From Rhizophagus irregularis (Eukaryota > Glomeromycota > Glomeromycetes > Glomerales > Glomeraceae): a stretch of DNA of 64,000 nt. The position numbers were made by a program, and so were the translations under genes. Below are positions 1 to 64,000 of the stretch, piece after piece (the first letter of the stretch is position 1; the number at the start of each line of letters is the position of its first letter). A model generated the notes under the pieces. It was given only the letters and a program-made list of their open reading frames with translations. It did not search any database and was not told the origin of the DNA. The DNA is taken from positions 2,356,001-2,420,000 of the forward strand of contig NC_089434.1 in assembly GCF_026210795.1 (NCBI RefSeq), in the 5' to 3' direction.

Positions 1-362
1 AGTAAAAATAAAAAAAATAAAAATAAAAAAAATGAACTTACCATAGTTCATTCTTTTAAATCCTGGCCGTTCCTTTATCTCACGTCCAGGTTTCCTAAAA
101 AAAAAGGGAACATTAATTACGTTCCCTTAAATAAAAAATAAAAAAAAAACTTAAAAAAAAGGAATGAACTTACCATAGTTCGTTCATTTTTTTTAAATCC
201 TGGTCGTATCATTAGGCTTCGTTCATCCAAGCTTCCTACTAAAAAAGAAGGGAACTGTTAATTACGTTCCCTCAAGTAAAAATAATAACAAAAAAAGAAA
301 TGAACTTACCTAGTTCGTGCTTTTAAATCTTGGTCGTCCAGCTTCGTCCGTTCGTCCAGAAA
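1..362 (-). repeat. Hairpin-intron tandem array A1 (cut by window edge)
   Basis: About three units of roughly 120 bp. Read on the minus strand, each unit has a hairpin GGGAACGTAATTAATGTTCC, a pyrimidine tract, a 3' splice-like TTTAG, an exon-like spacer containing CCTGG and CGG motifs, and then a 5' splice-like GGTAAGTTC inside a second hairpin (AATGAACT/AAGTTCATT). The layout matches the arrays at 11.4, 20.8, 50.5 and 58 kb. The array continues beyond the left edge, so its carrier element is unknown. No open reading frame of note is present. Confidence 0.65.
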
Positions 363-1462
363 AAGGTTTTTTTTAAAAAAATTTGATTCAAATCTGTTCA
401 AATCGAATCAGATTTTCTTGTGTTATGATCTGATCCAATCTGAAATTGATTGGATCAGATTTTTTTACTGATCTGATTTACGGATTAAAATTTTGAAAAC
501 CGAACTGAATCTGGCTCAGATCAAATCTGCGGATCCAGATCAAATCAGATTTTTTTTGAAGCACTACTTAACGCATCTACTATAACGTATAATGTAATAA
601 TATAACTCTAAGGAGAGGATAAGTTTGCATCTTACTAATGAGTCTTTTTCATTTTTTTATGATCACTACATAACGAGTTATCTTAATTTTACATTTTTTT
701 AAAATTTTAAACGTTAAAAAATAAAAATTCTGATCTAAGATATAACCTATCTTTTACTGATTGCATTAGAATAATCTTTAGCTTATTAGAACTGTCTCAA
801 TGAGACAAGTTGAATGATAGTAAGATCATATCTCTAGCATTGATATATCACGAGATAAATCATGCTAAGCAAATTTAGAAAATCAGCATTAGAAGGTATC
901 TATTGATACTAGAAATATAATCTTACCATCATTCAACTCGTTTTATTAAGATTTGAGATAGTTCTAATGAGCTAAAAATCGTTTTAATGCAATCAGTAAA
1001 AGATAGGTTATATCTTAGATTAGAATTTTTATTTTTTGACATTCAAAATTTAAAAAAATGTGAAAATTAAGATAACTCGTTATGTAGTAATTATAAAAAA
1101 ATAAAAAGGACTCATTAGATTCGTTTCATTAAGACCTATCAAATAATGCTAAAATCATTTCTCTAGGATCAATAAATACAATTCTAGCATTAATTTCTTA
1201 AAAAATGTTTAGTGTTGATTACTTCGTGATATATCAAGGCTAAAGAAATGATCTTACCACCATTTGACGCATCTTGATGAAATGATTCTAATGAGCTATT
1301 GCTCGTCTTTATATGATTACTAGTTGCTGAGTTATTACAATTTTGCATTTATTTTAAAAATCAGATAGAACTGAATTGAACTGAACAGTTCTGGTTCAGT
1401 TTTCATTTAGTTTCAATTCCTACCTAAACTGAAAAAACCTGCACTAAACTGACCCATTTAGA
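363..1462. mobile_element. Decayed foldback hAT-like element
   Basis: Two arms, about 620-960 and 960-1280, are inverted relative to each other. They carry degenerate copies of the module GTCTCRATGAGACRAGT...GGTAAGATCA...CTCTAGCAT seen in the well-preserved element at 33673-34837. The right end reads CCCATTTAGAGCTTTA, matching that family's TIR (TARAGCTCCGAAYGGGT on the other strand). I could not place a clean left TIR or a TSD, so this is an old relative rather than a defined copy. Confidence 0.5.
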
Positions 1463-2219
1463 GCTTTAAACCATTTTTTAGTAAAAAAAACAAAAAAAAA
1501 TTTTTAATGAAAAAACATCGAATCTGACATTTTTTTATTAAAAGAAACAAAAAAAATTTTTTTAATGAAAAAATATCAAATCTGACGTTTTTCATTAAAA
1601 GAAACAAAAAAAATTTTTTTAATGAAAAAATATCAAATCTGACGTTTTTCATTAAAAGAAACAAAAAAAAAAGTTTTTAATAAAAAAATGTTGAACCTAA
1701 TGTTTTTCATTAAAAGAAATAAAAAAAAAAGTTTTTTAATGAAAAAATGCCGAATCTAACATTTTTTATTAAAAACACAATTTAATAAAAAAAATGACAT
1801 TTTTTCATTAAAAGATAATAAAAAAATGTTGAATCTGTGCTGTTTTTTTACATTAAAAGAAACGTAAAATAATATTTTTTTATTAAATAAAATGAAAAAT
1901 GTTTTTTTTTTAAAACATTAATAGGTTGGCTACGATCTCTACCTGACCTGATATAAAAAACATTTTGGCATAATATATGATATATAAAAAGTACTAAAAC
2001 GTTCTTTTTTATAAAAAAAAATGTTCAGCATTTTTTCTTATAATTTGATATATAAAAAACACTTAAATGTTTTTTTGACTCAAAATATATCAGGTTAACT
2101 AGATCAGGTGCGTATCGAACTAATTCGTAATATTTAGATCAATAAGGTCATCAAATGGCTGACTCACCTCGCCAATGCGAGCCAATTACTTCGATCTAAT
2201 CGACCCATTCAAAGCTTTC
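1463..2219. repeat. Tandem repeat (~60 bp) ending in a hAT-like terminus
   Basis: Positions 1480-1790 hold five or six tandem copies built around ATCAAATCTGACGTTTTTC and TTAAAAGAAAC; open frames through them are repeat artefacts. The right end at about 2200-2215 reads GACCCATTCAAAGCTTT, the inverted form of the GCTCCGAA-type TIR. The same sequence types recur at 40398-40935, so this is a second copy of a dispersed element. Confidence 0.5.
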
Positions 2220-2221
2220 TA

Positions 2222-2535
2222 ACTTCGAAAGATTAGAATATATTTCTTCTGAAATTTACAATTTTTTTTAATTCTTCTTTAAATTCATCTATATCTTGTT
2301 CTAATTTTACAACTCTAGCTCTAAATTCAGTATTTTTGATAATAATATTTGTCCTGTTTTTCTTTAATTCTTTAATTTTAACCTTAAATTTAACTTTTAT
2401 ATTATTATGTCTGATACATTTATTTATAACATTTACTTGAAGATAAATATATCCTTAATAATAGCTTTATCAGCCTTATTTTTAGTTTCAAGTTCAGCAA
2501 TATACTGTTTCAATACTTTATGTTTGAATGGGTTA
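2222..2535 (-). pseudogene. Coiled-coil protein remnant
   Basis: On the minus strand a stretch rich in Lys, Glu and Ile can be read, including an AELETKNKADKAIIKD segment and further on a FRARVVKLEQDIDEFKEELK segment. This has the heptad look of a coiled coil. Stops and at least one frame change separate the two parts. Similar Glu/Lys-rich C-terminal regions occur in expanded AM-fungal families of unknown function. No domain beyond the coiled coil is visible, and the call is tentative. Confidence 0.3.
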
Positions 2536-2885
2536 GCTTTATTAATTGATATGATTAATAATAGATAATTTATATAATTATAAAGGAATTATTTAATATT
2601 ATATGGCAAATATAAAGACTTACTTTATTAATACATAAAAAAAATAATACAAAAGTTTGGGATGTAACAAAGAAAAAGAATCATAAGAAATATTTTTAAT
2701 AAATATGAAAATTTATATTGTACTAAAAATAAATCTAACTAATAAAGTTATTCTTGATAGTTAATTACCCCTGCATTACTATTTACAATTACATGATTAA
2801 TTGTGATATTTTAGCATACAATCACATAATAGTAAAAATTTTATAAATATAATAAATATTAAGTTATTGGATTATTACTTAGTAA
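2536..2885. other. AT-rich spacer
   Basis: No gene, repeat array or RNA gene is recognisable in this stretch. Confidence 0.5.
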
Positions 2886-3262
2886 AAAATGGTAATTGGA
2901 CAATTGGACATTTTGGACATTTGTCTAAAACCTGTCCAAAACTTGTAAACTTGTCCAAAACAAAACCTTTTTTCATTGGACAGGTTTTGGACAGGTCACA
3001 TGACAAAAAATTAATTTTGGCCAGAATTATGACTAATTTTAGCTAATAATTTAATTTTAGTTCAATTAATAAATTGATTTTTTTACATTAATTTTTTATC
3101 ATTTAATTTATTAAATATTTACTTTTTTATTATATTTCTATTTTATTTTTAGTTTCAGTTGATGAATATTAGAACTCTTGAACAGTCCAAAACTATGTCC
3201 AAAATTGTCCAATTAAAAAACCAATTGGACAAGTCCAAAACCCAAAAATGCCCCCGGGTATT
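2886..3262. repeat. TGGACA-rich repeat element
   Basis: Two blocks (2890-3000 and 3180-3250) are rich in TTGGACA / TGTCCAA words in both orientations and flank an AT-rich core. This resembles the subterminal repeats of a small non-autonomous DNA transposon. No clear TIR or TSD could be fixed. Confidence 0.4.
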
Positions 3263-3589
3263 GGGTATTTACAAATTCATAAAAGTTTATGAAACAAATA
3301 ATTATTTTTGAAATAAATTAAAGTGAATTAAATATATCAGCTTGCCTTTTTATGTTTGACCTTTTATCATTTCTGACGTGATAAGCTCCGGAATTCGTAA
3401 CTAAAAAAGATTGTTCATCAAACAAAAAACGATTACTTTAAAAGGTATTTCGATAAAAATATGCGAGTTACGCGTGTATTCGCTTAGTAATACAAATTTC
3501 CGATTTACCTCCTTGTGTGACTAACATGGCCTGCATATATTGAAGAAGGTAATACAGTCTTTGTGGTATCTTCCGTAATATTTGTAATT
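3263..3589. other. Upstream region of the IML2-like gene
   Basis: A non-repetitive stretch with slightly higher G+C than its surroundings just 5' of the IML2-like gene. It presumably holds the promoter. No specific motif can be supported. Confidence 0.3.
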
Positions 3590-5989
3590 ATGGGTCCAAA
3601 GAATGGAAATGCTTCTAATAGCAATATAGATTATGAAGATTCTGACGATCACGATATTTCTGATAATATAGATTTAAACAATGTCAAACTCAATACATTA
3701 TCTGCGAATGAGCAAGAAAAAGAAGGTATTACATATACATTTGTACGTTGTAGGATATGTATTCCATTATTCTAATTATTTTTGGTTTTTCTAATGTTAG
3801 ATGAGAGAATGTGGCAAGGGGTATGAAACTTTGATGAATCCAATGTCCAAAAAATTTCTTGTCATCTTTGATCCGATCCTGTTTAATATTCTATTCTATA
3901 GGTTCAAGCTTTTTTTTGCAATCGGTATACAGAAGCGCAGGAAATTTTTGCAGAAAAAGCAGATATTGATCCTTTATATGCCCTAGGTCAAGGGTGTATA
4001 TCATTTCTAAAAGGTAAGTTGATTAACCTAGTTATCATTACATTTATTAGTATTGTTTTTTAACATTTATTTCTTTATTTAGCGGTAACAACTTTTAACG
4101 AGCAGGATATTTCTATTGCAATTAAACAACTTGTTTCTGCAGAATCCTTAGCTAGCGCACAGATAGGAGCCTTTAAATCGCAATCAAGTATAGGATCAAG
4201 TTTCGGAAAGTTTATATCCAATTTAAATTACTTTGGAAATAGTAACAAGAATCAACAATTTATGTCAAATGGACAATTAAGAAGTACTGTTATTAAGGCT
4301 GAATCATTATTGTTGATAGCTCTTATTCAATTACTCCAAGAAAGTATTATTAGTTATGTAAAAGCAGGGTTGAACTTAAGACGAGGTAAATTAAATTATT
4401 TCTTATTTATTTATTTATTCTCTTTATTCATTGAATTTATACTACTAGGTTATAAAAACTACGAAATTGTGTGGAATGAAATTAATAAACCTGGCTTCAA
4501 TGTATCCGTGGATTATCATACTAAAGGGGGTGTAGAGTTTGGGTCGGTAATTTTTTGATGTAATTATGTTTTTATGTTGGCCAGATCTTTTTATATTTAT
4601 TAACATAATTTTGTTTATAATCTTTAGTTATGGAACATGTAATCTTGTACTTTCATTTATGCCTGGAAAAATTATAAAAATTATATCTGCTATAGGTTAT
4701 AGGGGGAATAAAGAATTAGGTATAGAATTACTAAACGCATCTTTAAAAGGAAGAGGGATAAGGTCGCCATTGGCATCTCTCTTGTAAGTTGTTGATACAT
4801 AAATTTCTATATTGCTACTTGACTTGTATGTTATTAATGTTCTTATGGACTGCAGATTTGTGACATCTTATACAATGCTGACTTCTTTTTCACCATCTAC
4901 TTTGGGCCCAGATAATGTATTTAATCCATATAAATATGTGGCATGAAATTTCATATTTATAATTAAGGTTTAATTCTTAAAATTGTTATACGTTTAGATA
5001 CCGAAAGCTGAAGAATATATTCAAGATGCTTTGAAACAATTTCCCGGATCTGATTTTTTTACTTTTTTCGCCGGCCGTAATCTCCGGCTCAAACGTGATT
5101 TGGATGCGTCTACCGAAGCATTCATATCAGTAAATCACAACCTAAAAGAAGGTTTTGGTGTCGAACTGAGACGTTTATGTGACTATGAATTGGGAATGAA
5201 CTACGCGATGACTTTACAATGGGGAAAAGCTGCACAATGTTTTGACACGCTTGCAACAGAGAACTATTGGAGTCCCGCGTTTTTCCGTTATTTTCAAGCA
5301 GCTTGTCTAGAAATGCAGGGGAAAAAGAAGGAAGCGATAGCTTTATACATAGAAGTTCCAGGTTTATCTGTTCGAAAATTTGGTGGTCGTACTATTCTAG
5401 TAGAACAGTATATTACACGTAAAGTAAAAAATTATATGGCGAAAAATTTTGAAAATACATTATTACCGGGTTTGGAGATTTTACTTATATGGAATAGTTT
5501 TGCATGTATGAAGAAAGAAGATTTGATCCGTTGTTTAGATATTGTTAATTCAAAATTGGACACTTTAAACAATAGCAATATAATTGATTCACAATGTATG
5601 CTTCTTCTTATCAAAAGTTCTATATTGAACCAGCTTCATCGATTTCAAGAAACGAATCAATGTCTCAGATGGATACTTGATCATAATGGTGACATAGTTG
5701 ATGATAAATTTATTGAACCATTCGCATTCTGGGAAATGGGAGTTGCCGCTTTTTTAAACGAAAATCTAGAAAAGGCTAAATTAGTATGGGAAGAGACTGC
5801 TAATTTTAATGGATATGAATTTGAATTTAGGTAATATGTAAAAAAAAACAAAAACAAAAAAAAAATTTCAAGCAAATTTTGTTTAACCATTCTTTTTATT
5901 ACAGGCTTGCAATGCGATTACATTTGTCATTAATGAAATTAAATGACATGCTTCCTGATAAAAAGAAAAAATCAAGAACTTTTATATAA
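3590..5989 (+). CDS. IML2/TTC39-family protein (DUF3808), spliced
   Basis: The family comprises tetratricopeptide-like proteins; yeast Iml2 works in lipid-droplet and inclusion-body clearance, and animal TTC39 proteins are related. Exons inferred by conserved frame: 3590-3725, about 3808-3840, 3902-4013, 4083-4385, 4449-4542, 4628-4783, 4856-4916, 4998-5830 and 5905-5989. Introns are 60-85 nt with GT...AG ends. The exon 5/6 junction forms the diagnostic GVEFGYG-NLVLSFMP motif, followed by KIISAIGYRGNKELGIELL. Exon 8 carries the helical TPR-like region (AMTLQWGKAAQCFDTLA, YFQAACLEMQGKKKEAIALY). The C-terminus ends at a lysine cluster. Exon 2 boundaries are the weakest: the donor near 3841 is non-canonical. 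The start ATG at 3590 gives an acidic, Asn/Asp-rich N-terminus. No disabling mutation was seen, so this is the best-preserved gene here. Confidence 0.85.
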
Positions 5990-7429
5990 TTAGTTAACTT
6001 TATTAATTTGAACTAATCTTCGAGAGTATACCTTTATATAATATTATTAATTATTTTGTGCAAACATTTTACTGTAAGAACAATAGACAATGTTCGTAGA
6101 ATAAATTTTTTAGACATTTCCTAGCAACAATGTTTCCACATCCCACGTCATTGCCGCTGCTACAAAGTAATTCTTTTACCTTACTAGAAAAATTTCCTCC
6201 ACTCGCGTATCTTTCAAAATAATCTTATAATTGTAATCTATTCACTTCTTAGTCATTTGGTAACGGATATTCACTATTCTTTACATTAATAAATTTTCCT
6301 CTATAGAAAATGCGAGATCAGCCTCGCTCGAAGCAATTCAAATGTTGCTAAAAAGTATAAATTACCATATAGACATACAGTACTTACGAATTTACTAATG
6401 GGTAGTGCAATAAGTTGATTATATGTATATAGCAAAAATTTCATTGAGAAAAATCAGTTTAAGTATTAATTAGAAAAATTAGAAATTGATATATTATGGT
6501 TATTCTGTTAAAATCATGTTAATAGACTGACATTTTTCAATTATATAGGTTATGAATTAATCTTTTACTACAATTTTTAATTATACTTAATACTTTTATT
6601 ATAAAATTTTAATAATATTAACTAACTATTACTATGGCTTTGCTTAAATATAATAATCTAATTATTGGCATGTTTTTTGTACATTCTCTGGTAAAAGGTC
6701 TCTAAAAATTAAAAAATAACAAATAAAAAGTCAGATTCTTAATAATAAAATTACAAATTTAAAGTTTAAGTACAAAACATTATTTAGAAATATTTTTTTA
6801 TTTAATTAATTTTGCAGATATGTTTAATTTTTAAAATGGAACTTTTTAATCAAAGTAGTTATAGCAAAATAAATGCCAAAAGTCAACTTTTTTAACTAAA
6901 ATTGCTTGCTAAAATTAGTATAAATAGTAAAAAGATAAAATTAAAGTTTTAAATCTAATCTAATAGGATAAATAACCTGATAGATGACTTAAATATTTAG
7001 ATTAAATTAGTTATCTGATTAGAAATTTAAACTAGATATACAGTTAAACCTTTATATATTAATACAGTTTTTTTTTAAAAAAAATATTATTATATTAAAA
7101 ATATCAGTATATATTTGTTAGCAAATTATAATATAGGCCAAAATTTAATTTTTACCAGCATTATAATTAACTTTTTGAACAATTAACTAAGCCAAAATTA
7201 TGATATTATATTTCTATATTTAATTTTACAAAAAAATTTAAGATTCTTAATATACACTAGTATGCAAAATATGTATCACATAACTATAATTTGTTATCCA
7301 TGTTACATCCCTATAGTTTTCTATTTTTACTATTTATTCTAAAAACAGAATTTTTTTCAGAAGGAAAAATCTTATTTGTTACATATTATATATCATCCCA
7401 ATAATTTTAGCCAAATTTATAATTTCAGC
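5990..7429. other. AT-rich intergenic DNA
   Basis: No coding region or array can be supported. The sequence is very A+T-rich with short homopolymers. The first few hundred bases probably include the 3' untranslated region of the upstream gene. Confidence 0.5.
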
Positions 7430-7975
7430 CAAAAATTACTGTAATTTCCAATTTTGGAAATTAAAGTACTATCAAAACTGAAACTTGGTAAAATTATTTC
7501 TGAAATTTTTTTATTTTCCAAAATTGGTAAAGTTAATTTGAAACTGGTAAAACTAATTTGAAACTGGTAAAACTAATCCAAAACTGATAAAACTTAATCT
7601 GAAACTGATAATTAATCTAAAATTAATAAAACTAATTAAATTAATAAAAAAAATTTAAAATTAGTAAAAATTAATTATTGTAATAAAAAACGTTGCAAAA
7701 TGTTTTTTATAATGAAAAACTGTTGCAAATAGTTTTTATTTTTTAATTTAAAAAAAAGAAAAAATGTACGTTATACTAGGGATACCAGTATCCTACCCAA
7801 AACACATGATTTGTACACTAATATCGTGACACAAAATCATTGTACGCTACTATAATTTAAACTTTTTGATTTATAATACATACAATAAACTCTTTTTATA
7901 CTTTTTATACTTGAACGAAACTTTTTTTATGTAAAAACTACTTTTCTTTTTATTTAAAATGTGAACTTTCTGACA

Positions 7976-8118
7976 AATACTCTTTCTTATTTAATAAATA
8001 TTTCACTTAAACACAATTTTATGAACTTTTTCCGCACATGAAAATTTCACTTAAACACAATTTTATGAACTTTCCCTGAACACGAAAAATTTCACTTAAA
8101 CACAATTTATGAACAACT
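7976..8118. repeat. Short tandem repeat (~50 bp x 3)
   Basis: Three copies of a unit containing TTTCACTTAAACACAATTT followed by ATGAACTTT lie directly 5' of the TTAGGG-rich array. Confidence 0.6.
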
Positions 8119-8180
8119 TTTCCCGAATGTAAAATTTAATAATCTTTATACGCGATGAGTAAGAGTTGCGTTTGCTATAG

Positions 8181-8332
8181 AATTACTTAGGGTTAGGGTT
8201 AGATTAGGTGCGTTGGTTAGGGAATTACTTAGGGTTAGAGTTAAGTTAGGTGCGTTAGTTAGGGAATTACTTAGGGTTAGAGTTAGGTTAGGTGCGTTGG
8301 TTAGGGAATTACTTAGGGTTAGGGTTAGGTAT
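8181..8332 (+). repeat. Telomere-like (TTAGGG) interstitial tandem array
   Basis: Four units of about 42 bp each contain AATTACTTAGGGTTAG followed by GTTAGGTGCGTTGGTTAGGG. TTAGGG is the telomere repeat of most fungi, but here it occurs as pairs inside a longer unit with a GGTGCG spacer. This looks like an expanded internal repeat of the surrounding MULE-like element rather than a chromosome end. Confidence 0.65.
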
Positions 8333-8380
8333 ATTTGCTAGAGGATTGTTTACTAATTATTTACACTTTGATTTTTTTAG

Positions 8381-8984
8381 ATGATTAAAGAGATCAACGA
8401 TCTTGATTTTGAAAATTCATCAGTTGATTTACCACTTAAAGATGAGATCAATTTATCTAAATGTAATGGTTTTGAAGATGATGATGAAGTTGAAGATAGA
8501 ATTGTATAGTGGACAAACTTTTACTTCATTTGACGTACTTGAGCAATTTTTAAAACGATATGCAACTCAAATAGAATTTGAAACAAAAATCGTTCGTGTT
8601 GAAAAAAAAGATGATGTATATGCTCAAAAAACTTACAAATGTCGTCATGGAGGCAAGTATGAACCTAAAAAAAGGCTTGATCCTACAGAAAATTGAGAGC
8701 GAGAATCAGCTTGTATAGAATGTGGTTTTTTGTTAAATGCTTCATATCGAAAATGTTCAAATTTAGTTTTTATTAACAAATTTGTTGAAGAATATAATCA
8801 TACGTTAAATAGTCAAGAATTACTTCATCAATTTGCTCTATCTTTGCGTAAAATACCTGTTAATGTAAAAGAAGAGATTCATTTTTTAGTTCAAGATTGC
8901 CAGTTAGGTGCTACAGTTTTAAAACGAATTTTAAGAAAGAAATTTTCAGATCAAGAAATTTATCATCAAGATCTTTATAATTAA
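8381..8984 (+). pseudogene. FAR1-type DNA-binding domain of a MULE transposase, broken
   Basis: An acidic leader from the ATG at 8381 (IKEINDLDFENSSVDL) runs out of frame near 8505. It continues in another frame as ELYSGQTFTSFDVLEQFL...YKCRHGGKYEPKKR, a FAR1 WRKY-GCM1-like zinc domain. An in-frame TGA at 8694 is followed in the same frame by the second Cys/His half (ACIECGFLLNASYRK) and a helical tail ending at 8984. The upstream TTTTTTTAG at 8380 resembles a splice acceptor. The DDE transposase core normally following FAR1 is absent. With one frameshift, one stop and the truncation, this is a pseudogene. Confidence 0.65.
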
Positions 8985-9960
8985 ATACACAAATTCATTT
9001 TAATCAAGAAAATTTAATGGTTGAATCGAACATATAATTAGTACAATCTAAAAATTTACGTTTCATTGTTTTTTCATTTCGTTCGCTTAATTAAGGCGCT
9101 TTACAAACTCATTTTAACTTTCGACAAAAGTCTAAACTTTAATTAGTAATAGTTTAAACTATGACAAAAGGTTTCGACAATAGCTAAATGTCTAAACTAT
9201 GTCTAAACTTTCTAATTAATAAAATTTAAAATAAATAATTATTAATACATTATTATATATATTTAAATAAATTTTTTACGAATAAATATTATATAATTAT
9301 TAATAAATATAATTGGACTTCCATATAATAATATTTTATATAGTTACATCATATAAAATTTCTCCTTATAATCATACTTTTGGGAAAATCCAATTTATAT
9401 ACTTATTATATAAAAAAACCTTTATATAATTACATCATAGTAAAAGCGAGCCTCTATATAGTTACCAATTTTTATAGAACTGATTAGATAACTATATAAA
9501 GATCTGACTGTACTAATAATAATATATAAAAAGTAAAATTATAAAACTGGTTATTAATTAAACTTACAATATATTTTAATATATATAATGATTTAAATAA
9601 TTAATATAATATATATTAAATTTTATAATTGCAAAACTGGTTAAATTTATATTTAATTATATAATTTATTATAATAAATGGTAAACTTTATTAATTACTA
9701 TGTAAAAATATATCTAAACCTTTTACAGTTTTACCAGTTTCGTCAGTTTCGCAGTTTCGCAAATTTTTAATTTTTTAATAAAATGTTTAAACTAGTTTCA
9801 ATTTTAACAATTGTCTGAACTACTTAGTTTCGCCCAGCAATCTTAGTTGCTTTATCAATTTGCGTTTTTATTCTTAATTAATATTTATTTAAAAAGTTTG
9901 TAAATAAAAAGTGAATTTTTAAATCAGAATTTGAATATTTTAAAAATCAGAGTTTAAATT
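8985..9960. other. AT-rich interior of the MULE-like element
   Basis: No coding potential was seen. A short run of GTTTC(A/G)CAGTTTCGC words lies at 9725-9760. Confidence 0.5.
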
Positions 9961-11429
9961 TGGGAAGGATACTGGTATCTCCTGGTATGAAATAAAAATT
10001 TTCTAAAAAAAAACCTATTTCATACTAACAGTTTTTATTAATTAGTTATTATAATAAAAAATGTTGTGAAATGTTTTTTATTATTTTATTTAACAAAAAC
10101 TATTAAAACAGTTTTTTTTCTTTAAATTTAAAGAAAATCATTTTGCAACAGTTTTTTATTATTGAGAGAAAACTGTTTTTAGTAATAGTTTTAATTAATA
10201 AAAAATGTTGAGAAATACTTTTTATTATATATTTTTTATTTTTATGATAAAAATGCTTACTAATAGTTTTTTTTTAAAATCTGCGTGAGTTTCAAACTAG
10301 TTTTAAAAGTTTTGGATTAGTTTCAAATGTTTTGGATTAGTTTAAAAGTTTTGGATTAATTTCAGAATAGTTTTAGGAATTTCAGAAACTGAAAAATAGT
10401 TTAATGCATCTTAAAGAATAACTTTTAGGAAAAAAATTTATAAATTCTTTGCATAAAGATTCATAATTTTTTTCATTTATTTCTTTTATACAGACAGCAT
10501 TTTTAGTTTAAAATTTAATTAAGTTTAAAAGCTGAAAAATATTTGAATACTACAAGGTTAAAGAACTGTATAGAAACATTAACCCTGTTCATTTCTGTTT
10601 TGTTCTGATCTGATTCGATTTTCACAAAATTTTTTTTGGCCAATCAAAAAACAGCGTAAATTGAGCAGAAAAATCCATATTATGATCTATTCCATTCTGT
10701 TCTAATTTTTTCTTTTTATAATTATGTCTAAAAAGAATATTTATTATTAATAATACAGAATTTAAATGATTCTTTTAACTCTTTTAATGATGATAAATTA
10801 AATAATAATAAAGATTTAATAAAAGAAGTACTTCATCAGGAAGTCACGGAAAAAATATTCATCACATGTACATTTTTGTAGATCATGTATATTATAATAT
10901 TCATTATTTTAAATGAATATGTAATATTTAACGTTAATGAACTTCATCAATGAGATTTTCATTATGATGTGCAACATTTAATAATGAAAATTCAATGTTT
11001 ATCAAATGGTATTGAGTGAATAAATTTATACATATTTGAAAATTTTATATCAGCCCCTATTTATTATTATATCATGTGATATAATTTTAAATAGACTGGC
11101 AACATGATTTTTTTTTAAACTTAAAGAAACTTTTTTTTTTATTCTTCTTATCCTTTTATTTTCCCTTTCCCGCCCTTTCTTTTCTCATGTTTCCCCTCTA
11201 TAAAATTCTTAACGAATCATTTAAATTATTTGACCTAAATTTGTAATGATCTACTATTTGATCCATATTTAACTTGGTCGAATATTAAACATAAATTTAA
11301 ACTTTTACTTTTTTTAGACTCCTTTATTCCCTTCCATTTCGTCCTTCACTTTCCCTTTCGTTCTCCCTTTCCTTTGGCTTCTACCTTTTTTCTCACACCT
11401 TTCTTTTGCTTCATTTTGTTGACAATACT

Positions 11430-13700
11430 GTAAGTTTTTTTTTGAAACTTACATATTTTTTTTTAATTTAAGAAACGAACTAACGTTTCTCTTCATATTT
11501 TTTTTTGTAAGATGCGTAGAAGGTAAAAAGTTTGAATTCATAATGCCTATAAAGTAATAAAATAAAATTAATAATTCTGATTGGTTACTAATTACTACGG
11601 TTTCATGTTGGTCATATGACTTACCGATATTCTGATTTACCGATCCTGATCAGATCAACTTTTTATATAAAAAAAAAAATTTTTTTCTTTTAACAATTTT
11701 TTTTTAAATAATAATTTATTCTTTATTATTAAAAGAATGGCGGAAATATAAGTTAAGGGTGGATACTTGTTTTTTTTAATTTGGGAACATTACTAATGTT
11801 CCCTTTCTTTTTTTTCTTTAAGAACATTCTTCTAGACATGAATTCCATCGAAATGAAGCAAGAACAGCCTTTCCTTGGAGTTATACAGTAAGTAGTTTAA
11901 TACAGTTTACCTTTCCTATAGCGAATTTTTATATAACGAATCACGTGACGCTTAGCCAATAAAATATGTTAATTTTCTCTCGCTATAACAAAGTAACCAA
12001 TCAAATTCTTCAAATTCTTCGTTAACTTGCTATAATGAATTTGAGGTGCAGAACAGCCAGTTTCTTCGCTATATCAAGAATAGACTGTATACGGTTATGA
12101 ATTGCGTTACAGAATAACACCAACGCATTTTTTTTATTTTTTAGTTTTTCGGCCTTTCCTTGGAGTTATACAATAAGTAGTGTAATGTATGGACAGTATG
12201 GTTATGAAATTGCGTTATGGAATAACACTGACACAATTTTGTTTTATTTTTTAGTTCTTCGGCCTTTTCTCAGTAGGTAGTGTAATGTATGAATAGTATG
12301 GTTATAAAATTGCGTTATGGAACCCCACTAACGCATTTTTTTTATTTTTCAGATTTCCAGCTAGTGGATGAATTAACCTTAACTCTCTCACGGGGATTTT
12401 TTGGATGTAAATTCAGATCACCTTCACCTTTCTTATAATCAGCAAGAATTGCTGCACATGGGTTGGTATAGTTTGGAAAGTGTGTGGTTGTATAATGGCA
12501 TTTAAAACAATACTAATGCCAATTTTCTTTTATTTTTTTAGGTTTCTGGTTATGGAATATGCGGTAGGTGTTGTTTGGTGAGTGTGTGGCTGTGTAATGG
12601 CATTATAAAACATCATTAACACCATCTTTCTCTTTTTTTAGGTAAAGCTCAAGCCCAGCTCGAGTCAGCTCTTGAATACAAAACTGGACTTTAGGTAAGA
12701 AATGGAAAAAAAGTGAATTTTTTGTTATTTTAAATATGAGAAACGAACTAACATTTCTTTTGTTATTTTTTTTTGTAGAATTCATACTAGAAAGACACCG
12801 GCTTAAATACGAAACCGGACTTTAAGGTAAAAAACTGGGAAAGGGATGAAGGAAGGGACTTTGCAAAGAAGAACTAAGATTCATAAGAATCTTAGTTTTA
12901 TTTATTTATTTTTTATTATTTTGGAACGGTTACTAATAACCGTTCTTTTCTTTTTAGATTTTAGGTGGACTTTCTATTTTCGGATAAAGTGGAACCAAGA
13001 TTCATAAATACGTACAAATCTTGGTTTTTTATTTTTATTTTTTATTATTATGAACAGTTACTAACCGTTCTTTTTCTTTTATTTTTTATAGGTACAGGTG
13101 GTCTTCCGAAGAACATAAAATAATAAACTGAGGTTCGTAAGTATTTTACTACAAACTTTAGATTTTTTTTAATATTACGAACAGTTTATTAACTGTTCTT
13201 TCTTTTTTTTTTTAGAGGATCGGGTGGATTTCTGAAAATCGGAAAAAGGAGAACTAAGGTTCGTAAGTATTATATTACGAACCTTAGATTTATTTTTTTA
13301 ATACTATGAACGGTTCTAACTGTTCTTTTTATTTTATTTTTTAGGTTTCGGGTGGGCCTCCAATTTTCAGATAAAGTGGAACCAAGATTCGTGAGTACGA
13401 ATCTTGGTTTGTTTGTTGTTTTTTTAATATTATAGAACGGTTACTAACTGTTCTTTTTCTTTTTTTTAGGTTTCGGATGAATTTCTGAAAAATGAAACAA
13501 GAAGATCAAGATTTGTAAGTATATACAAATCTTAACGGAATGGATTAGTAAGTTTCAAAGTTTTACTTCGAAACTTTTTTTAAAATTTTTTTTTAAATTA
13601 ATTTTTTTATTAATACTTTTTTTATCTTTTTATTGTTAGGTTGTACTTCTTGGACAAGTTTCGAAGAATAACTTCAAACCTTTTTTTGTAAGTCCTGGAG
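11430..13700 (+). repeat. Hairpin-intron tandem array A2
   Basis: About 15 units run in the plus direction. In the second half (12700-13520) each unit has a 3' splice-like TTTTTTAG, a spacer of about 40-46 nt (for example GTTTCGGGTGGGCCTCC at 13345), then a hairpin whose loop contains the 5' splice-like signal: AACCAAGATTCG/TGAGTA/CGAATCTTGGTT at 13380-13409. A second hairpin, GAACGGTTACTAAC...GTTC, puts ACTAAC 15-30 nt before the next TTTAG. The first half (12120-12600) uses a different spacer (CGGCCTTTCCTTGG). No continuous reading frame is visible. Confidence 0.7.
11901..12089. mobile_element. mariner-type MITE (189 bp)
   Basis: The ends TACAGTTTACC and the inverse of TAGACTGTA flank TATAGCGAA/TTCGCTATA inner arms. 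The terminal TA fits a Tc1/mariner TA duplication. A second copy at 46886-47070 is about 90% alike by eye. This copy lies in the intron-like part of an array A2 unit. Confidence 0.75.
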
Positions 13701-14042
13701 TATTTAGTTAATTAATATAAAGATTGTAAGTTTCGTTGCAAAGCCTACTGTCTTTTTTTTCATTTTCTTTAACAGTTGTTACTTTTAATAATAGAAAAAT
13801 TTAGCTAATATTATTGTTATAGTGTATTTAATAAAATAAATTCAATAATATTATAAATTTAATATGATGTTTATTATCTTTAAATAATGTACATCATTAA
13901 TGGACATTAAAATTAGGTGATGCACATCAAATATTGTGACATCGGTAGTACATTGCAGGGTCCGATGTTCAGCGTTTCTTTATGATATACATTAAGTGAC
14001 TGATGTACATTTGATGAACATTTTTTCTGTGACTTCCTGATG

Positions 14043-15774
14043 TTCTTGCTTTATCCTCTTTACATTATTTTATTCCCTGAAACTATATTCCTAAGTCTTA
14101 ATATTGGCATTATGAAATCTTACTATTATATGATGATATACGGTTTAAAAAAGTTTTACGAATGTAAAGATAACAGTTTAACAAGCTACATCAGGAATTT
14201 TTAATATGCAAAGTACTTTGTGAACTTTACATAATGTAAGAATTATATAGTATTTCGCAATAAGATTACAAAGTACTTCAGTGTACTATATAAACTTAAA
14301 TTTTGTAATATTTAAATATATTACATAGTGTAGCCCTACATAATATGCCAAAGTACTCTATAATTTTGTTAAAATGTATTTTTTCAAAATATTATAGACT
14401 GTAATTCAACATAAAATATCAAAGTACTCCATATTTTAATGTAATGAAATAAATGTAAAGCATAACTTTATGTGATATTCCATAACGTATTGTCAGAATT
14501 TTACATAGCAAAATTTTTGCCAATTTTTAAGTTTCACAAATCACACAATGTTAGTTCATCAGTTTAAGAAAAAAAATTGAATTGCTGAATAATTAAAACT
14601 TCTTCAATGTAAAAGATTTTAAATGAGTATTCTTTTAGACTTCAACTGAATTCTGGTCGAAATAGTTTTATTTTTATTTCTCTTACACACATTAACGACT
14701 GTTACTTTTTTTTCTTTAGGTATCATTTTTTTGATATCGGTACGGTGATGAATTTAGTTTTGCCTCTATTTAGTTTCTAACCTATAGGAATTCAACTGGA
14801 CAAGTAAGTTGCCACTTTTGTTTTATTTTCGTTTTTGTTTTAACTTTATACTAACCGATTCATTTCTTTTTTTAGACTTTACACAATTTTCTTAGATTTA
14901 CAACATCACAGGATTTTTGAAGTGTAATAGTCCTTCAAATGAAAAAATCAGATTTAGCTGAATTTTAATAAAGTGAAAGCAGAAATATTTTGTATAATCT
15001 TGCCAAGAAATTGAACAATTGCTAATTTTCCATTTAGATTCTAAATAAGGTATTGATGTCTTCGTCGTGTATATACTTATATGTATTGTACAATATTATA
15101 CTTGCTCATTATCACTTTTTCGTTATTATTCCTACTAAAAAAAAGGATTAAACAGAATCCTATTGTGAAAAAAATAGAGGTTTAAAATTAAGCTGGGTAT
15201 CAAGGTTGGTAGCAAATATGTAGATTCGATTTGAAGATTTAAAGAGCGGAATAGTGCTTTTTTATTAGTCATCAATCATTTAAATAAATAATTAGACAAT
15301 AGACTTAATGTCAATATCTGGGGTATGTCAAATGAACTTTTTTAATCGTGATTTATATACTAATATATTAACTCTTTGCCTGCTATTCGTCTTATTGCAA
15401 AGAACATGATTATCTTCAACTTATGATTTAACTAGGGAATATATGATACTCGAGCATTAAGGCATTGTGCAAATCCAGCATTTAATCAATATTACATTAT
15501 ATCATCGCATTTAAATTAAATAATTAAATTCTGATTCTAAAATAATTCCTTACTCCTTATTGTAATACAGATTTGATTAATGTAATTTTGATGACAAGAT
15601 TAAATTTTAATAAAAAATGACTTCTACTTTAAGAAGAAATAAACGTATAAAATATTTTAGTCATAAATAGCATTATCAAAAGTAACAGCAATTGGTAATT
15701 ATTAATTCGTAATATAAAAATAATTAAAATAATTATTATTTTTTATTAAACATATATATATTATTGTTTATAGA
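14043..15774. other. AT-rich DNA with one isolated intron-like unit
   Basis: No gene is recognised. At 14720-14880 there is a lone unit with TTTAG at 14720, GTAAGTTGCC at about 14804 and ACTAACC before TTTTTTTAG at 14875. A CATCAGGAA motif at 14190 could be the left end of another truncated CATCAGG element. Short direct repeats of AAAGTACT lie at 14200-14430. Confidence 0.45.
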
Positions 15775-17340
15775 AACAAGATCAAAATTTAGATAACACA
15801 GGACCCCGCTTACTTCTAATAAAGGTCTCCGGGCAAAATTTCAGATTTACTAGTAATTTTACCAACCTTTCTTATCTCATAATTTTACCATATATATATA
15901 GTGACCTTTTAAAATTATATTAAATTTTACCTTAGATTTTCAGAGACCTAAATTTTTTTAAATATTAAATAAACAAAATATTTTATAATCATTACAATAA
16001 ATTTTAAAAATTTTTTATTTTTACTAAGTTTAATTCTTATTCTTTAAAGATAAATAACTTTTATTAGTAAAAAAAGTACTTTGAATTACAAAAATACTAT
16101 AAAAAAAATCTTAAAGACACACATCTTTAACTTTACTTCGAAACTATTATTCACTTACTTTCTTTAAAAAAATCTAATTGATTTTTTTTAAAAAAAAATA
16201 AATTCGTAATTGGTATTATTATGAAAAAATGCTCGTACCCCATAAGTATTAATCCAACTGCTATGAAAATATTTATCTAAATATTTTCGACCTTGCCGAA
16301 CAACTTTACTTAAGCATGAAAAAGTGATTTCATTTGACCAAAGTGCCCAAATTACGTCCTATAATCACTGATCGGGAAAATAAAAAAAAATTAAAAGTGC
16401 GAAAATTGCTCGTATTCCGTAAATATTAAACTGATTCTTATGAAAATTAATATTCAGGTAGTTTCGATCTCGCCGAACAATATTACTTAAGCTTAAAAAG
16501 GTGATTTCATTTGACTAAAATGCCCAAATTACGCTCCGAATTTAATAAACAAAAAACGTAAATTTTAAGTTAATATTAAAATAAAAAAATGCTCGTATGC
16601 AATAAATATTACTCCAACTGCTATAAAAATTCAAATATAAGTAGTTCGACCTTACTAAACAACTTTCTTAGATAGTAAAATATGATTTGATTTAACCAAA
16701 GTACTGAAATTAAATTCTAAAGTTGCTAATTGCTGTACGAATTTTTATATTTTAAAAGCTAATTTTTGTAATAATTTTCAAAAAGATAGTGCTAATGCAA
16801 ATAAAATTAAAAATATAAAATGGTTTTTACAAGTATAAAGAAGAGAATAAATTTTTTGTTGTACAATATTTCAAATTAGTATATATAAGGTAAATATTAA
16901 ATTTTATATACAATTTTACCTTATTATTTACCGAAACATTTGTAAACTTATATTTGATTTTACCTTATAAAACCGGAAACCTATTTTAACTTTACCTTAC
17001 ATATCCGGAGACCTTTATTTGTCATATATATAATTTTACCTTTATCTATTAAGAGACCTAAAATTTTTTTTTAATATAAATTTTACCTTATATTTTCGGA
17101 GACCTCTATTAGAAGTAAGCGGGGTCCTGATAACACACTTGCTGATGCAATAAATAATATGTATATTTCACAAACAAATTTTGCACCAAGAGAGTGGTAT
17201 GAAAAGTTATAGAGAGATTTTAAAGATCTTGATAGAGATTATGAAAATTTAAATATTAGATTTAGAATTGGATTGAATTTATGAAGAGTTTTATTAATTT
17301 TTATAATGATATGTTGTCTATTAGCTTTAATAAAATTTTT
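15775..17340 (+). pseudogene. Unidentified coding remnant split by a hAT-like element
   Basis: After a splice-like TTTATAG near 15773, a frame reads QDQNLDNT, is interrupted at 15800, and resumes at 17129 as LADAINNMYISQTNFAPREW, then RDFKDLDRDYENLN. Removing the element plus one 8-bp TSD copy joins the two parts in frame. In-frame stops (near 17211 and 17281) show further decay. The product is not recognised; the C-terminal end is hydrophobic (a possible membrane segment). This may be the last exon of a small gene. Confidence 0.35.
15800..17128. mobile_element. hAT-like non-autonomous element (AGGACCCCG class)
   Basis: The TIR AGGACCCCGCTTACTTCTAA at the left is matched by its inverse at the right, and both ends continue into AGGTCTCCGG-type sequence. 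A perfect 8-bp TSD GATAACAC lies at 15792-15799 and 17129-17136, diagnostic of hAT-type integration. The 1329-bp interior has tandem blocks around CTCGTACCCCATAAGTATTA and no transposase. The element at 19654-20655 belongs to the same TIR class. Confidence 0.8.
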
Positions 17341-17481
17341 TTTGAATCACGTACTTTAAACATCATAATTATTGTTTGGATATTTTTTATTTATAGTTTT
17401 TGTTATCATTATCATTATTCATTGAGATCAAGGAAAGTTCGAGTGAACTTTTCTTGAAATTACATTATCAAACTATCAAAC

Positions 17482-18241
17482 TTATCCCTTAAACTGTTTT
17501 GCGGGCAAATTTGCCTGCAATTTCTAAATTAGAATAAATGACGCTATAAAAAATTCTTTAATTTTGGCCAGATCGTCACATAATTTTGCAGCCAAATTGA
17601 TCTACATTCTGGCCATAAATTGTATGAGTTAGATATACAGTTGATCATTAAAATTGGATTAGAAATTAACCCGCAAAAATAGTATCAGAATTTTTATATA
17701 ATAAAATTTAAACTTTTCTTACCATATTTTTTCTCTATTTGAATATTTATTATAACTTTTATTTTTATTATAAAAATTTTGCATTATAATAAACAAAATA
17801 GAGATAAAAAAAATCAATTGTTATGAATATATAATTAAAATGCATAATAAAATTTTCATTAAGGTTCTATATAAAGTCAAAATCCTACTTTTAAATATCA
17901 AAATTCATATTAAGAAAATCGTTTCTCATACCAAATTCTACATATTCTATTAAGCTTTTATATAGCTACAATTAATTATCAATGAAATCGTCGAAGTTAA
18001 GTGCAAAGTTTTTTAAAATTTTGTAATTATCTTAAAATACAACTTTTGACCAATGGGTAATTTTCGATTTTCTAATATATAATTAATAAATAATAATAAT
18101 TGCTGCACAATATATAATTTAAACTATCTTGGAAAAAAATTTTATTGAAATTGCTTTATTTTTCATAAAATTAGATGAGAGCTGAAATTTGGTAAAATTG
18201 CGGGCAAATTTGCCCGCAATTGCTTACAGTTTAAGGGATAA
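17482..18241. mobile_element. TIR element with GCGGGCAAATTTGCC arms
   Basis: TTATCCCTTAAACTG at the left is repeated inverted at the right (CAGTTTAAGGGATAA). Just inside each end lies GCGGGCAAATTTGCC, itself nearly palindromic. The element is 760 bp long with an AT-rich, non-coding interior. The TSD is ambiguous because the ends are palindromic. Confidence 0.65.
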
Positions 18242-18289
18242 AAAATTAACTAACAATGAAGCAAATATATCATTTTTAATTTGAAAGAC

Positions 18290-18440
18290 AGACTTTTTTT
18301 TGATTCACCAAATTGTGTATACCTTTTTTGATTCAGAAGTTTTATTACATGATAAAGAATATACTTTTTTTGACTCATAAATGTACTTTTTTTGATTCAG
18401 CATGTGCACTTTTTTTTGGTTACTTTCTTTGATTCATGCA
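18290..18440. repeat. TTTTTTTGATTCA interspersed short repeat
   Basis: At least five copies of TTTTTTTGATTCA or TTTTTTTGACTCA occur at irregular 20-45 nt intervals. The complementary motif family (ACTCAAAAGGAC) recurs at 32590-32730. The following 18441-18744 shows nothing recognisable. Confidence 0.5.
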
Positions 18441-19653
18441 ACTTATGCAATCAATAATTCCAGAGTTTTTTATACATGCAATATATAAAAGACTATATAA
18501 TCTTATATACGAATTATTTATTGAATTATAATTATATTGAATATGATGATAGTGATTTTTAATCTTTATTATGATGTATTCACCAAAATCACTATTATTT
18601 CTTACTAATATCCATCATAATTTGTTGTGCAGTTCCTAAAAATCAAGATGTTTGTAATCGAGATAGCTCTGTATAATGGATATATTTAAAGTGCTAAGAA
18701 TTATATTAATTTAAAAAAAATATTTACCAAATTATAGTATACACTGGTCAAAAACTAGGCAAACATAGCTTAAGCTTGAATTTTATTAATTAATGCCGAA
18801 GTGACTTTAGAAAACACAGAGTAATCTATAAAGTACCGCAACAAGTGCAGAACTAATAGAAAACAAAGAACAAATAATCTTCCAAAATTACAAATAAAAA
18901 AGAAAAGCTAAGATTATAAAACCCCACCCTCTCTATATAAATAACTACGGCTACTCCCCCCAAATCTATTTCAAAATGGGTAAAGTCGACTATGCTATAC
19001 GTAACCCATCCAGCGTCATACCCACTCCTAGAATTGGTAAAGAACCTCTGAGCTACTATTAGCACCATCAAAAACGCATAAAATTCAATTTCCCCTATTT
19101 GGCTACATACTATGGATAACAAACCTATTTCATAAAGATCTCTGGGAACTTTTTAGTGTCATGCAATCCCCGAAGAAACACCCACCTCATTGCGAATGAT
19201 CCCAAACGGAGGACACCCACCTCATTGCAAACAATCCTTCGACCTACAAAAATTTACTATTTTTAATCAATATAAAATCGATATTGTTAAGTTTATCTTA
19301 ACGGTATCATTTCGATATCATTTCAATATCATTTCAATATTGATTTCATCAGGAAAGTTTTTGGGGTTTAGAACTGCAGAGATCTGTGAAATTAGCAGAT
19401 CTCCGCATTTTTTTGCACTTTTTTGACGCATTTCTGCGAAGTTCTGTGAATTTTGCAACTTTGCAGATAATTGAATATTTTTATCTATAAATCAGCAAAA
19501 TTCTGCAATTTTGCAGATTTCTGCAGATTTATTAGAAAAATTCTGCAGTAATCTTCGATTTTGCAGATTTTTGCTTTTATTTTTCATTGAAATATCAGCA
19601 ATTTTATCATTTTGATTAACTCTAATTAATTTAACACAATTGCCAGTTGGAGT

Positions 19654-20655
19654 AGAACCCCGAATAATACTAATATAACTCACAAATGATCGGCATGCAT
19701 TTACTACGATATTAACTCTACACAACTTTTTTTTCATAGTAACACTACGCAAATCCAAATCTTAGTTCAAAAAATTTTTGTTACTAATATAATTCGTTTC
19801 ACATTTTTTCTATTAGTAAGATATTAATAAAATCATGCGAAACTCACCATTTATTTGTTAAAATAGTGCGTTTCGCACTTTTTTATATTAAAATATTAAT
19901 AAAATGGTGCGAAACTCTCCATTTATTTGTTAAAATGGTGCGTTTCGCACTTTTTCTATTAAAATATTAATAAAATGGTGCGAAACTCTCCATTTTTTTG
20001 TTAAAATGGTGCGTTTCGCACTTTTTTATATTAAAATATTAATAAAATGGTGCGAAACTCTCCATTTTTTTTATTAAAATGGTGCGTTTCGCACTTTTTT
20101 ATATTAAAATATTAATAAAATGGTGCGAAACACTCCATTTTTTTTGTTAAAATAGTGCGTTTCGCACTTTTTCTATTAAAATATTAATAAAATGGTGCGA
20201 AACTCTCCATTTTTTTGTTAAAATGGTGCGTTTCACACTTTTTCTATTAAAATATTAATAAAATGGTGCGAAACTCTCCATTTTTTTGTTAAAATGGTGC
20301 GTTTCGCACTTTTTCTATTAAAATATTAATAAAATGGTGCGAAACTCTCCATTTTTTTTGTTAAAATGGTGCATTTCGCACTTTTTCTATTAAAATATTA
20401 ATAAAATGGTGCAAAACTCTCCATTTTTTGTTAAAATGGTGCGTTTGCACTTTTTTATATTAAAATATTAATTAAATGGTGCGAAACTTACCAATTATTT
20501 ATTAAAATGGTGCGTTTCAAACTTTTTTTTCTTAATAAAATGGTGCGAAATTCACCATTTTTTGTTAAAGTAGTGCATTTCGCACTTTTTTCCTATTAAA
20601 AAATATTAAAATAATGCGAAATGCATTACTTTTTGTTACTATATATCGGGGTCCT
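19654..20655. mobile_element. hAT-like element with a ~72-bp tandem hairpin array
   Basis: The ends are AGAACCCCGAATA and, inverse, AGGACCCCGATATA. A perfect 8-bp TSD GTTGGAGT lies at 19646-19653 and 20656-20663. The interior (19790-20630) is about 11 tandem units with GTGCGAAACTCTCCATTTTT then GTGCGTTTCGCAC; GTGCGAAA and TTTCGCAC pair to form hairpins. It has no coding capacity. The class is shared with 15800-17128. Confidence 0.85.
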
Positions 20656-20819
20656 GTTGGAGTATATTTGTCAGTTCGTATTATTACAGTAATCATTACC
20701 AATCGGATATAAACCAGAAATCGATAAAGTTGATCAGACTAGTCAATTATGATTTGTGTGCCGAATGATAATCTTTAGCTTTAAAAAAAGTTTTTTTAAA
20801 AAATTTATCTTTTCTAATA

Positions 20820-22960
20820 TTTTTTTTAGGTATCAGCGAGACTCTTCGCTTTGGATTGGTAAGTTTTGAAAGTTTTTCTTTCGAAACTGTTTTTTTAAAA
20901 GATTTTTTTAATATTTTTTTTATTTATTTTTTTAGGTATCAGTGAGACTCTTCACGGAAAGTTTCAAAAGTTTCATTCTTTAAACTTTCGAAACTTTATT
21001 TTTTAAAAAAAAATTAATATTTTTTTTATTTATTTTTTTTAGGTATCGGCGCCCTTCACATAAGTTTCAAAAAGTTTCATTCTTAAAACTTTTGAAACTT
21101 TCGTTTTTTAAAAAAAATTAATATTTTTTTTTATTTCTTTTTTTAGGTATCGTGAAACCCTTTCACGTAAGTTTCGAAAGTTTTTTGAAACTTCGTTTTT
21201 TTTAAAAAAAAATTAATATTTTTTTTTATTTCTTTTTTTTAGGTATCGGCGAAACCCTTTCATGGTAAGTTTCGAAAGTTTCATTCTTCAAACTTTCGAA
21301 ACTTTCATTTTTTAAAAAAAAATTAATATTTTTATTTATTTCTTTTTTTTAAGTATCGGCGAAGCCCTTTCACGTAAGTTTCGAAAGTTTCATTTTTTCG
21401 AAACTTCATTTTTTTAAAAAAAATTAATATTTTTTTTTTATTTTTTTTTTCTGTATCGGCGAAACCCTTAATGTAAGTTTTGAAAGTTTCGTTTTGAAAC
21501 TTCATTTTTTTTTAAAAAAATTTAATATTTTTTTTATTTTTTATTTTTTTTAGGTATCGGTGAGACCCTTCACTTTGCATCGGTAAGTTTCAAGAGTTTC
21601 ATTTTTTTGAAACTTTGATTTTTTTTTTAATTTTAATTTTTTTCTTTATTTGTAGGTATTGGTTGGGATCTTTGGAGTAGTAAGTTTTGAAAAATTTGTT
21701 AATTTTTTTCTTTATTTGTAGATATCGGTTGGCGGGGACATTTGGATGGTAAGTTTTGAAAAGAATCATATTCTTTTCAAAACTTCAAATTTTATTTTTT
21801 TTAACTTTATTTCTATATTTTGTAGGTATCGGTTGGGATTTTTGGATAGGTGAGTTTCGAAAAGTTTCGTTCCTTCTTTTCGAAACTTATTTTTTTTTCT
21901 TATCTTTATTTTTCTATTTTGTAGGTATCATCAGTTGGAAATTGGGATTTTTGAATAAGTGAGTTCGAAAAGTTTTGTTCGTTCTTTTCGAAACGTATTG
22001 GTTGAATAGGTAAGTTTTGAAAAGTATCATTACTTTTTAAAACTTTAATTTTTTTTTAATTTTCTTTCTTTATTTTGTAGGTATCGGTTGGCGGGAACAT
22101 TTGGATGGTAAGTTTTGAAAAGAATCATATTCTTTTCAAAACTTCAAATTTTATTTTTTTTAACTTTATTTCTATATTTTGTAGGTATCGGTTGGGATTT
22201 TTGGATAGGTGAGTTTTGAAAAGTTTCGTTCCTTCTTTTCGAAACTTATTTTTTTTTCTTATCTTTATTTTTCTATTTTGTAGGTATCATCAGTTGGAAA
22301 TTGGGATTTTTGAATAAGTGAGTTCGAAAAGTTTTGTTCGTTCTTTTCGAAACGTATTGGTTGAATAGGTAAGTTTTGAAAAGTATTATTACTTTTCAAA
22401 ACTTTAATTTTTTTTTTAATTTTCTTTCTTTATTTTGTAGGTATCGGTTGGAACCTTTGGAAATGAAACCTGTGGTAAGTTTTGAAAAGTTACATTACTT
22501 TTCAAAACTTCATTTTTTCTCAAAAAGTTTCATTACTTTTCGAAACTTTAATTTTTTTTTAATTTTTTCTCTTTATTTTGTAGGTATCGGTTGCAACCTT
22601 TGGAAACGAAACCTGTAGTAAGTTTCAAAAAGTTACATTAACTTTTCAAAACTTCAATTTTTTTTCAATTTTTTTTCTATATTTTGTTGGTATCGGTTGT
22701 GACCTTTAGATAGGTGAGTTTTGAAAAGTTTCATTTCTTTTTGAAACTTCAATTTTTTTTAATTTTTTTTCTAATGAAACTTTACTAAGGTATTCTCTTT
22801 TTGTAGGTCTATGACTTTCTGGGTGTTTCCTGAATGGAACTTCGAAGGTATTCTTCGAAGTTCTTTAAATTTTTATTTTTTTTAATAAAATTTTTTTTTT
22901 TAACAAAATTAATTTTTTCTCTTTTTTTTGTAGCTTCGCAACTTTTTAGATGATATCTGA
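20820..22960 (+). repeat. Hairpin-intron tandem array A3
   Basis: About 20 units of roughly 100 bp. The exon-like part is AG|GTATCGGCGAAACCCTTTCA-type (20-34 nt), drifting to GTATCGGTTGGGATYTTTGG after 21650. The donor GTAAGTTT opens a stem: at 21267-21281 AAGTTTCGAAAGTTT pairs with AAACTTTCGAAACTT at 21290-21304, both perfect. A T-rich tract and TTTAG or TGTAG acceptor follow after about 40-60 nt. A two-unit block at 21720-22030 is duplicated almost exactly at 22080-22375, showing recent expansion. No continuous reading frame spans the array. Confidence 0.75.
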
Positions 22961-24583
22961 AGAGAATTTTGAAGGTATTCTTCAAAGTTCTTTAAATTTT
23001 GGATGAATACTTTAGATATATGCGCTGTCAACGTCATTAAAATACATTTGAAAGATGATTATATTTTAATAAGTTGGCATATATTGGGTTTTTTTCTCAA
23101 TTTTTATATTGTATTTTATTAATTTCAGTTAGTTATATTTGAAATTCTTTAACTTTATAAATTTATTTAGCTATATTCAATTTTGCAATTTTATTTGACA
23201 AATTTATTAGTAAATAAAAATACATAATAAAAAATATAATATATAATGACTGTGACGATTAGTAAATAATTTATTTTTTTGTGAATTATTGCAGAACTTC
23301 GTTCTTGAATTTTTTCACAGAATTTTGTTCTTGAATTTCTTGCAGAACTTAGTTCTTGAAATTCTTTGCAGATTTAATTTTGAAGATTTTCGCAGAACTT
23401 TATTTTCTTGAAATTCTGCGCAGTTTTTGATGAATTTTTTTTTTCAAAGACTGCCGACAGGGTTGCAGATCTGCGCAAAAATGTCACCTGCAGATCTGCG
23501 TAGATCTGCACCCCAAAAAATTTCCCGATGTTAATATCGATATGATATCAAAATAAAGTATTATCACTTCGATATCATTTTGATATTAAATCGATATTGA
23601 AATGATATTGAAATGATAATTAAAATGATATCGAAATAACATCTTTAAATTAAACTTAAAGATGTTGTTTCGATATCATTTCTATTATCATTTCGATATC
23701 ATTTCAATATCGATTTAATATCAAAATGATATCGAAGTGATAATACTTTATTTTGATATCATATCGATATTAAATCAATATTGAAATGATATTGAAATGA
23801 TATCGAAATGATATTACTTGAAAACTTAAAGTTTCTGTAAAGTAAGATCTACCTAGATAAGTTAATCTAATGATAGCCCAACATGTGACCACCATGATCA
23901 GCATACTATAAAAACTGCGGTACCCAACCTGTCACCCCTTATCACCCGAGTGATCATTGATTTTGAAATTGTAACACCAAGCCACCATGACGATCAAATT
24001 TTCCAGTATCCCCCCATCCCCCAAAGAAAATAAGGTTACACTGAAAAAAGCGACCAAGAAAAACAAAAAGCAAAAAATAAAGACATAAACCTCAGGAAAA
24101 CTCGAAGTGCAATGAGAAAAACCTGAGTAAAAAACACCAAACATACATCTCAACTCCGTCTCCTTATTTTAGAAGACTAACTCCCCCGTTAACAACATCA
24201 ACTAGCAAGAAATACATTAGTCAGGAGCTCCTTCCAAGAAATACTGGTCCAGCCTGCGAACCACTTGGCCAGTTAGACTTTAAAGGCGTAAGAACCAAGA
24301 CGCACTACTTTTCAACCTTTCAGAAAGCCCAAAGGAACGTTTATATGGAACTGCCATCTTACAGTATTATTGGTAACTCCAAGACTCATGATAATAGTCC
24401 TAACTCAATATAAGCCGTAAGGAGTTCAGGCAAAACTAAAGACCTCGGTAATAACTTCATATAACGTTAAAAAGTCCTTTTACTATCACTCAAGGTAAAA
24501 AATCCTCATATTTTTCATCTATGTCTTCGGGAAAAAATGGGCAGAGCCCAACGGGAGAGAAAGTACGATGATCCTCACTACTG

Positions 24584-27500
24584 GTCAAAAACTAGGCAAA
24601 CGTGGCATAGTAGCCTTTATCTTTATTAAATTTATTTGAACTTTACAATTTACAAAAAATAAAAAGAAAAATATAAAAATAAAACTAACTAAAAACAAAG
24701 CTATATAGTCTCCTAAGAAAAAATAAAGTAAAAAATTAATCTAAAAAGAAAAATTGCATTACACTAAATTTCCCCAGATCTTCCCCCTTGAATATATTCC
24801 AACCAAAGTAGAAGCAACTATGCTAACAAAATGACGAATAGTGCGCCCACTATAAAAATCGACACTCCATCCTGCAAAAGCTGTTATTAAGTAGCATCAT
24901 TAGACGACCCATAAAACCTGAAAAGTGATTAAACCAAGGCAAACCATATTTTATCGAGTTCTTCAACCAATCGGTTTCGGAGTCACGTGAATCGGGTAGG
25001 GTTGAAGGTGGTAAAGATGAGTAAGGTATGTACGTTGACAATGGCAAATTAGATGGCTTCGAAGTAGTTTTCAACTTATAAGTAATGTTCATTGCGTTTT
25101 CCCATCTACTTTTCTCATAATAATGCGGATTTCAAATTCGTCTTCTGAATTTCTGAATAAAATTGTTATGGATAGCAGCGACAACCTTTATCGCAGAATT
25201 TCTTGGAATAGATAAATCAACAAATAAGTCGATAAAGAGCCTGGATAGACAACCTCGCACAAGGGCATAGGAGGACCAATTTGTAGATGAAAAGGACCAG
25301 CATAAAAGAGAAGTAAGTTTAGTAATAAACGGAGTTGGATCAATATCAGCCAATTTTCCAGCTTCTTGAAGTTTAGAAATCAAATAGCCTTAATAGGATT
25401 GGAGTTTTTGTTGCATAGGTAAGCGACGTCATTTGCACATAAAAAGGTGCATCAAATCTTCCATGCGGTCGATACAGGAACAGCAAGATAATTCGTCTAT
25501 GTATAAATCTGGTCGTGTTCTTTTAAGCTTTTCCAATGTGGGTAATTCGTCCAAGAAAAGTTTGAATTTCAAGGATCGGTGCCTCGAAGCATGTTTAAAA
25601 GTAAAGGAAGCGTTATGAGAGGGTTCGAATTTCAAAGTGAACCAAGTAAGATCCCAGTCAACAATGTAATCTATATTAGATAATAATAAAAAAGTAAAGT
25701 GAAAACGCAATTAATGTAACAAATCACGCATCAACTGCGTTTGGTAATATTGTTTAAGAAGGTGTCTTGGATTGGATTCGCAGACAACATCATTGTCATA
25801 AGTTAAGACAAAATCATGGGCAAAAGCAAGGTCCATTCTAGAAATCAAAATACTGGATGACGCAGTATGAGCAGTATTGGCCAAAGAGTCAGCAAAATCG
25901 TTTAAATAATTGCCAGAGTGAGCTTTAACTTTAACGGGAAAGACAGTCAAGTTCTTAGAGAAGATGTTTCATTCAATGATAGCCCAAAACTCAAAGTTTG
26001 TAGTTTTGTAATAAAGTCGGCTATTTGAATAAACAGAGGAAGAGCAACCTCGAAGGCCATCAATGGCAGTTTGCGAGTCAGTATAAATAGTAACTTCTGA
26101 GTCACGAGAAGATATGGTTAAAACTGCGTAAATAGCGGCAGCTTCAGCTCGAGAAAAAGAGGGATTATCCCAAATAATGCTATGCGCATAAGTAGCAATG
26201 GAGTTAGGAAAGCCAGCATCTAGTACAATTTGCATCTAAGACCAGCCCATGGAAACATCAGGAGTTCCTAAATTAATAAGAGACCTATTAGTGTAAAAGA
26301 TATAACGTGATTCTGCAGAAACAACTAATGGAGAGTTCACAAAAACAGCAGCAGCAGAAGATTCAACAGTGGTAGGAATAGCGGAAGCTGCAGTGGCATC
26401 TGTAGGAGAAGGATCAGAAACAAAATTTAATTTACTATAATAGAGACGGATACCATCTTTAATATCAGCCCAAGTAAAGGGGGGAGGTTACTTCGGAGGT
26501 GGTAGTTTTAATCCGCTCATTTGTAGTAGGCAAAATGAGCGAATGTTATAGAGAGACTGACAGTATATAAAGAGTTAAATCAGCATTCCGTTTTTTGGAA
26601 GGAGGAAGAGGAATGTGAGCAACACAACCAGGATGAGGAGAAAGTTTGATAAGATCGCCTGGCGAGGATTCGCAGTTGGGAGAAATTCAATGAACAATGG
26701 AACAAGTACCACGACCTGCTTGAACCAAAAGTTGTTTACCGAAGATGGGAGAGCCGAGATCATCCAACGTAACAATCCAATTTTTGGTAGTGGGAGGAGA
26801 GGAAAGACAAGGTTCCAACTCATAAAATGAAGAGTCATTCGTAGGCACGATGATAAAATCGTCGAGTAAACGATTATTAGAGTCAGGTATAGTGGTAGTT
26901 TGTTGGATATCTTTGTACCAATAAGGAATACGGCCAGGATAAGGTTGCTTGTCAAAACCTCTCCAAAATCCTGCGATAAATTTCAGCAAGATTTTACTAT
27001 ATATTTACTATAGTTTCGGCAGGGTTTCAACAGTTTCGGCAAATGGGGGTTTCGGTATTTCGGCAAAGTTTCGGCAGGATTTTTAATATGATTTAATATA
27101 GTTTCAGCATTTTCCGTATAGATTTCAGCAGTTATTAAGAAGGTTTCGGCAAGCAACCTTAGGCCAGGATCACGTCTTCCAACCAAGTTGTCATAATAAG
27201 CCTTCCAAGAGATTAAATGAGTCTCTTGAGGAGTAACGAGCTGAAATAAATAAAACAGCTTTCGTTTACGCAGGATAGGAAGATAGGCTTTAAAAGCTTT
27301 AGGCGTCATGCATTTAAATAAAGGAACACGTTCATCTAACAGGGATAAGTTCGGAAGCTTCGAAAGTTGAGTATGAAGCAAACGAAAAAGGGTAGAATTC
27401 AGGAGAGCAATAGTGCATGCGATATAATCCTTCTTAAAGGAAGAAAGAATAGACAATATAGACCAGTCCTTAATTAAGAGAAGAAAAATAGGAATCAAAA

Positions 27501-27755
27501 AATTGTATTGAAGTAAACACAATAAAAGAAGAAAAAGAATTAGCCATTAAAAATAAATTAGTAATATGACAATATCGTTGATGAGCAAACAAATTAATCA
27601 AGCCCAATGCTTGTGATAAAAATAAAATAGGGTTGGGAAGAGAATGAGAAAAATTTGCTTTGTGTTTCACAACAGATCGTATACTTCTTGTTATAAGGTG
27701 ACAGTCAGATTCAGACGACATGCAAAAATCATCATCAATGGTATTCGCCTCTTTC
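24584..27755 (-). pseudogene. LINE-type non-LTR retrotransposon, 5'-truncated and decayed
   Basis: Read from 27755 down, the order is a post-reverse-transcriptase region, the segment GRRDPGRIPYWYKDIQ (interrupted by the MITE at 26940-27161), an RNase H domain and a Cys/His knuckle. In RNase H, the acidic residues of AEAAAIYAVL, YTDSQTAI and NDFADSLAN are present. The first catalytic position reads YTNRS instead of the usual TDGS, so the enzyme would be dead. In-frame stops and frameshifts occur, including a TAG just before MQIVLDAGFPN at 26235. The knuckle is CCSCIDRMEDLMHLFMC near 25440. The 3' terminus at 24584-24605 contains GCCTAGTTTTTGACCAGT. The reverse transcriptase core is missing. 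Confidence 0.75.
26940..27161. mobile_element. 222-bp hAT-like MITE (GCCGAAACC class), copy 1
   Basis: The TIR starts TAAGGTTGCTTGTCAAAACC and the inverse right end TAAGGTTGCTTGCCGAAACC. A perfect 8-bp TSD GGCCAGGA lies at 26932-26939 and 27162-27169. The interior is rich in TTTCGGCA words. It interrupts the LINE reading frame, and removal with one TSD copy restores GRRDPG-RIPYWY. Length and sequence match the copy at 37658-37879. Confidence 0.9.
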
Positions 27756-27759
27756 TTAA

Positions 27760-28871
27760 GTTAAAGACTCTGGACATTGGTGTCGCATATGCAATTATAA
27801 TAATATTGAAGTTGCAAAAGCATTGGCTCGTACTAGAGATGGAGAATGTCTTTCTTCAGAGTATTTTGACAATAAAAGTCCTTTACAGTGGAAGTGTGTT
27901 AAGGGGCATATATGGACTGCGAACTTAAATAAAATAAAAGATTACAACCAGTGGTGCCCTACTTGTGATGGGCGAAATCCGACTATATTTGATATGAAAA
28001 TTCTAGCACAAAAAAATAACGGAGAATGCCTTTCAGATCAGTATTATGATGCACACACAAAACTTTTATGGCGTTGCAAGAATTTTCATATATGGGAAGC
28101 TCCTCCACTAACTATTCTGAGAGGTAGCTGGTGTCAATACTGTGCTGGTACTGCAAAACTTGATATTGAAATTGCTAATCAAATTGCATTATCGAGACAA
28201 GGCCAATGCCTTTCAGTGGAATACAAGAATATAAGCGCACCACTTCTATGGGCTTGTCAATATAATCATCAATAGTAGTCCTCACTTAGTAGTATAAAAC
28301 ATTCTGATACATGGTGTCCATACTGTGCAAGTATGGCTAAACATACTCTTGATGATGCTAAGCAAATTGCTCTCACTCGGGGTGGTAGGTGTCTTTCAAC
28401 AGAATACAAAAATAATAAATCTCCTTTATTATGGATCTGTAAAAATCGGCATAAATGGTATGCAAAATTCGATAATATTGTGAATAAATGCTCATGGTGT
28501 CCATATTGTAGCATAGTAAGTATAAATGTGAAAATCTATGTCGTCAAATCTTAACAAAATATTTGGGCCCTCTATCAGAAAATCGTAAGCCTGATTTCTT
28601 AAAAATACCAGAGCATTCAATGGGGCTACAACTTGACATTCCTTATTATCACTATGGTTTTGCAATCGAAGTACAAGGAGAACAGCATGATAAATATATA
28701 GAATTCTTTCATAGAGGAAACCTGAATAATTTCATCAGACAGCAAGAGCGGAATCAATTCAAGAAAGAATTATGCGAAGAAAATTGCATCAACCTAAAAT
28801 ATGTCTGGTATTACAAAGATCCACATATAGTTATTCCAGAGTATCTTCGAGAACTGGGTCTTATAGAATAA
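27760..28871 (+). pseudogene. Zinc-ribbon repeat protein with C-terminal PD-(D/E)XK-like nuclease, broken
   Basis: Four to five treble-clef/zinc-ribbon modules of about 60 residues occur in a row, each with a GECLS-x-EY motif, a CxxxHxW pair and a WCxxC knuckle (near 27950, 28130, 28315 and 28500). The C-terminal domain (28560-28871) has LDIPYYHYGFAIEVQGEQH, fitting a Vsr-like PD-(D/E)XK nuclease with D and ExQ catalytic positions and a FIRQQERNQFKKE helix. Two adjacent TAG codons at 28273-28278 and a frameshift near 28515 disable it. The 5' end joins the LINE remnant directly. Related proteins occur in AM fungi and in large DNA viruses; the exact role here is not known. Confidence 0.7.
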
Positions 28872-28949
28872 ATATGAAACTTTAAATGCGTGTATTTCAT
28901 TAAAATCCTTATTTTTTCGATATAGTAATTTCATGCTCAGTCCAACCAA

Positions 28950-29665
28950 ATGAGAAAAATGGAGTATTATATATATCATCTTAACGAGACCAAAAATTTA
29001 AAGAATATGAATCACCCTGCAAGTCCTGCGTTTCCTTTTCATTTGTTAATTTGCGGTAGACCAGATAGTGGAAAAACTAATATGATTCTTAATCTTCTTC
29101 TTGGAAATAAAATTCAACGTTTATTTAAGGAAAAGAAAGGGTGCGGTATGTCAAAAATGATGATCTAGTCTTAATCGGAAAGCATATCCATGAACCCAAA
29201 TGGGTATTAGTAAAAAACTGCTATGAAATTTTTGCAAAGGGTCCAAAAGCATATCGAGAGAATGTAACATTTCGTGCGTTAAAAGCAGATGCGATTCCAA
29301 ATATAACTAAGTTCTCACCAGATAGAAACACTGTTGTAGTCTTTGAGGATCTTTGCGCTGAATCAAAAAAAATTCAGGATCGGATTGTTCCATATTTTAT
29401 CAGTGGCCAACATCAAGGTGTATCAAGTATATATGTGAGCCAGAAGTATACACAAACTCCTAAAATTATTCGCGAGAATATCACCCATTTAGCTTTATTT
29501 CGAGGCTCAGGAAGCCGGGACGATATCCATAGAATCGTGCGACAATATACGGATGATCCAAAAAAAGCATCCAAGATTATTGACAAACATTTGCGAGATC
29601 AAAATTTTGTGGTCTTCGATTTTACTAAGGCATTTGACGATCCTCTCGCAATTAGATTAGGTTGA
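28950..29665 (+). pseudogene. A32-like P-loop ATPase, frameshifted
   Basis: The first frame (from the ATG at 28950) holds a Walker A motif GRPDSGKT preceded by a hydrophobic strand. A shift near 29137 moves to a second frame that continues [15 protein letters not shown] Walker B strand VVVFED follows at about 29335, then the conserved SIYVSQKY sensor region, and the frame ends at 29665. The order and spacing fit the FtsK/HerA-related packaging-ATPase group known from large DNA viruses and polintons and multicopy in AM fungi. It lies 78 bp downstream of the zinc-ribbon nuclease in the same direction. It could be a decayed viral or polinton-derived gene or a domesticated fungal copy; no capsid or polymerase gene is nearby. 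Confidence 0.7.
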
Positions 29666-30054
29666 AACACGCCCTTAAAATTGGATGAGTAGGGTTCGTT
29701 TCTGCTCTTTCGCATTTATTCTCATGTTATATTATATTCCATATACATAAAAAAAATCATGTGCACATTCTGTTCTGAAACACCAATAAAGAAAAATTTC
29801 TATACAGGCATGTATTACACGCATTAGCCAAACAAACAAATTTTTTACTTATCTTCAAGCAAAAATATTATATGGATCATATGATTAATAGCATACGAAC
29901 TACTTTTATTTCATGCAATTTACATTACACTGCATATTAGTATGTTAAAGAATACGAGATAAACACGTAGATAGATATACATAATTTTTGACCAATCCAC
30001 CGATTTAACCAGTTTAACCTAATTATTCTTCTTTTTTCTAGGAGAAGTTTTCAC
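29666..30054. other. AT-rich spacer between converging genes
   Basis: Nothing recognisable. It probably contains the 3' ends of the ATPase remnant and of the minus-strand gene. Confidence 0.5.
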
Positions 30055-33022
30055 TTATTCGATCTTAGAATCATCATCACTTGATTCGGAAATAGGATTT
30101 GTAATATAAGACATTATACTCTTAGTACTCGAAATAATCATATCCTAATTTTCGAGAATAACATTACATCAATCAATATCTTTATATGTATTCAAACATT
30201 TCATGCAAAAACTTACTCGCATCGTCCACAAGTTTGAGGCGAACTTTGGTAACTCTTTGAAGAGCAAAGCTGGTATTGTTGAATAAGAGAACTTTTTTTT
30301 GAGTTCAAAATAATATACACCAGCAAAGGGCATACACATGCTGTAAATATAAAAGTCATGATCTGTATGGATTTATGAAGAAAATCTGAATTTACTTATA
30401 ATGGAAATATTGATCCAGCCATAGAACTTACTATATATTTGAACGCCGTATACTTTTATTCTTTTAAACTCTTCGAAATTGCCTGGATAGTTGACTTTAA
30501 TAAAGTTCAGTATGATCTTTAGCATCTTGGCAGTTTTATTTCTATCCCCAACATAGTGGGTATGGTCAGGACATGATGGAGATCCTGAAACTTCCAAAGT
30601 TGACACCTCCAAATCAAAATCCACCATTGATATAATTGCGTCAATTTTATTTCCGGTACACCGTCGATCATCATCTCTTAATGATTGGTTCAGCTGATCA
30701 GCAGAGCATTGCAAGGTTGATTCACCCCTGTTGAAACACAAGCCAGCAAAATAAAGTTAATAATAATAGTAATTACTCAACGCGCTAAATTTGACTTAAA
30801 CTTACTACCTACAGTCCAAAAAAACTGATCTTCGAATAGCATGGTAAAGATATGGGAAACAAATTTAATTATGTAATGTCCTTCTGTCTTATTTTCTTTG
30901 AGGCAGTTTCTGCCATTTGAAAATTGTTTCCAACTATAGCAAAGTAGTAGTTCAATGTTAGAACAAAATCAGATTACAGTATATGAAGTACGCAGGATAC
31001 TTGCAATATTTCCATCAAATCTAAAACCCGTTTCCTCCATATTGTATTTCCATTTTCCCGTAGCTTTTCACACTCTATTCTGATTACATCACGTAATTTT
31101 TCCGCGATATTCTATGAAGTAAACATAAATATAAGGAATCACCAACAAATCAAAGTCTAACCTTCTCTACTTACCACATTTTTCAATATACTTTTTATAT
31201 ATTGTTTGACATCATCTGCCCTTCCGTCTTGTTCTATGTCCTGGTCAATCGAAGTTAAAGCGGAAGCAGATTCTGGAGCTAATGATGTTGCATCGGGGCT
31301 AGACGTTAAAAATTCTTCTATTGTTCCAATAATATCACCCCAATGCTTTCTGAAGAAATTTCGTGCTTCTGTTGCAGAAGATTTGGCCGTATCAAGAATA
31401 TTATAACGCATTAGACTGTAAAAAAAAGTTTTCAGCATCTAGGGTATATATATATCAATGGAGTATTCAACAGATGTACATACTCTTGTTTATGTATTTC
31501 TTCAACATATCTTGATGAGCGACGCTATTGCTCCATTTTTGATCTAACGCACATATTCTTGACAATTAGCTTGCAATCGACGGTGATATCAACAGGGGTT
31601 TCATTAGGAGATCATCTTCAGAAGTATCATCTTTATAACCATGTTCTTTACATACGAAAGAACTTGATGAAGTATCATACGAAAAATTTTGATGAGGCAG
31701 AGTACGTGGCTCGGAACTATTAATTTTGTTTATATTACTAGTCATTTCCGCACTAGACCCTGCGCTTTCTAAGCTTGACGAAAATGGTATTGGTACTCCT
31801 GGTGATGATGATGCGTTCGGTGCTCCTTGTGATGGTGATGGTCTTGGCACTCCTTGTGATGATGAGGAGGAGGATGGCGTGTCTTTCGTGGTTTTGGCCT
31901 GTTTACACAAAAAAATAGAAAAATTTTGAGAAGAATTCATGGTAACAAATCCTTATAATCATAGGGATGCATCTTATACCGACTTTCTTAGCTGAACCAA
32001 CTGACTCTTTATTCTGTAGATGTAATAAATCATTAAAAAATGGTTGCATAAAATTCATTGCAACGTAAGACCTTATCAATATCCTAACCTTTTTTGGAAG
32101 AGATAACTTTTTCCGCTTTGGTATACAGGCAGGCATGAAATCATCGTCGGACTGAATACAAATTAAATTACCTTTATCAGACAGCCAACATTTTGTAGAT
32201 TCTCTTATAGCAAAAAAATGCTTACCAGTGCTTTTTCCAGCACTGACTTTCTTCTATCTTCAATTGCGGTGAAGTTCATGTTTTTACTTTGGTCAAGAGC
32301 ATAATTTAACTAGTATAAAAGAAAGTATTAGGTTTAAATTTTGTGTTCATGTAAGCAACAGCCAAAAAATCCTTACATCTTCAGATTCAATCTGAAATAA
32401 TTTCAGTTCATTATGAGTTTTGACATATTGAATTTTTTCATGTAGATTTTGAGTATTGCGATCATTCCAGAACTTCACAACTTCTGGAGAGCGTTTAATA
32501 TCCTAGAAACTCAAGAACATAACAATCGTTAATGGTTAATTTATTACAACCCAAATTGCGTCTATTATAAGATACAAAACATGACAGACTGCAACGAACT
32601 CAAAAGGATCAATACTGGGCGACTCAAAAGGACACACCAGTGTGTCATAGCAATTGATTCAAAAGGACCTGCCAAAAGCCAATTGACTCAAAGGGACAAT
32701 TTTACCCAATGTGCGGAACTCAAAGGGATCCATAAAGCTACTAGGGTGGGCTTTTGACCTGTCAACTGAATCTAATCATAAAAAAACATACCTGCCAATT
32801 ATTAAGTAGCCCCTGTGCCTTTTGTCTATAAATGTTGTCTTTGTCGTTAATGATAATTTTCTGAAGTAAGGACTTAAACGCACCGTGTTCTTGATTGCAG
32901 TCATTTAAAACCAAGTTTTCAGACCTCCATTCTAAAAAATTAATAAGTGACCACCGAAGTGGATCGATCTCCTGAAAGTAGCTGTTGTCGATCTCCTGTA
33001 AGTTGTTTGAAATTTGTTCCAT
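30055..33022 (-). pseudogene. Spliced AM-fungal hypothetical protein with PD-(D/E)XK-like core, lightly decayed
   Basis: Exons read from frame and splice signals: 33022-32792, 32502-32377, 32309-32226, 32151-32089, 31898-31480, 31415-31175, 31111-31001, about 30960-30810, about 30727-30440, 30340-30212 and about 30145-30055. Exons 1-7 join in phase. The middle is a Ser/Pro/Gly low-complexity linker (SSSQGVPRPSPSQGAPNASS). The later part has NKIDAIISMVDFDLEVSTLE followed by VSG and DHTHYVGDRNKTAKML, compatible with a PD-(D/E)XK-like fold (D, then ExS). The C-terminus has MCMPFAGVYYFELKKKF. An in-frame TAA lies in exon 5 (near 31566), and the exon 7/8 and 8/9 junctions need frame changes. The function is not known; it resembles an expanded AM-fungal family. 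Confidence 0.55.
32580..32760. repeat. ACTCAAAAGGAC-rich insertion in intron 1
   Basis: Five copies of (A/G)ACTCAAA(A/G)GGA(C/T) occur within the first intron of the minus-strand gene, with a CACACCAGTGTGTC palindrome in between. This makes intron 1 (32503-32791) much longer than the gene's other introns (60-75 nt). It is probably a small inserted element. Confidence 0.5.
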
Positions 33023-33339
33023 GGAAATTTTTGTATACAAGTTAACGATCGGTGAGAAAAAATTCTTTTATGTACAGTATATGAGAAATCAACTGTCGTA
33101 CAGATTGATATGATGATCCCGTTCACACGTGTTAATTCTTTTGCTTGACCGCTTATACTAAGGCAGGTAAAACGCTATATAATATGCTTCAGTCAAATGT
33201 AATAAAAATAGCCATCCCTCCAGAGCAATATACATATCAGTAAATGCTATTCTGCTAAAAATTATTCAGCTAAATGTTGCAAGGAAAAAAAATCGAAATA
33301 TTTTGGGGATCGATTTCTTATGTGTGAAATTTATTTTGG
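33023..33339. other. Upstream region of the minus-strand gene
   Basis: Non-repetitive sequence 5' of the hypothetical gene, presumably with its promoter. No motif was identified. Confidence 0.35.
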
Positions 33340-33540
33340 AGGAATCTTACCACACTATTGTGTGATGTTTTTGTCATATGGTCACGTGCTGACCTGTTTA
33401 CGTTTTTTATTATGTTTCTGAGGGACTTAGTTTTTTTTTACTAGCCTGATCTCTATTTGTCACTGCATTATATATCACCTGTACTATCACGTTTAAAGTA
33501 CTATTTATATTGTGACAGGGTAGTGTGGTAAGATTCCCAT
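33340..33540. mobile_element. hAT-like MITE (201 bp) with CACGTG interior
   Basis: The ends are AGGAATCTTACCACACTA and, inverse, ATGGGAATCTTACCACACTA. The flanking 8-mers TATTTTGG (33332-33339) and TATTTTGT (33541-33548) form a TSD with one mismatch. The interior shares TCACGTG, CTGAGGGACTTA and CTATTTGTCAC in order with the MITE at 63102-63336. Confidence 0.7.
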
Positions 33541-33672
33541 TATTTTGTCGCACAAGCAGTCACACAGAGCTACAGCTGATTTGGGCGGTGTATCACTTAT
33601 TACATCATATGCACTTTAACGAGGATCGAAAACATGCTAATTTATGTCACACATGCCAACATGCATTGGCCT

Positions 33673-34837
33673 TAAAGCTCCGAACGGGTCGGTTTGGTCC
33701 GGATTATAGACAGTTTGGATTAGAGCCGAAATCTGTAAGAACCGAACCGAAAAACCAGCAGTTCAGTTCGGTTTAATCCGATTTTTTATAAAAATGTGAA
33801 AAATCGAATAGCCGGCCATCTAGTGATCATACAAAGTCGAGCCATATATCATTGGATTCGTCTCGACGAGACGCGTCGAATGGTGGTAAGCTCATGTCTC
33901 TAGCATCGATAGATCACACGTTAGCCCACGCTAAATGATTTATAAATAATTGGAATTATCAAGCTATCTATCGGTGCTAGAGACATGATCTTAGCACCAT
34001 TCGACGCGTCTCAGTGAGATGAATCCAATGAATATAAATTCGTCCGTGTATGATCACTGGATGGCGAAAAACATCAAGTTTCGCATTTTTTTAAAATTTT
34101 CAAGTGTTAAAAATTAAAAATTCCGATACATGAATTTATTCGTCGTCCAATGGTCGTACAAATATGAATTAGGACTCATTGGATTCGTCTCGATGAGACG
34201 AGTCGAATGGTGGTAAGATCACGTCTCTAGCATCGATAGATAGCTTGCTAATGCCAATTTTTTATAAATCATTTAGCGTGAATTAAAATACGATCTATTA
34301 ATGCTAGAGACATGATCTCACCACCATTCGACTCGTCTCATCGGGATGAATCCAATGAGTCCTAATTCATATTTGTACGACCATTGGACGACGAATAAAT
34401 TCATGTATCGGAATTTTTAATTTTTAACGCTCGTAAATTTAAAAAAATGCGAAACTTGATATTATTCGCCATCCAGTGGTCGTACACGGACGAATTTATA
34501 TTCATTGGATTCGTCTCACTGAGACGCGTCGAATGGTGCTAAGATCATGCCTTCAGCACCGATAGATAGCTTGCTAATTCCAATTATTTATAAATCATTT
34601 ATCGTGAGTTAACGTGTGATCTATCGATGCTAGAGACGTGATCTTACCACCATTCGACGCGTCTCGTCGAGACGAATCCAATGATATATGGTTGGACTTT
34701 GTAGGATCACTAGATGGCCGGCTATTCGATTTTTCGCATTTTTATAAAAAATCGGATTAAACCGAACTGAACTGAACTGAATTTTGAGCCGGTTTCGGAT
34801 CAGTTCCCCGGTTTAGCCCGAACTGTTCGGAGCTTTA
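33673..34837. mobile_element. Large foldback hAT-like element (GCTCCGAA class)
   Basis: The TIRs TAAAGCTCCGAACGGGTC and, inverse, TAAAGCTCCGAACAGTTCGG are flanked by a perfect 8-bp TSD ATTGGCCT (33665-33672, 34838-34845). Almost the whole 1165 bp is self-complementary. Module GGATTCGTCTCGACGAGACG plus CGAATGGTGGTAAG plus CTCTAGCATCGATAGAT occurs several times in alternating orientation (33850-34680). It has no coding capacity. An older copy is at 363-1462, and a sister with the same TIR but a different interior is at 44780-45737. Confidence 0.85.
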
Positions 34838-34944
34838 ATTGGCCTTAAGGCGCTTCGCATGGCTAGACAATATATTATTTTATTAAGACAATATTCGGGA
34901 TCTAGGTCAAGGACTGATCTGGAAAATTCGGCAGGTGATATAAA

Positions 34945-35375
34945 AAATGAATTGCGGTATCGGAATTCACTTTTTTATATTGATTTTATATATAAAAAGT
35001 GAATTGCGGTATCAGAATTCACTTTTTTATATTGATTTTATATATAAAAAGTGAATTGCGGTATCAGAATTCACTTTTTTATATTGATTTTATATATAAA
35101 AAGTGAATTACGGTATCGGAATTCACTTTTTTATATTGATTTTATATATAAAAAATGAATTGCGGTATCGGAATTCACTTTTTTATATTGATTTTATATA
35201 TAAAAAATGAATTGCGGTATCGGAATTCACTTTTTTATATTGATTTTATATATAAAAAATGAATTGCGGTATTGGAATTCACTTTTTATATTGATTTTAT
35301 ATATAAAAAGTGAATTGCGGTATTGTGATTCACCTTTTTATACGATTTTAATATAAAAAGTGAATCGCAATATTT
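34945..35375 (+). repeat. ~60-bp tandem hairpin array
   Basis: Seven to eight units of TTTTATATATAAAAAGTGAA followed by TTGCGGTATCGGAATTCAC and TTTTTTATATTGA. AAAAAGTGAATT pairs with AATTCACTTTTT around a GCGGTATCGG loop. The same unit type fills the hAT-like element at 44780-45737. Confidence 0.8.
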
Positions 35376-35614
35376 CAAAAAAAAAATGTTTTGCACCATT
35401 TTTTTTTGATATTTTAATAAAAATCCTGAAATTTTTCAGGTTTCAGTTCAGGTCGGGTCAAACAGATAATCTGATATAACTTGACCTGACCTGACCTGAA
35501 AAAAAATTTCAGGCCAGGTTTATTAATTAACCTGACCTGACCTGATCCATTCAGAACTCTAACGCCAGATTTTACATTTTTTCATTAAAAAAACTTTTTT
35601 TTTGTTTAATTTAA
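35376..35614. repeat. GGTCAGGTCAGG-rich element terminus
   Basis: Repeated ACCTGACCTGACC words end in GATCCATTCAGAACTCTAA, a diverged GCTCCGAA-class terminus. With the preceding tandem array it looks like the right half of an element resembling 44780-45737. The AT-rich 35570-35614 belongs to the repeat that the 4783-bp transposon entered. Confidence 0.55.
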
Positions 35615-35920
35615 GGCGGCACAAAGCTAATAAATTGGTTCTCATAACCCGACCGGGTCAATGAAGTGTAACCCAAAAATTTTTATTTTATATATATACA
35701 TATAATTAACCAATAAAAATGCTCAATCTAATATCATGTGATAAACCAATTTTATTAGCATACATGTACGCATATAACGCATTCAATCATCAATCATGCA
35801 ACGCATTTTTTTTATAGTGTATTTTATATGAGTTTCATTTTATTAAAAATAAAATTCATTCATGCAATGCAAACACCAGGCCCGTATTAACGAACCTATA
35901 ATAACGAACCTATAATAACA

Positions 35921-38900
35921 TTACAAAGTACAAGCCAAAAAAATAAACCTAAACTTTTTTTGCTTCCCTTTGTCTTTATTACCACCTTGTTTCCATTTCA
36001 GACGTTTCTTTGAGACAATAGTATCGCTATTACAGCCACTACAATGTGGGTGTTCATCTTTTGTTACTCTATTGACGTCTAAGCTTCCACACTCAATGCA
36101 AACATCTGGGTAAATTCCGGCTGAGTAGTATGGTTTTTCAATTGGCGAACTACAGGACCATGAATCATTAACGAAAACTCTTGAAAATAACTCATATATA
36201 GAATCCTCAGTAGCATTATCAAGCTCTTTATCTATATCTATTTCAAATTCTTCATTTCTATTATCTAAGTCTTCTGGTTCGTTCTGTTCATCATTATTAG
36301 AAGCATCCTCCTTTTCCATATTTTCTTGATCATCCTCACCATTGTCTTCTGTAATATCATCACATATGTCTTGTTTTGGTGGAATAGCTATTGCCAAATC
36401 ATACGTATTATAAAATGACATACCGCAAGTGTAGAGTATTGTATCCAAAAATCCTTGAAGTATTGTCTTGTCTTTTTCAGAAAGTTTCTTTGCACTGAAT
36501 AAAAGACAAGGCTTCTCACATTCAACACAGCTTACAGTAATACCAACATTTTTTGCATGTACAGCAGAAGGGCAAAATGGCATAGTATGTTTTACTTTTG
36601 TTGTTTTCATCTTTTCTTTTGTTTTTTTGACATTCTTAAGCGAAGGTCTATGATCTTCCGTTGTTTGTTTACCATACAACTCTTCAAATGATTTATAATG
36701 CAAATCATCTCCAGGTACTGGATCCAGAAGTCTATGCAATTGTTCAAAATCTTCAGGCAAACAACAAGGAAGACGGCAGATGGTGCAAGTAGATTCACCA
36801 CATTTTTTGATTGTAAAAGAGTAATGTCTTGCAGTACAACAATGTTCTATGAATTCTTGTAGAAACAACTTCAAACAAAGGTTGTTAATTTAGTTTCTTT
36901 TTATGCAGGTATAAACTCAATTGATATTTAATACTTACCCTTTGTTTTATATGTTCTGCAGTATGGTCCTCATGGGTAACGCTATCATCCACAAGCTGAA
37001 TTGTTTCCCAGAATTTCTCCATTTCTATTTCTGATGCTGCAGTAAACGTTTTAAAGGGTTAGCTTTTAAGAGATTGGTGGTTGAATATATCATTAACCAA
37101 ACAGATCGGAGATTGAAGACTATCAATGAGATCTTCTTTCAAGGTAGGATTCTCCATGGCAATTTTGCGGATTTCATTCATTGTGCCACATTTGCTTATT
37201 AATTTCTCTGATTCATCATTCATTTCAGCTCGCATCAAGCCAACACTTTGCAATCCTAAATTTAAAATTGACATTATATGCTCAACAGGATTTTTCCATG
37301 AATGTTGTGGAGGAGTTTGAACGGCAACAAAATAATCAAGATCTAATGCAAGAAAAAGGCAAATATATGAAAGTTGGACACGGGCATATGTGCATCGGTG
37401 ATCTGGTCCACCATCAGTGTAGAGGCATAGTACAGGCTTATCAACAAGCTGTTCTTCAAGAAGTATACTATATAATTCTGTTGCATGTCGAAGAGGTGAA
37501 GAAGGCTGAAAGATTGGATCCTTTAACCCAATGCATACCTTTCCTGCATAGAAATCAATATTGATTGATTCAGGTATATCACATATCATTGCTACACTTG
37601 GTATTATTCCTGTTTTAGTGAAATCATGATCAGCAACTATGAATGTAGTGTCTTTACTAAGGTTGCTTGCCGAAACCTTCTTAATAACTGCCAAAACCTA
37701 TACGGAAAATGCCAAAACTATATTAAATCATATTAAAAATCCTGCCGAAACTTTACCGAAATGCTGAAACTCCCATTTGCCGAAACTGCCAAAACCCTGC
37801 CGAAACTATAGTAAACATATAGTAAAATCTTGCCGAAATTTATCGCAGGATTTTAGAGAGGTTTTGGCAAGCAACCTTAGTCTTTACTTACTACGACCTT
37901 CTTTCCTCTTTCTACTGCAACAACAGGAAATCCGGGTTCTCCAACTTTGCAACGGTGCTTGTCATCCAAAAAGACTAAATTTGTAATTTTGCGAAATTTA
38001 ACAGCAAATTCCTTTTCATAGCGAAACAATGCCGATGCATAGTGGATATCAGGATGAGAAGCCCGTAATTGCCGTGTTTGAACCATAAATTTTAAAGGTA
38101 AAAGATCAGTGAATTGTAAACTACTAAGTCGAGTTGGGTTTTTAGACCAAAATTGTAACTGCAACCATTGTGCACTAGGGATTGGTGTTTCAGGTGGGCA
38201 TTCACGCTCTATTTGGTGTAAAAGATCATTTACTGAGATTGCAGTAGCAAGATGTACAATTGTATCATGTCTACGTTCATCTACAGCAGTTACAGCATCT
38301 GCTGCCTTTCCTTCAAGAAACTGAGCTGCGATTTTCCAGAAAGTATCATATTTGCTAGGTTTTCCACTATTATGTTCACGTAGATTAATGGTGATATCTG
38401 GATCTCCAAGCTCCAAAAACATTTTAACACGTTCATTAACTCTTGCTTCATTTGCTGTTTCAGCCGCTGAGACATCTCCTGTTAGCATTCTATAGATTGT
38501 TCGAAATGATGATAGCTTGGCCTTTGGAAGAAGCAATTCACATGTACGTAGGTAGTTTATCCGCATTGTTCGTGTATGATAACGAGGTGCATTAGCTTGT
38601 AGTTGACTTACAATCTGTTTATTCTCTTGCAAAATCTTTATTTCAGTAGCTTGTTCATCGATTTTCCATATCAAGATTGCATTAAAAGCATTGTTTCCTG
38701 AGTTGAATTAGTACTCTCCAATTTCGTAGGTAAATGCATGAGATAAGCCCTGAATGTAACGCATTCTTTGCCTACATTAATTTATTCATTAATATCATAT
38801 ATTAAATATTTTGAGAATATTATTTTTTTTACTTACATAGGATCAGTTGGCAAGTATTCTTCAATATCAACTGGTTCCCATGGTAGTAAATCGATGAGAG

Positions 38901-39825
38901 ATTGTTCAAGATGATAATATTTATTCTTATCAATAGGTGTTATCCAAATATTCTTCTTATAAACTTTTATTGTTGTTACTTGATTAATAGTTCGTATAGG
39001 AATTTCTGATGCATGATTCTTAGCAGTAATATCACGTTTATGTTGCAGAAATATAATATAATTCGAAATAACAATAATGAAATCATCAAGTACATCACGG
39101 AGCCAATTAAAGTTTTCTCTTAAGATCCATGATAATGTAACATATGGAGCAAGAGCTTGACAATGCAAGTTTAATTCATTTGCATCAAAGGGTTTTTGTG
39201 ATTGCTTGTATGATTCTGGATTTGCGCGACTAAAAAACTCAAGGAAAAGCTTAGGTATGTGATAATTTCGTTCTTCTAGTTTCTTATGATCATGCATATC
39301 GATATACCAAATTGTTTCTGTTAAGCTAACAATAAATTCCTTTCCTTGCGTGTCAGCACATAATTTAGTGGGCCACCCACTGCCATGACTGTGGATCCAA
39401 TCAACAATATCATTACGCAATTTTTGCTTACGATTTACCTTTTCTGACTGTGGAAATGTTGGCAAATGCAACTGGAATTTGTGTGCATTTTGCATCAAGA
39501 TTGTAAATCCGTTTGATTGTACTTGAGTAGCTTCAGTATCATCAGATTTTAGTCGATAGTGTAAATGTATTCCTATATTTCTGGTAAGTTCTATGATATT
39601 ACAGTTAATACTGACTTGAATTGCAATGCTGGTTGGTATTTCACTTAATTCAACACGTTCTATTTTTTCAGAACTTGTTACGGCAATATTGCATTCAGAG
39701 GATAGTTTCTTATTAACTAGCTTTGTAAAAAAATCTTTTATTGACATTTCACAAGAAATAGGATGGATGTACCATCCATGGAGTATTCTTATCCCTTTAG
39801 AGATGCGAGTATTTACAAGTAGCAT
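35921..39825 (-). pseudogene. DDE/RNase H-like transposon protein, interrupted by a MITE
   Basis: Exons run 39825-38837, 38771-36939 (containing the MITE 37658-37879) and 36868-35921; introns have GTAAGT donors and all joints are in phase. Length without the MITE is about 1170 residues. The central segment has ATFIVADHD-like, LYTDGGPDHR and SWKNPVEHIM motifs, which I read as the D, D and E of an RNase H-fold transposase. The last exon has Cys clusters (CGESTCTICRLPCC, CVECEKPC, CIECGSLDVN...HCSGC), an acidic stretch and a Lys-rich tail. In-frame TAA codons at 38708-38710 and 37059-37061 plus the MITE make this copy inactive. Similar TDGGPDHR proteins are known to me from sponges, cnidarians and AM fungi as uncharacterised proteins. 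Confidence 0.7.
37658..37879. mobile_element. 222-bp hAT-like MITE (GCCGAAACC class), copy 2
   Basis: The TIR is TAAGGTTGCTTGCCGAAACC, with inverse right end TAAGGTTGCTTGCCAAAACC. A perfect 8-bp TSD GTCTTTAC lies at 37650-37657 and 37880-37887. Its TAA terminus supplies the stop codon that ends the upstream half of the transposon gene. Removal with one TSD copy restores the frame VVVSKD-TTFIVADHD. Confidence 0.9.
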
Positions 39826-40397
39826 GTTCAAAAAAAAGGTATTTGTAAAAGATTTGGAGAAAATACATCTTTTCGCGTTTTTTTATATTTAATAATGTAT
39901 CGCGAATTTGCTATAATTTTATTTCTATTAGGGGCGTAGTCTCAAAAAGGAAAGCTGAGTAATTGACCGATTTCCAATATAATAGTATATGCAAGACTCA
40001 TATTACTTTATATAAAATAACAAAAAGGGGTTATATTTTCATTTTTTTTTCTATATATAATATTTTATCCAAATGATTTCCCACGCCAATTCACCAAAGT
40101 AATTCTGCTTAACTATAAACTGTTCATTACCTGAATGAAAACTCGAAAATTAACTTGATATATATAAATATACAAATATATTGATTTATTATAATAAAAG
40201 TTTATACGGAATATAGTTAATAAAGAATCAATATTAATAATATTAACATGAAATTTTTGATTGGACGTCAGATTGTGGAACACATGACTAAATTTTATTG
40301 GTTAAAAAATTTTTATCCTTAGAAATAAAAATCCGGACGGCCGGGTCAAATCAAATAAATTTTGTTATGAGAACCAATTTATTTATTTTGTGCCGCC

Positions 40398-40935
40398 TAA
40401 TGAAAAACGTTAGGTTTAACATTTTTAACTAAAAAAAAAATTTTTTTATATATCTTTTAATAAAAAATATCAGATCTGACGTTTTTCATTAAAAAAACTT
40501 TTTTTTTATTTAATTTAATGAAAAACATTAGATTTGATATTTTTAGTTAAAAAAAACATTATTTTATGTTTCTTTAACTAAAAAAAAAGATTTTTCAATG
40601 AAAAAACATCAGATTTGACATTTATAATTAAAAAAAACTTTTGTTATTTTTTTTTAATGAAAAATGTCAGGTTTGACATTTTGATTAAAAGAAGACGTAT
40701 TTTATTATTATATTTAATGAAAAACATCAGATTCAGATTTTGGCATTTTTTATATATAAAAACATCAAAATGTTTTTTTTTAACCCAAAATATATCGAAT
40801 CAACAGATTGGGTCAGGTACCCAATTGTAATTAACCTGACCTGAGATCAGGTTATTAAATTTGCTACTTGACCCGAATTTTTTGGATCAACCTGTTAGGT
40901 CATCCGATCTGTCAAGTTAAATTCGATGTTCTAGC
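40398..40935. repeat. Right flank of the repeat entered by the 4783-bp transposon
   Basis: Blocks of AAACATCAGATTTGACATTT and TTAAAAAAAAC alternate, followed by CCTGACCTGAGATCAGG and an end TTCGATGTTCTAGC. The order matches 1463-2219, so this is another copy of that dispersed repeat, split by the transposon. Confidence 0.5.
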
Positions 40936-41375
40936 TCAAGTATAATTTGGAAAGAAATTATAGTTGAATATCAACTATCTTTTATAAGATGATTAAACTT
41001 AATGCTTTTTTAATATTATTGAATAGCATTAGAAATGCAAAGAATATAACATCAGCTTCATAATACTAGTTGATATAAAGATGTCAAAAAATTCAAGAAT
41101 ATTGTTAATTGTGATTGAAAAAAACTTTTATATCAGTTTAATGAAATTATTTTTTTGAAATATGATATGATGAGAATCTGAAAATTATGATTTCTTAGAA
41201 GATATATAAAGTTAAAAAATATATTGATTAAAAAGACTTTAATCTTTTAATATATATATATGGTTTATATAATAACTCAATATCATGTAGCTAGTACTTG
41301 AATTTGTAATTGTATATAATTTATATGTTTTTAAAAAAATGAATTACTCAAAAGATACAATAAAAAATTCTTTAA
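40936..41375. other. AT-rich spacer
   Basis: Nothing recognisable on either strand. Confidence 0.5.
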
Positions 41376-41826
41376 TTCGTGATCCGTATAATAAGTAGTG
41401 AAAATCATTATTTAAATTCGGGGAAAATAAAAAAATGTATTTTTTGCGATTATCTCGTGACTCAGTAATCCAATTTCAATGTACAATTTTTTATCGTGTA
41501 GCTCTCCACGCCTTCTGCAAAATAAAAAAAAGATCATTAAAATTGGACCAATAGATCGTGAGATAATTACAAAACCGATTTTTTCAGATAATATTGTGAG
41601 GAATTTAGCCACATTCCGAAAAAAATCATTTTTGTATTATCTTACGATCTATTGGTCCAATTTTGATGATCTTTTTTTATTTTGTAAAGGGCGTGGAGAG
41701 CTACACAACAAAAAATGTTTATCAAAATTGAATTACTGGATCACGAGAAAATCGCAAAAAAAATGATTTTTTTATTTTCCCCAAATTTGAATAGTGACTT
41801 TCACTACTTGTTATACGGATCACGAA
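41376..41826. mobile_element. 451-bp foldback element at TTAA
   Basis: TTCGTGATCCGTATAA at the left pairs with TTATACGGATCACGAA at the right. The complementarity continues inward over nearly the full length (for example AGCTCTCCACGCC with GGCGTGGAGAGCT, and CCAATAGATCGTGAGATAAT with its near-inverse). TTAA lies on both sides (41372-41375, 41827-41830). This fits a foldback or piggyBac-like MITE. Open frames inside are artefacts. Confidence 0.75.
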
Positions 41827-41830
41827 TTAA

Positions 41831-42680
41831 TTTTTAATTACAGTAAAGATAATTATACTATTATATTATGTAATTCATATAATTCATAATTGTATATATT
41901 TAGAAGAACTAAATAACTGATTAATAACAAATACTCTTTCTAAATTAAAAATAATCTTATTTAATATCACTAAAACCTTTGCTTATTTTTCTTATTTGTA
42001 TTATTTATTTTTCTTTTATAATTTGCATTTTTCACATATTCTTACTTATTTGGATTTTATTTGTTAGACATATTTCTTTATAATAAACATATATTCTGCA
42101 AAAATTATTTATATTAACATCAATTAATATTTTTATTTTAATTAATAAAGTAATGGGCACTTTTAAATAGATTAGGGACATATCAAAAATTAACTGATTT
42201 TTTTTAATTAGTAGTAGTCTTAATCTTACTTCCCACCTGATTGAAATTTGATTGACTAAAAAAATTATTCAGTAGTTATTATTAAATATTAATATCTATA
42301 TATATAATAAAAAAAACTGTTATATTTAAATTACCTATATAAATAAATTTAAATTGTGTAATATTACTTTTATTGGCACTTTATTACATGATGTTACATA
42401 AACTTCTAAAAAAGAAAATTTTACTTCTAACAAAAATAGGGATTTTAGTTTCACAAATATTTTAAAAAAAAAATTTTTGTGCCAATTGTATAATTCTGAT
42501 TAGAATTAAAAATATTGCCAAAACTGTCCTATTTAGCACTTTATCACATAATTATGTAAACATCTAAAAAAGGAAATTTTACTCTTACAAAAAATAGAAT
42601 AATTTTAGTTTCACAAATATTTCAAAAAGAAAATTTTACACTGATTATATAATTCTAGCCAAAATTAAAAATATTGCCCA
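41831..42680. repeat. AT-rich DNA with a ~165-bp direct duplication
   Basis: Positions 42365-42530 and 42533-42680 are diverged direct copies (both contain TTTTAGTTTCACAAATATTT, then TATAATTCT and AAAAATATTGCC). The rest (41831-42364) has no visible feature. Confidence 0.5.
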
Positions 42681-44060
42681 CGTTGAATCCCCCTATTCCC
42701 TCTGTCATCAATTTACAGAGTTGCCATATCGAATAGGCATTCTTATGGTCAAACGAACGAACAAACGAACAAATGAACAAACGAACAATTAAGCAAACAA
42801 ACAAGCAAATAATCAACGACATAATTAACAAACAACATAATCAACGAACAACATACAACAACATATAACGACAACATTCTTGGTTCACAACATAAATAAC
42901 GTTAGCAATATAAAACATCAAATGATATAAAATAAAATTTAACTTCTCTAAATTTTCCTCAATTTTTATCCACTTTACCTTTAATTTTAAACTTTGATAG
43001 CTCTCGCTACGAAATATTCTATTTATTACAACTTTAAAATTACGATAATTCTTTTTACAAAAGTGTATATTTTATTCATCTTATAATTTTCATTTTATTC
43101 AATTAAAATTAACAAAGCGAACATTAATTAAAGTTTAGGGCAAACCTATTACCTTTAATAATATTATACTTTATTAACAAATAATTAAATTTAACTATTC
43201 TAAATTACATTGTGGATGATATGATCAATAAATTCTATGATTTCTCGGATGATGTGGAATTACTTCGAATTCCGCTCTCTATTTATACAAACTTTCTATT
43301 CTAATATATACTATCTTTTATGTTCTTTTTATATGTTATGCTATCTTTCGATATACTATCTTTAAATATGCTATCTTTAAATATGCTATCTTTAAATATG
43401 CTATATGCTTCTATTTTTAATATGTTATCTTTTATGTTCCATCTTTTTGATATACTATCTTTTTATATTCTCTTTTATATTATCTTTTTATATTATCTTT
43501 TATATTATCTTTTATATTATCTTTTATATTATCTTTTTATATTATCTTTGTATTATCTTTTTATATTATCTTTGTATTATCTTTTTATATTATCTTTTTA
43601 TATTATCTTTGCATTATCTTTTTATATTATCTTTTTATATTATCTTTGTATTATTTTTTCTTGCTGTTTAATATGTTATTCTTCCATCTTTCATATTATT
43701 TTATGTTCTTTAATCTTTCTGACATTATTTTATATGTTCTTTTAATTCGCTATCTTCCTACTTTATGTGTTTTGCTTATAATCCATCTTTTGTGGCTTAT
43801 AATTATCCTTTCTAATTGTTCTTATTGTCAAAGATTGCTAAGCCGCAATTGATCGACTAATTATTCTATTGGTTTTTTATTAATCATCCAATAAATATTG
43901 CATCATGTAGATCATTACTTTTCTTAAATGTTTATCCTTTTCAACTAATCATTTATCCATCCACGCCAATTCATAATTAATTTGTTCATTCTTAATACTT
44001 GGCAATTATATTCGGTGATTGAATTTTATCATTTTTTCATGCTTGATATTTGACCGTTTA
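42681..44060 (-). mobile_element. Dispersed repeat R2, short copy
   Basis: Read on the minus strand it begins TAAACGGTCAAATATCAAGC and ends GGGGGATTCAACG. The same sequence occurs in the opposite orientation at 49135-52954, where it is enlarged by an inserted 2601-bp element. This copy lacks that insertion and so gives the empty-site sequence. It contains GAACAAACGAAC-type repeats at 42755-42860. No protein is recognised. Confidence 0.65.
43310..43680. repeat. TTTTATATTATC tandem repeat
   Basis: About 20 copies of a 10-16 nt unit (CTTTTTATATTAT, CTTTGTATTAT). Long open frames across it are low-complexity artefacts in several overlapping frames. The R2 copy at 49.7 kb has a contracted version. 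Confidence 0.8.
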
Positions 44061-44115
44061 TAACGTTGTAAAATAATAGATTACAACTATAATTATTAAT
44101 TATGAAAAAATGTAT

Positions 44116-44427
44116 TTGTAACAGCCTGTTACATATTTTATTTGTAACATTCTTTTTTTATTTTTTTTTAATAATAAATTTAATGTATTTTACAAATAAA
44201 ATTTTTATATGCAAAATTTAATTTGGAAAACTTTTACTTAATGTACTTAAGACAGTTTCATAGACAAAATTTTAAGTTATAAGCAGTTTCTTAAAATTTT
44301 TTAAAAAATTCTTTTGTCTTAGTTACACGACTAATCTTTTGTTTTTGTTTACATTACGCCTGATCTTAAATTTTAATTGGATAAAATTGGGGTTGTTACA
44401 AATAAGATGCGTAACAGGCTGTTACAA
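44116..44427. mobile_element. 312-bp TIR element (TTGTAACAGCCTGTTAC)
   Basis: TTGTAACAGCCTGTTAC at the left and its inverse GTAACAGGCTGTTACAA at the right, each followed inward by a TTATTTGTAAC-type segment. No coding region is present. The TSD is unclear. Confidence 0.65.
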
Positions 44428-44771
44428 TTAGATTTATCCATTAATTATTATTATTCAATTCAATAGAATTGTACAGATTTTCATAAATTGATATTTTATT
44501 AACCATAGTAATAACACATAATTGATATAATAAAGTGGAGTAAAAAATGGCATAAATAAATATTTTGTAAAAAAAGTTTAAATAAAACTTATAAAGTAGA
44601 TTAAAAATGAAATTTATAGAAAATTTATTAATGATATTATTAATTAATACATGATCAAAAATGTTAAAACAATAACATATTTATTGAATATAAGGTTATA
44701 TCAATCATAGGAATCTTCATTGATTGGTAAAAATGGCCATTACATGACCCATTTTTATCCAATTATTCAGT
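44428..44771. other. AT-rich spacer
   Basis: Nothing recognisable. Confidence 0.5.
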
Positions 44772-44779
44772 CCTATAAC

Positions 44780-45737
44780 TAGAGCTCCGAATGGGTCAGG
44801 TCAGGTCAGGTTAATTGATAAACCTGACCTGAAATTTTTTTTCAGGTCAGGTCAGGTCAGGTTATATCAGGTTGTCTGTTTGACCTGACCTGACCTGAAA
44901 CCTGAAAAATTTCAGGACTATTTTTATTAAAGTATTGAAAAAAAATGGTACAAAACGTTTTTTTTTTAATATAATATTATGAAAAAAATGTTTTCGCAAC
45001 GTTATTATTGAAATATTAAAAAAAAAACATTACGAAACATTTTTTTAATATAATATTATGAAAAAACGTTTTCGCAACGTTATTTCTCGAAATATTGCGA
45101 TTCAACATTTTTATATTAAAATCATATAAAAAAGTGAATCCCAATACTGCAATTCACTTTTTTATATTGATTTTGTATAAAAAAAGTGAGTTGCGGTATT
45201 GCGATTCACTTTTTTATATTGATTTTATATAATAAAAGTGAATCGCAATATCGCAACTCACTTTTATTATATAAAATCAATATAAAAAAGTGAATCGCAA
45301 TACCGCAACTCACTTTTTTTATATAGAATCTATATAAAAAAGTGAATCGCAATACCGCAACTCACTTTTTTTATATAGAATCTATATAAAAAAGTGAATC
45401 GCAATACCGCAACTCACTTTTTTTATATAGAATCTATATAAAAAAGTGAATCGCAATACTGCAACTCACTTTTATTATATAAAATCAATATAAAAAAGTG
45501 AATCGCAATACTGCAACTCACTTTTATTATATAAAATCAATATAAAAAAGTGAATCGCAATACTGCAACTCACTTTTATTTTATAGTAGAATCAATAGTT
45601 TCAGGTCAACAGGTCAATCAGGTCAGGTCAATCTTCATACCTGACCTGAATTTTTTTTAAAAATCTCATACCTGACCTGAATTTCAGGTCAGGTCAGGTC
45701 AGGTTACCTGAATTTGGCTGACCTGTTCGGAGCTCTA
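44780..45737. mobile_element. 958-bp hAT-like element (GCTCCGAA class) with hairpin array
   Basis: The TIR starts TAGAGCTCCGAATGGGTCAG; the inverse right end is TAGAGCTCCGAACAGGTCAG. A perfect 8-bp TSD CCTATAAC lies at 44772-44779 and 45738-45745. Subterminal regions are long runs of AGGTCAGGTC. The centre is a tandem hairpin array. No transposase is present. Confidence 0.9.
45130..45595. repeat. ~60-bp tandem hairpin array inside the hAT-like element
   Basis: Eight units of AAAAAGTGAATCGCAATACC followed by GCAACTCACTTTTT and a TATATAGAATCTATATA linker. Stem arms are AAAAAGTGA and TCACTTTTT. It is homologous to the array at 34945-35375. Confidence 0.8.
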
Positions 45738-45868
45738 CCTATAACTAATATAGCTATTTTTTCATCCAATTTTGATGATTGCATCCTATTATGTAAATAT
45801 AATTTATATGATAATTTGTTTGTATAATATATAAACTTAATATCAATAAATTATATATAAATTATTAT

Positions 45869-46720
45869 ATCAGGAAATTTTTTAGAATGCAAATCTATGA
45901 AAACCTGTAAAATTCACAGTTCTCCACATTTTTTTGCACTTTTTTGACGCATTTCTGCAAAGTTCTGTAAATTTTGCAATTTTGCAGATTACTGCAGAAT
46001 TTTTTCATAAAATTTGTGAAATTCTGCAAATTTGCAAGCTTCAGAAAATTTAATATGAAGAAATTCTACGAAGGTCTGCAAAATTTGCAGATTTTTACTT
46101 ATTTCCTATAAAAAGTATTTATATTTAAAATATAATTAAAAATTTTTTAATTTAAAAATTGCGAAATACTTATAATATACTTAAAATGGATTTATAATCA
46201 TCTTAAAATATATTTCTAATATATTTAATTTTTGTCCAAATATTTAAATTATACTTAAATTAAAATTTAAGTATATTATAGATATATTTTTCACATACTT
46301 AAAATATACTTATAATATATTTCATAATATATTTTAAGTATATTTTAAATACATAAAAAATATACTTATAATAGTATACTTAAATTTTAATTTAAATATA
46401 ATTTAAATATATTTTAAGTATATGGGTAAAAATTAAATATATTAGAAATATATTTTATGATAATTTTAAATATATTTTAGATATATTAAAAATATATTAT
46501 AAGTATTTTGCAATTTTTAAATTAAGTATATTTTAAATATATTTTAAATATATTTTAAGTATAATACTTTTTATAGGGATTTTATGTGAATTTATGCAGA
46601 AATCTACGATTTTGCAGATTTTTGCTTTTATTTTTTATTAAAATATTAATTTAATTTGCAATTTTATTATTTTAATTAACTTTAATTTGATTTAATACTA
46701 ACATTTACACAAGTAAATAC
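45869..46720. mobile_element. CATCAGG-type element fragment without array
   Basis: The left end ATCAGGAAATTTTTTAGAATGC-like and TTTTGCAGATTACTGC words match the subterminal parts of elements II and IV. From 46080 to 46570 there is AAGTATATTTTAAGTATATT low-complexity sequence. The tail (46600-46700) matches 57370-57480. No right terminus or intron-like array was found. Confidence 0.55.
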
Positions 46721-46885
46721 TGTTCAACTAATATGATTGCTAATTGCACTGGTCAAAATCATTGTTATCGGGTACATACCGGATACGATATGTGTGCAAT
46801 ATATGCGATATACGTGTATAATATTTAACAATACTACATATATCGGATCCCGATAAGATAAGTGATAAAGATAAAATCTGTGACA

Positions 46886-47070
46886 TACAGTTTACCCTTC
46901 ATATAGCGAATTTTTATATAACGAATCACGTGACGCTTAGCCAATAAAATATGTCAATTTTCCCTCGCTATAATGAAGTAACCAATCAAATTCTTCAAAT
47001 TCTTCGTTAACTTGCTATAACGAATTTGAGGTGCAGAACGGTTTCTTCGCTATATCAAGGGTAGACTGTA
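46886..47070. mobile_element. mariner-type MITE (185 bp)
   Basis: The ends TACAGTTTACCCTTCATATA and, inverse, TACAGTCTACCCTTGATATA fit a Tc1/mariner TIR with a TA duplication. It is homologous to 11901-12089. The interior contains a TCACGTGACGC segment and AGCCAATAAAATATG. Confidence 0.8.
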
Positions 47071-50000
47071 TATTGTAAACATCATGTACATATCTTATAC
47101 ATATCGGGTAGTCAAATATCAGTCACATATCATATATTTATCAAATACCCATATATTATAGTGAAATTCGATCAAAGCAAAGGATCATCATACTTTCTTC
47201 TTGATCGCCCATTTTTTCCCAAGAAGACATAAATGAAAAATATGAGGATTTTTTGCCTTGAGTGATAGTAAAAGGACTTTTCAACGTTATATGCCAATTG
47301 TTATGAGGTCGATTTGCCTATGAACTCCTTACGGCTTATATTCGTGTAGACCGTTATCACAGTTGGAGCTTACCAATAATACTGTAAGATAGCAGTTCTA
47401 TACGAATGTTCTCCTGGGATTTCTGAAAGGTTAAAAAGTAGTGCGTCTAGGTTCCTACGCCTTTAAAGTCTAACTGGCCAAGTGGTTCGCAGACTGGATC
47501 AGTATTTCTTGGAAGAAGCTTATCGACCAACGTACTTCTTGCTATTTGAAGTTGTTAACAAGATTTTTAGTCTTCTAAATAAGAATACGGAGTTAAGGTG
47601 TATGTTTGGTGTTTTTTACTCAGGTTTTTCTCATTGCACTTCGAGTTTTCCTGAGGTTTATGTCTTTATTTTTTGTTTTTTGTTTTTCTTGGTCGCTTTT
47701 TTCAGTATAACCTTATTTTCTTTGGGAGGTGGGGGATACTGGAAAATTTGATCATCATAGTATTAAAGGCGTTACTAATTTCAAAATCGATGATCACTCG
47801 GGCAATAAGAGTAGACAGGTTAGGTACCGCAGTTTTAGTAGATGCCGATCAAAGTAGTCACATGTTAGACTATTATTGGATTAACTTATCTAGGTTGATC
47901 TTAGGTTGAATGATTGTTCGTAATGAGGTGGGTGTCCTCCGTTTGGGATCGTTCGCAATGAGATAGATGTCCCTTCAGGATTACACGATACTAAAAAGTT
48001 TCTCATCGGCTGGACTGCATGACACTAAAAAGTTCTCAGAAGCCTTTGTGAAATAGGTTTATTATCTATAGTATGTAGTCAAATAGGGAAAATTGAATTT
48101 TATGCGTTTTTGATGGTGCTAATGGTAGCTCAGAGGTTCTTTACCGATTCTAGGAGTGGGTACGGCGCTGGATAAAGTTGCTTGCCAAAACTAGAAGGTT
48201 TCGGCGGGATGGCATATGTGAAACTGCCGAAACTAGTTTCACAAAATTGGTCTAAAATGTTGAAATGCCGTAACTGCTGAAATCTGCCGAAACTGTCTAA
48301 GCTGCCGTAATTATTTTGGCGTAGTACATCATATGATATACATATAGTTTCGGCAATATTATGAATTATGATTATTTTTGGCATGGATTTTTTTTTTGAC
48401 ATAATGCCGTATTCAGCCGTATTGAATTTATATAGACGTAATTGCCAAAATTTGCTGAATTTATCGAATTGTCAATGATTTACGCCAATCCGGCACAGAA
48501 AAGTTATATTATCAGACAGATTGCGTATTATAAATCATCTGATGATCTTTTTTTTCTTGTACCGGACAAAAATTATGAGGTAAAGAAAAGAGGAGGTCCA
48601 ACCAGAAAGTTTTTATTTAAAAAAAGTAATAGTTTATTTTTCGTTTTGTAGGGTTGCCGGACAAAAGCACGACTGGACTTTTTGAAGTAAGAAAGGACTG
48701 GAAAAGGATCCATTTTAATAAATTTATTTATTTTTTCTTTATTGTAAGGTTACCGGACGAAAAACATGACCGGACTTTTGAAAATGAGGTAAGGAAGGGT
48801 TGAGGGAAAGGTTTTTCGTTATTTTTTATTTTAATAAATTTAACTAATTTATTTTTTTCTTTTTTGTAGTGTTGCTGGACGAAAAACATGACTGGACTTT
48901 GGAATTTAGGTAAAAGAGGGGGCTGAGGAAAGGTTTTTCGTTGTTTTTTTATTTAATAAATTTAACTTATTTATTTTTTTCTTTTTTGTAGTGTTTTCGG
49001 ATGAAAAACATGACCGGACTTTGGGATTTAGGTAAAGAAGGGGCTGAGAAAGGTTTTTCGTTGTTTTTTTATTTAATAAATTTCTATTTTATTTTTCTTT
49101 TTGTAGTATTGCCGGACGAAAAATATGTACAGTGTAAACGGTCGAATATCAAGCACGAGAAGATGATAAAATTCAATCACCAAATGTAATTGCCAAATAT
49201 TAAGAACGAACAAATTAATTATGAATTGGCGTAGATGGATAAATAATTAGCCGAAAAGGATAAACATTTAAGAAGAGCAATGATCTACATGATGTAATAT
49301 TTATCGGATGATTAACAAAGAACCAATAGAATAATTAGAGTCGATCAATTGCGGCTTAGCAATCTTTAACAATAAGAACAATTAGAAAGAATAATTATAA
49401 GCCACAAAAGGTAGATCATATAAAATGGAGGGATAGCGGACTAAAGGAACACGCATAACGAAAGTACATACATTCATTCTTATGTTTTATTATTTCTTGC
49501 GGACATTTATCTTTCTTTCTTGAAAAATCTTCATTTAATATTTCTTTTATTTTAAAGATTTCTAAAAAATTCATTCTTAAATTTTATTGTTTTGAAGATA
49601 AACTTCTGATTACAAAATTTACAATATATCTTAAATTTTACTTCCATAAATAATAATATAAAAAGATAGTGTAAAGATGGAACATAAAAAATAGCATATT
49701 AAAAGATAGCGTATTTAAAATATAGATAGCATATTAGAAAGATAGTTCAAAGATAATATGTAAAAAGAACATAAAAGATAGTATATAGATAGAATAGAAA
49801 GTAGCATAAGATTTGTATAAATAGAGAGCGGAATTCAAAGTAATTCCACAGTTCTCATCCACAGAACTCAATAAAAATATAAGTTTTATTTAATTATTTG
49901 TTAGTAAAGTTTAATATTAATTAAAGGTAATAGGTTCGCCCTAAACTTTAATTAATGTTCGCTTAATTAATTTTAATTGAATAAAATGGAAATTTAAGAT

Positions 50001-50123
50001 GAATTAAATATACACTTTTGGAAAGTAATAATTCGTAGCGAGAGCTATTGAAGTTTGAAAGTAAAAGTAAAAAGTGGATATAATTTGGGGAAAATTTAGA
50101 GAAGTTAACTTTTATTTTATATT

Positions 50124-52724
50124 CATCAGTAATGTTTTAGGAGTCAGGATCCACGTGAAATCCTTATTTTCTGTAAATAGTAAAGATTCGCGTGGATCCT
50201 TCCCCACCTCAACGGATCCTTGGAATTAAAAAAGTTTAAAGAATCCCTAAGGATAGGAAAGAATCCTTAGGGATATTTATTTAATTTTTATTAATAGATT
50301 ATTTATTGATTTTTATTAAAATCTATTTATTAATTTATATATTTAATGTGTATTTATTTATCTTTAATATTATTGTATATATTATGTATTTCTCCAGTTA
50401 ATAAAAATAAAACAATAATTTAAATATAAAATACAAAAACAACTAATAAATAAAGTTAAAAAAAAATAATTATGTAAGTTTCACAATGAAACTTATTGCT
50501 TTTCCTTAATTCTTCAGTTGATATCCAGACAACCTGAAAAAAATTAAACATTATTTAACGCTTTTATTAAAAAGGAAGCAATTGAAGTTTCGCAATGAAA
50601 CTTACCTATTATTAAATTATTTTCTCTCTAATCGATACCCCAGATCATGGTATAATGTCAATAGCGTCATTTGATTTTGAAGCAGGAGGGTTATCGATCC
50701 TAATTGCTTGCATGGCTTTTACAATATCTGGGTGATTTCCAATTGAAAAAGTATCAATCTGTTCGTGGATTCACTAATAGCTGATCTATAGCAAGCGATA
50801 GTATTCCCCTATTGAAACCTACTCGTCGAAAAAAAAGAAAAAGATTGAAACGTTAATAAATGTTTTATTAAAATAAATAATTTAAAGAAGCCTTCACTTA
50901 CCAAGTTCCCACACGTCTAAAGAAATCAAAAGAAATGGCCATCTAAAAAGAAAAAAATCAAACATTAGTAGATATTTTGCTACAGTAAAATAAAAATTTA
51001 AATAATTCCCCACCAGTTTCTAACGCGTTAATGACCCATTCCATCTAAAGAAAAGAAAAAATTGAATTTTTTTGTTTTCAATACACTTGTTGAAACAACT
51101 TATAGTGCGTGTCTAATACTGAAATTAATCTGAAAGATGTCATCTTCGATATCTTTTTTCCTTTGCCATTATTCTGTAAGTATTTTACGTCCAGAGATAT
51201 TTAAAAAAGAAACGCCTAAAAAAAATGAAAATGAGCAGTTAGTAATGCTCGTTAATATAAAAAAATCTGAAATAACTTCTTTTTTTGTTACTTACCGGTA
51301 TCCAAGTTGAAAAAAACACCTAAAAAAGAAAAAAAATGAACATTTAGTATTCGTCAAAATAAAAAAAAAATTGAAAAAAATTTTTTATGAAACTTACTGG
51401 TATCCCACATCAAAAAATTCCTAAAAAAGAGAAAAAACAAACAATTAGTAATGTTCGTTAAAATAAACAAAAAGAAAAAAATAATTTTTTTTACATACCG
51501 GTATTCCGTGAAGAAGCTCAAACCCACCTAAAAAAAGAAAACGAACAGTTGGTGATGTTCGTTAAAATAAATAAAAAGAAAAAAAATAATTTTTTTTTCT
51601 TACTTGCCAGTATTTCACGTCCAAAAAAGTCTCAAAATCACCTAAAAAAGAAAAACGAACAGTTAGTAATGTTCGTTAATATAAAAAAAAATGAAATTTT
51701 TTTTGTTTACTTGTAAAAGTCCTATTCGAATATCCAAACCCAAAAAAGAAAAAATAGAATAGTTAATAATATTCATTAATATGAAAAAATGAATAATATT
51801 TTTTTACTTGCCGAAATCCATGTTCAAGTACCTGAAAAAAAGGATGTCTAAAAAAAGGAAATAAAATGAAACATTAGTTAAGGCAACATATCATTAAAAT
51901 AAATAAAAAATTAAAGTGTAAGCTTACCGAAATGCCACATGCAAAGGAAATCTGAAAGAACCTAAAAAGAAAAGACCCGACCGTCTAAAAAAAGAAAAAT
52001 GAAAATGAAACATTAGTTAATGTTTCGTTAAAATAAAAAAAATTGTAAAAAAAAACTTGCAGCAAGAAAATCTGAAAGAATCGTCTAAAAAAAAGAAACA
52101 ACTGTTAGAAACCATTCATTAAAAGAAAGGAAAAAAAAGTTTAAAACTTACCAGAATATCACTTTCAAAGTAATCCAAAAGAACCGTCTAGAAAAAAAAA
52201 ACAAAAAAATGAATTAGAACCTGCTCATTAAAAGAAATAATTAAATATATAAAAAAAAACCTTACCAAAATCTGACTGCTGACTAAAAAAATAGTGGAAC
52301 ATTATTTAATGTTTCATTATGGATTTTGTAGAGAGAGGGGAAAGAATAGGGTAAAGAAATAGAACGAGAAAGGAAAAAGGTGAGAGAGGGAATAAAGACG
52401 AAAGTTTTGTAAAAAAAAAATTCCATATCAAGATATCAGATGATCGATCATTAAACATTAAGATTATAACACGTGATACACGTAATTTTTTAATTTTAAA
52501 ATAAAAATAAAATTTTTTAAAGATTTAGATATAAGGAATATATAAGGATTTTTTATATGGAATCTTTAAAGAATCTTTAAGGATCTGTAAACTTATAGAT
52601 TCCTTAAGGGTATTTTACAAATCAGTATGGATTTTTAAAGAATCCATAAAATTACAGATCCTTAAGGATTCTAAAGCAATTTATGGAATCTTTAAGGATC
52701 CATATTCCAAAAAATTTACTGATG
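50124..52724. mobile_element. CATCAGT element III (2601 bp), carrying array A5
   Basis: The left end is CATCAGTAATGTTTTAGGAG and the inverse right end CATCAGTAAATTTTTTGGAA, both leading to GGATCC within 30 bp. Subterminal regions repeat AAGGATC(C/T)TTAA words. TT flanks both ends. The uninterrupted R2 copy at 42681-44060 confirms the borders to within a few bases. The terminal motif ATCAG(G/T)AAATTTTTTGG is shared with elements II and IV. Confidence 0.7.
50480..52310 (-). repeat. Hairpin-intron tandem array A5
   Basis: About 17 units on the minus strand. A pyrimidine-rich leader (52390-52320 on the minus strand) precedes them. Typical units (51230-51720) read GAACATTACTAACTGTTCG, with ACTAAC in the loop of a hairpin, then TTTCTTTTTTTAG, then a spacer of about 25-35 nt (for example GTG-TTTCAACTTGGATACCG), then GTAAG at the base of a T-rich stem. 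Spacers vary more than in A3 and A6. No continuous frame was seen. Confidence 0.7.
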
Positions 52725-53840
52725 TTGCTTGATGTTTTATATTACTAACGCTATTTATGTTGTGAACCAAAAATGTTGCTATATGTTGTTGCAGGTTGTT
52801 CGTTGATTATGTTGTTATTAATTATGCTGTTGATTATTTGTTTGTTCGTTTATTTGTTCGTTTGTTCGATTATTCGTTCGTTCGACCATGAGAAAGCCCG
52901 TTCGATGTGGCAACTCTGTAAATTGATGACAGAGGGAATTGGGGGATCTCAACGGATTTATAAATTAAGGTAAAGGAGGACTGGTGAAAGTTTTTCGTTA
53001 ATTTTTCATAATTTATGAAAAACATGACCAGACTCTTAAAATTAAGGTGAGGGGGGTCGGAAAAGGTGTTTTCATCATTTTTTTTAATAATTTAATTGAT
53101 TTTTTTTTCTTTTTGTAGGATTGTCAGATGAAAAAATATAACCGGACTTTTGTAATCAAGGTAAAGTACCGGGAGAAGTGTTTCGTTATTTTTTTTTTTT
53201 TGATAAATTTAATTAATTTATTTTTTTTTATGTAGAATTCCCAGAAAAAAAATCACAACTGTTGCATTTGTTAGAATTTTTTCAATAATAATATTATTAT
53301 TAGAATATTACAACGTTGTTTATTTACATGTAAATTTATTAGAGACTGAAATTAAAAATAAAATATTTGGAATGCTGTAATTATGCCGAAATTCATATAA
53401 AATATTATTATTTATTATGCCAAAACTACGGATAAACTTGTTATAAAGGTTTCACAAATTTTGGCAGTTTCACAAGTTTCGGCAGTTTCGCAGTTTCGCA
53501 GTTTCACAGTTACAGCACTATATGTAGAGTTTCTCCTTTCGGCATTAGGCCAAATAGGTTTCGGCAGGCAACCTTAGTGCTGGATGGGTTACGTATAGCA
53601 TAGTCGACTTTACCTATTTTGAAATAGATTTGGGGGGAGTAGTTGTAGTTATTTATATAGAGAGGGTGGGGTTTATAATCTTAGCTTTTCTTTTTATTTG
53701 TAATTTCGGAAGATTATTTGTTCTTTGTTTTTTATTAGTTCTGCACTTGTTGCGGTACTTTCTAGATCACTCTGTATTCTTTAAAGTCACTTCGGCATTA
53801 ATTAATAAAATTCAAGCTCAAGCTATGTTTGTCTATAGTA

Positions 53841-56430
53841 AAATATCAGATAGATATCATACATTTATCAGATAGTGCCGATATACATGTCCGAAGTATA
53901 CCTAATAGGTTTAATAGGCTAATAGCTATAATTTACTGATTTTATTATTGAATGCATATCAAAAATAATATTTATTTAATGCAATAATATGAATACTAAT
54001 AAATTTATAATTTAAATTCAATTATAATATTAATTTATTTATTTAATTGTTAATTAATTACAAATAAATAAAATTACAAAAAATCATAAAAATTATTCTA
54101 GCTATATAAAAAATTAGAATTATGTGTACCAAATAATGTATTCACTTATTTGCTGCATATTTTTATTTGTTTAATATTTAAAAGAAATAAATAGAAATAA
54201 TAAAGTATTTTAGTAATAAAGATATTAGTATAAATAATGTTAAATGAAATTGTTAAAGAAAAGGAATGGTATTAGAAAATGTTAAAGAAAAATAAAATGG
54301 ATAGAAAATGTTAGTATGTTTAGTAGTATTAGTAGAAACAAACGTTAGATTAGAAAAAAAAAAGAGTGTTAAAAAAAATATTAATAATATAAATAAAAAT
54401 TAGTAAAAAATATACCTTTATATTTATTCCAATTTTATTCCACCTCTTTTTTTGAAGTTTGCTATTTAAAGAGAAAATAGATCTTGTTATTATATTTTTT
54501 TTAATAAAATAAAAAATAAATATTTAAGTTACCTTGATATGCGTTACTATCATATTCTTCTGAAAATACATTATATCTTCTTTTTCCTTGGTTTACTGTA
54601 TCCCTATGAAAAAAAATTTCTTTAAAATATACTTAAAATGTACTTAAAATTTTTAAATGTACTTATAATATACTTAAAATTGCAATTTTAAGTATATTTT
54701 AAGTATATTTTAAAATGTTAAGTATATTTTAGGTATATTTTAAAATATATAAGTATATTTTAAGTATATTTTAAAAAAATACATAAGTATATTTTAAGTA
54801 CATTTTAAAGAATTTTTTTTTTATAGGGTATATAAACCAAATTAATCTTTGATTAAATTTTTTTAAAAAGAATGCTTAAATTACCTTGATATGTGTTGAT
54901 TCCAAATTCTTTTGATTTAGATTTTTTTTTCTTGAATTCGCAGATATAGGATTACTACCTTGATGCACAGTATCAAAAAATGTCTGCCCTTGATGTGGAA
55001 AGTACTTAGAAACTACCTTTTCTCCCGATTAATGAGACTCTAAGTCAGAGGAGGCTAGCCTATCGGGCAGGAGTACCCTACAACTTCATCCCTAGGTAGT
55101 CAAAAACCTCGGGTATTCCAGATCATAGCGTATTACATGATTAGTCTTTGGACATGTTGGAATTTGATAAGTAAGAGAAAAAATAACTCTACTGCCAGCG
55201 TTTTGTAAAGAATAATAAAATAATATTTTTAAGTTAGTTCTTTCTTTATTAAATTTTTGAAAAAGTTTTGTTTCTTAAAATCATAATATTGTAAAAAAAT
55301 GCTGGTTGCTACAATTGACGGACAACACGACAAATTGTCAGGCTACCCCCGGACAAAGTAATTGGAAGGCAGAAAATGTCATAAAATATCTAGCCCTATT
55401 TCATAACATTTTCCTTCAGGCTAAAGCAAATATTACAAAAGAAATTGCAAATATATTTAACAAGCAATAGATATATGGCCGTTGAAAAATATATTTACAC
55501 TTATACCACAAAGAAAGACTCAAATCACAACATATTGTAAAGAAAAATATGAAAAATACGCGTATATCCTATTTTCATACCTTGCTTAACAGCTCTACTA
55601 TTTATTTTAAATCGGCTTTTCTCTTTTTTATATGTGGATAGGTGGGCATATTATTTTCTTTCTTTTATTCTTTTCTTTTGAATGAGTTGGTGGGTACATT
55701 TTTTTTATTACTTTGTAAGTTTTAATAAGAAAAGAATTGAAAATAAACAAAAAAAACAATCACATGATTTTATCTATTTTTAGATATCACATGCATGTAA
55801 TCATAATGATCCCTAATTGGTTAATATATATCAATAACAATGATGATTATTGGAGAATTAAGTTGATTTATAATATTATTGATGTAATTATTTATTGGAT
55901 GAACTTATCAATGATTATTGAGAATTTTTTTTATTTATATATATAATTTTATATCATTTTTAATATTTTTAAATATTACAGAATTAATTTTTTTATTATC
56001 TTAAACAACATCGACGTGACATAAATAAAATTACATTGGTAAATTTATATTTCAAAATAATCTGATTGAATAATCATACGTGATATACATCTAATATCCA
56101 ATATGAATAAATTTAGCCACTGCTTTGCATCGGGTATTAATTGATTAATAAGCTTATAATAAATATGGGCGATGGCTCGCAATTATAATTTATTTATACA
56201 GACTAAACGTTTTAATTATATAGATTCTAGATGGCATAATAATGAAGATTAAAGATTATCATTTTTGTTTGCCTGCATAGTTTTTATGTTTATCAGTTGT
56301 TTTTTATAAGCCCAAAAATCAAAAACCAATTAACAATATTATATTAAAAAATAAAGAAAATTTGATATAAGAATATTGTTTATTATTATAATAAAAAATA
56401 TAATAAAAATAATAAACTAAAATAAAAGAT
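53841..56430. other. AT-rich DNA without recognised genes
   Basis: 54600-54830 is a palindromic AAGTATATTTTAAGTATATT repeat like that at 46080-46570. 54960-55420 is compositionally less AT-rich (CCTATCGGGCAGGAGTACCC) and may be a gene remnant, but no domain could be read on either strand. Short open frames near 55740 are AT-rich and unconvincing. Confidence 0.4.
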
Positions 56431-56435
56431 TAAAA

Positions 56436-56640
56436 ATGACGATTCCAGTGAGGGAAAGGGGAAGGGGAAGGGAAGGGAAAGAGGAAGGAAGAAAGGGAAA
56501 GGGAAAAACGAAAGGGAAGGGAAGGGGAAGGGGAAGGAGAGAACGAAAAGTAAAGGGAAAACGAAAGGGAAGGGGAAGGGGAAGGGAAGAACGAAAGGTA
56601 AAGGGGAAAATGAAAGTGAAGAAGAAGGGAAAGGGGAATT
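56436..56640 (+). repeat. Polypurine GGAAGGGGAAGGG tract
   Basis: About 200 nt of almost uninterrupted purines on the plus strand (GGAAAGGGGAAGGGGAAGGG). An open frame through it is a composition artefact. Such tracts can form triplex or H-DNA. Confidence 0.8.
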
Positions 56641-56699
56641 AGGGTATGATCCTGATAATAATAATAGATTTATTTGTATTCTTTATTTTTAAAAAATAT

Positions 56700-57145
56700 T
56701 AATATAACAACAAACATCTTACCAATATATCCATTAAGTCTCTCATATGAAAAAAGCCAAAAACTATATATGGAACCATAGTCATAAGCTCACAGCAACA
56801 GTCAGAAATATGAAGTGCAAGGTATATGTTGCTTGTTATAAATTCTGGCCCATATGTTCTTTCTATAAGGTGAGCCATGTCCTTCAATCTCTCTTGCGCT
56901 TTTCTCAGATCATCTTCTGTAATAAATCTTGCTACTAAAAGATTCAGTTACATGCTTGAACAAAATGTCCTAAGATTTTTCTATTATTATTATCTAACAT
57001 ATCCCATAGTATAGGCGTGGAATAAATCATAATAAAGGTTTTCCATTGATCAGCAGTTAAATTTGAAAAACCTTCATTTCCAATTGCAATCTTTGGGGGA
57101 TTCTACCGATATCAGAAAATAATTCAATATAATCCATTCTCTTTT
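56700..57145 (-). pseudogene. CACTA-type transposase fragment (DUF4218-like)
   Basis: On the minus strand, ELFSDIGRIPPKI, GNEGFSNLTADQWKTFIMIY and STPILWDML, then RFITEDDLRKAQERLKDMAH, then EFITSNIYLALHISDC, then DYGSIYSFWLFSYERLNGYI. This order is characteristic of the DUF4218 region found with Tnp2-type CACTA transposases. Two frameshifts (near 56930 and 56790) and stops break it. Its upstream part is cut off exactly where CATCAGG element IV begins (57146). Confidence 0.7.
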
Positions 57146-57959
57146 ATCAGGAAATTTTTTAAGATGCAGAACTGCGGAGATCTGTAAAATTAGCAGATCT
57201 CCGCATTTTTTTTGTGAATTTATGCGGAAGTCTGTGATTTTGCAGATTTCTGCTTTTTATTTTTTACAAAGTTATGCAATAATCTGCAATTTTGCAAGTT
57301 TCCGATTTTTTATGTATTAATTTCTGCGGTAATCTGCGATTTTGCAGATTTCTGCTTTTTTTTATGTGAAATTTATGCGAAAGTCTGCAATTTTGCAGAT
57401 TTTTGCTTTTTTTTCATTAAAATATCAGTTCGATCTGCAATCTCATCATTGATTTAATATTTAAACTTTAATTAACTCTAACTTGATTTAATACCTAAAT
57501 GATTTTTTCTACAATACTCTTTAAAAAAAAAAAACTTTACAAGACTTTAAAAAAATAATTTTTTCTACAACACTTATTACTAAAGAAAAAAACTTTGTGA
57601 AATAATTTTTCTACAACACTTTTTAGGAAATAATCTGTTAAAAATTTTAAAGAAAAAATATTTCTATTATTTTTTAAGCTTCGAAACTTATCAGAGAAAT
57701 TTTTTTTTTAAAAAAAAAAATTTATTTGCAAGGTTCGGAGTCTTTAAGGCAAATTTGTCCAACATTTGGCACATAATCTGCAACATGCAGGAAAATTAGA
57801 ACCAAAAAAAGGAGTCGTATTCCTTTTTTTCTTTGAAAAAAAAAATTTTTTTTTAATGAACGTCAGTTAACGTTCAGTTTGTAAGTCAAGAACATAATAG
57901 AGTCTATTGTCAATTTAATTTGGAGGTATATCACCTCTGAAACTTTAATTATTTTAGAG

Positions 57960-58795
57960 AAAAAAAAAATTTTTTATATTATATAGGTTCCAGATGGAAT
58001 CTATCGATGATTTTAGTTGGAATTCGGAGGTATGCTTACCTCCGAAATTTAATTTATTTTTTTAAAAAAAATTTTTTTTTATATTATATAGGTTCGGATA
58101 GAACCTATCAGATATTGGAATTCAGAGGTATGCTTACCTCGAATCTTAATTAATTTTTTTTTAAAAAAAATAATTTTTTTTATATTATATAGGTTCTGGA
58201 TAGAACCTATCAAAGATATTGGAATTCAGAGGTATGCTTACCTCCGAATCTTAATTTATTTTTTTAAAAAAAAATAATTTTTTTTATATTATATAAGTTC
58301 CGGATGGAACCTATCAAAGATATTGGAATTCGGAGGTATGCTTACCTCTGAATCTTAATTAATTTTTTTTTAAAAAAAATAATTTTTTTTATATTATATA
58401 GGTTCCAGATGGAACATCAAAGATATTGGAATTCGGAGGTATGCTTACTCTGAATCTTAATTAATTTTTTTTAAAAAAATTTTTTTAATTTTTTATTATA
58501 TAGGTTCCAGATGGAACCTATCGAAGATATTGGAATTCGGAGGTATGCTTACTCTCCTGAATCTTAATTTATTTAAAAAAAAAATAATAATTTTTTATTT
58601 ATATTATATAGGTTCTGGATGGAACCTATCGATGATTTTGAAATTCGGAGGTATACTAACTTCTGAATCTTTAATTTATTTTTTAAAAAAAAAATAATTT
58701 TTATTATATTATATAGGTTCCGGATGGAACCTATTGATGATTTTTGGAATTCGGAGGTATGCTTACCTCCGAATCTTAATTTATTTTAAAAAAAT
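57960..58795 (+). repeat. Hairpin-intron tandem array A6a (GGTTCCGGATGGAACC units)
   Basis: Eight units of about 105 bp: TATTATATAG|GTTCCGGATGGAACCTATC (GGTTCC pairs with GGAACC), a linker GAT(A/T)TTGGAATTCGGAG, then GTATGCTTACCTCCGAAT, where ATTCGGAGGTA pairs with TACCTCCGAAT around TGCT so that the donor-like GTATGC sits in the hairpin. A TTTTTAAAAAAAA block and a T/A-rich stretch precede the next ATATAG. Confidence 0.75.
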
Positions 58796-61380
58796 AATTT
58801 TTTATTTAACAAACGCCACTAATGTTCGTTTTTCATATTTTTGCTCCCAAGCTAAAGTACGGCTCCGGACATTTTTTTTTAATTAAGTTATCTAACGAAC
58901 GTTGCTAACGTTCGATTATAGATCCTGGACACTGAAGAACGGTTCCAGACATTTATTTTGAAGGTAAAACCTTTACCTTCAAAATTTTTTTTTATATTTT
59001 TGTTTAACAAACGTCGCTAACGTTCGTTTTTTATTTTTTTTAGGTCCTGAACGCCAAAGTACGGCTTCGGACATTTATTTCAAAGGTAAAATTTACCTCC
59101 AAATTTTTTTTATTTTATTTATACCTACGAACGTTAATTTACGTTCGTTTTTACATTTTATAGGTCCTGGACGCCAAAGTACGGCTCCGGACGTTAATTT
59201 CGAAGGTAAAACCTTTACCTTCAATTTTTTTTTTATTATTATTTAACGAACGTTAATTAATGTTCGTTTTTATATTTTATAGGTCCTGGACGCCAAAACC
59301 AGCTCCGGACTTTACTTTGAAGGTAAAACCTTCGAAAAAAAAAAATTTTTTTTTGTTAACTTTATTGACGAACGTTAACTAACGTTTCGTCTTATTTTTT
59401 TTAGATAAAAGAAGCCGAAACTGAGTTTCGGGTTCCTATATCAAAGGTAAAACAAACCTTCGAATTTTTTTTTCTTTTTATTTAAACGAACGTTCACTAA
59501 CGTTCATTATTCTTTTTTTTTAGGTAAAGGAAGCCGAAAGAACTTCCATATCAAAGGTAAAATCTTCGATTTTTTTTTTATTATTTTATTTAATGAACGT
59601 TACTAATTCTAACGTTCATTTTTTACTTCAGTATTACTGCACCGTACGAAACCGAAAGGCAGGTTCCGGTCTCCTATTTTGAAGGTAAGGCTTCAAAATT
59701 TCATTTTACTTTTTTTCTTTTATTTTAGCGAAAAGTTTACTAACGTTTCATTTTTCTTTTTGTAGGACTACGGCATTCCGGACGCTTTGTGGGCTCCATT
59801 TCGAAGGTATATTATCCTTTATATTCTTCGAAAGTGTTTATTTTTATTAGTTTTTTTTACAAACGTTAACTAACGTTCGTTTTCATTTTTGTAGGTCCAA
59901 GACGCCGAAAGTACATGTCTCGGATTTAATTTCGAAGGTAAATAACTTCGAAAAAAAAGGAGTCTCTTTTTTTTTTAACGAACGTTCACTAACGTTCGTT
60001 TTTCTCTTTCTTTGTACGCTGAAGGACTTTAATTTCGAAGGTAAACTTTGATTTTATTTTTATTTTTTATTTAATTTTTTTTTGTTTATTTTAAGGAAGC
60101 GTTATTAACATTTCAATTTTCTTTTTTTAGGTTTCTGGCTCTCCTGAATTCTCCTGGACGGAATTTCGAAGGTATTTCTTCGAAATTCTTTTATTTTTTT
60201 TATCTTATTGTTGTAAAAGAACGTTTTTAACATTCTTTATTTTTTTTTTTTAGATTTTCGGCTCTCTGGTTTCAGCCTGGACGGAATTTTCAACATGGTT
60301 AGTTTCGTAACGAACTTTTCGTTACGAAACTATTTTTTTTTTATTTTATTTAAACGAAACGTTACTAACGTTTCGATTTCTTTTTCTTTTGTAGGTTATC
60401 CGGTAGCCACCTGGATTGGATGGGATTTCGAAGGTGAAACTTCGAAATTATTGTATTTTCATTTTTTATTTGAACGAAACGTAAACTAACGTTTCGATAT
60501 TATTCTTTCGTAGGTTGGCGGCTTCCTGTAACCCTTCTGAAAAGAATTTCGAAGGTATACTTCGAAATTCTTTTACTTTTTTTATTATTTGTGACGAAAC
60601 GTTACTAATTTTTCAGTTTTCTTTTTTTTTGTAGTTTGACGGCTTCCTGTGAACCTTTCCGATTACAACATTCAAAAAGAATCCACTCTTCCATCTTTCT
60701 CCGTCTTCGTGACGATATGCAAATTTTTGTTAAAAAACTATTACTTTGGAAGTTGAGTCTTCTGGAATGAATTTTGAAGGTAAACTTTGAAATTCTTTTA
60801 CTTTTTTTGTTTTTTTATTTGAACGAAACGTTTACTAACGTTTCAATTTTCCCTTTTTACGGCTGTCCAGATGCCTTCTGGATGAAATTTCGAAGGTAAA
60901 ACTTCGAAAAAATAATTTTTTTTGTTTTATTTTAACAAATGTTTATTGACGTTTGTTTTTATTTTTGTAGATCCAGGATGCTGCCGGACTTTCATATCGA
61001 AGGTAAAACCTTCAAAAATTATTTTTTATTAATTAATTTATTGACGAACGTTAACTAACGTTCGTACATCTTTTTTTTTAGGTAAAGGAAGCCGAAAGAC
61101 AAGTTCCGGACTCCCATATCAAAGGTAAAACCTTCCAAAATTATTTTTTATTAATTTATTTGACGAACGTTAGTAACGTTCGTATTTCTTTTATTTTAGG
61201 TCCTGGGTTCCCATTTAAAGAACTTCAAAAGTAAATACTTTGAAGTTTCTTTTTTTTTTACTTCTTTAACAATCGTTATATTAATGATCATTTTTTCTTC
61301 TATGTTTAGGTCCCAGACTGCTGGGTTAGATATTTCAAAGCTGCTTGCTTCGAAATTTTTTTTCGTTTGTAGGTATCCGT
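58796..61380 (+). repeat. Hairpin-intron tandem array A6b (ACGAACGTTACTAACGTTCG units)
   Basis: About 22 units with the full signal set. Example: exon-like 59164-59205 (42 nt, starts GTCCTGGACGCCAAAGTACG), intron-like 59206-59282 (77 nt) with GGTAAAACC in a TTGAAGGTAAA/TTTACCTTCAA hairpin, and acceptor TATTTTATAG. In neighbouring units the upstream hairpin holds ACTAAC (near 59376) about 23 nt before TTTTTTTAG at 59404. Several spacers are 42 nt and open in one frame with a loose pattern (V/I)(L/K)(D/E/N)(A/T)(K/E). Later units switch to CGAAACGTTACTAACGTTTCG hairpins and GGCTTCCTGTRACCCTTC spacers. Confidence 0.8.
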
Positions 61381-61781
61381 TGTTCGTTGGAATCGAACCA
61401 ACTGGAACAATATCCAAACTATTAACAACATGTAAATGTGCAGTAAAGAGATGATGAATAGCAAGTATCTAGTAATAGATTTCAATTGTATTTGTAAACT
61501 TGTTAATATATAATAAAAAAGTAATTTTGATTATATAAATAAATTAGTAATTAATGCAATAAATTAATTTGTATTATTGTGACGCAGATTTTTACTGAAA
61601 AAAATTGCTGAGGTATTTCGAAGGTTTTTATTTAAAAATCTGCGCAGAACTTTGTTATTTATAAAATTTGCGCAGTTTTTTATTGGATTTTTCCTCTAAT
61701 GTTTTGCGCCAGGGTATAAAATCTGCGCAGATATAATTTCTGAAAATCTGCGCAGATCTGCTCCCCAAAAAATTTCCCGAT

Positions 61782-62260
61782 GGATAATGAGAGAGTAAAA
61801 ATGATGATGAAAAAATATAAAGGAACGAAAAGATGATGAAAGAGTGAAAATGATGATGAAATAACATAAAGGGATGAAATATATGATGAGGAAGTGAAAA
61901 TGATGATGAAAAAATGTAAACAAATAAAATAGATGATGAGGGAGTAAAAATGATGATGAAAAAGCATAAACAAACAAAATAGATAATGAGGGAGTGAAAA
62001 TAATGATAAAAAAACATAAACAGATAAAATAGATGATGAAGAAGTGAAAATGATGATGAAAAAATGTAAAGAGATGAAATAGATGATAAGGGAGTAAAAA
62101 TGATAATGAACAAACATAAACAAATAAAATAGATGATGAGGAAGTGAAAATGATGATGAAAAAATGTAAAGAGATGAAATAGATGATGAGGAAGCGAAAA
62201 TAATGATGAAATAATGTAAAAGGGATGAAAGGATAATGAAGGAGCAAAAGTAATAATAAA
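61782..62260. repeat. ~65-bp tandem repeat (GATGATGAAAAAATGTAAA)
   Basis: Seven to eight units of GATGATGAAAAAATGTAAAC followed by AAATAAAATAGATGATGAG and GAAGTGAAAAT. Three overlapping minus-strand open frames of 180-250 codons, rich in Phe, Ser, His and Leu, are by-products of the repeat and not genes. Confidence 0.85.
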
Positions 62261-62674
62261 AGTATAAAAGAAACAAAGTGAAAGTGATAAGAAAGTGATG
62301 ATAAAACAAAGAGAAAGCAAAAGGAATGATATAAAGAATAAAAAGAATAAAAAACTGATTAGTATTGTAACTACTATTTAGTAATAAAAAAACAATAACA
62401 ATAAAACAGTAAGAAAGCAAACCTTACCTTAAATTCCTTGAAACTATTTGAAATTATTGTTATCTAAAGAAGACGAAGTTAGCAAAAAGCAAGCAAAAAA
62501 AATAAAAAAAATTTATTTTCAAAACAAAAATATTTTAACGTGTAAAAAGTGTGTAGCATGAAAATCACCTGTGAACTTTTACGGGGTAAAATTAAAATTT
62601 TAATAATTTGCAGATCAAGGTGAAATTCACCAGAGGTAAATGTAAAATTAATCCTATTTTTTATTATTTTTTTA
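62261..62674. other. AT-rich spacer
   Basis: Nothing recognisable. A GGTGAAATTCACC near-palindrome lies at about 62620. Confidence 0.4.
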
Positions 62675-63050
62675 GGTATTGGTGAGACCCTTTACTTTAA
62701 ATTAGTAAATTTCAAAAATTTCATTTTTTTGAAACTTTAATTTTTTTTACTTTTTTTTAAAAAATTTTTTTCTTTTATTTTGTAGGAATTTTTGGGAATA
62801 ATAAGTTTTGAAAGTAATATTTACTTTTGAAACTTTATTTTTTTTTATTTTGTAAATATCGGTTGTGATCTTTGAAATCATAAATTTCAAAAAAAAAAAA
62901 TTCTTTTCAAAACTTCAATTGATTTTTTTAATTTTTTCTTTATTTTATAAATATCGGTTAGAACCTTTAGGCAGAATAGTAAGTTTTGAAAAGGATCATG
63001 TTTTTTTACAACTTCAAATTTTATTACTTTATTTTTATACAGACACATCA
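62675..63050 (+). repeat. Decayed hairpin-intron array A7
   Basis: Four units related to A3: TTTTTTTAG|GTATTGGTGAGACCCTTTAC, then TTTTGTAG|GAATTTTTGGGAATAATA, then TATCGGTTGTGATCTTTG, then TATCGGTTAGAACCTTTAG. Donor sites have mutated (AGTAAATTT, ATAAGTTTT) and one acceptor reads TTTGTAAAT. The TTTCAAAAATTTC...GAAACTTT stems are still visible. This is an old, degenerating copy. Confidence 0.6.
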
Positions 63051-63101
63051 GGAGTCAATTATAACAATTTTAATATGATCACGTGTTAGTGCATTAAAGT
63101 A

Positions 63102-63336
63102 TATAACCCAACAGTACCCAGAAAAATTCTTCGATCACGTGATCTGTTTTATTTATCATATCGTCACATCCTGTCCGAGTTTCACTGTTTATATTTATCT
63201 GAGGGACTTATTTTTTCAAGTAGATGAAATTCTATTTGTCACGTTTTATTCATCACATCCTAAATACTTCGATCACGTGTCAGTGCTTAACGCCGGCCGA
63301 GTTCGAAGAATTTTCTGGGTGCCGTTGGGGTAGTTA
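63102..63336. mobile_element. hAT-like MITE (235 bp) with CACGTG interior
   Basis: The left end is TATAACCCAACAGTACCCAG, the inverse right end TAACTACCCCAACGGCACCC. A perfect 8-bp TSD TTAAAGTA lies at 63094-63101 and 63337-63344. It contains three CACGTG sites (63133, 63266 and near) and shares CTGAGGGACTTA...CTATTTGTCAC with 33340-63540-type MITE copy at 33340-33540. Confidence 0.8.
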
Positions 63337-63344
63337 TTAAAGTA

Positions 63345-63757
63345 GGATCGCACGTGACGTTCCCTGATGGGTTTGTAGGGGTTTTCTTATTTTACAACTA
63401 TTTAAAAATCATGTAAATGATGTAATATAATATAACTTTGGTTAATTTTGACTTTAACTTTGATTTGAATATTTAAAAAAGAGTTTGTATATTAAGAATT
63501 TCTTTTTTACAAATTTTTGTTACAGAATATACAGTACATTCATTATACGGATTATACGGAGAGGCAAGATATACATTTATTTATATTTTTTTTAACAGTT
63601 AAAAAAATTATATTCTAAAAGTTGACAAATAATAAAGTTGATCATGTGGATAATGGTCATATGGGTCATATGATGATGATAGATAAATTTTTTTGTCGCG
63701 TCTATTTAGTCTATTTGTCTACGAGTCGTCAGAAAGTCACTCATTTTCGTAAAAGAA
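63345..63757. other. 5' region of the right-edge gene
   Basis: Probable promoter region. It contains CATATGGGTCATATGATG at about 63657-63675 and a TACGGATTATACGG direct repeat near 63547. No regulatory site can be named with confidence. Confidence 0.35.
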
Positions 63758-64000
63758 ATGAAAAAGCATACGCTTCGAAAAACAAAAGGTGAATTACATT
63801 TTTTATTTTTTCATTTGAGCTATATTAATTTTTTGGATAATTGCAGGACTTATGACCGCGTGTGAACATGCTGATGCCTTACAAAGTGATCTAAAAACGA
63901 CCATTATCGAGAGAAATTCAGCTCAAGTTTCATTGAATTCCCCGGAAAAGGCCAAATATATTATAAACAATGCGAATGATAGCTCGTTTCGTTCATATAG
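63758..64000 (+). CDS. Unidentified gene, first two exons (runs off window)
   Basis: Exon 1 63758-63788 encodes MKKHTLRKTK. The intron 63789-63846 has GTGAAT and TTGCAG ends (58 nt) and keeps phase. Exon 2 from 63847 reads GLMTACEHADALQSDLKTTI, then ERNSAQVSLNSPEKAKYI and NNANDSSFRSY to the edge. Codon use is more balanced than the surrounding repeats and there are no stops, which supports a real gene. The basic N-terminus is followed by a probably helical segment. I do not recognise the product. Confidence 0.55.

Follow-up and report, generated by a model that had tools for sequence, protein, structure and literature searches.

The array-bearing elements found in a 64,000-nucleotide stretch of contig NC_089434.1 of Rhizophagus irregularis (the window) most likely contain real, mostly non-coding micro-intron arrays, which would make the RNA of the element intron-dense. 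These arrays have mobile carriers, a splice grammar restricted to one strand, tandem growth and decay after insertion. The explanation favoured here, to which a probability of roughly 45% is assigned, is that they are the cargo of non-autonomous DNA transposons and consist of tandem GT-AG micro-introns alternating with micro-exons; many of the introns would be removed by splicing, to the benefit of the carrier.

Carrier transposons and their termini

Four of the carriers, E1 to E4, are PlavakaB-type non-autonomous elements. The terminal motif CATC[AG]G[GT]AA has nine matches on the two strands of the window, as opposed to none in the reversed sequence, and seven of the nine are element ends, which bears out the shared motif and inverted ends ascribed to the four elements in the initial annotation (with TATC at the left end of E4). 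E1 (10834..14042, plus strand; ends CATCAGGAAGTCAC...) and E3 (50124..52724, minus strand) have CATCAG at both ends, E2 (19347..23530, plus strand) combines a left CATCAG with a right CATCGG end, and E4 (57145..61782, plus strand) extends from TATCAGG at 57145 to a CATCGG end at 61782. According to an excerpted account, PlavakaB transposons have CATCA..TGATG termini and target duplications of 2–3 bp (PMC12730594), and the prevalence of Plavaka elements in strain DAOM197198 was previously reported (excerpt of PMC11075540). E1–E4 exhibit the 5'-CATCA..TGATG-3' termini, with TATCAG at the left of E4, and the corresponding 2-bp flanks are equal (tt/tt) in E1, E2 and E3 and unequal in E4. Among the fetched E4-type loci, at least one end is present in 20 of 20 and both ends in nine if two substitutions are allowed, and eight of these nine two-ended loci have equal 2-bp flanks. 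In the R. irregularis DAOM197198 assembly, which was the genome searched (146.7 Mb, 32 contigs), the end pattern of E1 has 89 matches and that of E3 has 20, each compared to 0 in the control. The four elements had been described as one family; they instead represent several related PlavakaB-type families, as the inner ends of E1 and E3 differ from those of the other elements.

The Plavaka transposase itself is found in a partner of E2 and E4, the 6.5-kb element L029, which has the same two ends and contains the Plavaka domain PF18759 (E 4.7e-10); pieces of L029 are 86–98% identical in L030. At E<1e-8, E2 matches L029 at its left (85% over 198 bp) and right ends (77% over 368 bp), and so does E4 (left 86% over 92 bp; right 75% over 158 bp and 70% over 145 bp). 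For E2, E4 and the array locus L021, likeness to L029 at this threshold is confined to the end regions, and they are therefore non-autonomous relatives of it. None of the 123 Plavaka-domain matches in the genome falls in the window, in line with the earlier statement that the elements lack a transposase, and pieces of L029 matched neither the window nor any of the array loci L009–L028, with the exception of an ORF2-like piece in L018. L029 also carries a second gene at 4400–6200, on the strand opposite to the transposase, with ordinary introns and without a Pfam match of note. Among candidates for an autonomous E1-type element, L032, in which 6.7 kb separate the E1 ends, was set aside: its ORFs, on the minus strand at 1554–3825, seem to belong to another element inserted into this E1-type copy. 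No long gene was found in L033. E1–E4 thus resemble PlavakaB transposons in their CATCA..TGATG ends, in the 2-bp duplications of E1–E3 and, for E2 and E4, in ends common to the Plavaka-domain element L029, whereas they have no transposase and their cargo is a micro-intron array, a feature absent from the excerpted account of PlavakaB elements (PMC12730594).

A fifth array, at 48580..49106 on the plus strand and with exons of about 40 nt, was recognized by splice-signal chains and by unit comparison; the initial annotation had identified the four array-bearing elements correctly and overlooked this one. It lies in the X element (48176..53576, plus strand; ends TAAGGTTGC...), which is interrupted by E3 and other sequence, so that the Plavaka-type E3 is nested within an element of another group. 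We take X to be hAT-like, a superfamily name assigned provisionally from its inverted ends and 8-bp target duplication. The flanks of the window copy, GCGCTGGA and GTGCTGGA, differ by one C/T change, and three of three fetched copies of the X array have exact 8-bp flanks. The X end has 1304 matches in the genome and one in the control. Ten places with X ends were fetched; in eight of them the end is paired with another at a distance of about 240 bp, and six of these eight have equal 8-bp flanks. Most of them are thus probably MITEs, and two short members of the X-end family in the window (26939–27161 and 37656–37879, about 223 bp) are probably MITEs as well. X thus shares 8-bp flanks, inverted ends and MITE relatives of about 240 bp with hAT-like elements and, unlike them, carries an internal micro-intron array. 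KDZ-type elements likewise have 8-bp duplications (excerpt of PMC12730594), and the flanks are therefore compatible with either superfamily.

The window contains further tandem arrays at 34938–35365 and 45108–45586 (units of about 52 bp each), 1474–1774 (about 57 bp), 40398–40733 (58–60 bp) and, inside E2 and upstream of its intron array, 19795–20621 (about 71 bp). Such arrays are common in the window, and some of them have palindromic units. The search for known RNAs yielded no tRNA, and none of 40 Rfam matches with E up to 1 reached the gathering score.

Splice signals and hairpins

Chains of splice signals place the arrays of the PlavakaB-type elements at 11993..13526 in E1 (plus strand, limits approximate), 20674..22933 in E2 (plus strand, overlain by the published models OCT59_026256 and RIR_jg32990.t1) and 50819..52265 in E3 (minus strand), while the array of E4 occupies 57994..61454 (plus strand) as modelled by OCT59_026262, whose 21 introns lie at 58030–61309. 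Under an untrained rule, in which donor, branch, pyrimidine tract and acceptor have to follow in order, the longest intron chains comprise 4 introns in E1, 8 in E2, 5 in E3, 8 in E4 and 3 in X, as opposed to 0–1 on the opposite strands, at most 2–3 in 200 dinucleotide shuffles of each array and at most 2 in the window outside the arrays. A looser rule gives chains of 7, 9, 11 and 9 in E1 to E4. The signal order of spliceosomal introns is thus present, and on one strand only. The proposal that the elements carry chains of intron-like modules, alike in architecture and different in unit sequence between elements, consequently stands beyond what antisense strands and shuffles yield by chance. A trained intron finder, which favours the E4b type, recognized 25 consecutive introns in L021, 23 in L023 and 20 each in L024 and L028, mostly 65–90 nt long. 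The predicted number of 15–30 introns per element therefore applies to E4 and related copies, with L021 reaching 25 in a row, and fails for E1 and E3 as far as these were tested. Introns from the trained finder also underlie the exon and intron GC and stop counts, the folding of 43 introns, the donor arm swap and the exon-order permutation reported below. E4-type exons have a GC content of 45%, compared to 21% in the introns.

Hairpins had been assigned to the donor and the branch site of the modules. This describes the average E4-type intron and not every module, as the position depends on the type. Across 43 distinct E4-type introns, the mean fold z is −2.3 in the donor region (84% below −1), −2.0 in the branch region (63%) and −0.5 in the acceptor region (33%). 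Stem arms pair better with their own than with swapped partners, both at the branch (4.15 vs. 3.41; 131 segments, sd 0.12, maximum of 300 swaps 3.76) and at the donor (6.78 vs. 6.11; 51 segments, sd 0.21, maximum of 200 swaps 6.59). Strong stems form at the donors of E2 (z −2.0 to −5.2, four units) and E4a (z −1.9 to −4.4, three units); the donors of E4b and E1 are mixed, with such a stem in one of three units each. In E3 (z −1.2 to 1.0, four units) and X the donors fold at shuffle level, which rules out the donor hairpin as a universal feature. Single branch hairpins reach z −4.3 in E1, −3.7 in E3 and −3.3 in E4b. The hairpin is hence located at the donor in E2, E4a and many E4b units and at the branch in E1, E3 and E4b.

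Spread, decay and descent of the arrays

Array matches in the genome number at least 212 for the E4 type, 154 for E1, 121 for E2, 70 for E3 and 124 for X. When the 91 zero-mismatch ends out of 321 are considered, 23 of the 40 listed array loci of the E4 type are followed downstream, within 7 kb and in the correct orientation, by an exact right end, whereas shifted positions give a mean of 0.07 and a maximum of 2 in 2000 trials. The genome-wide tie between these ends and the arrays, the absence of which had been named as a refuting outcome, was therefore found. Six of the 17 loci without an exact end were fetched, and all six have at least one end at two substitutions. Among the matches listed, an end lies within 6 kb in 26 of 40 E1-type array loci, 14 of 24 inverted pairs of E1-type ends enclose an array, and an end is nearby in 14 of 36 E3-type loci; a complete E3-type pair is absent among the 20 ends in the genome.

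Comparison of four E4 copies, in which 10 introns were recognized and the exon class hence includes some intron sequence, showed that 32 of 90 intron and 23 of 69 exon CpG positions vary, compared to 26 of 743 (introns) and 30 of 759 (exons) at non-CpG positions. Transitions account for 102 of the 115 variable sites. Methylated repeats show such a pattern; within the four copies, given the intron sequence in the exon class, no stronger constraint is visible on exons than on introns. The units themselves were compared in 28 pairs of hand-chosen units, 12 of which fall below a shuffle cut of 0.02. The X unit scores 32 against that of E4b (maximum of 500 shuffles 25) and, less clearly, 28 against that of E1 (shuffle fraction 0.002), and the units E2c and E4c score 42 (shuffle maximum 32). 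Part of the common build thus probably reflects common descent of the unit (E4b and X, E2c and E4c). Given that the X unit resembles that of E4b and its host element is unrelated, it is probable that the intron module moved from one group of transposons to another.

Both observations bear on the suggestion that the common architecture is a sign of selection: shared unit ancestry probably explains part of the build without selection, which weakens the suggestion, and the copies decay at CpG sites without visible constraint. Both also speak for a rival explanation that we consider possible, in which the arrays are functionless relics of a captured exon-intron piece multiplied by slippage, their splice sites being true but useless and their hairpins deriving from palindrome-rich repeats of the genome. 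The tandem arrays with palindromic units that are common in the window fit this explanation, as does the lack of a preserved open exon order in 14 of 15 chains. It accounts less readily for the recurrence of one build among five types of unit and in two groups of transposons, for long runs which persist with every site recognizable, and for stem arms which co-vary with their own partner.

Coding capacity and published gene models

Exons of the E4 type leave remainders of 0, 2 and 1 on division by three in 71, 47 and 30 of 148 cases. When exon order was permuted in 15 E4-type chains, the fraction of permutations with a longest open frame at least as long as that observed was 0.28–0.94 in 14 of them, and a borderline 0.04 in L024. 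X exons are 40 nt long in 13 of 14 cases, and all 14 have a stop in one and the same frame. Since the 40-nt length rotates the frame and each exon has a stop in one frame, X exons cannot encode a single protein. The reading frame is accordingly not kept in X and in 14 of the 15 E4-type chains. Stops are nevertheless depleted relative to shuffles: 42 distinct exons, which share ends and are hence not independent, have 60 stops in three frames, compared to 75.6 after shuffling (sd 5.0), where the lowest of 300 shuffles also has 60. Open frames average 2.05 per exon, compared to 1.63 (sd 0.09, highest 1.88). Introns show no stop depletion, and when E2-type exons are taken by themselves the effect is not clear.

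Published proteins match the array exons in 21 cases (P0121–P0141), all from R. irregularis, contributed by several annotation efforts and termed “uncharacterized,” “hypothetical” or left unnamed; they are probably transposon arrays annotated as genes. Five of the 21 map letter for letter, in each case by the mapping with the fewest introns: OCT59_026262 to E4 (21 introns), OCT59_026256 and RIR_jg32990.t1 to E2 (13 and 16), P0126 to L025 (9) and P0136 to L031 (14). The remaining 16 do not map in full to the window or the fetched loci. The junctions of OCT59_026262 agree with earlier predictions at both ends of 11 of the 21 introns, at 13 donors and at 14 acceptors. Gene models of DAOM197198 were built with Illumina and Nanopore RNA (excerpt of PMC10234402). 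The published junctions are consistent with splicing of the arrays, and they may also be gene-finder output.

These models imply that the arrays are protein-coding micro-exon genes carried by transposons, which we regard as unlikely. In its favour, five proteins map letter for letter with 9–21 introns, stops are depleted and open frames enriched as described, and no more than 2.8% of exon permutations leave the frame of the E2 model P0136 intact, an argument for coding in E2, P0136 having been chosen by a gene finder for its open frame. E2 may thus keep a reading frame and is the best case for a protein. The exon-length remainders, the exon orders, which in 14 of 15 chains are not more open than permuted ones, the X exons and model P0133, which skips several exons detected by the intron finder, all argue against it. 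We read the array exons as mostly non-coding now, and perhaps as descended from coding ancestors. That the arrays hold no introns at all, but hairpin-rich repeats or a transposase-binding region merely resembling splice sites, is very improbable: palindromic arms and AT-rich spacers are directly visible, yet donor, branch, pyrimidine tract and acceptor are ordered on one strand and missing in antisense and shuffled sequence, and separate annotation efforts have placed junctions in the arrays.

Proposed mechanism

Among the roles suggested for the arrays, a spliced and mostly non-coding RNA fits best. A use as a source of new introns gains no support from the element ends, which lack a GT or AG edge. 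Under the favoured explanation of a partly spliced, beneficial cargo, the array would take the place of the second gene of the autonomous relative and share its 3' region, its transcription would run toward the right end, and splicing would take out many of the introns. The likeliest benefit would be that, compared to intron-free transposon RNA, an intron-dense, gene-like RNA is more readily exported or less subject to RNAi or chromatin silencing. For such a role of intron density in escape from silencing, which would rest on analogy, HUSH is described as recognizing long intron-free RNA (excerpt of PMC7618375), and in Cryptococcus stalled spliceosomes can trigger siRNA (PMC6643885, in an excerpt citing Dumesic 2013). 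Arrays lengthen through tandem duplication of a single exon-intron unit, which has probably been passed among transposon families.

A bolder and rather doubtful version treats the unit as a mobile splicing module, that is, a self-amplifying exon-intron cassette, often with a hairpin at the donor or branch site, which would pass between PlavakaB-type (2-bp) and hAT-like (8-bp) groups. The carrier RNA would then mimic an intron-rich host gene and escape silencing, and exons open in several frames would tolerate many splice combinations.

Relation to known systems and significance

Introners also link mobile DNA to introns in eukaryotes, including fungi (excerpt of PMC9860276). However, an introner provides one intron per insertion, whereas the elements described here provide many and their own ends are not splice sites; with edges of CATC..GATG and no GT..AG, E1–E4 are not introners. 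The SP7-like effectors come from the same fungus and have repeat units in intron-bearing genes, but they are defined by a signal peptide, a conserved intron ahead of the first repeat and repeats with a conserved island (excerpt of PMC11333574). The arrays have an intron between nearly all repeats and lie inside transposon ends, and an SP7-like effector gene is rejected on this position of the introns. Schistosome micro-exon genes share the chains of tiny exons; they are coding with introns of up to 5 kb (excerpt of PMC10526429), in contrast to the mostly frameless arrays with tandem introns of mostly 65–90 nt. No report of transposon-borne intron arrays was found among the titles and abstract beginnings retrieved from open-licence PMC papers.

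For R. irregularis, the gene catalogues probably include transposon arrays annotated as genes and call for corresponding caution. If spliced, the arrays would to our knowledge be among the densest known intron runs (in L021, 25 within about 3 kb), and they would lie in selfish DNA that is mostly non-coding. Such arrays would then offer a model for the duplication of exon-intron units and their movement between elements, as well as a natural setting in which to test whether transposons are protected from silencing by introns.
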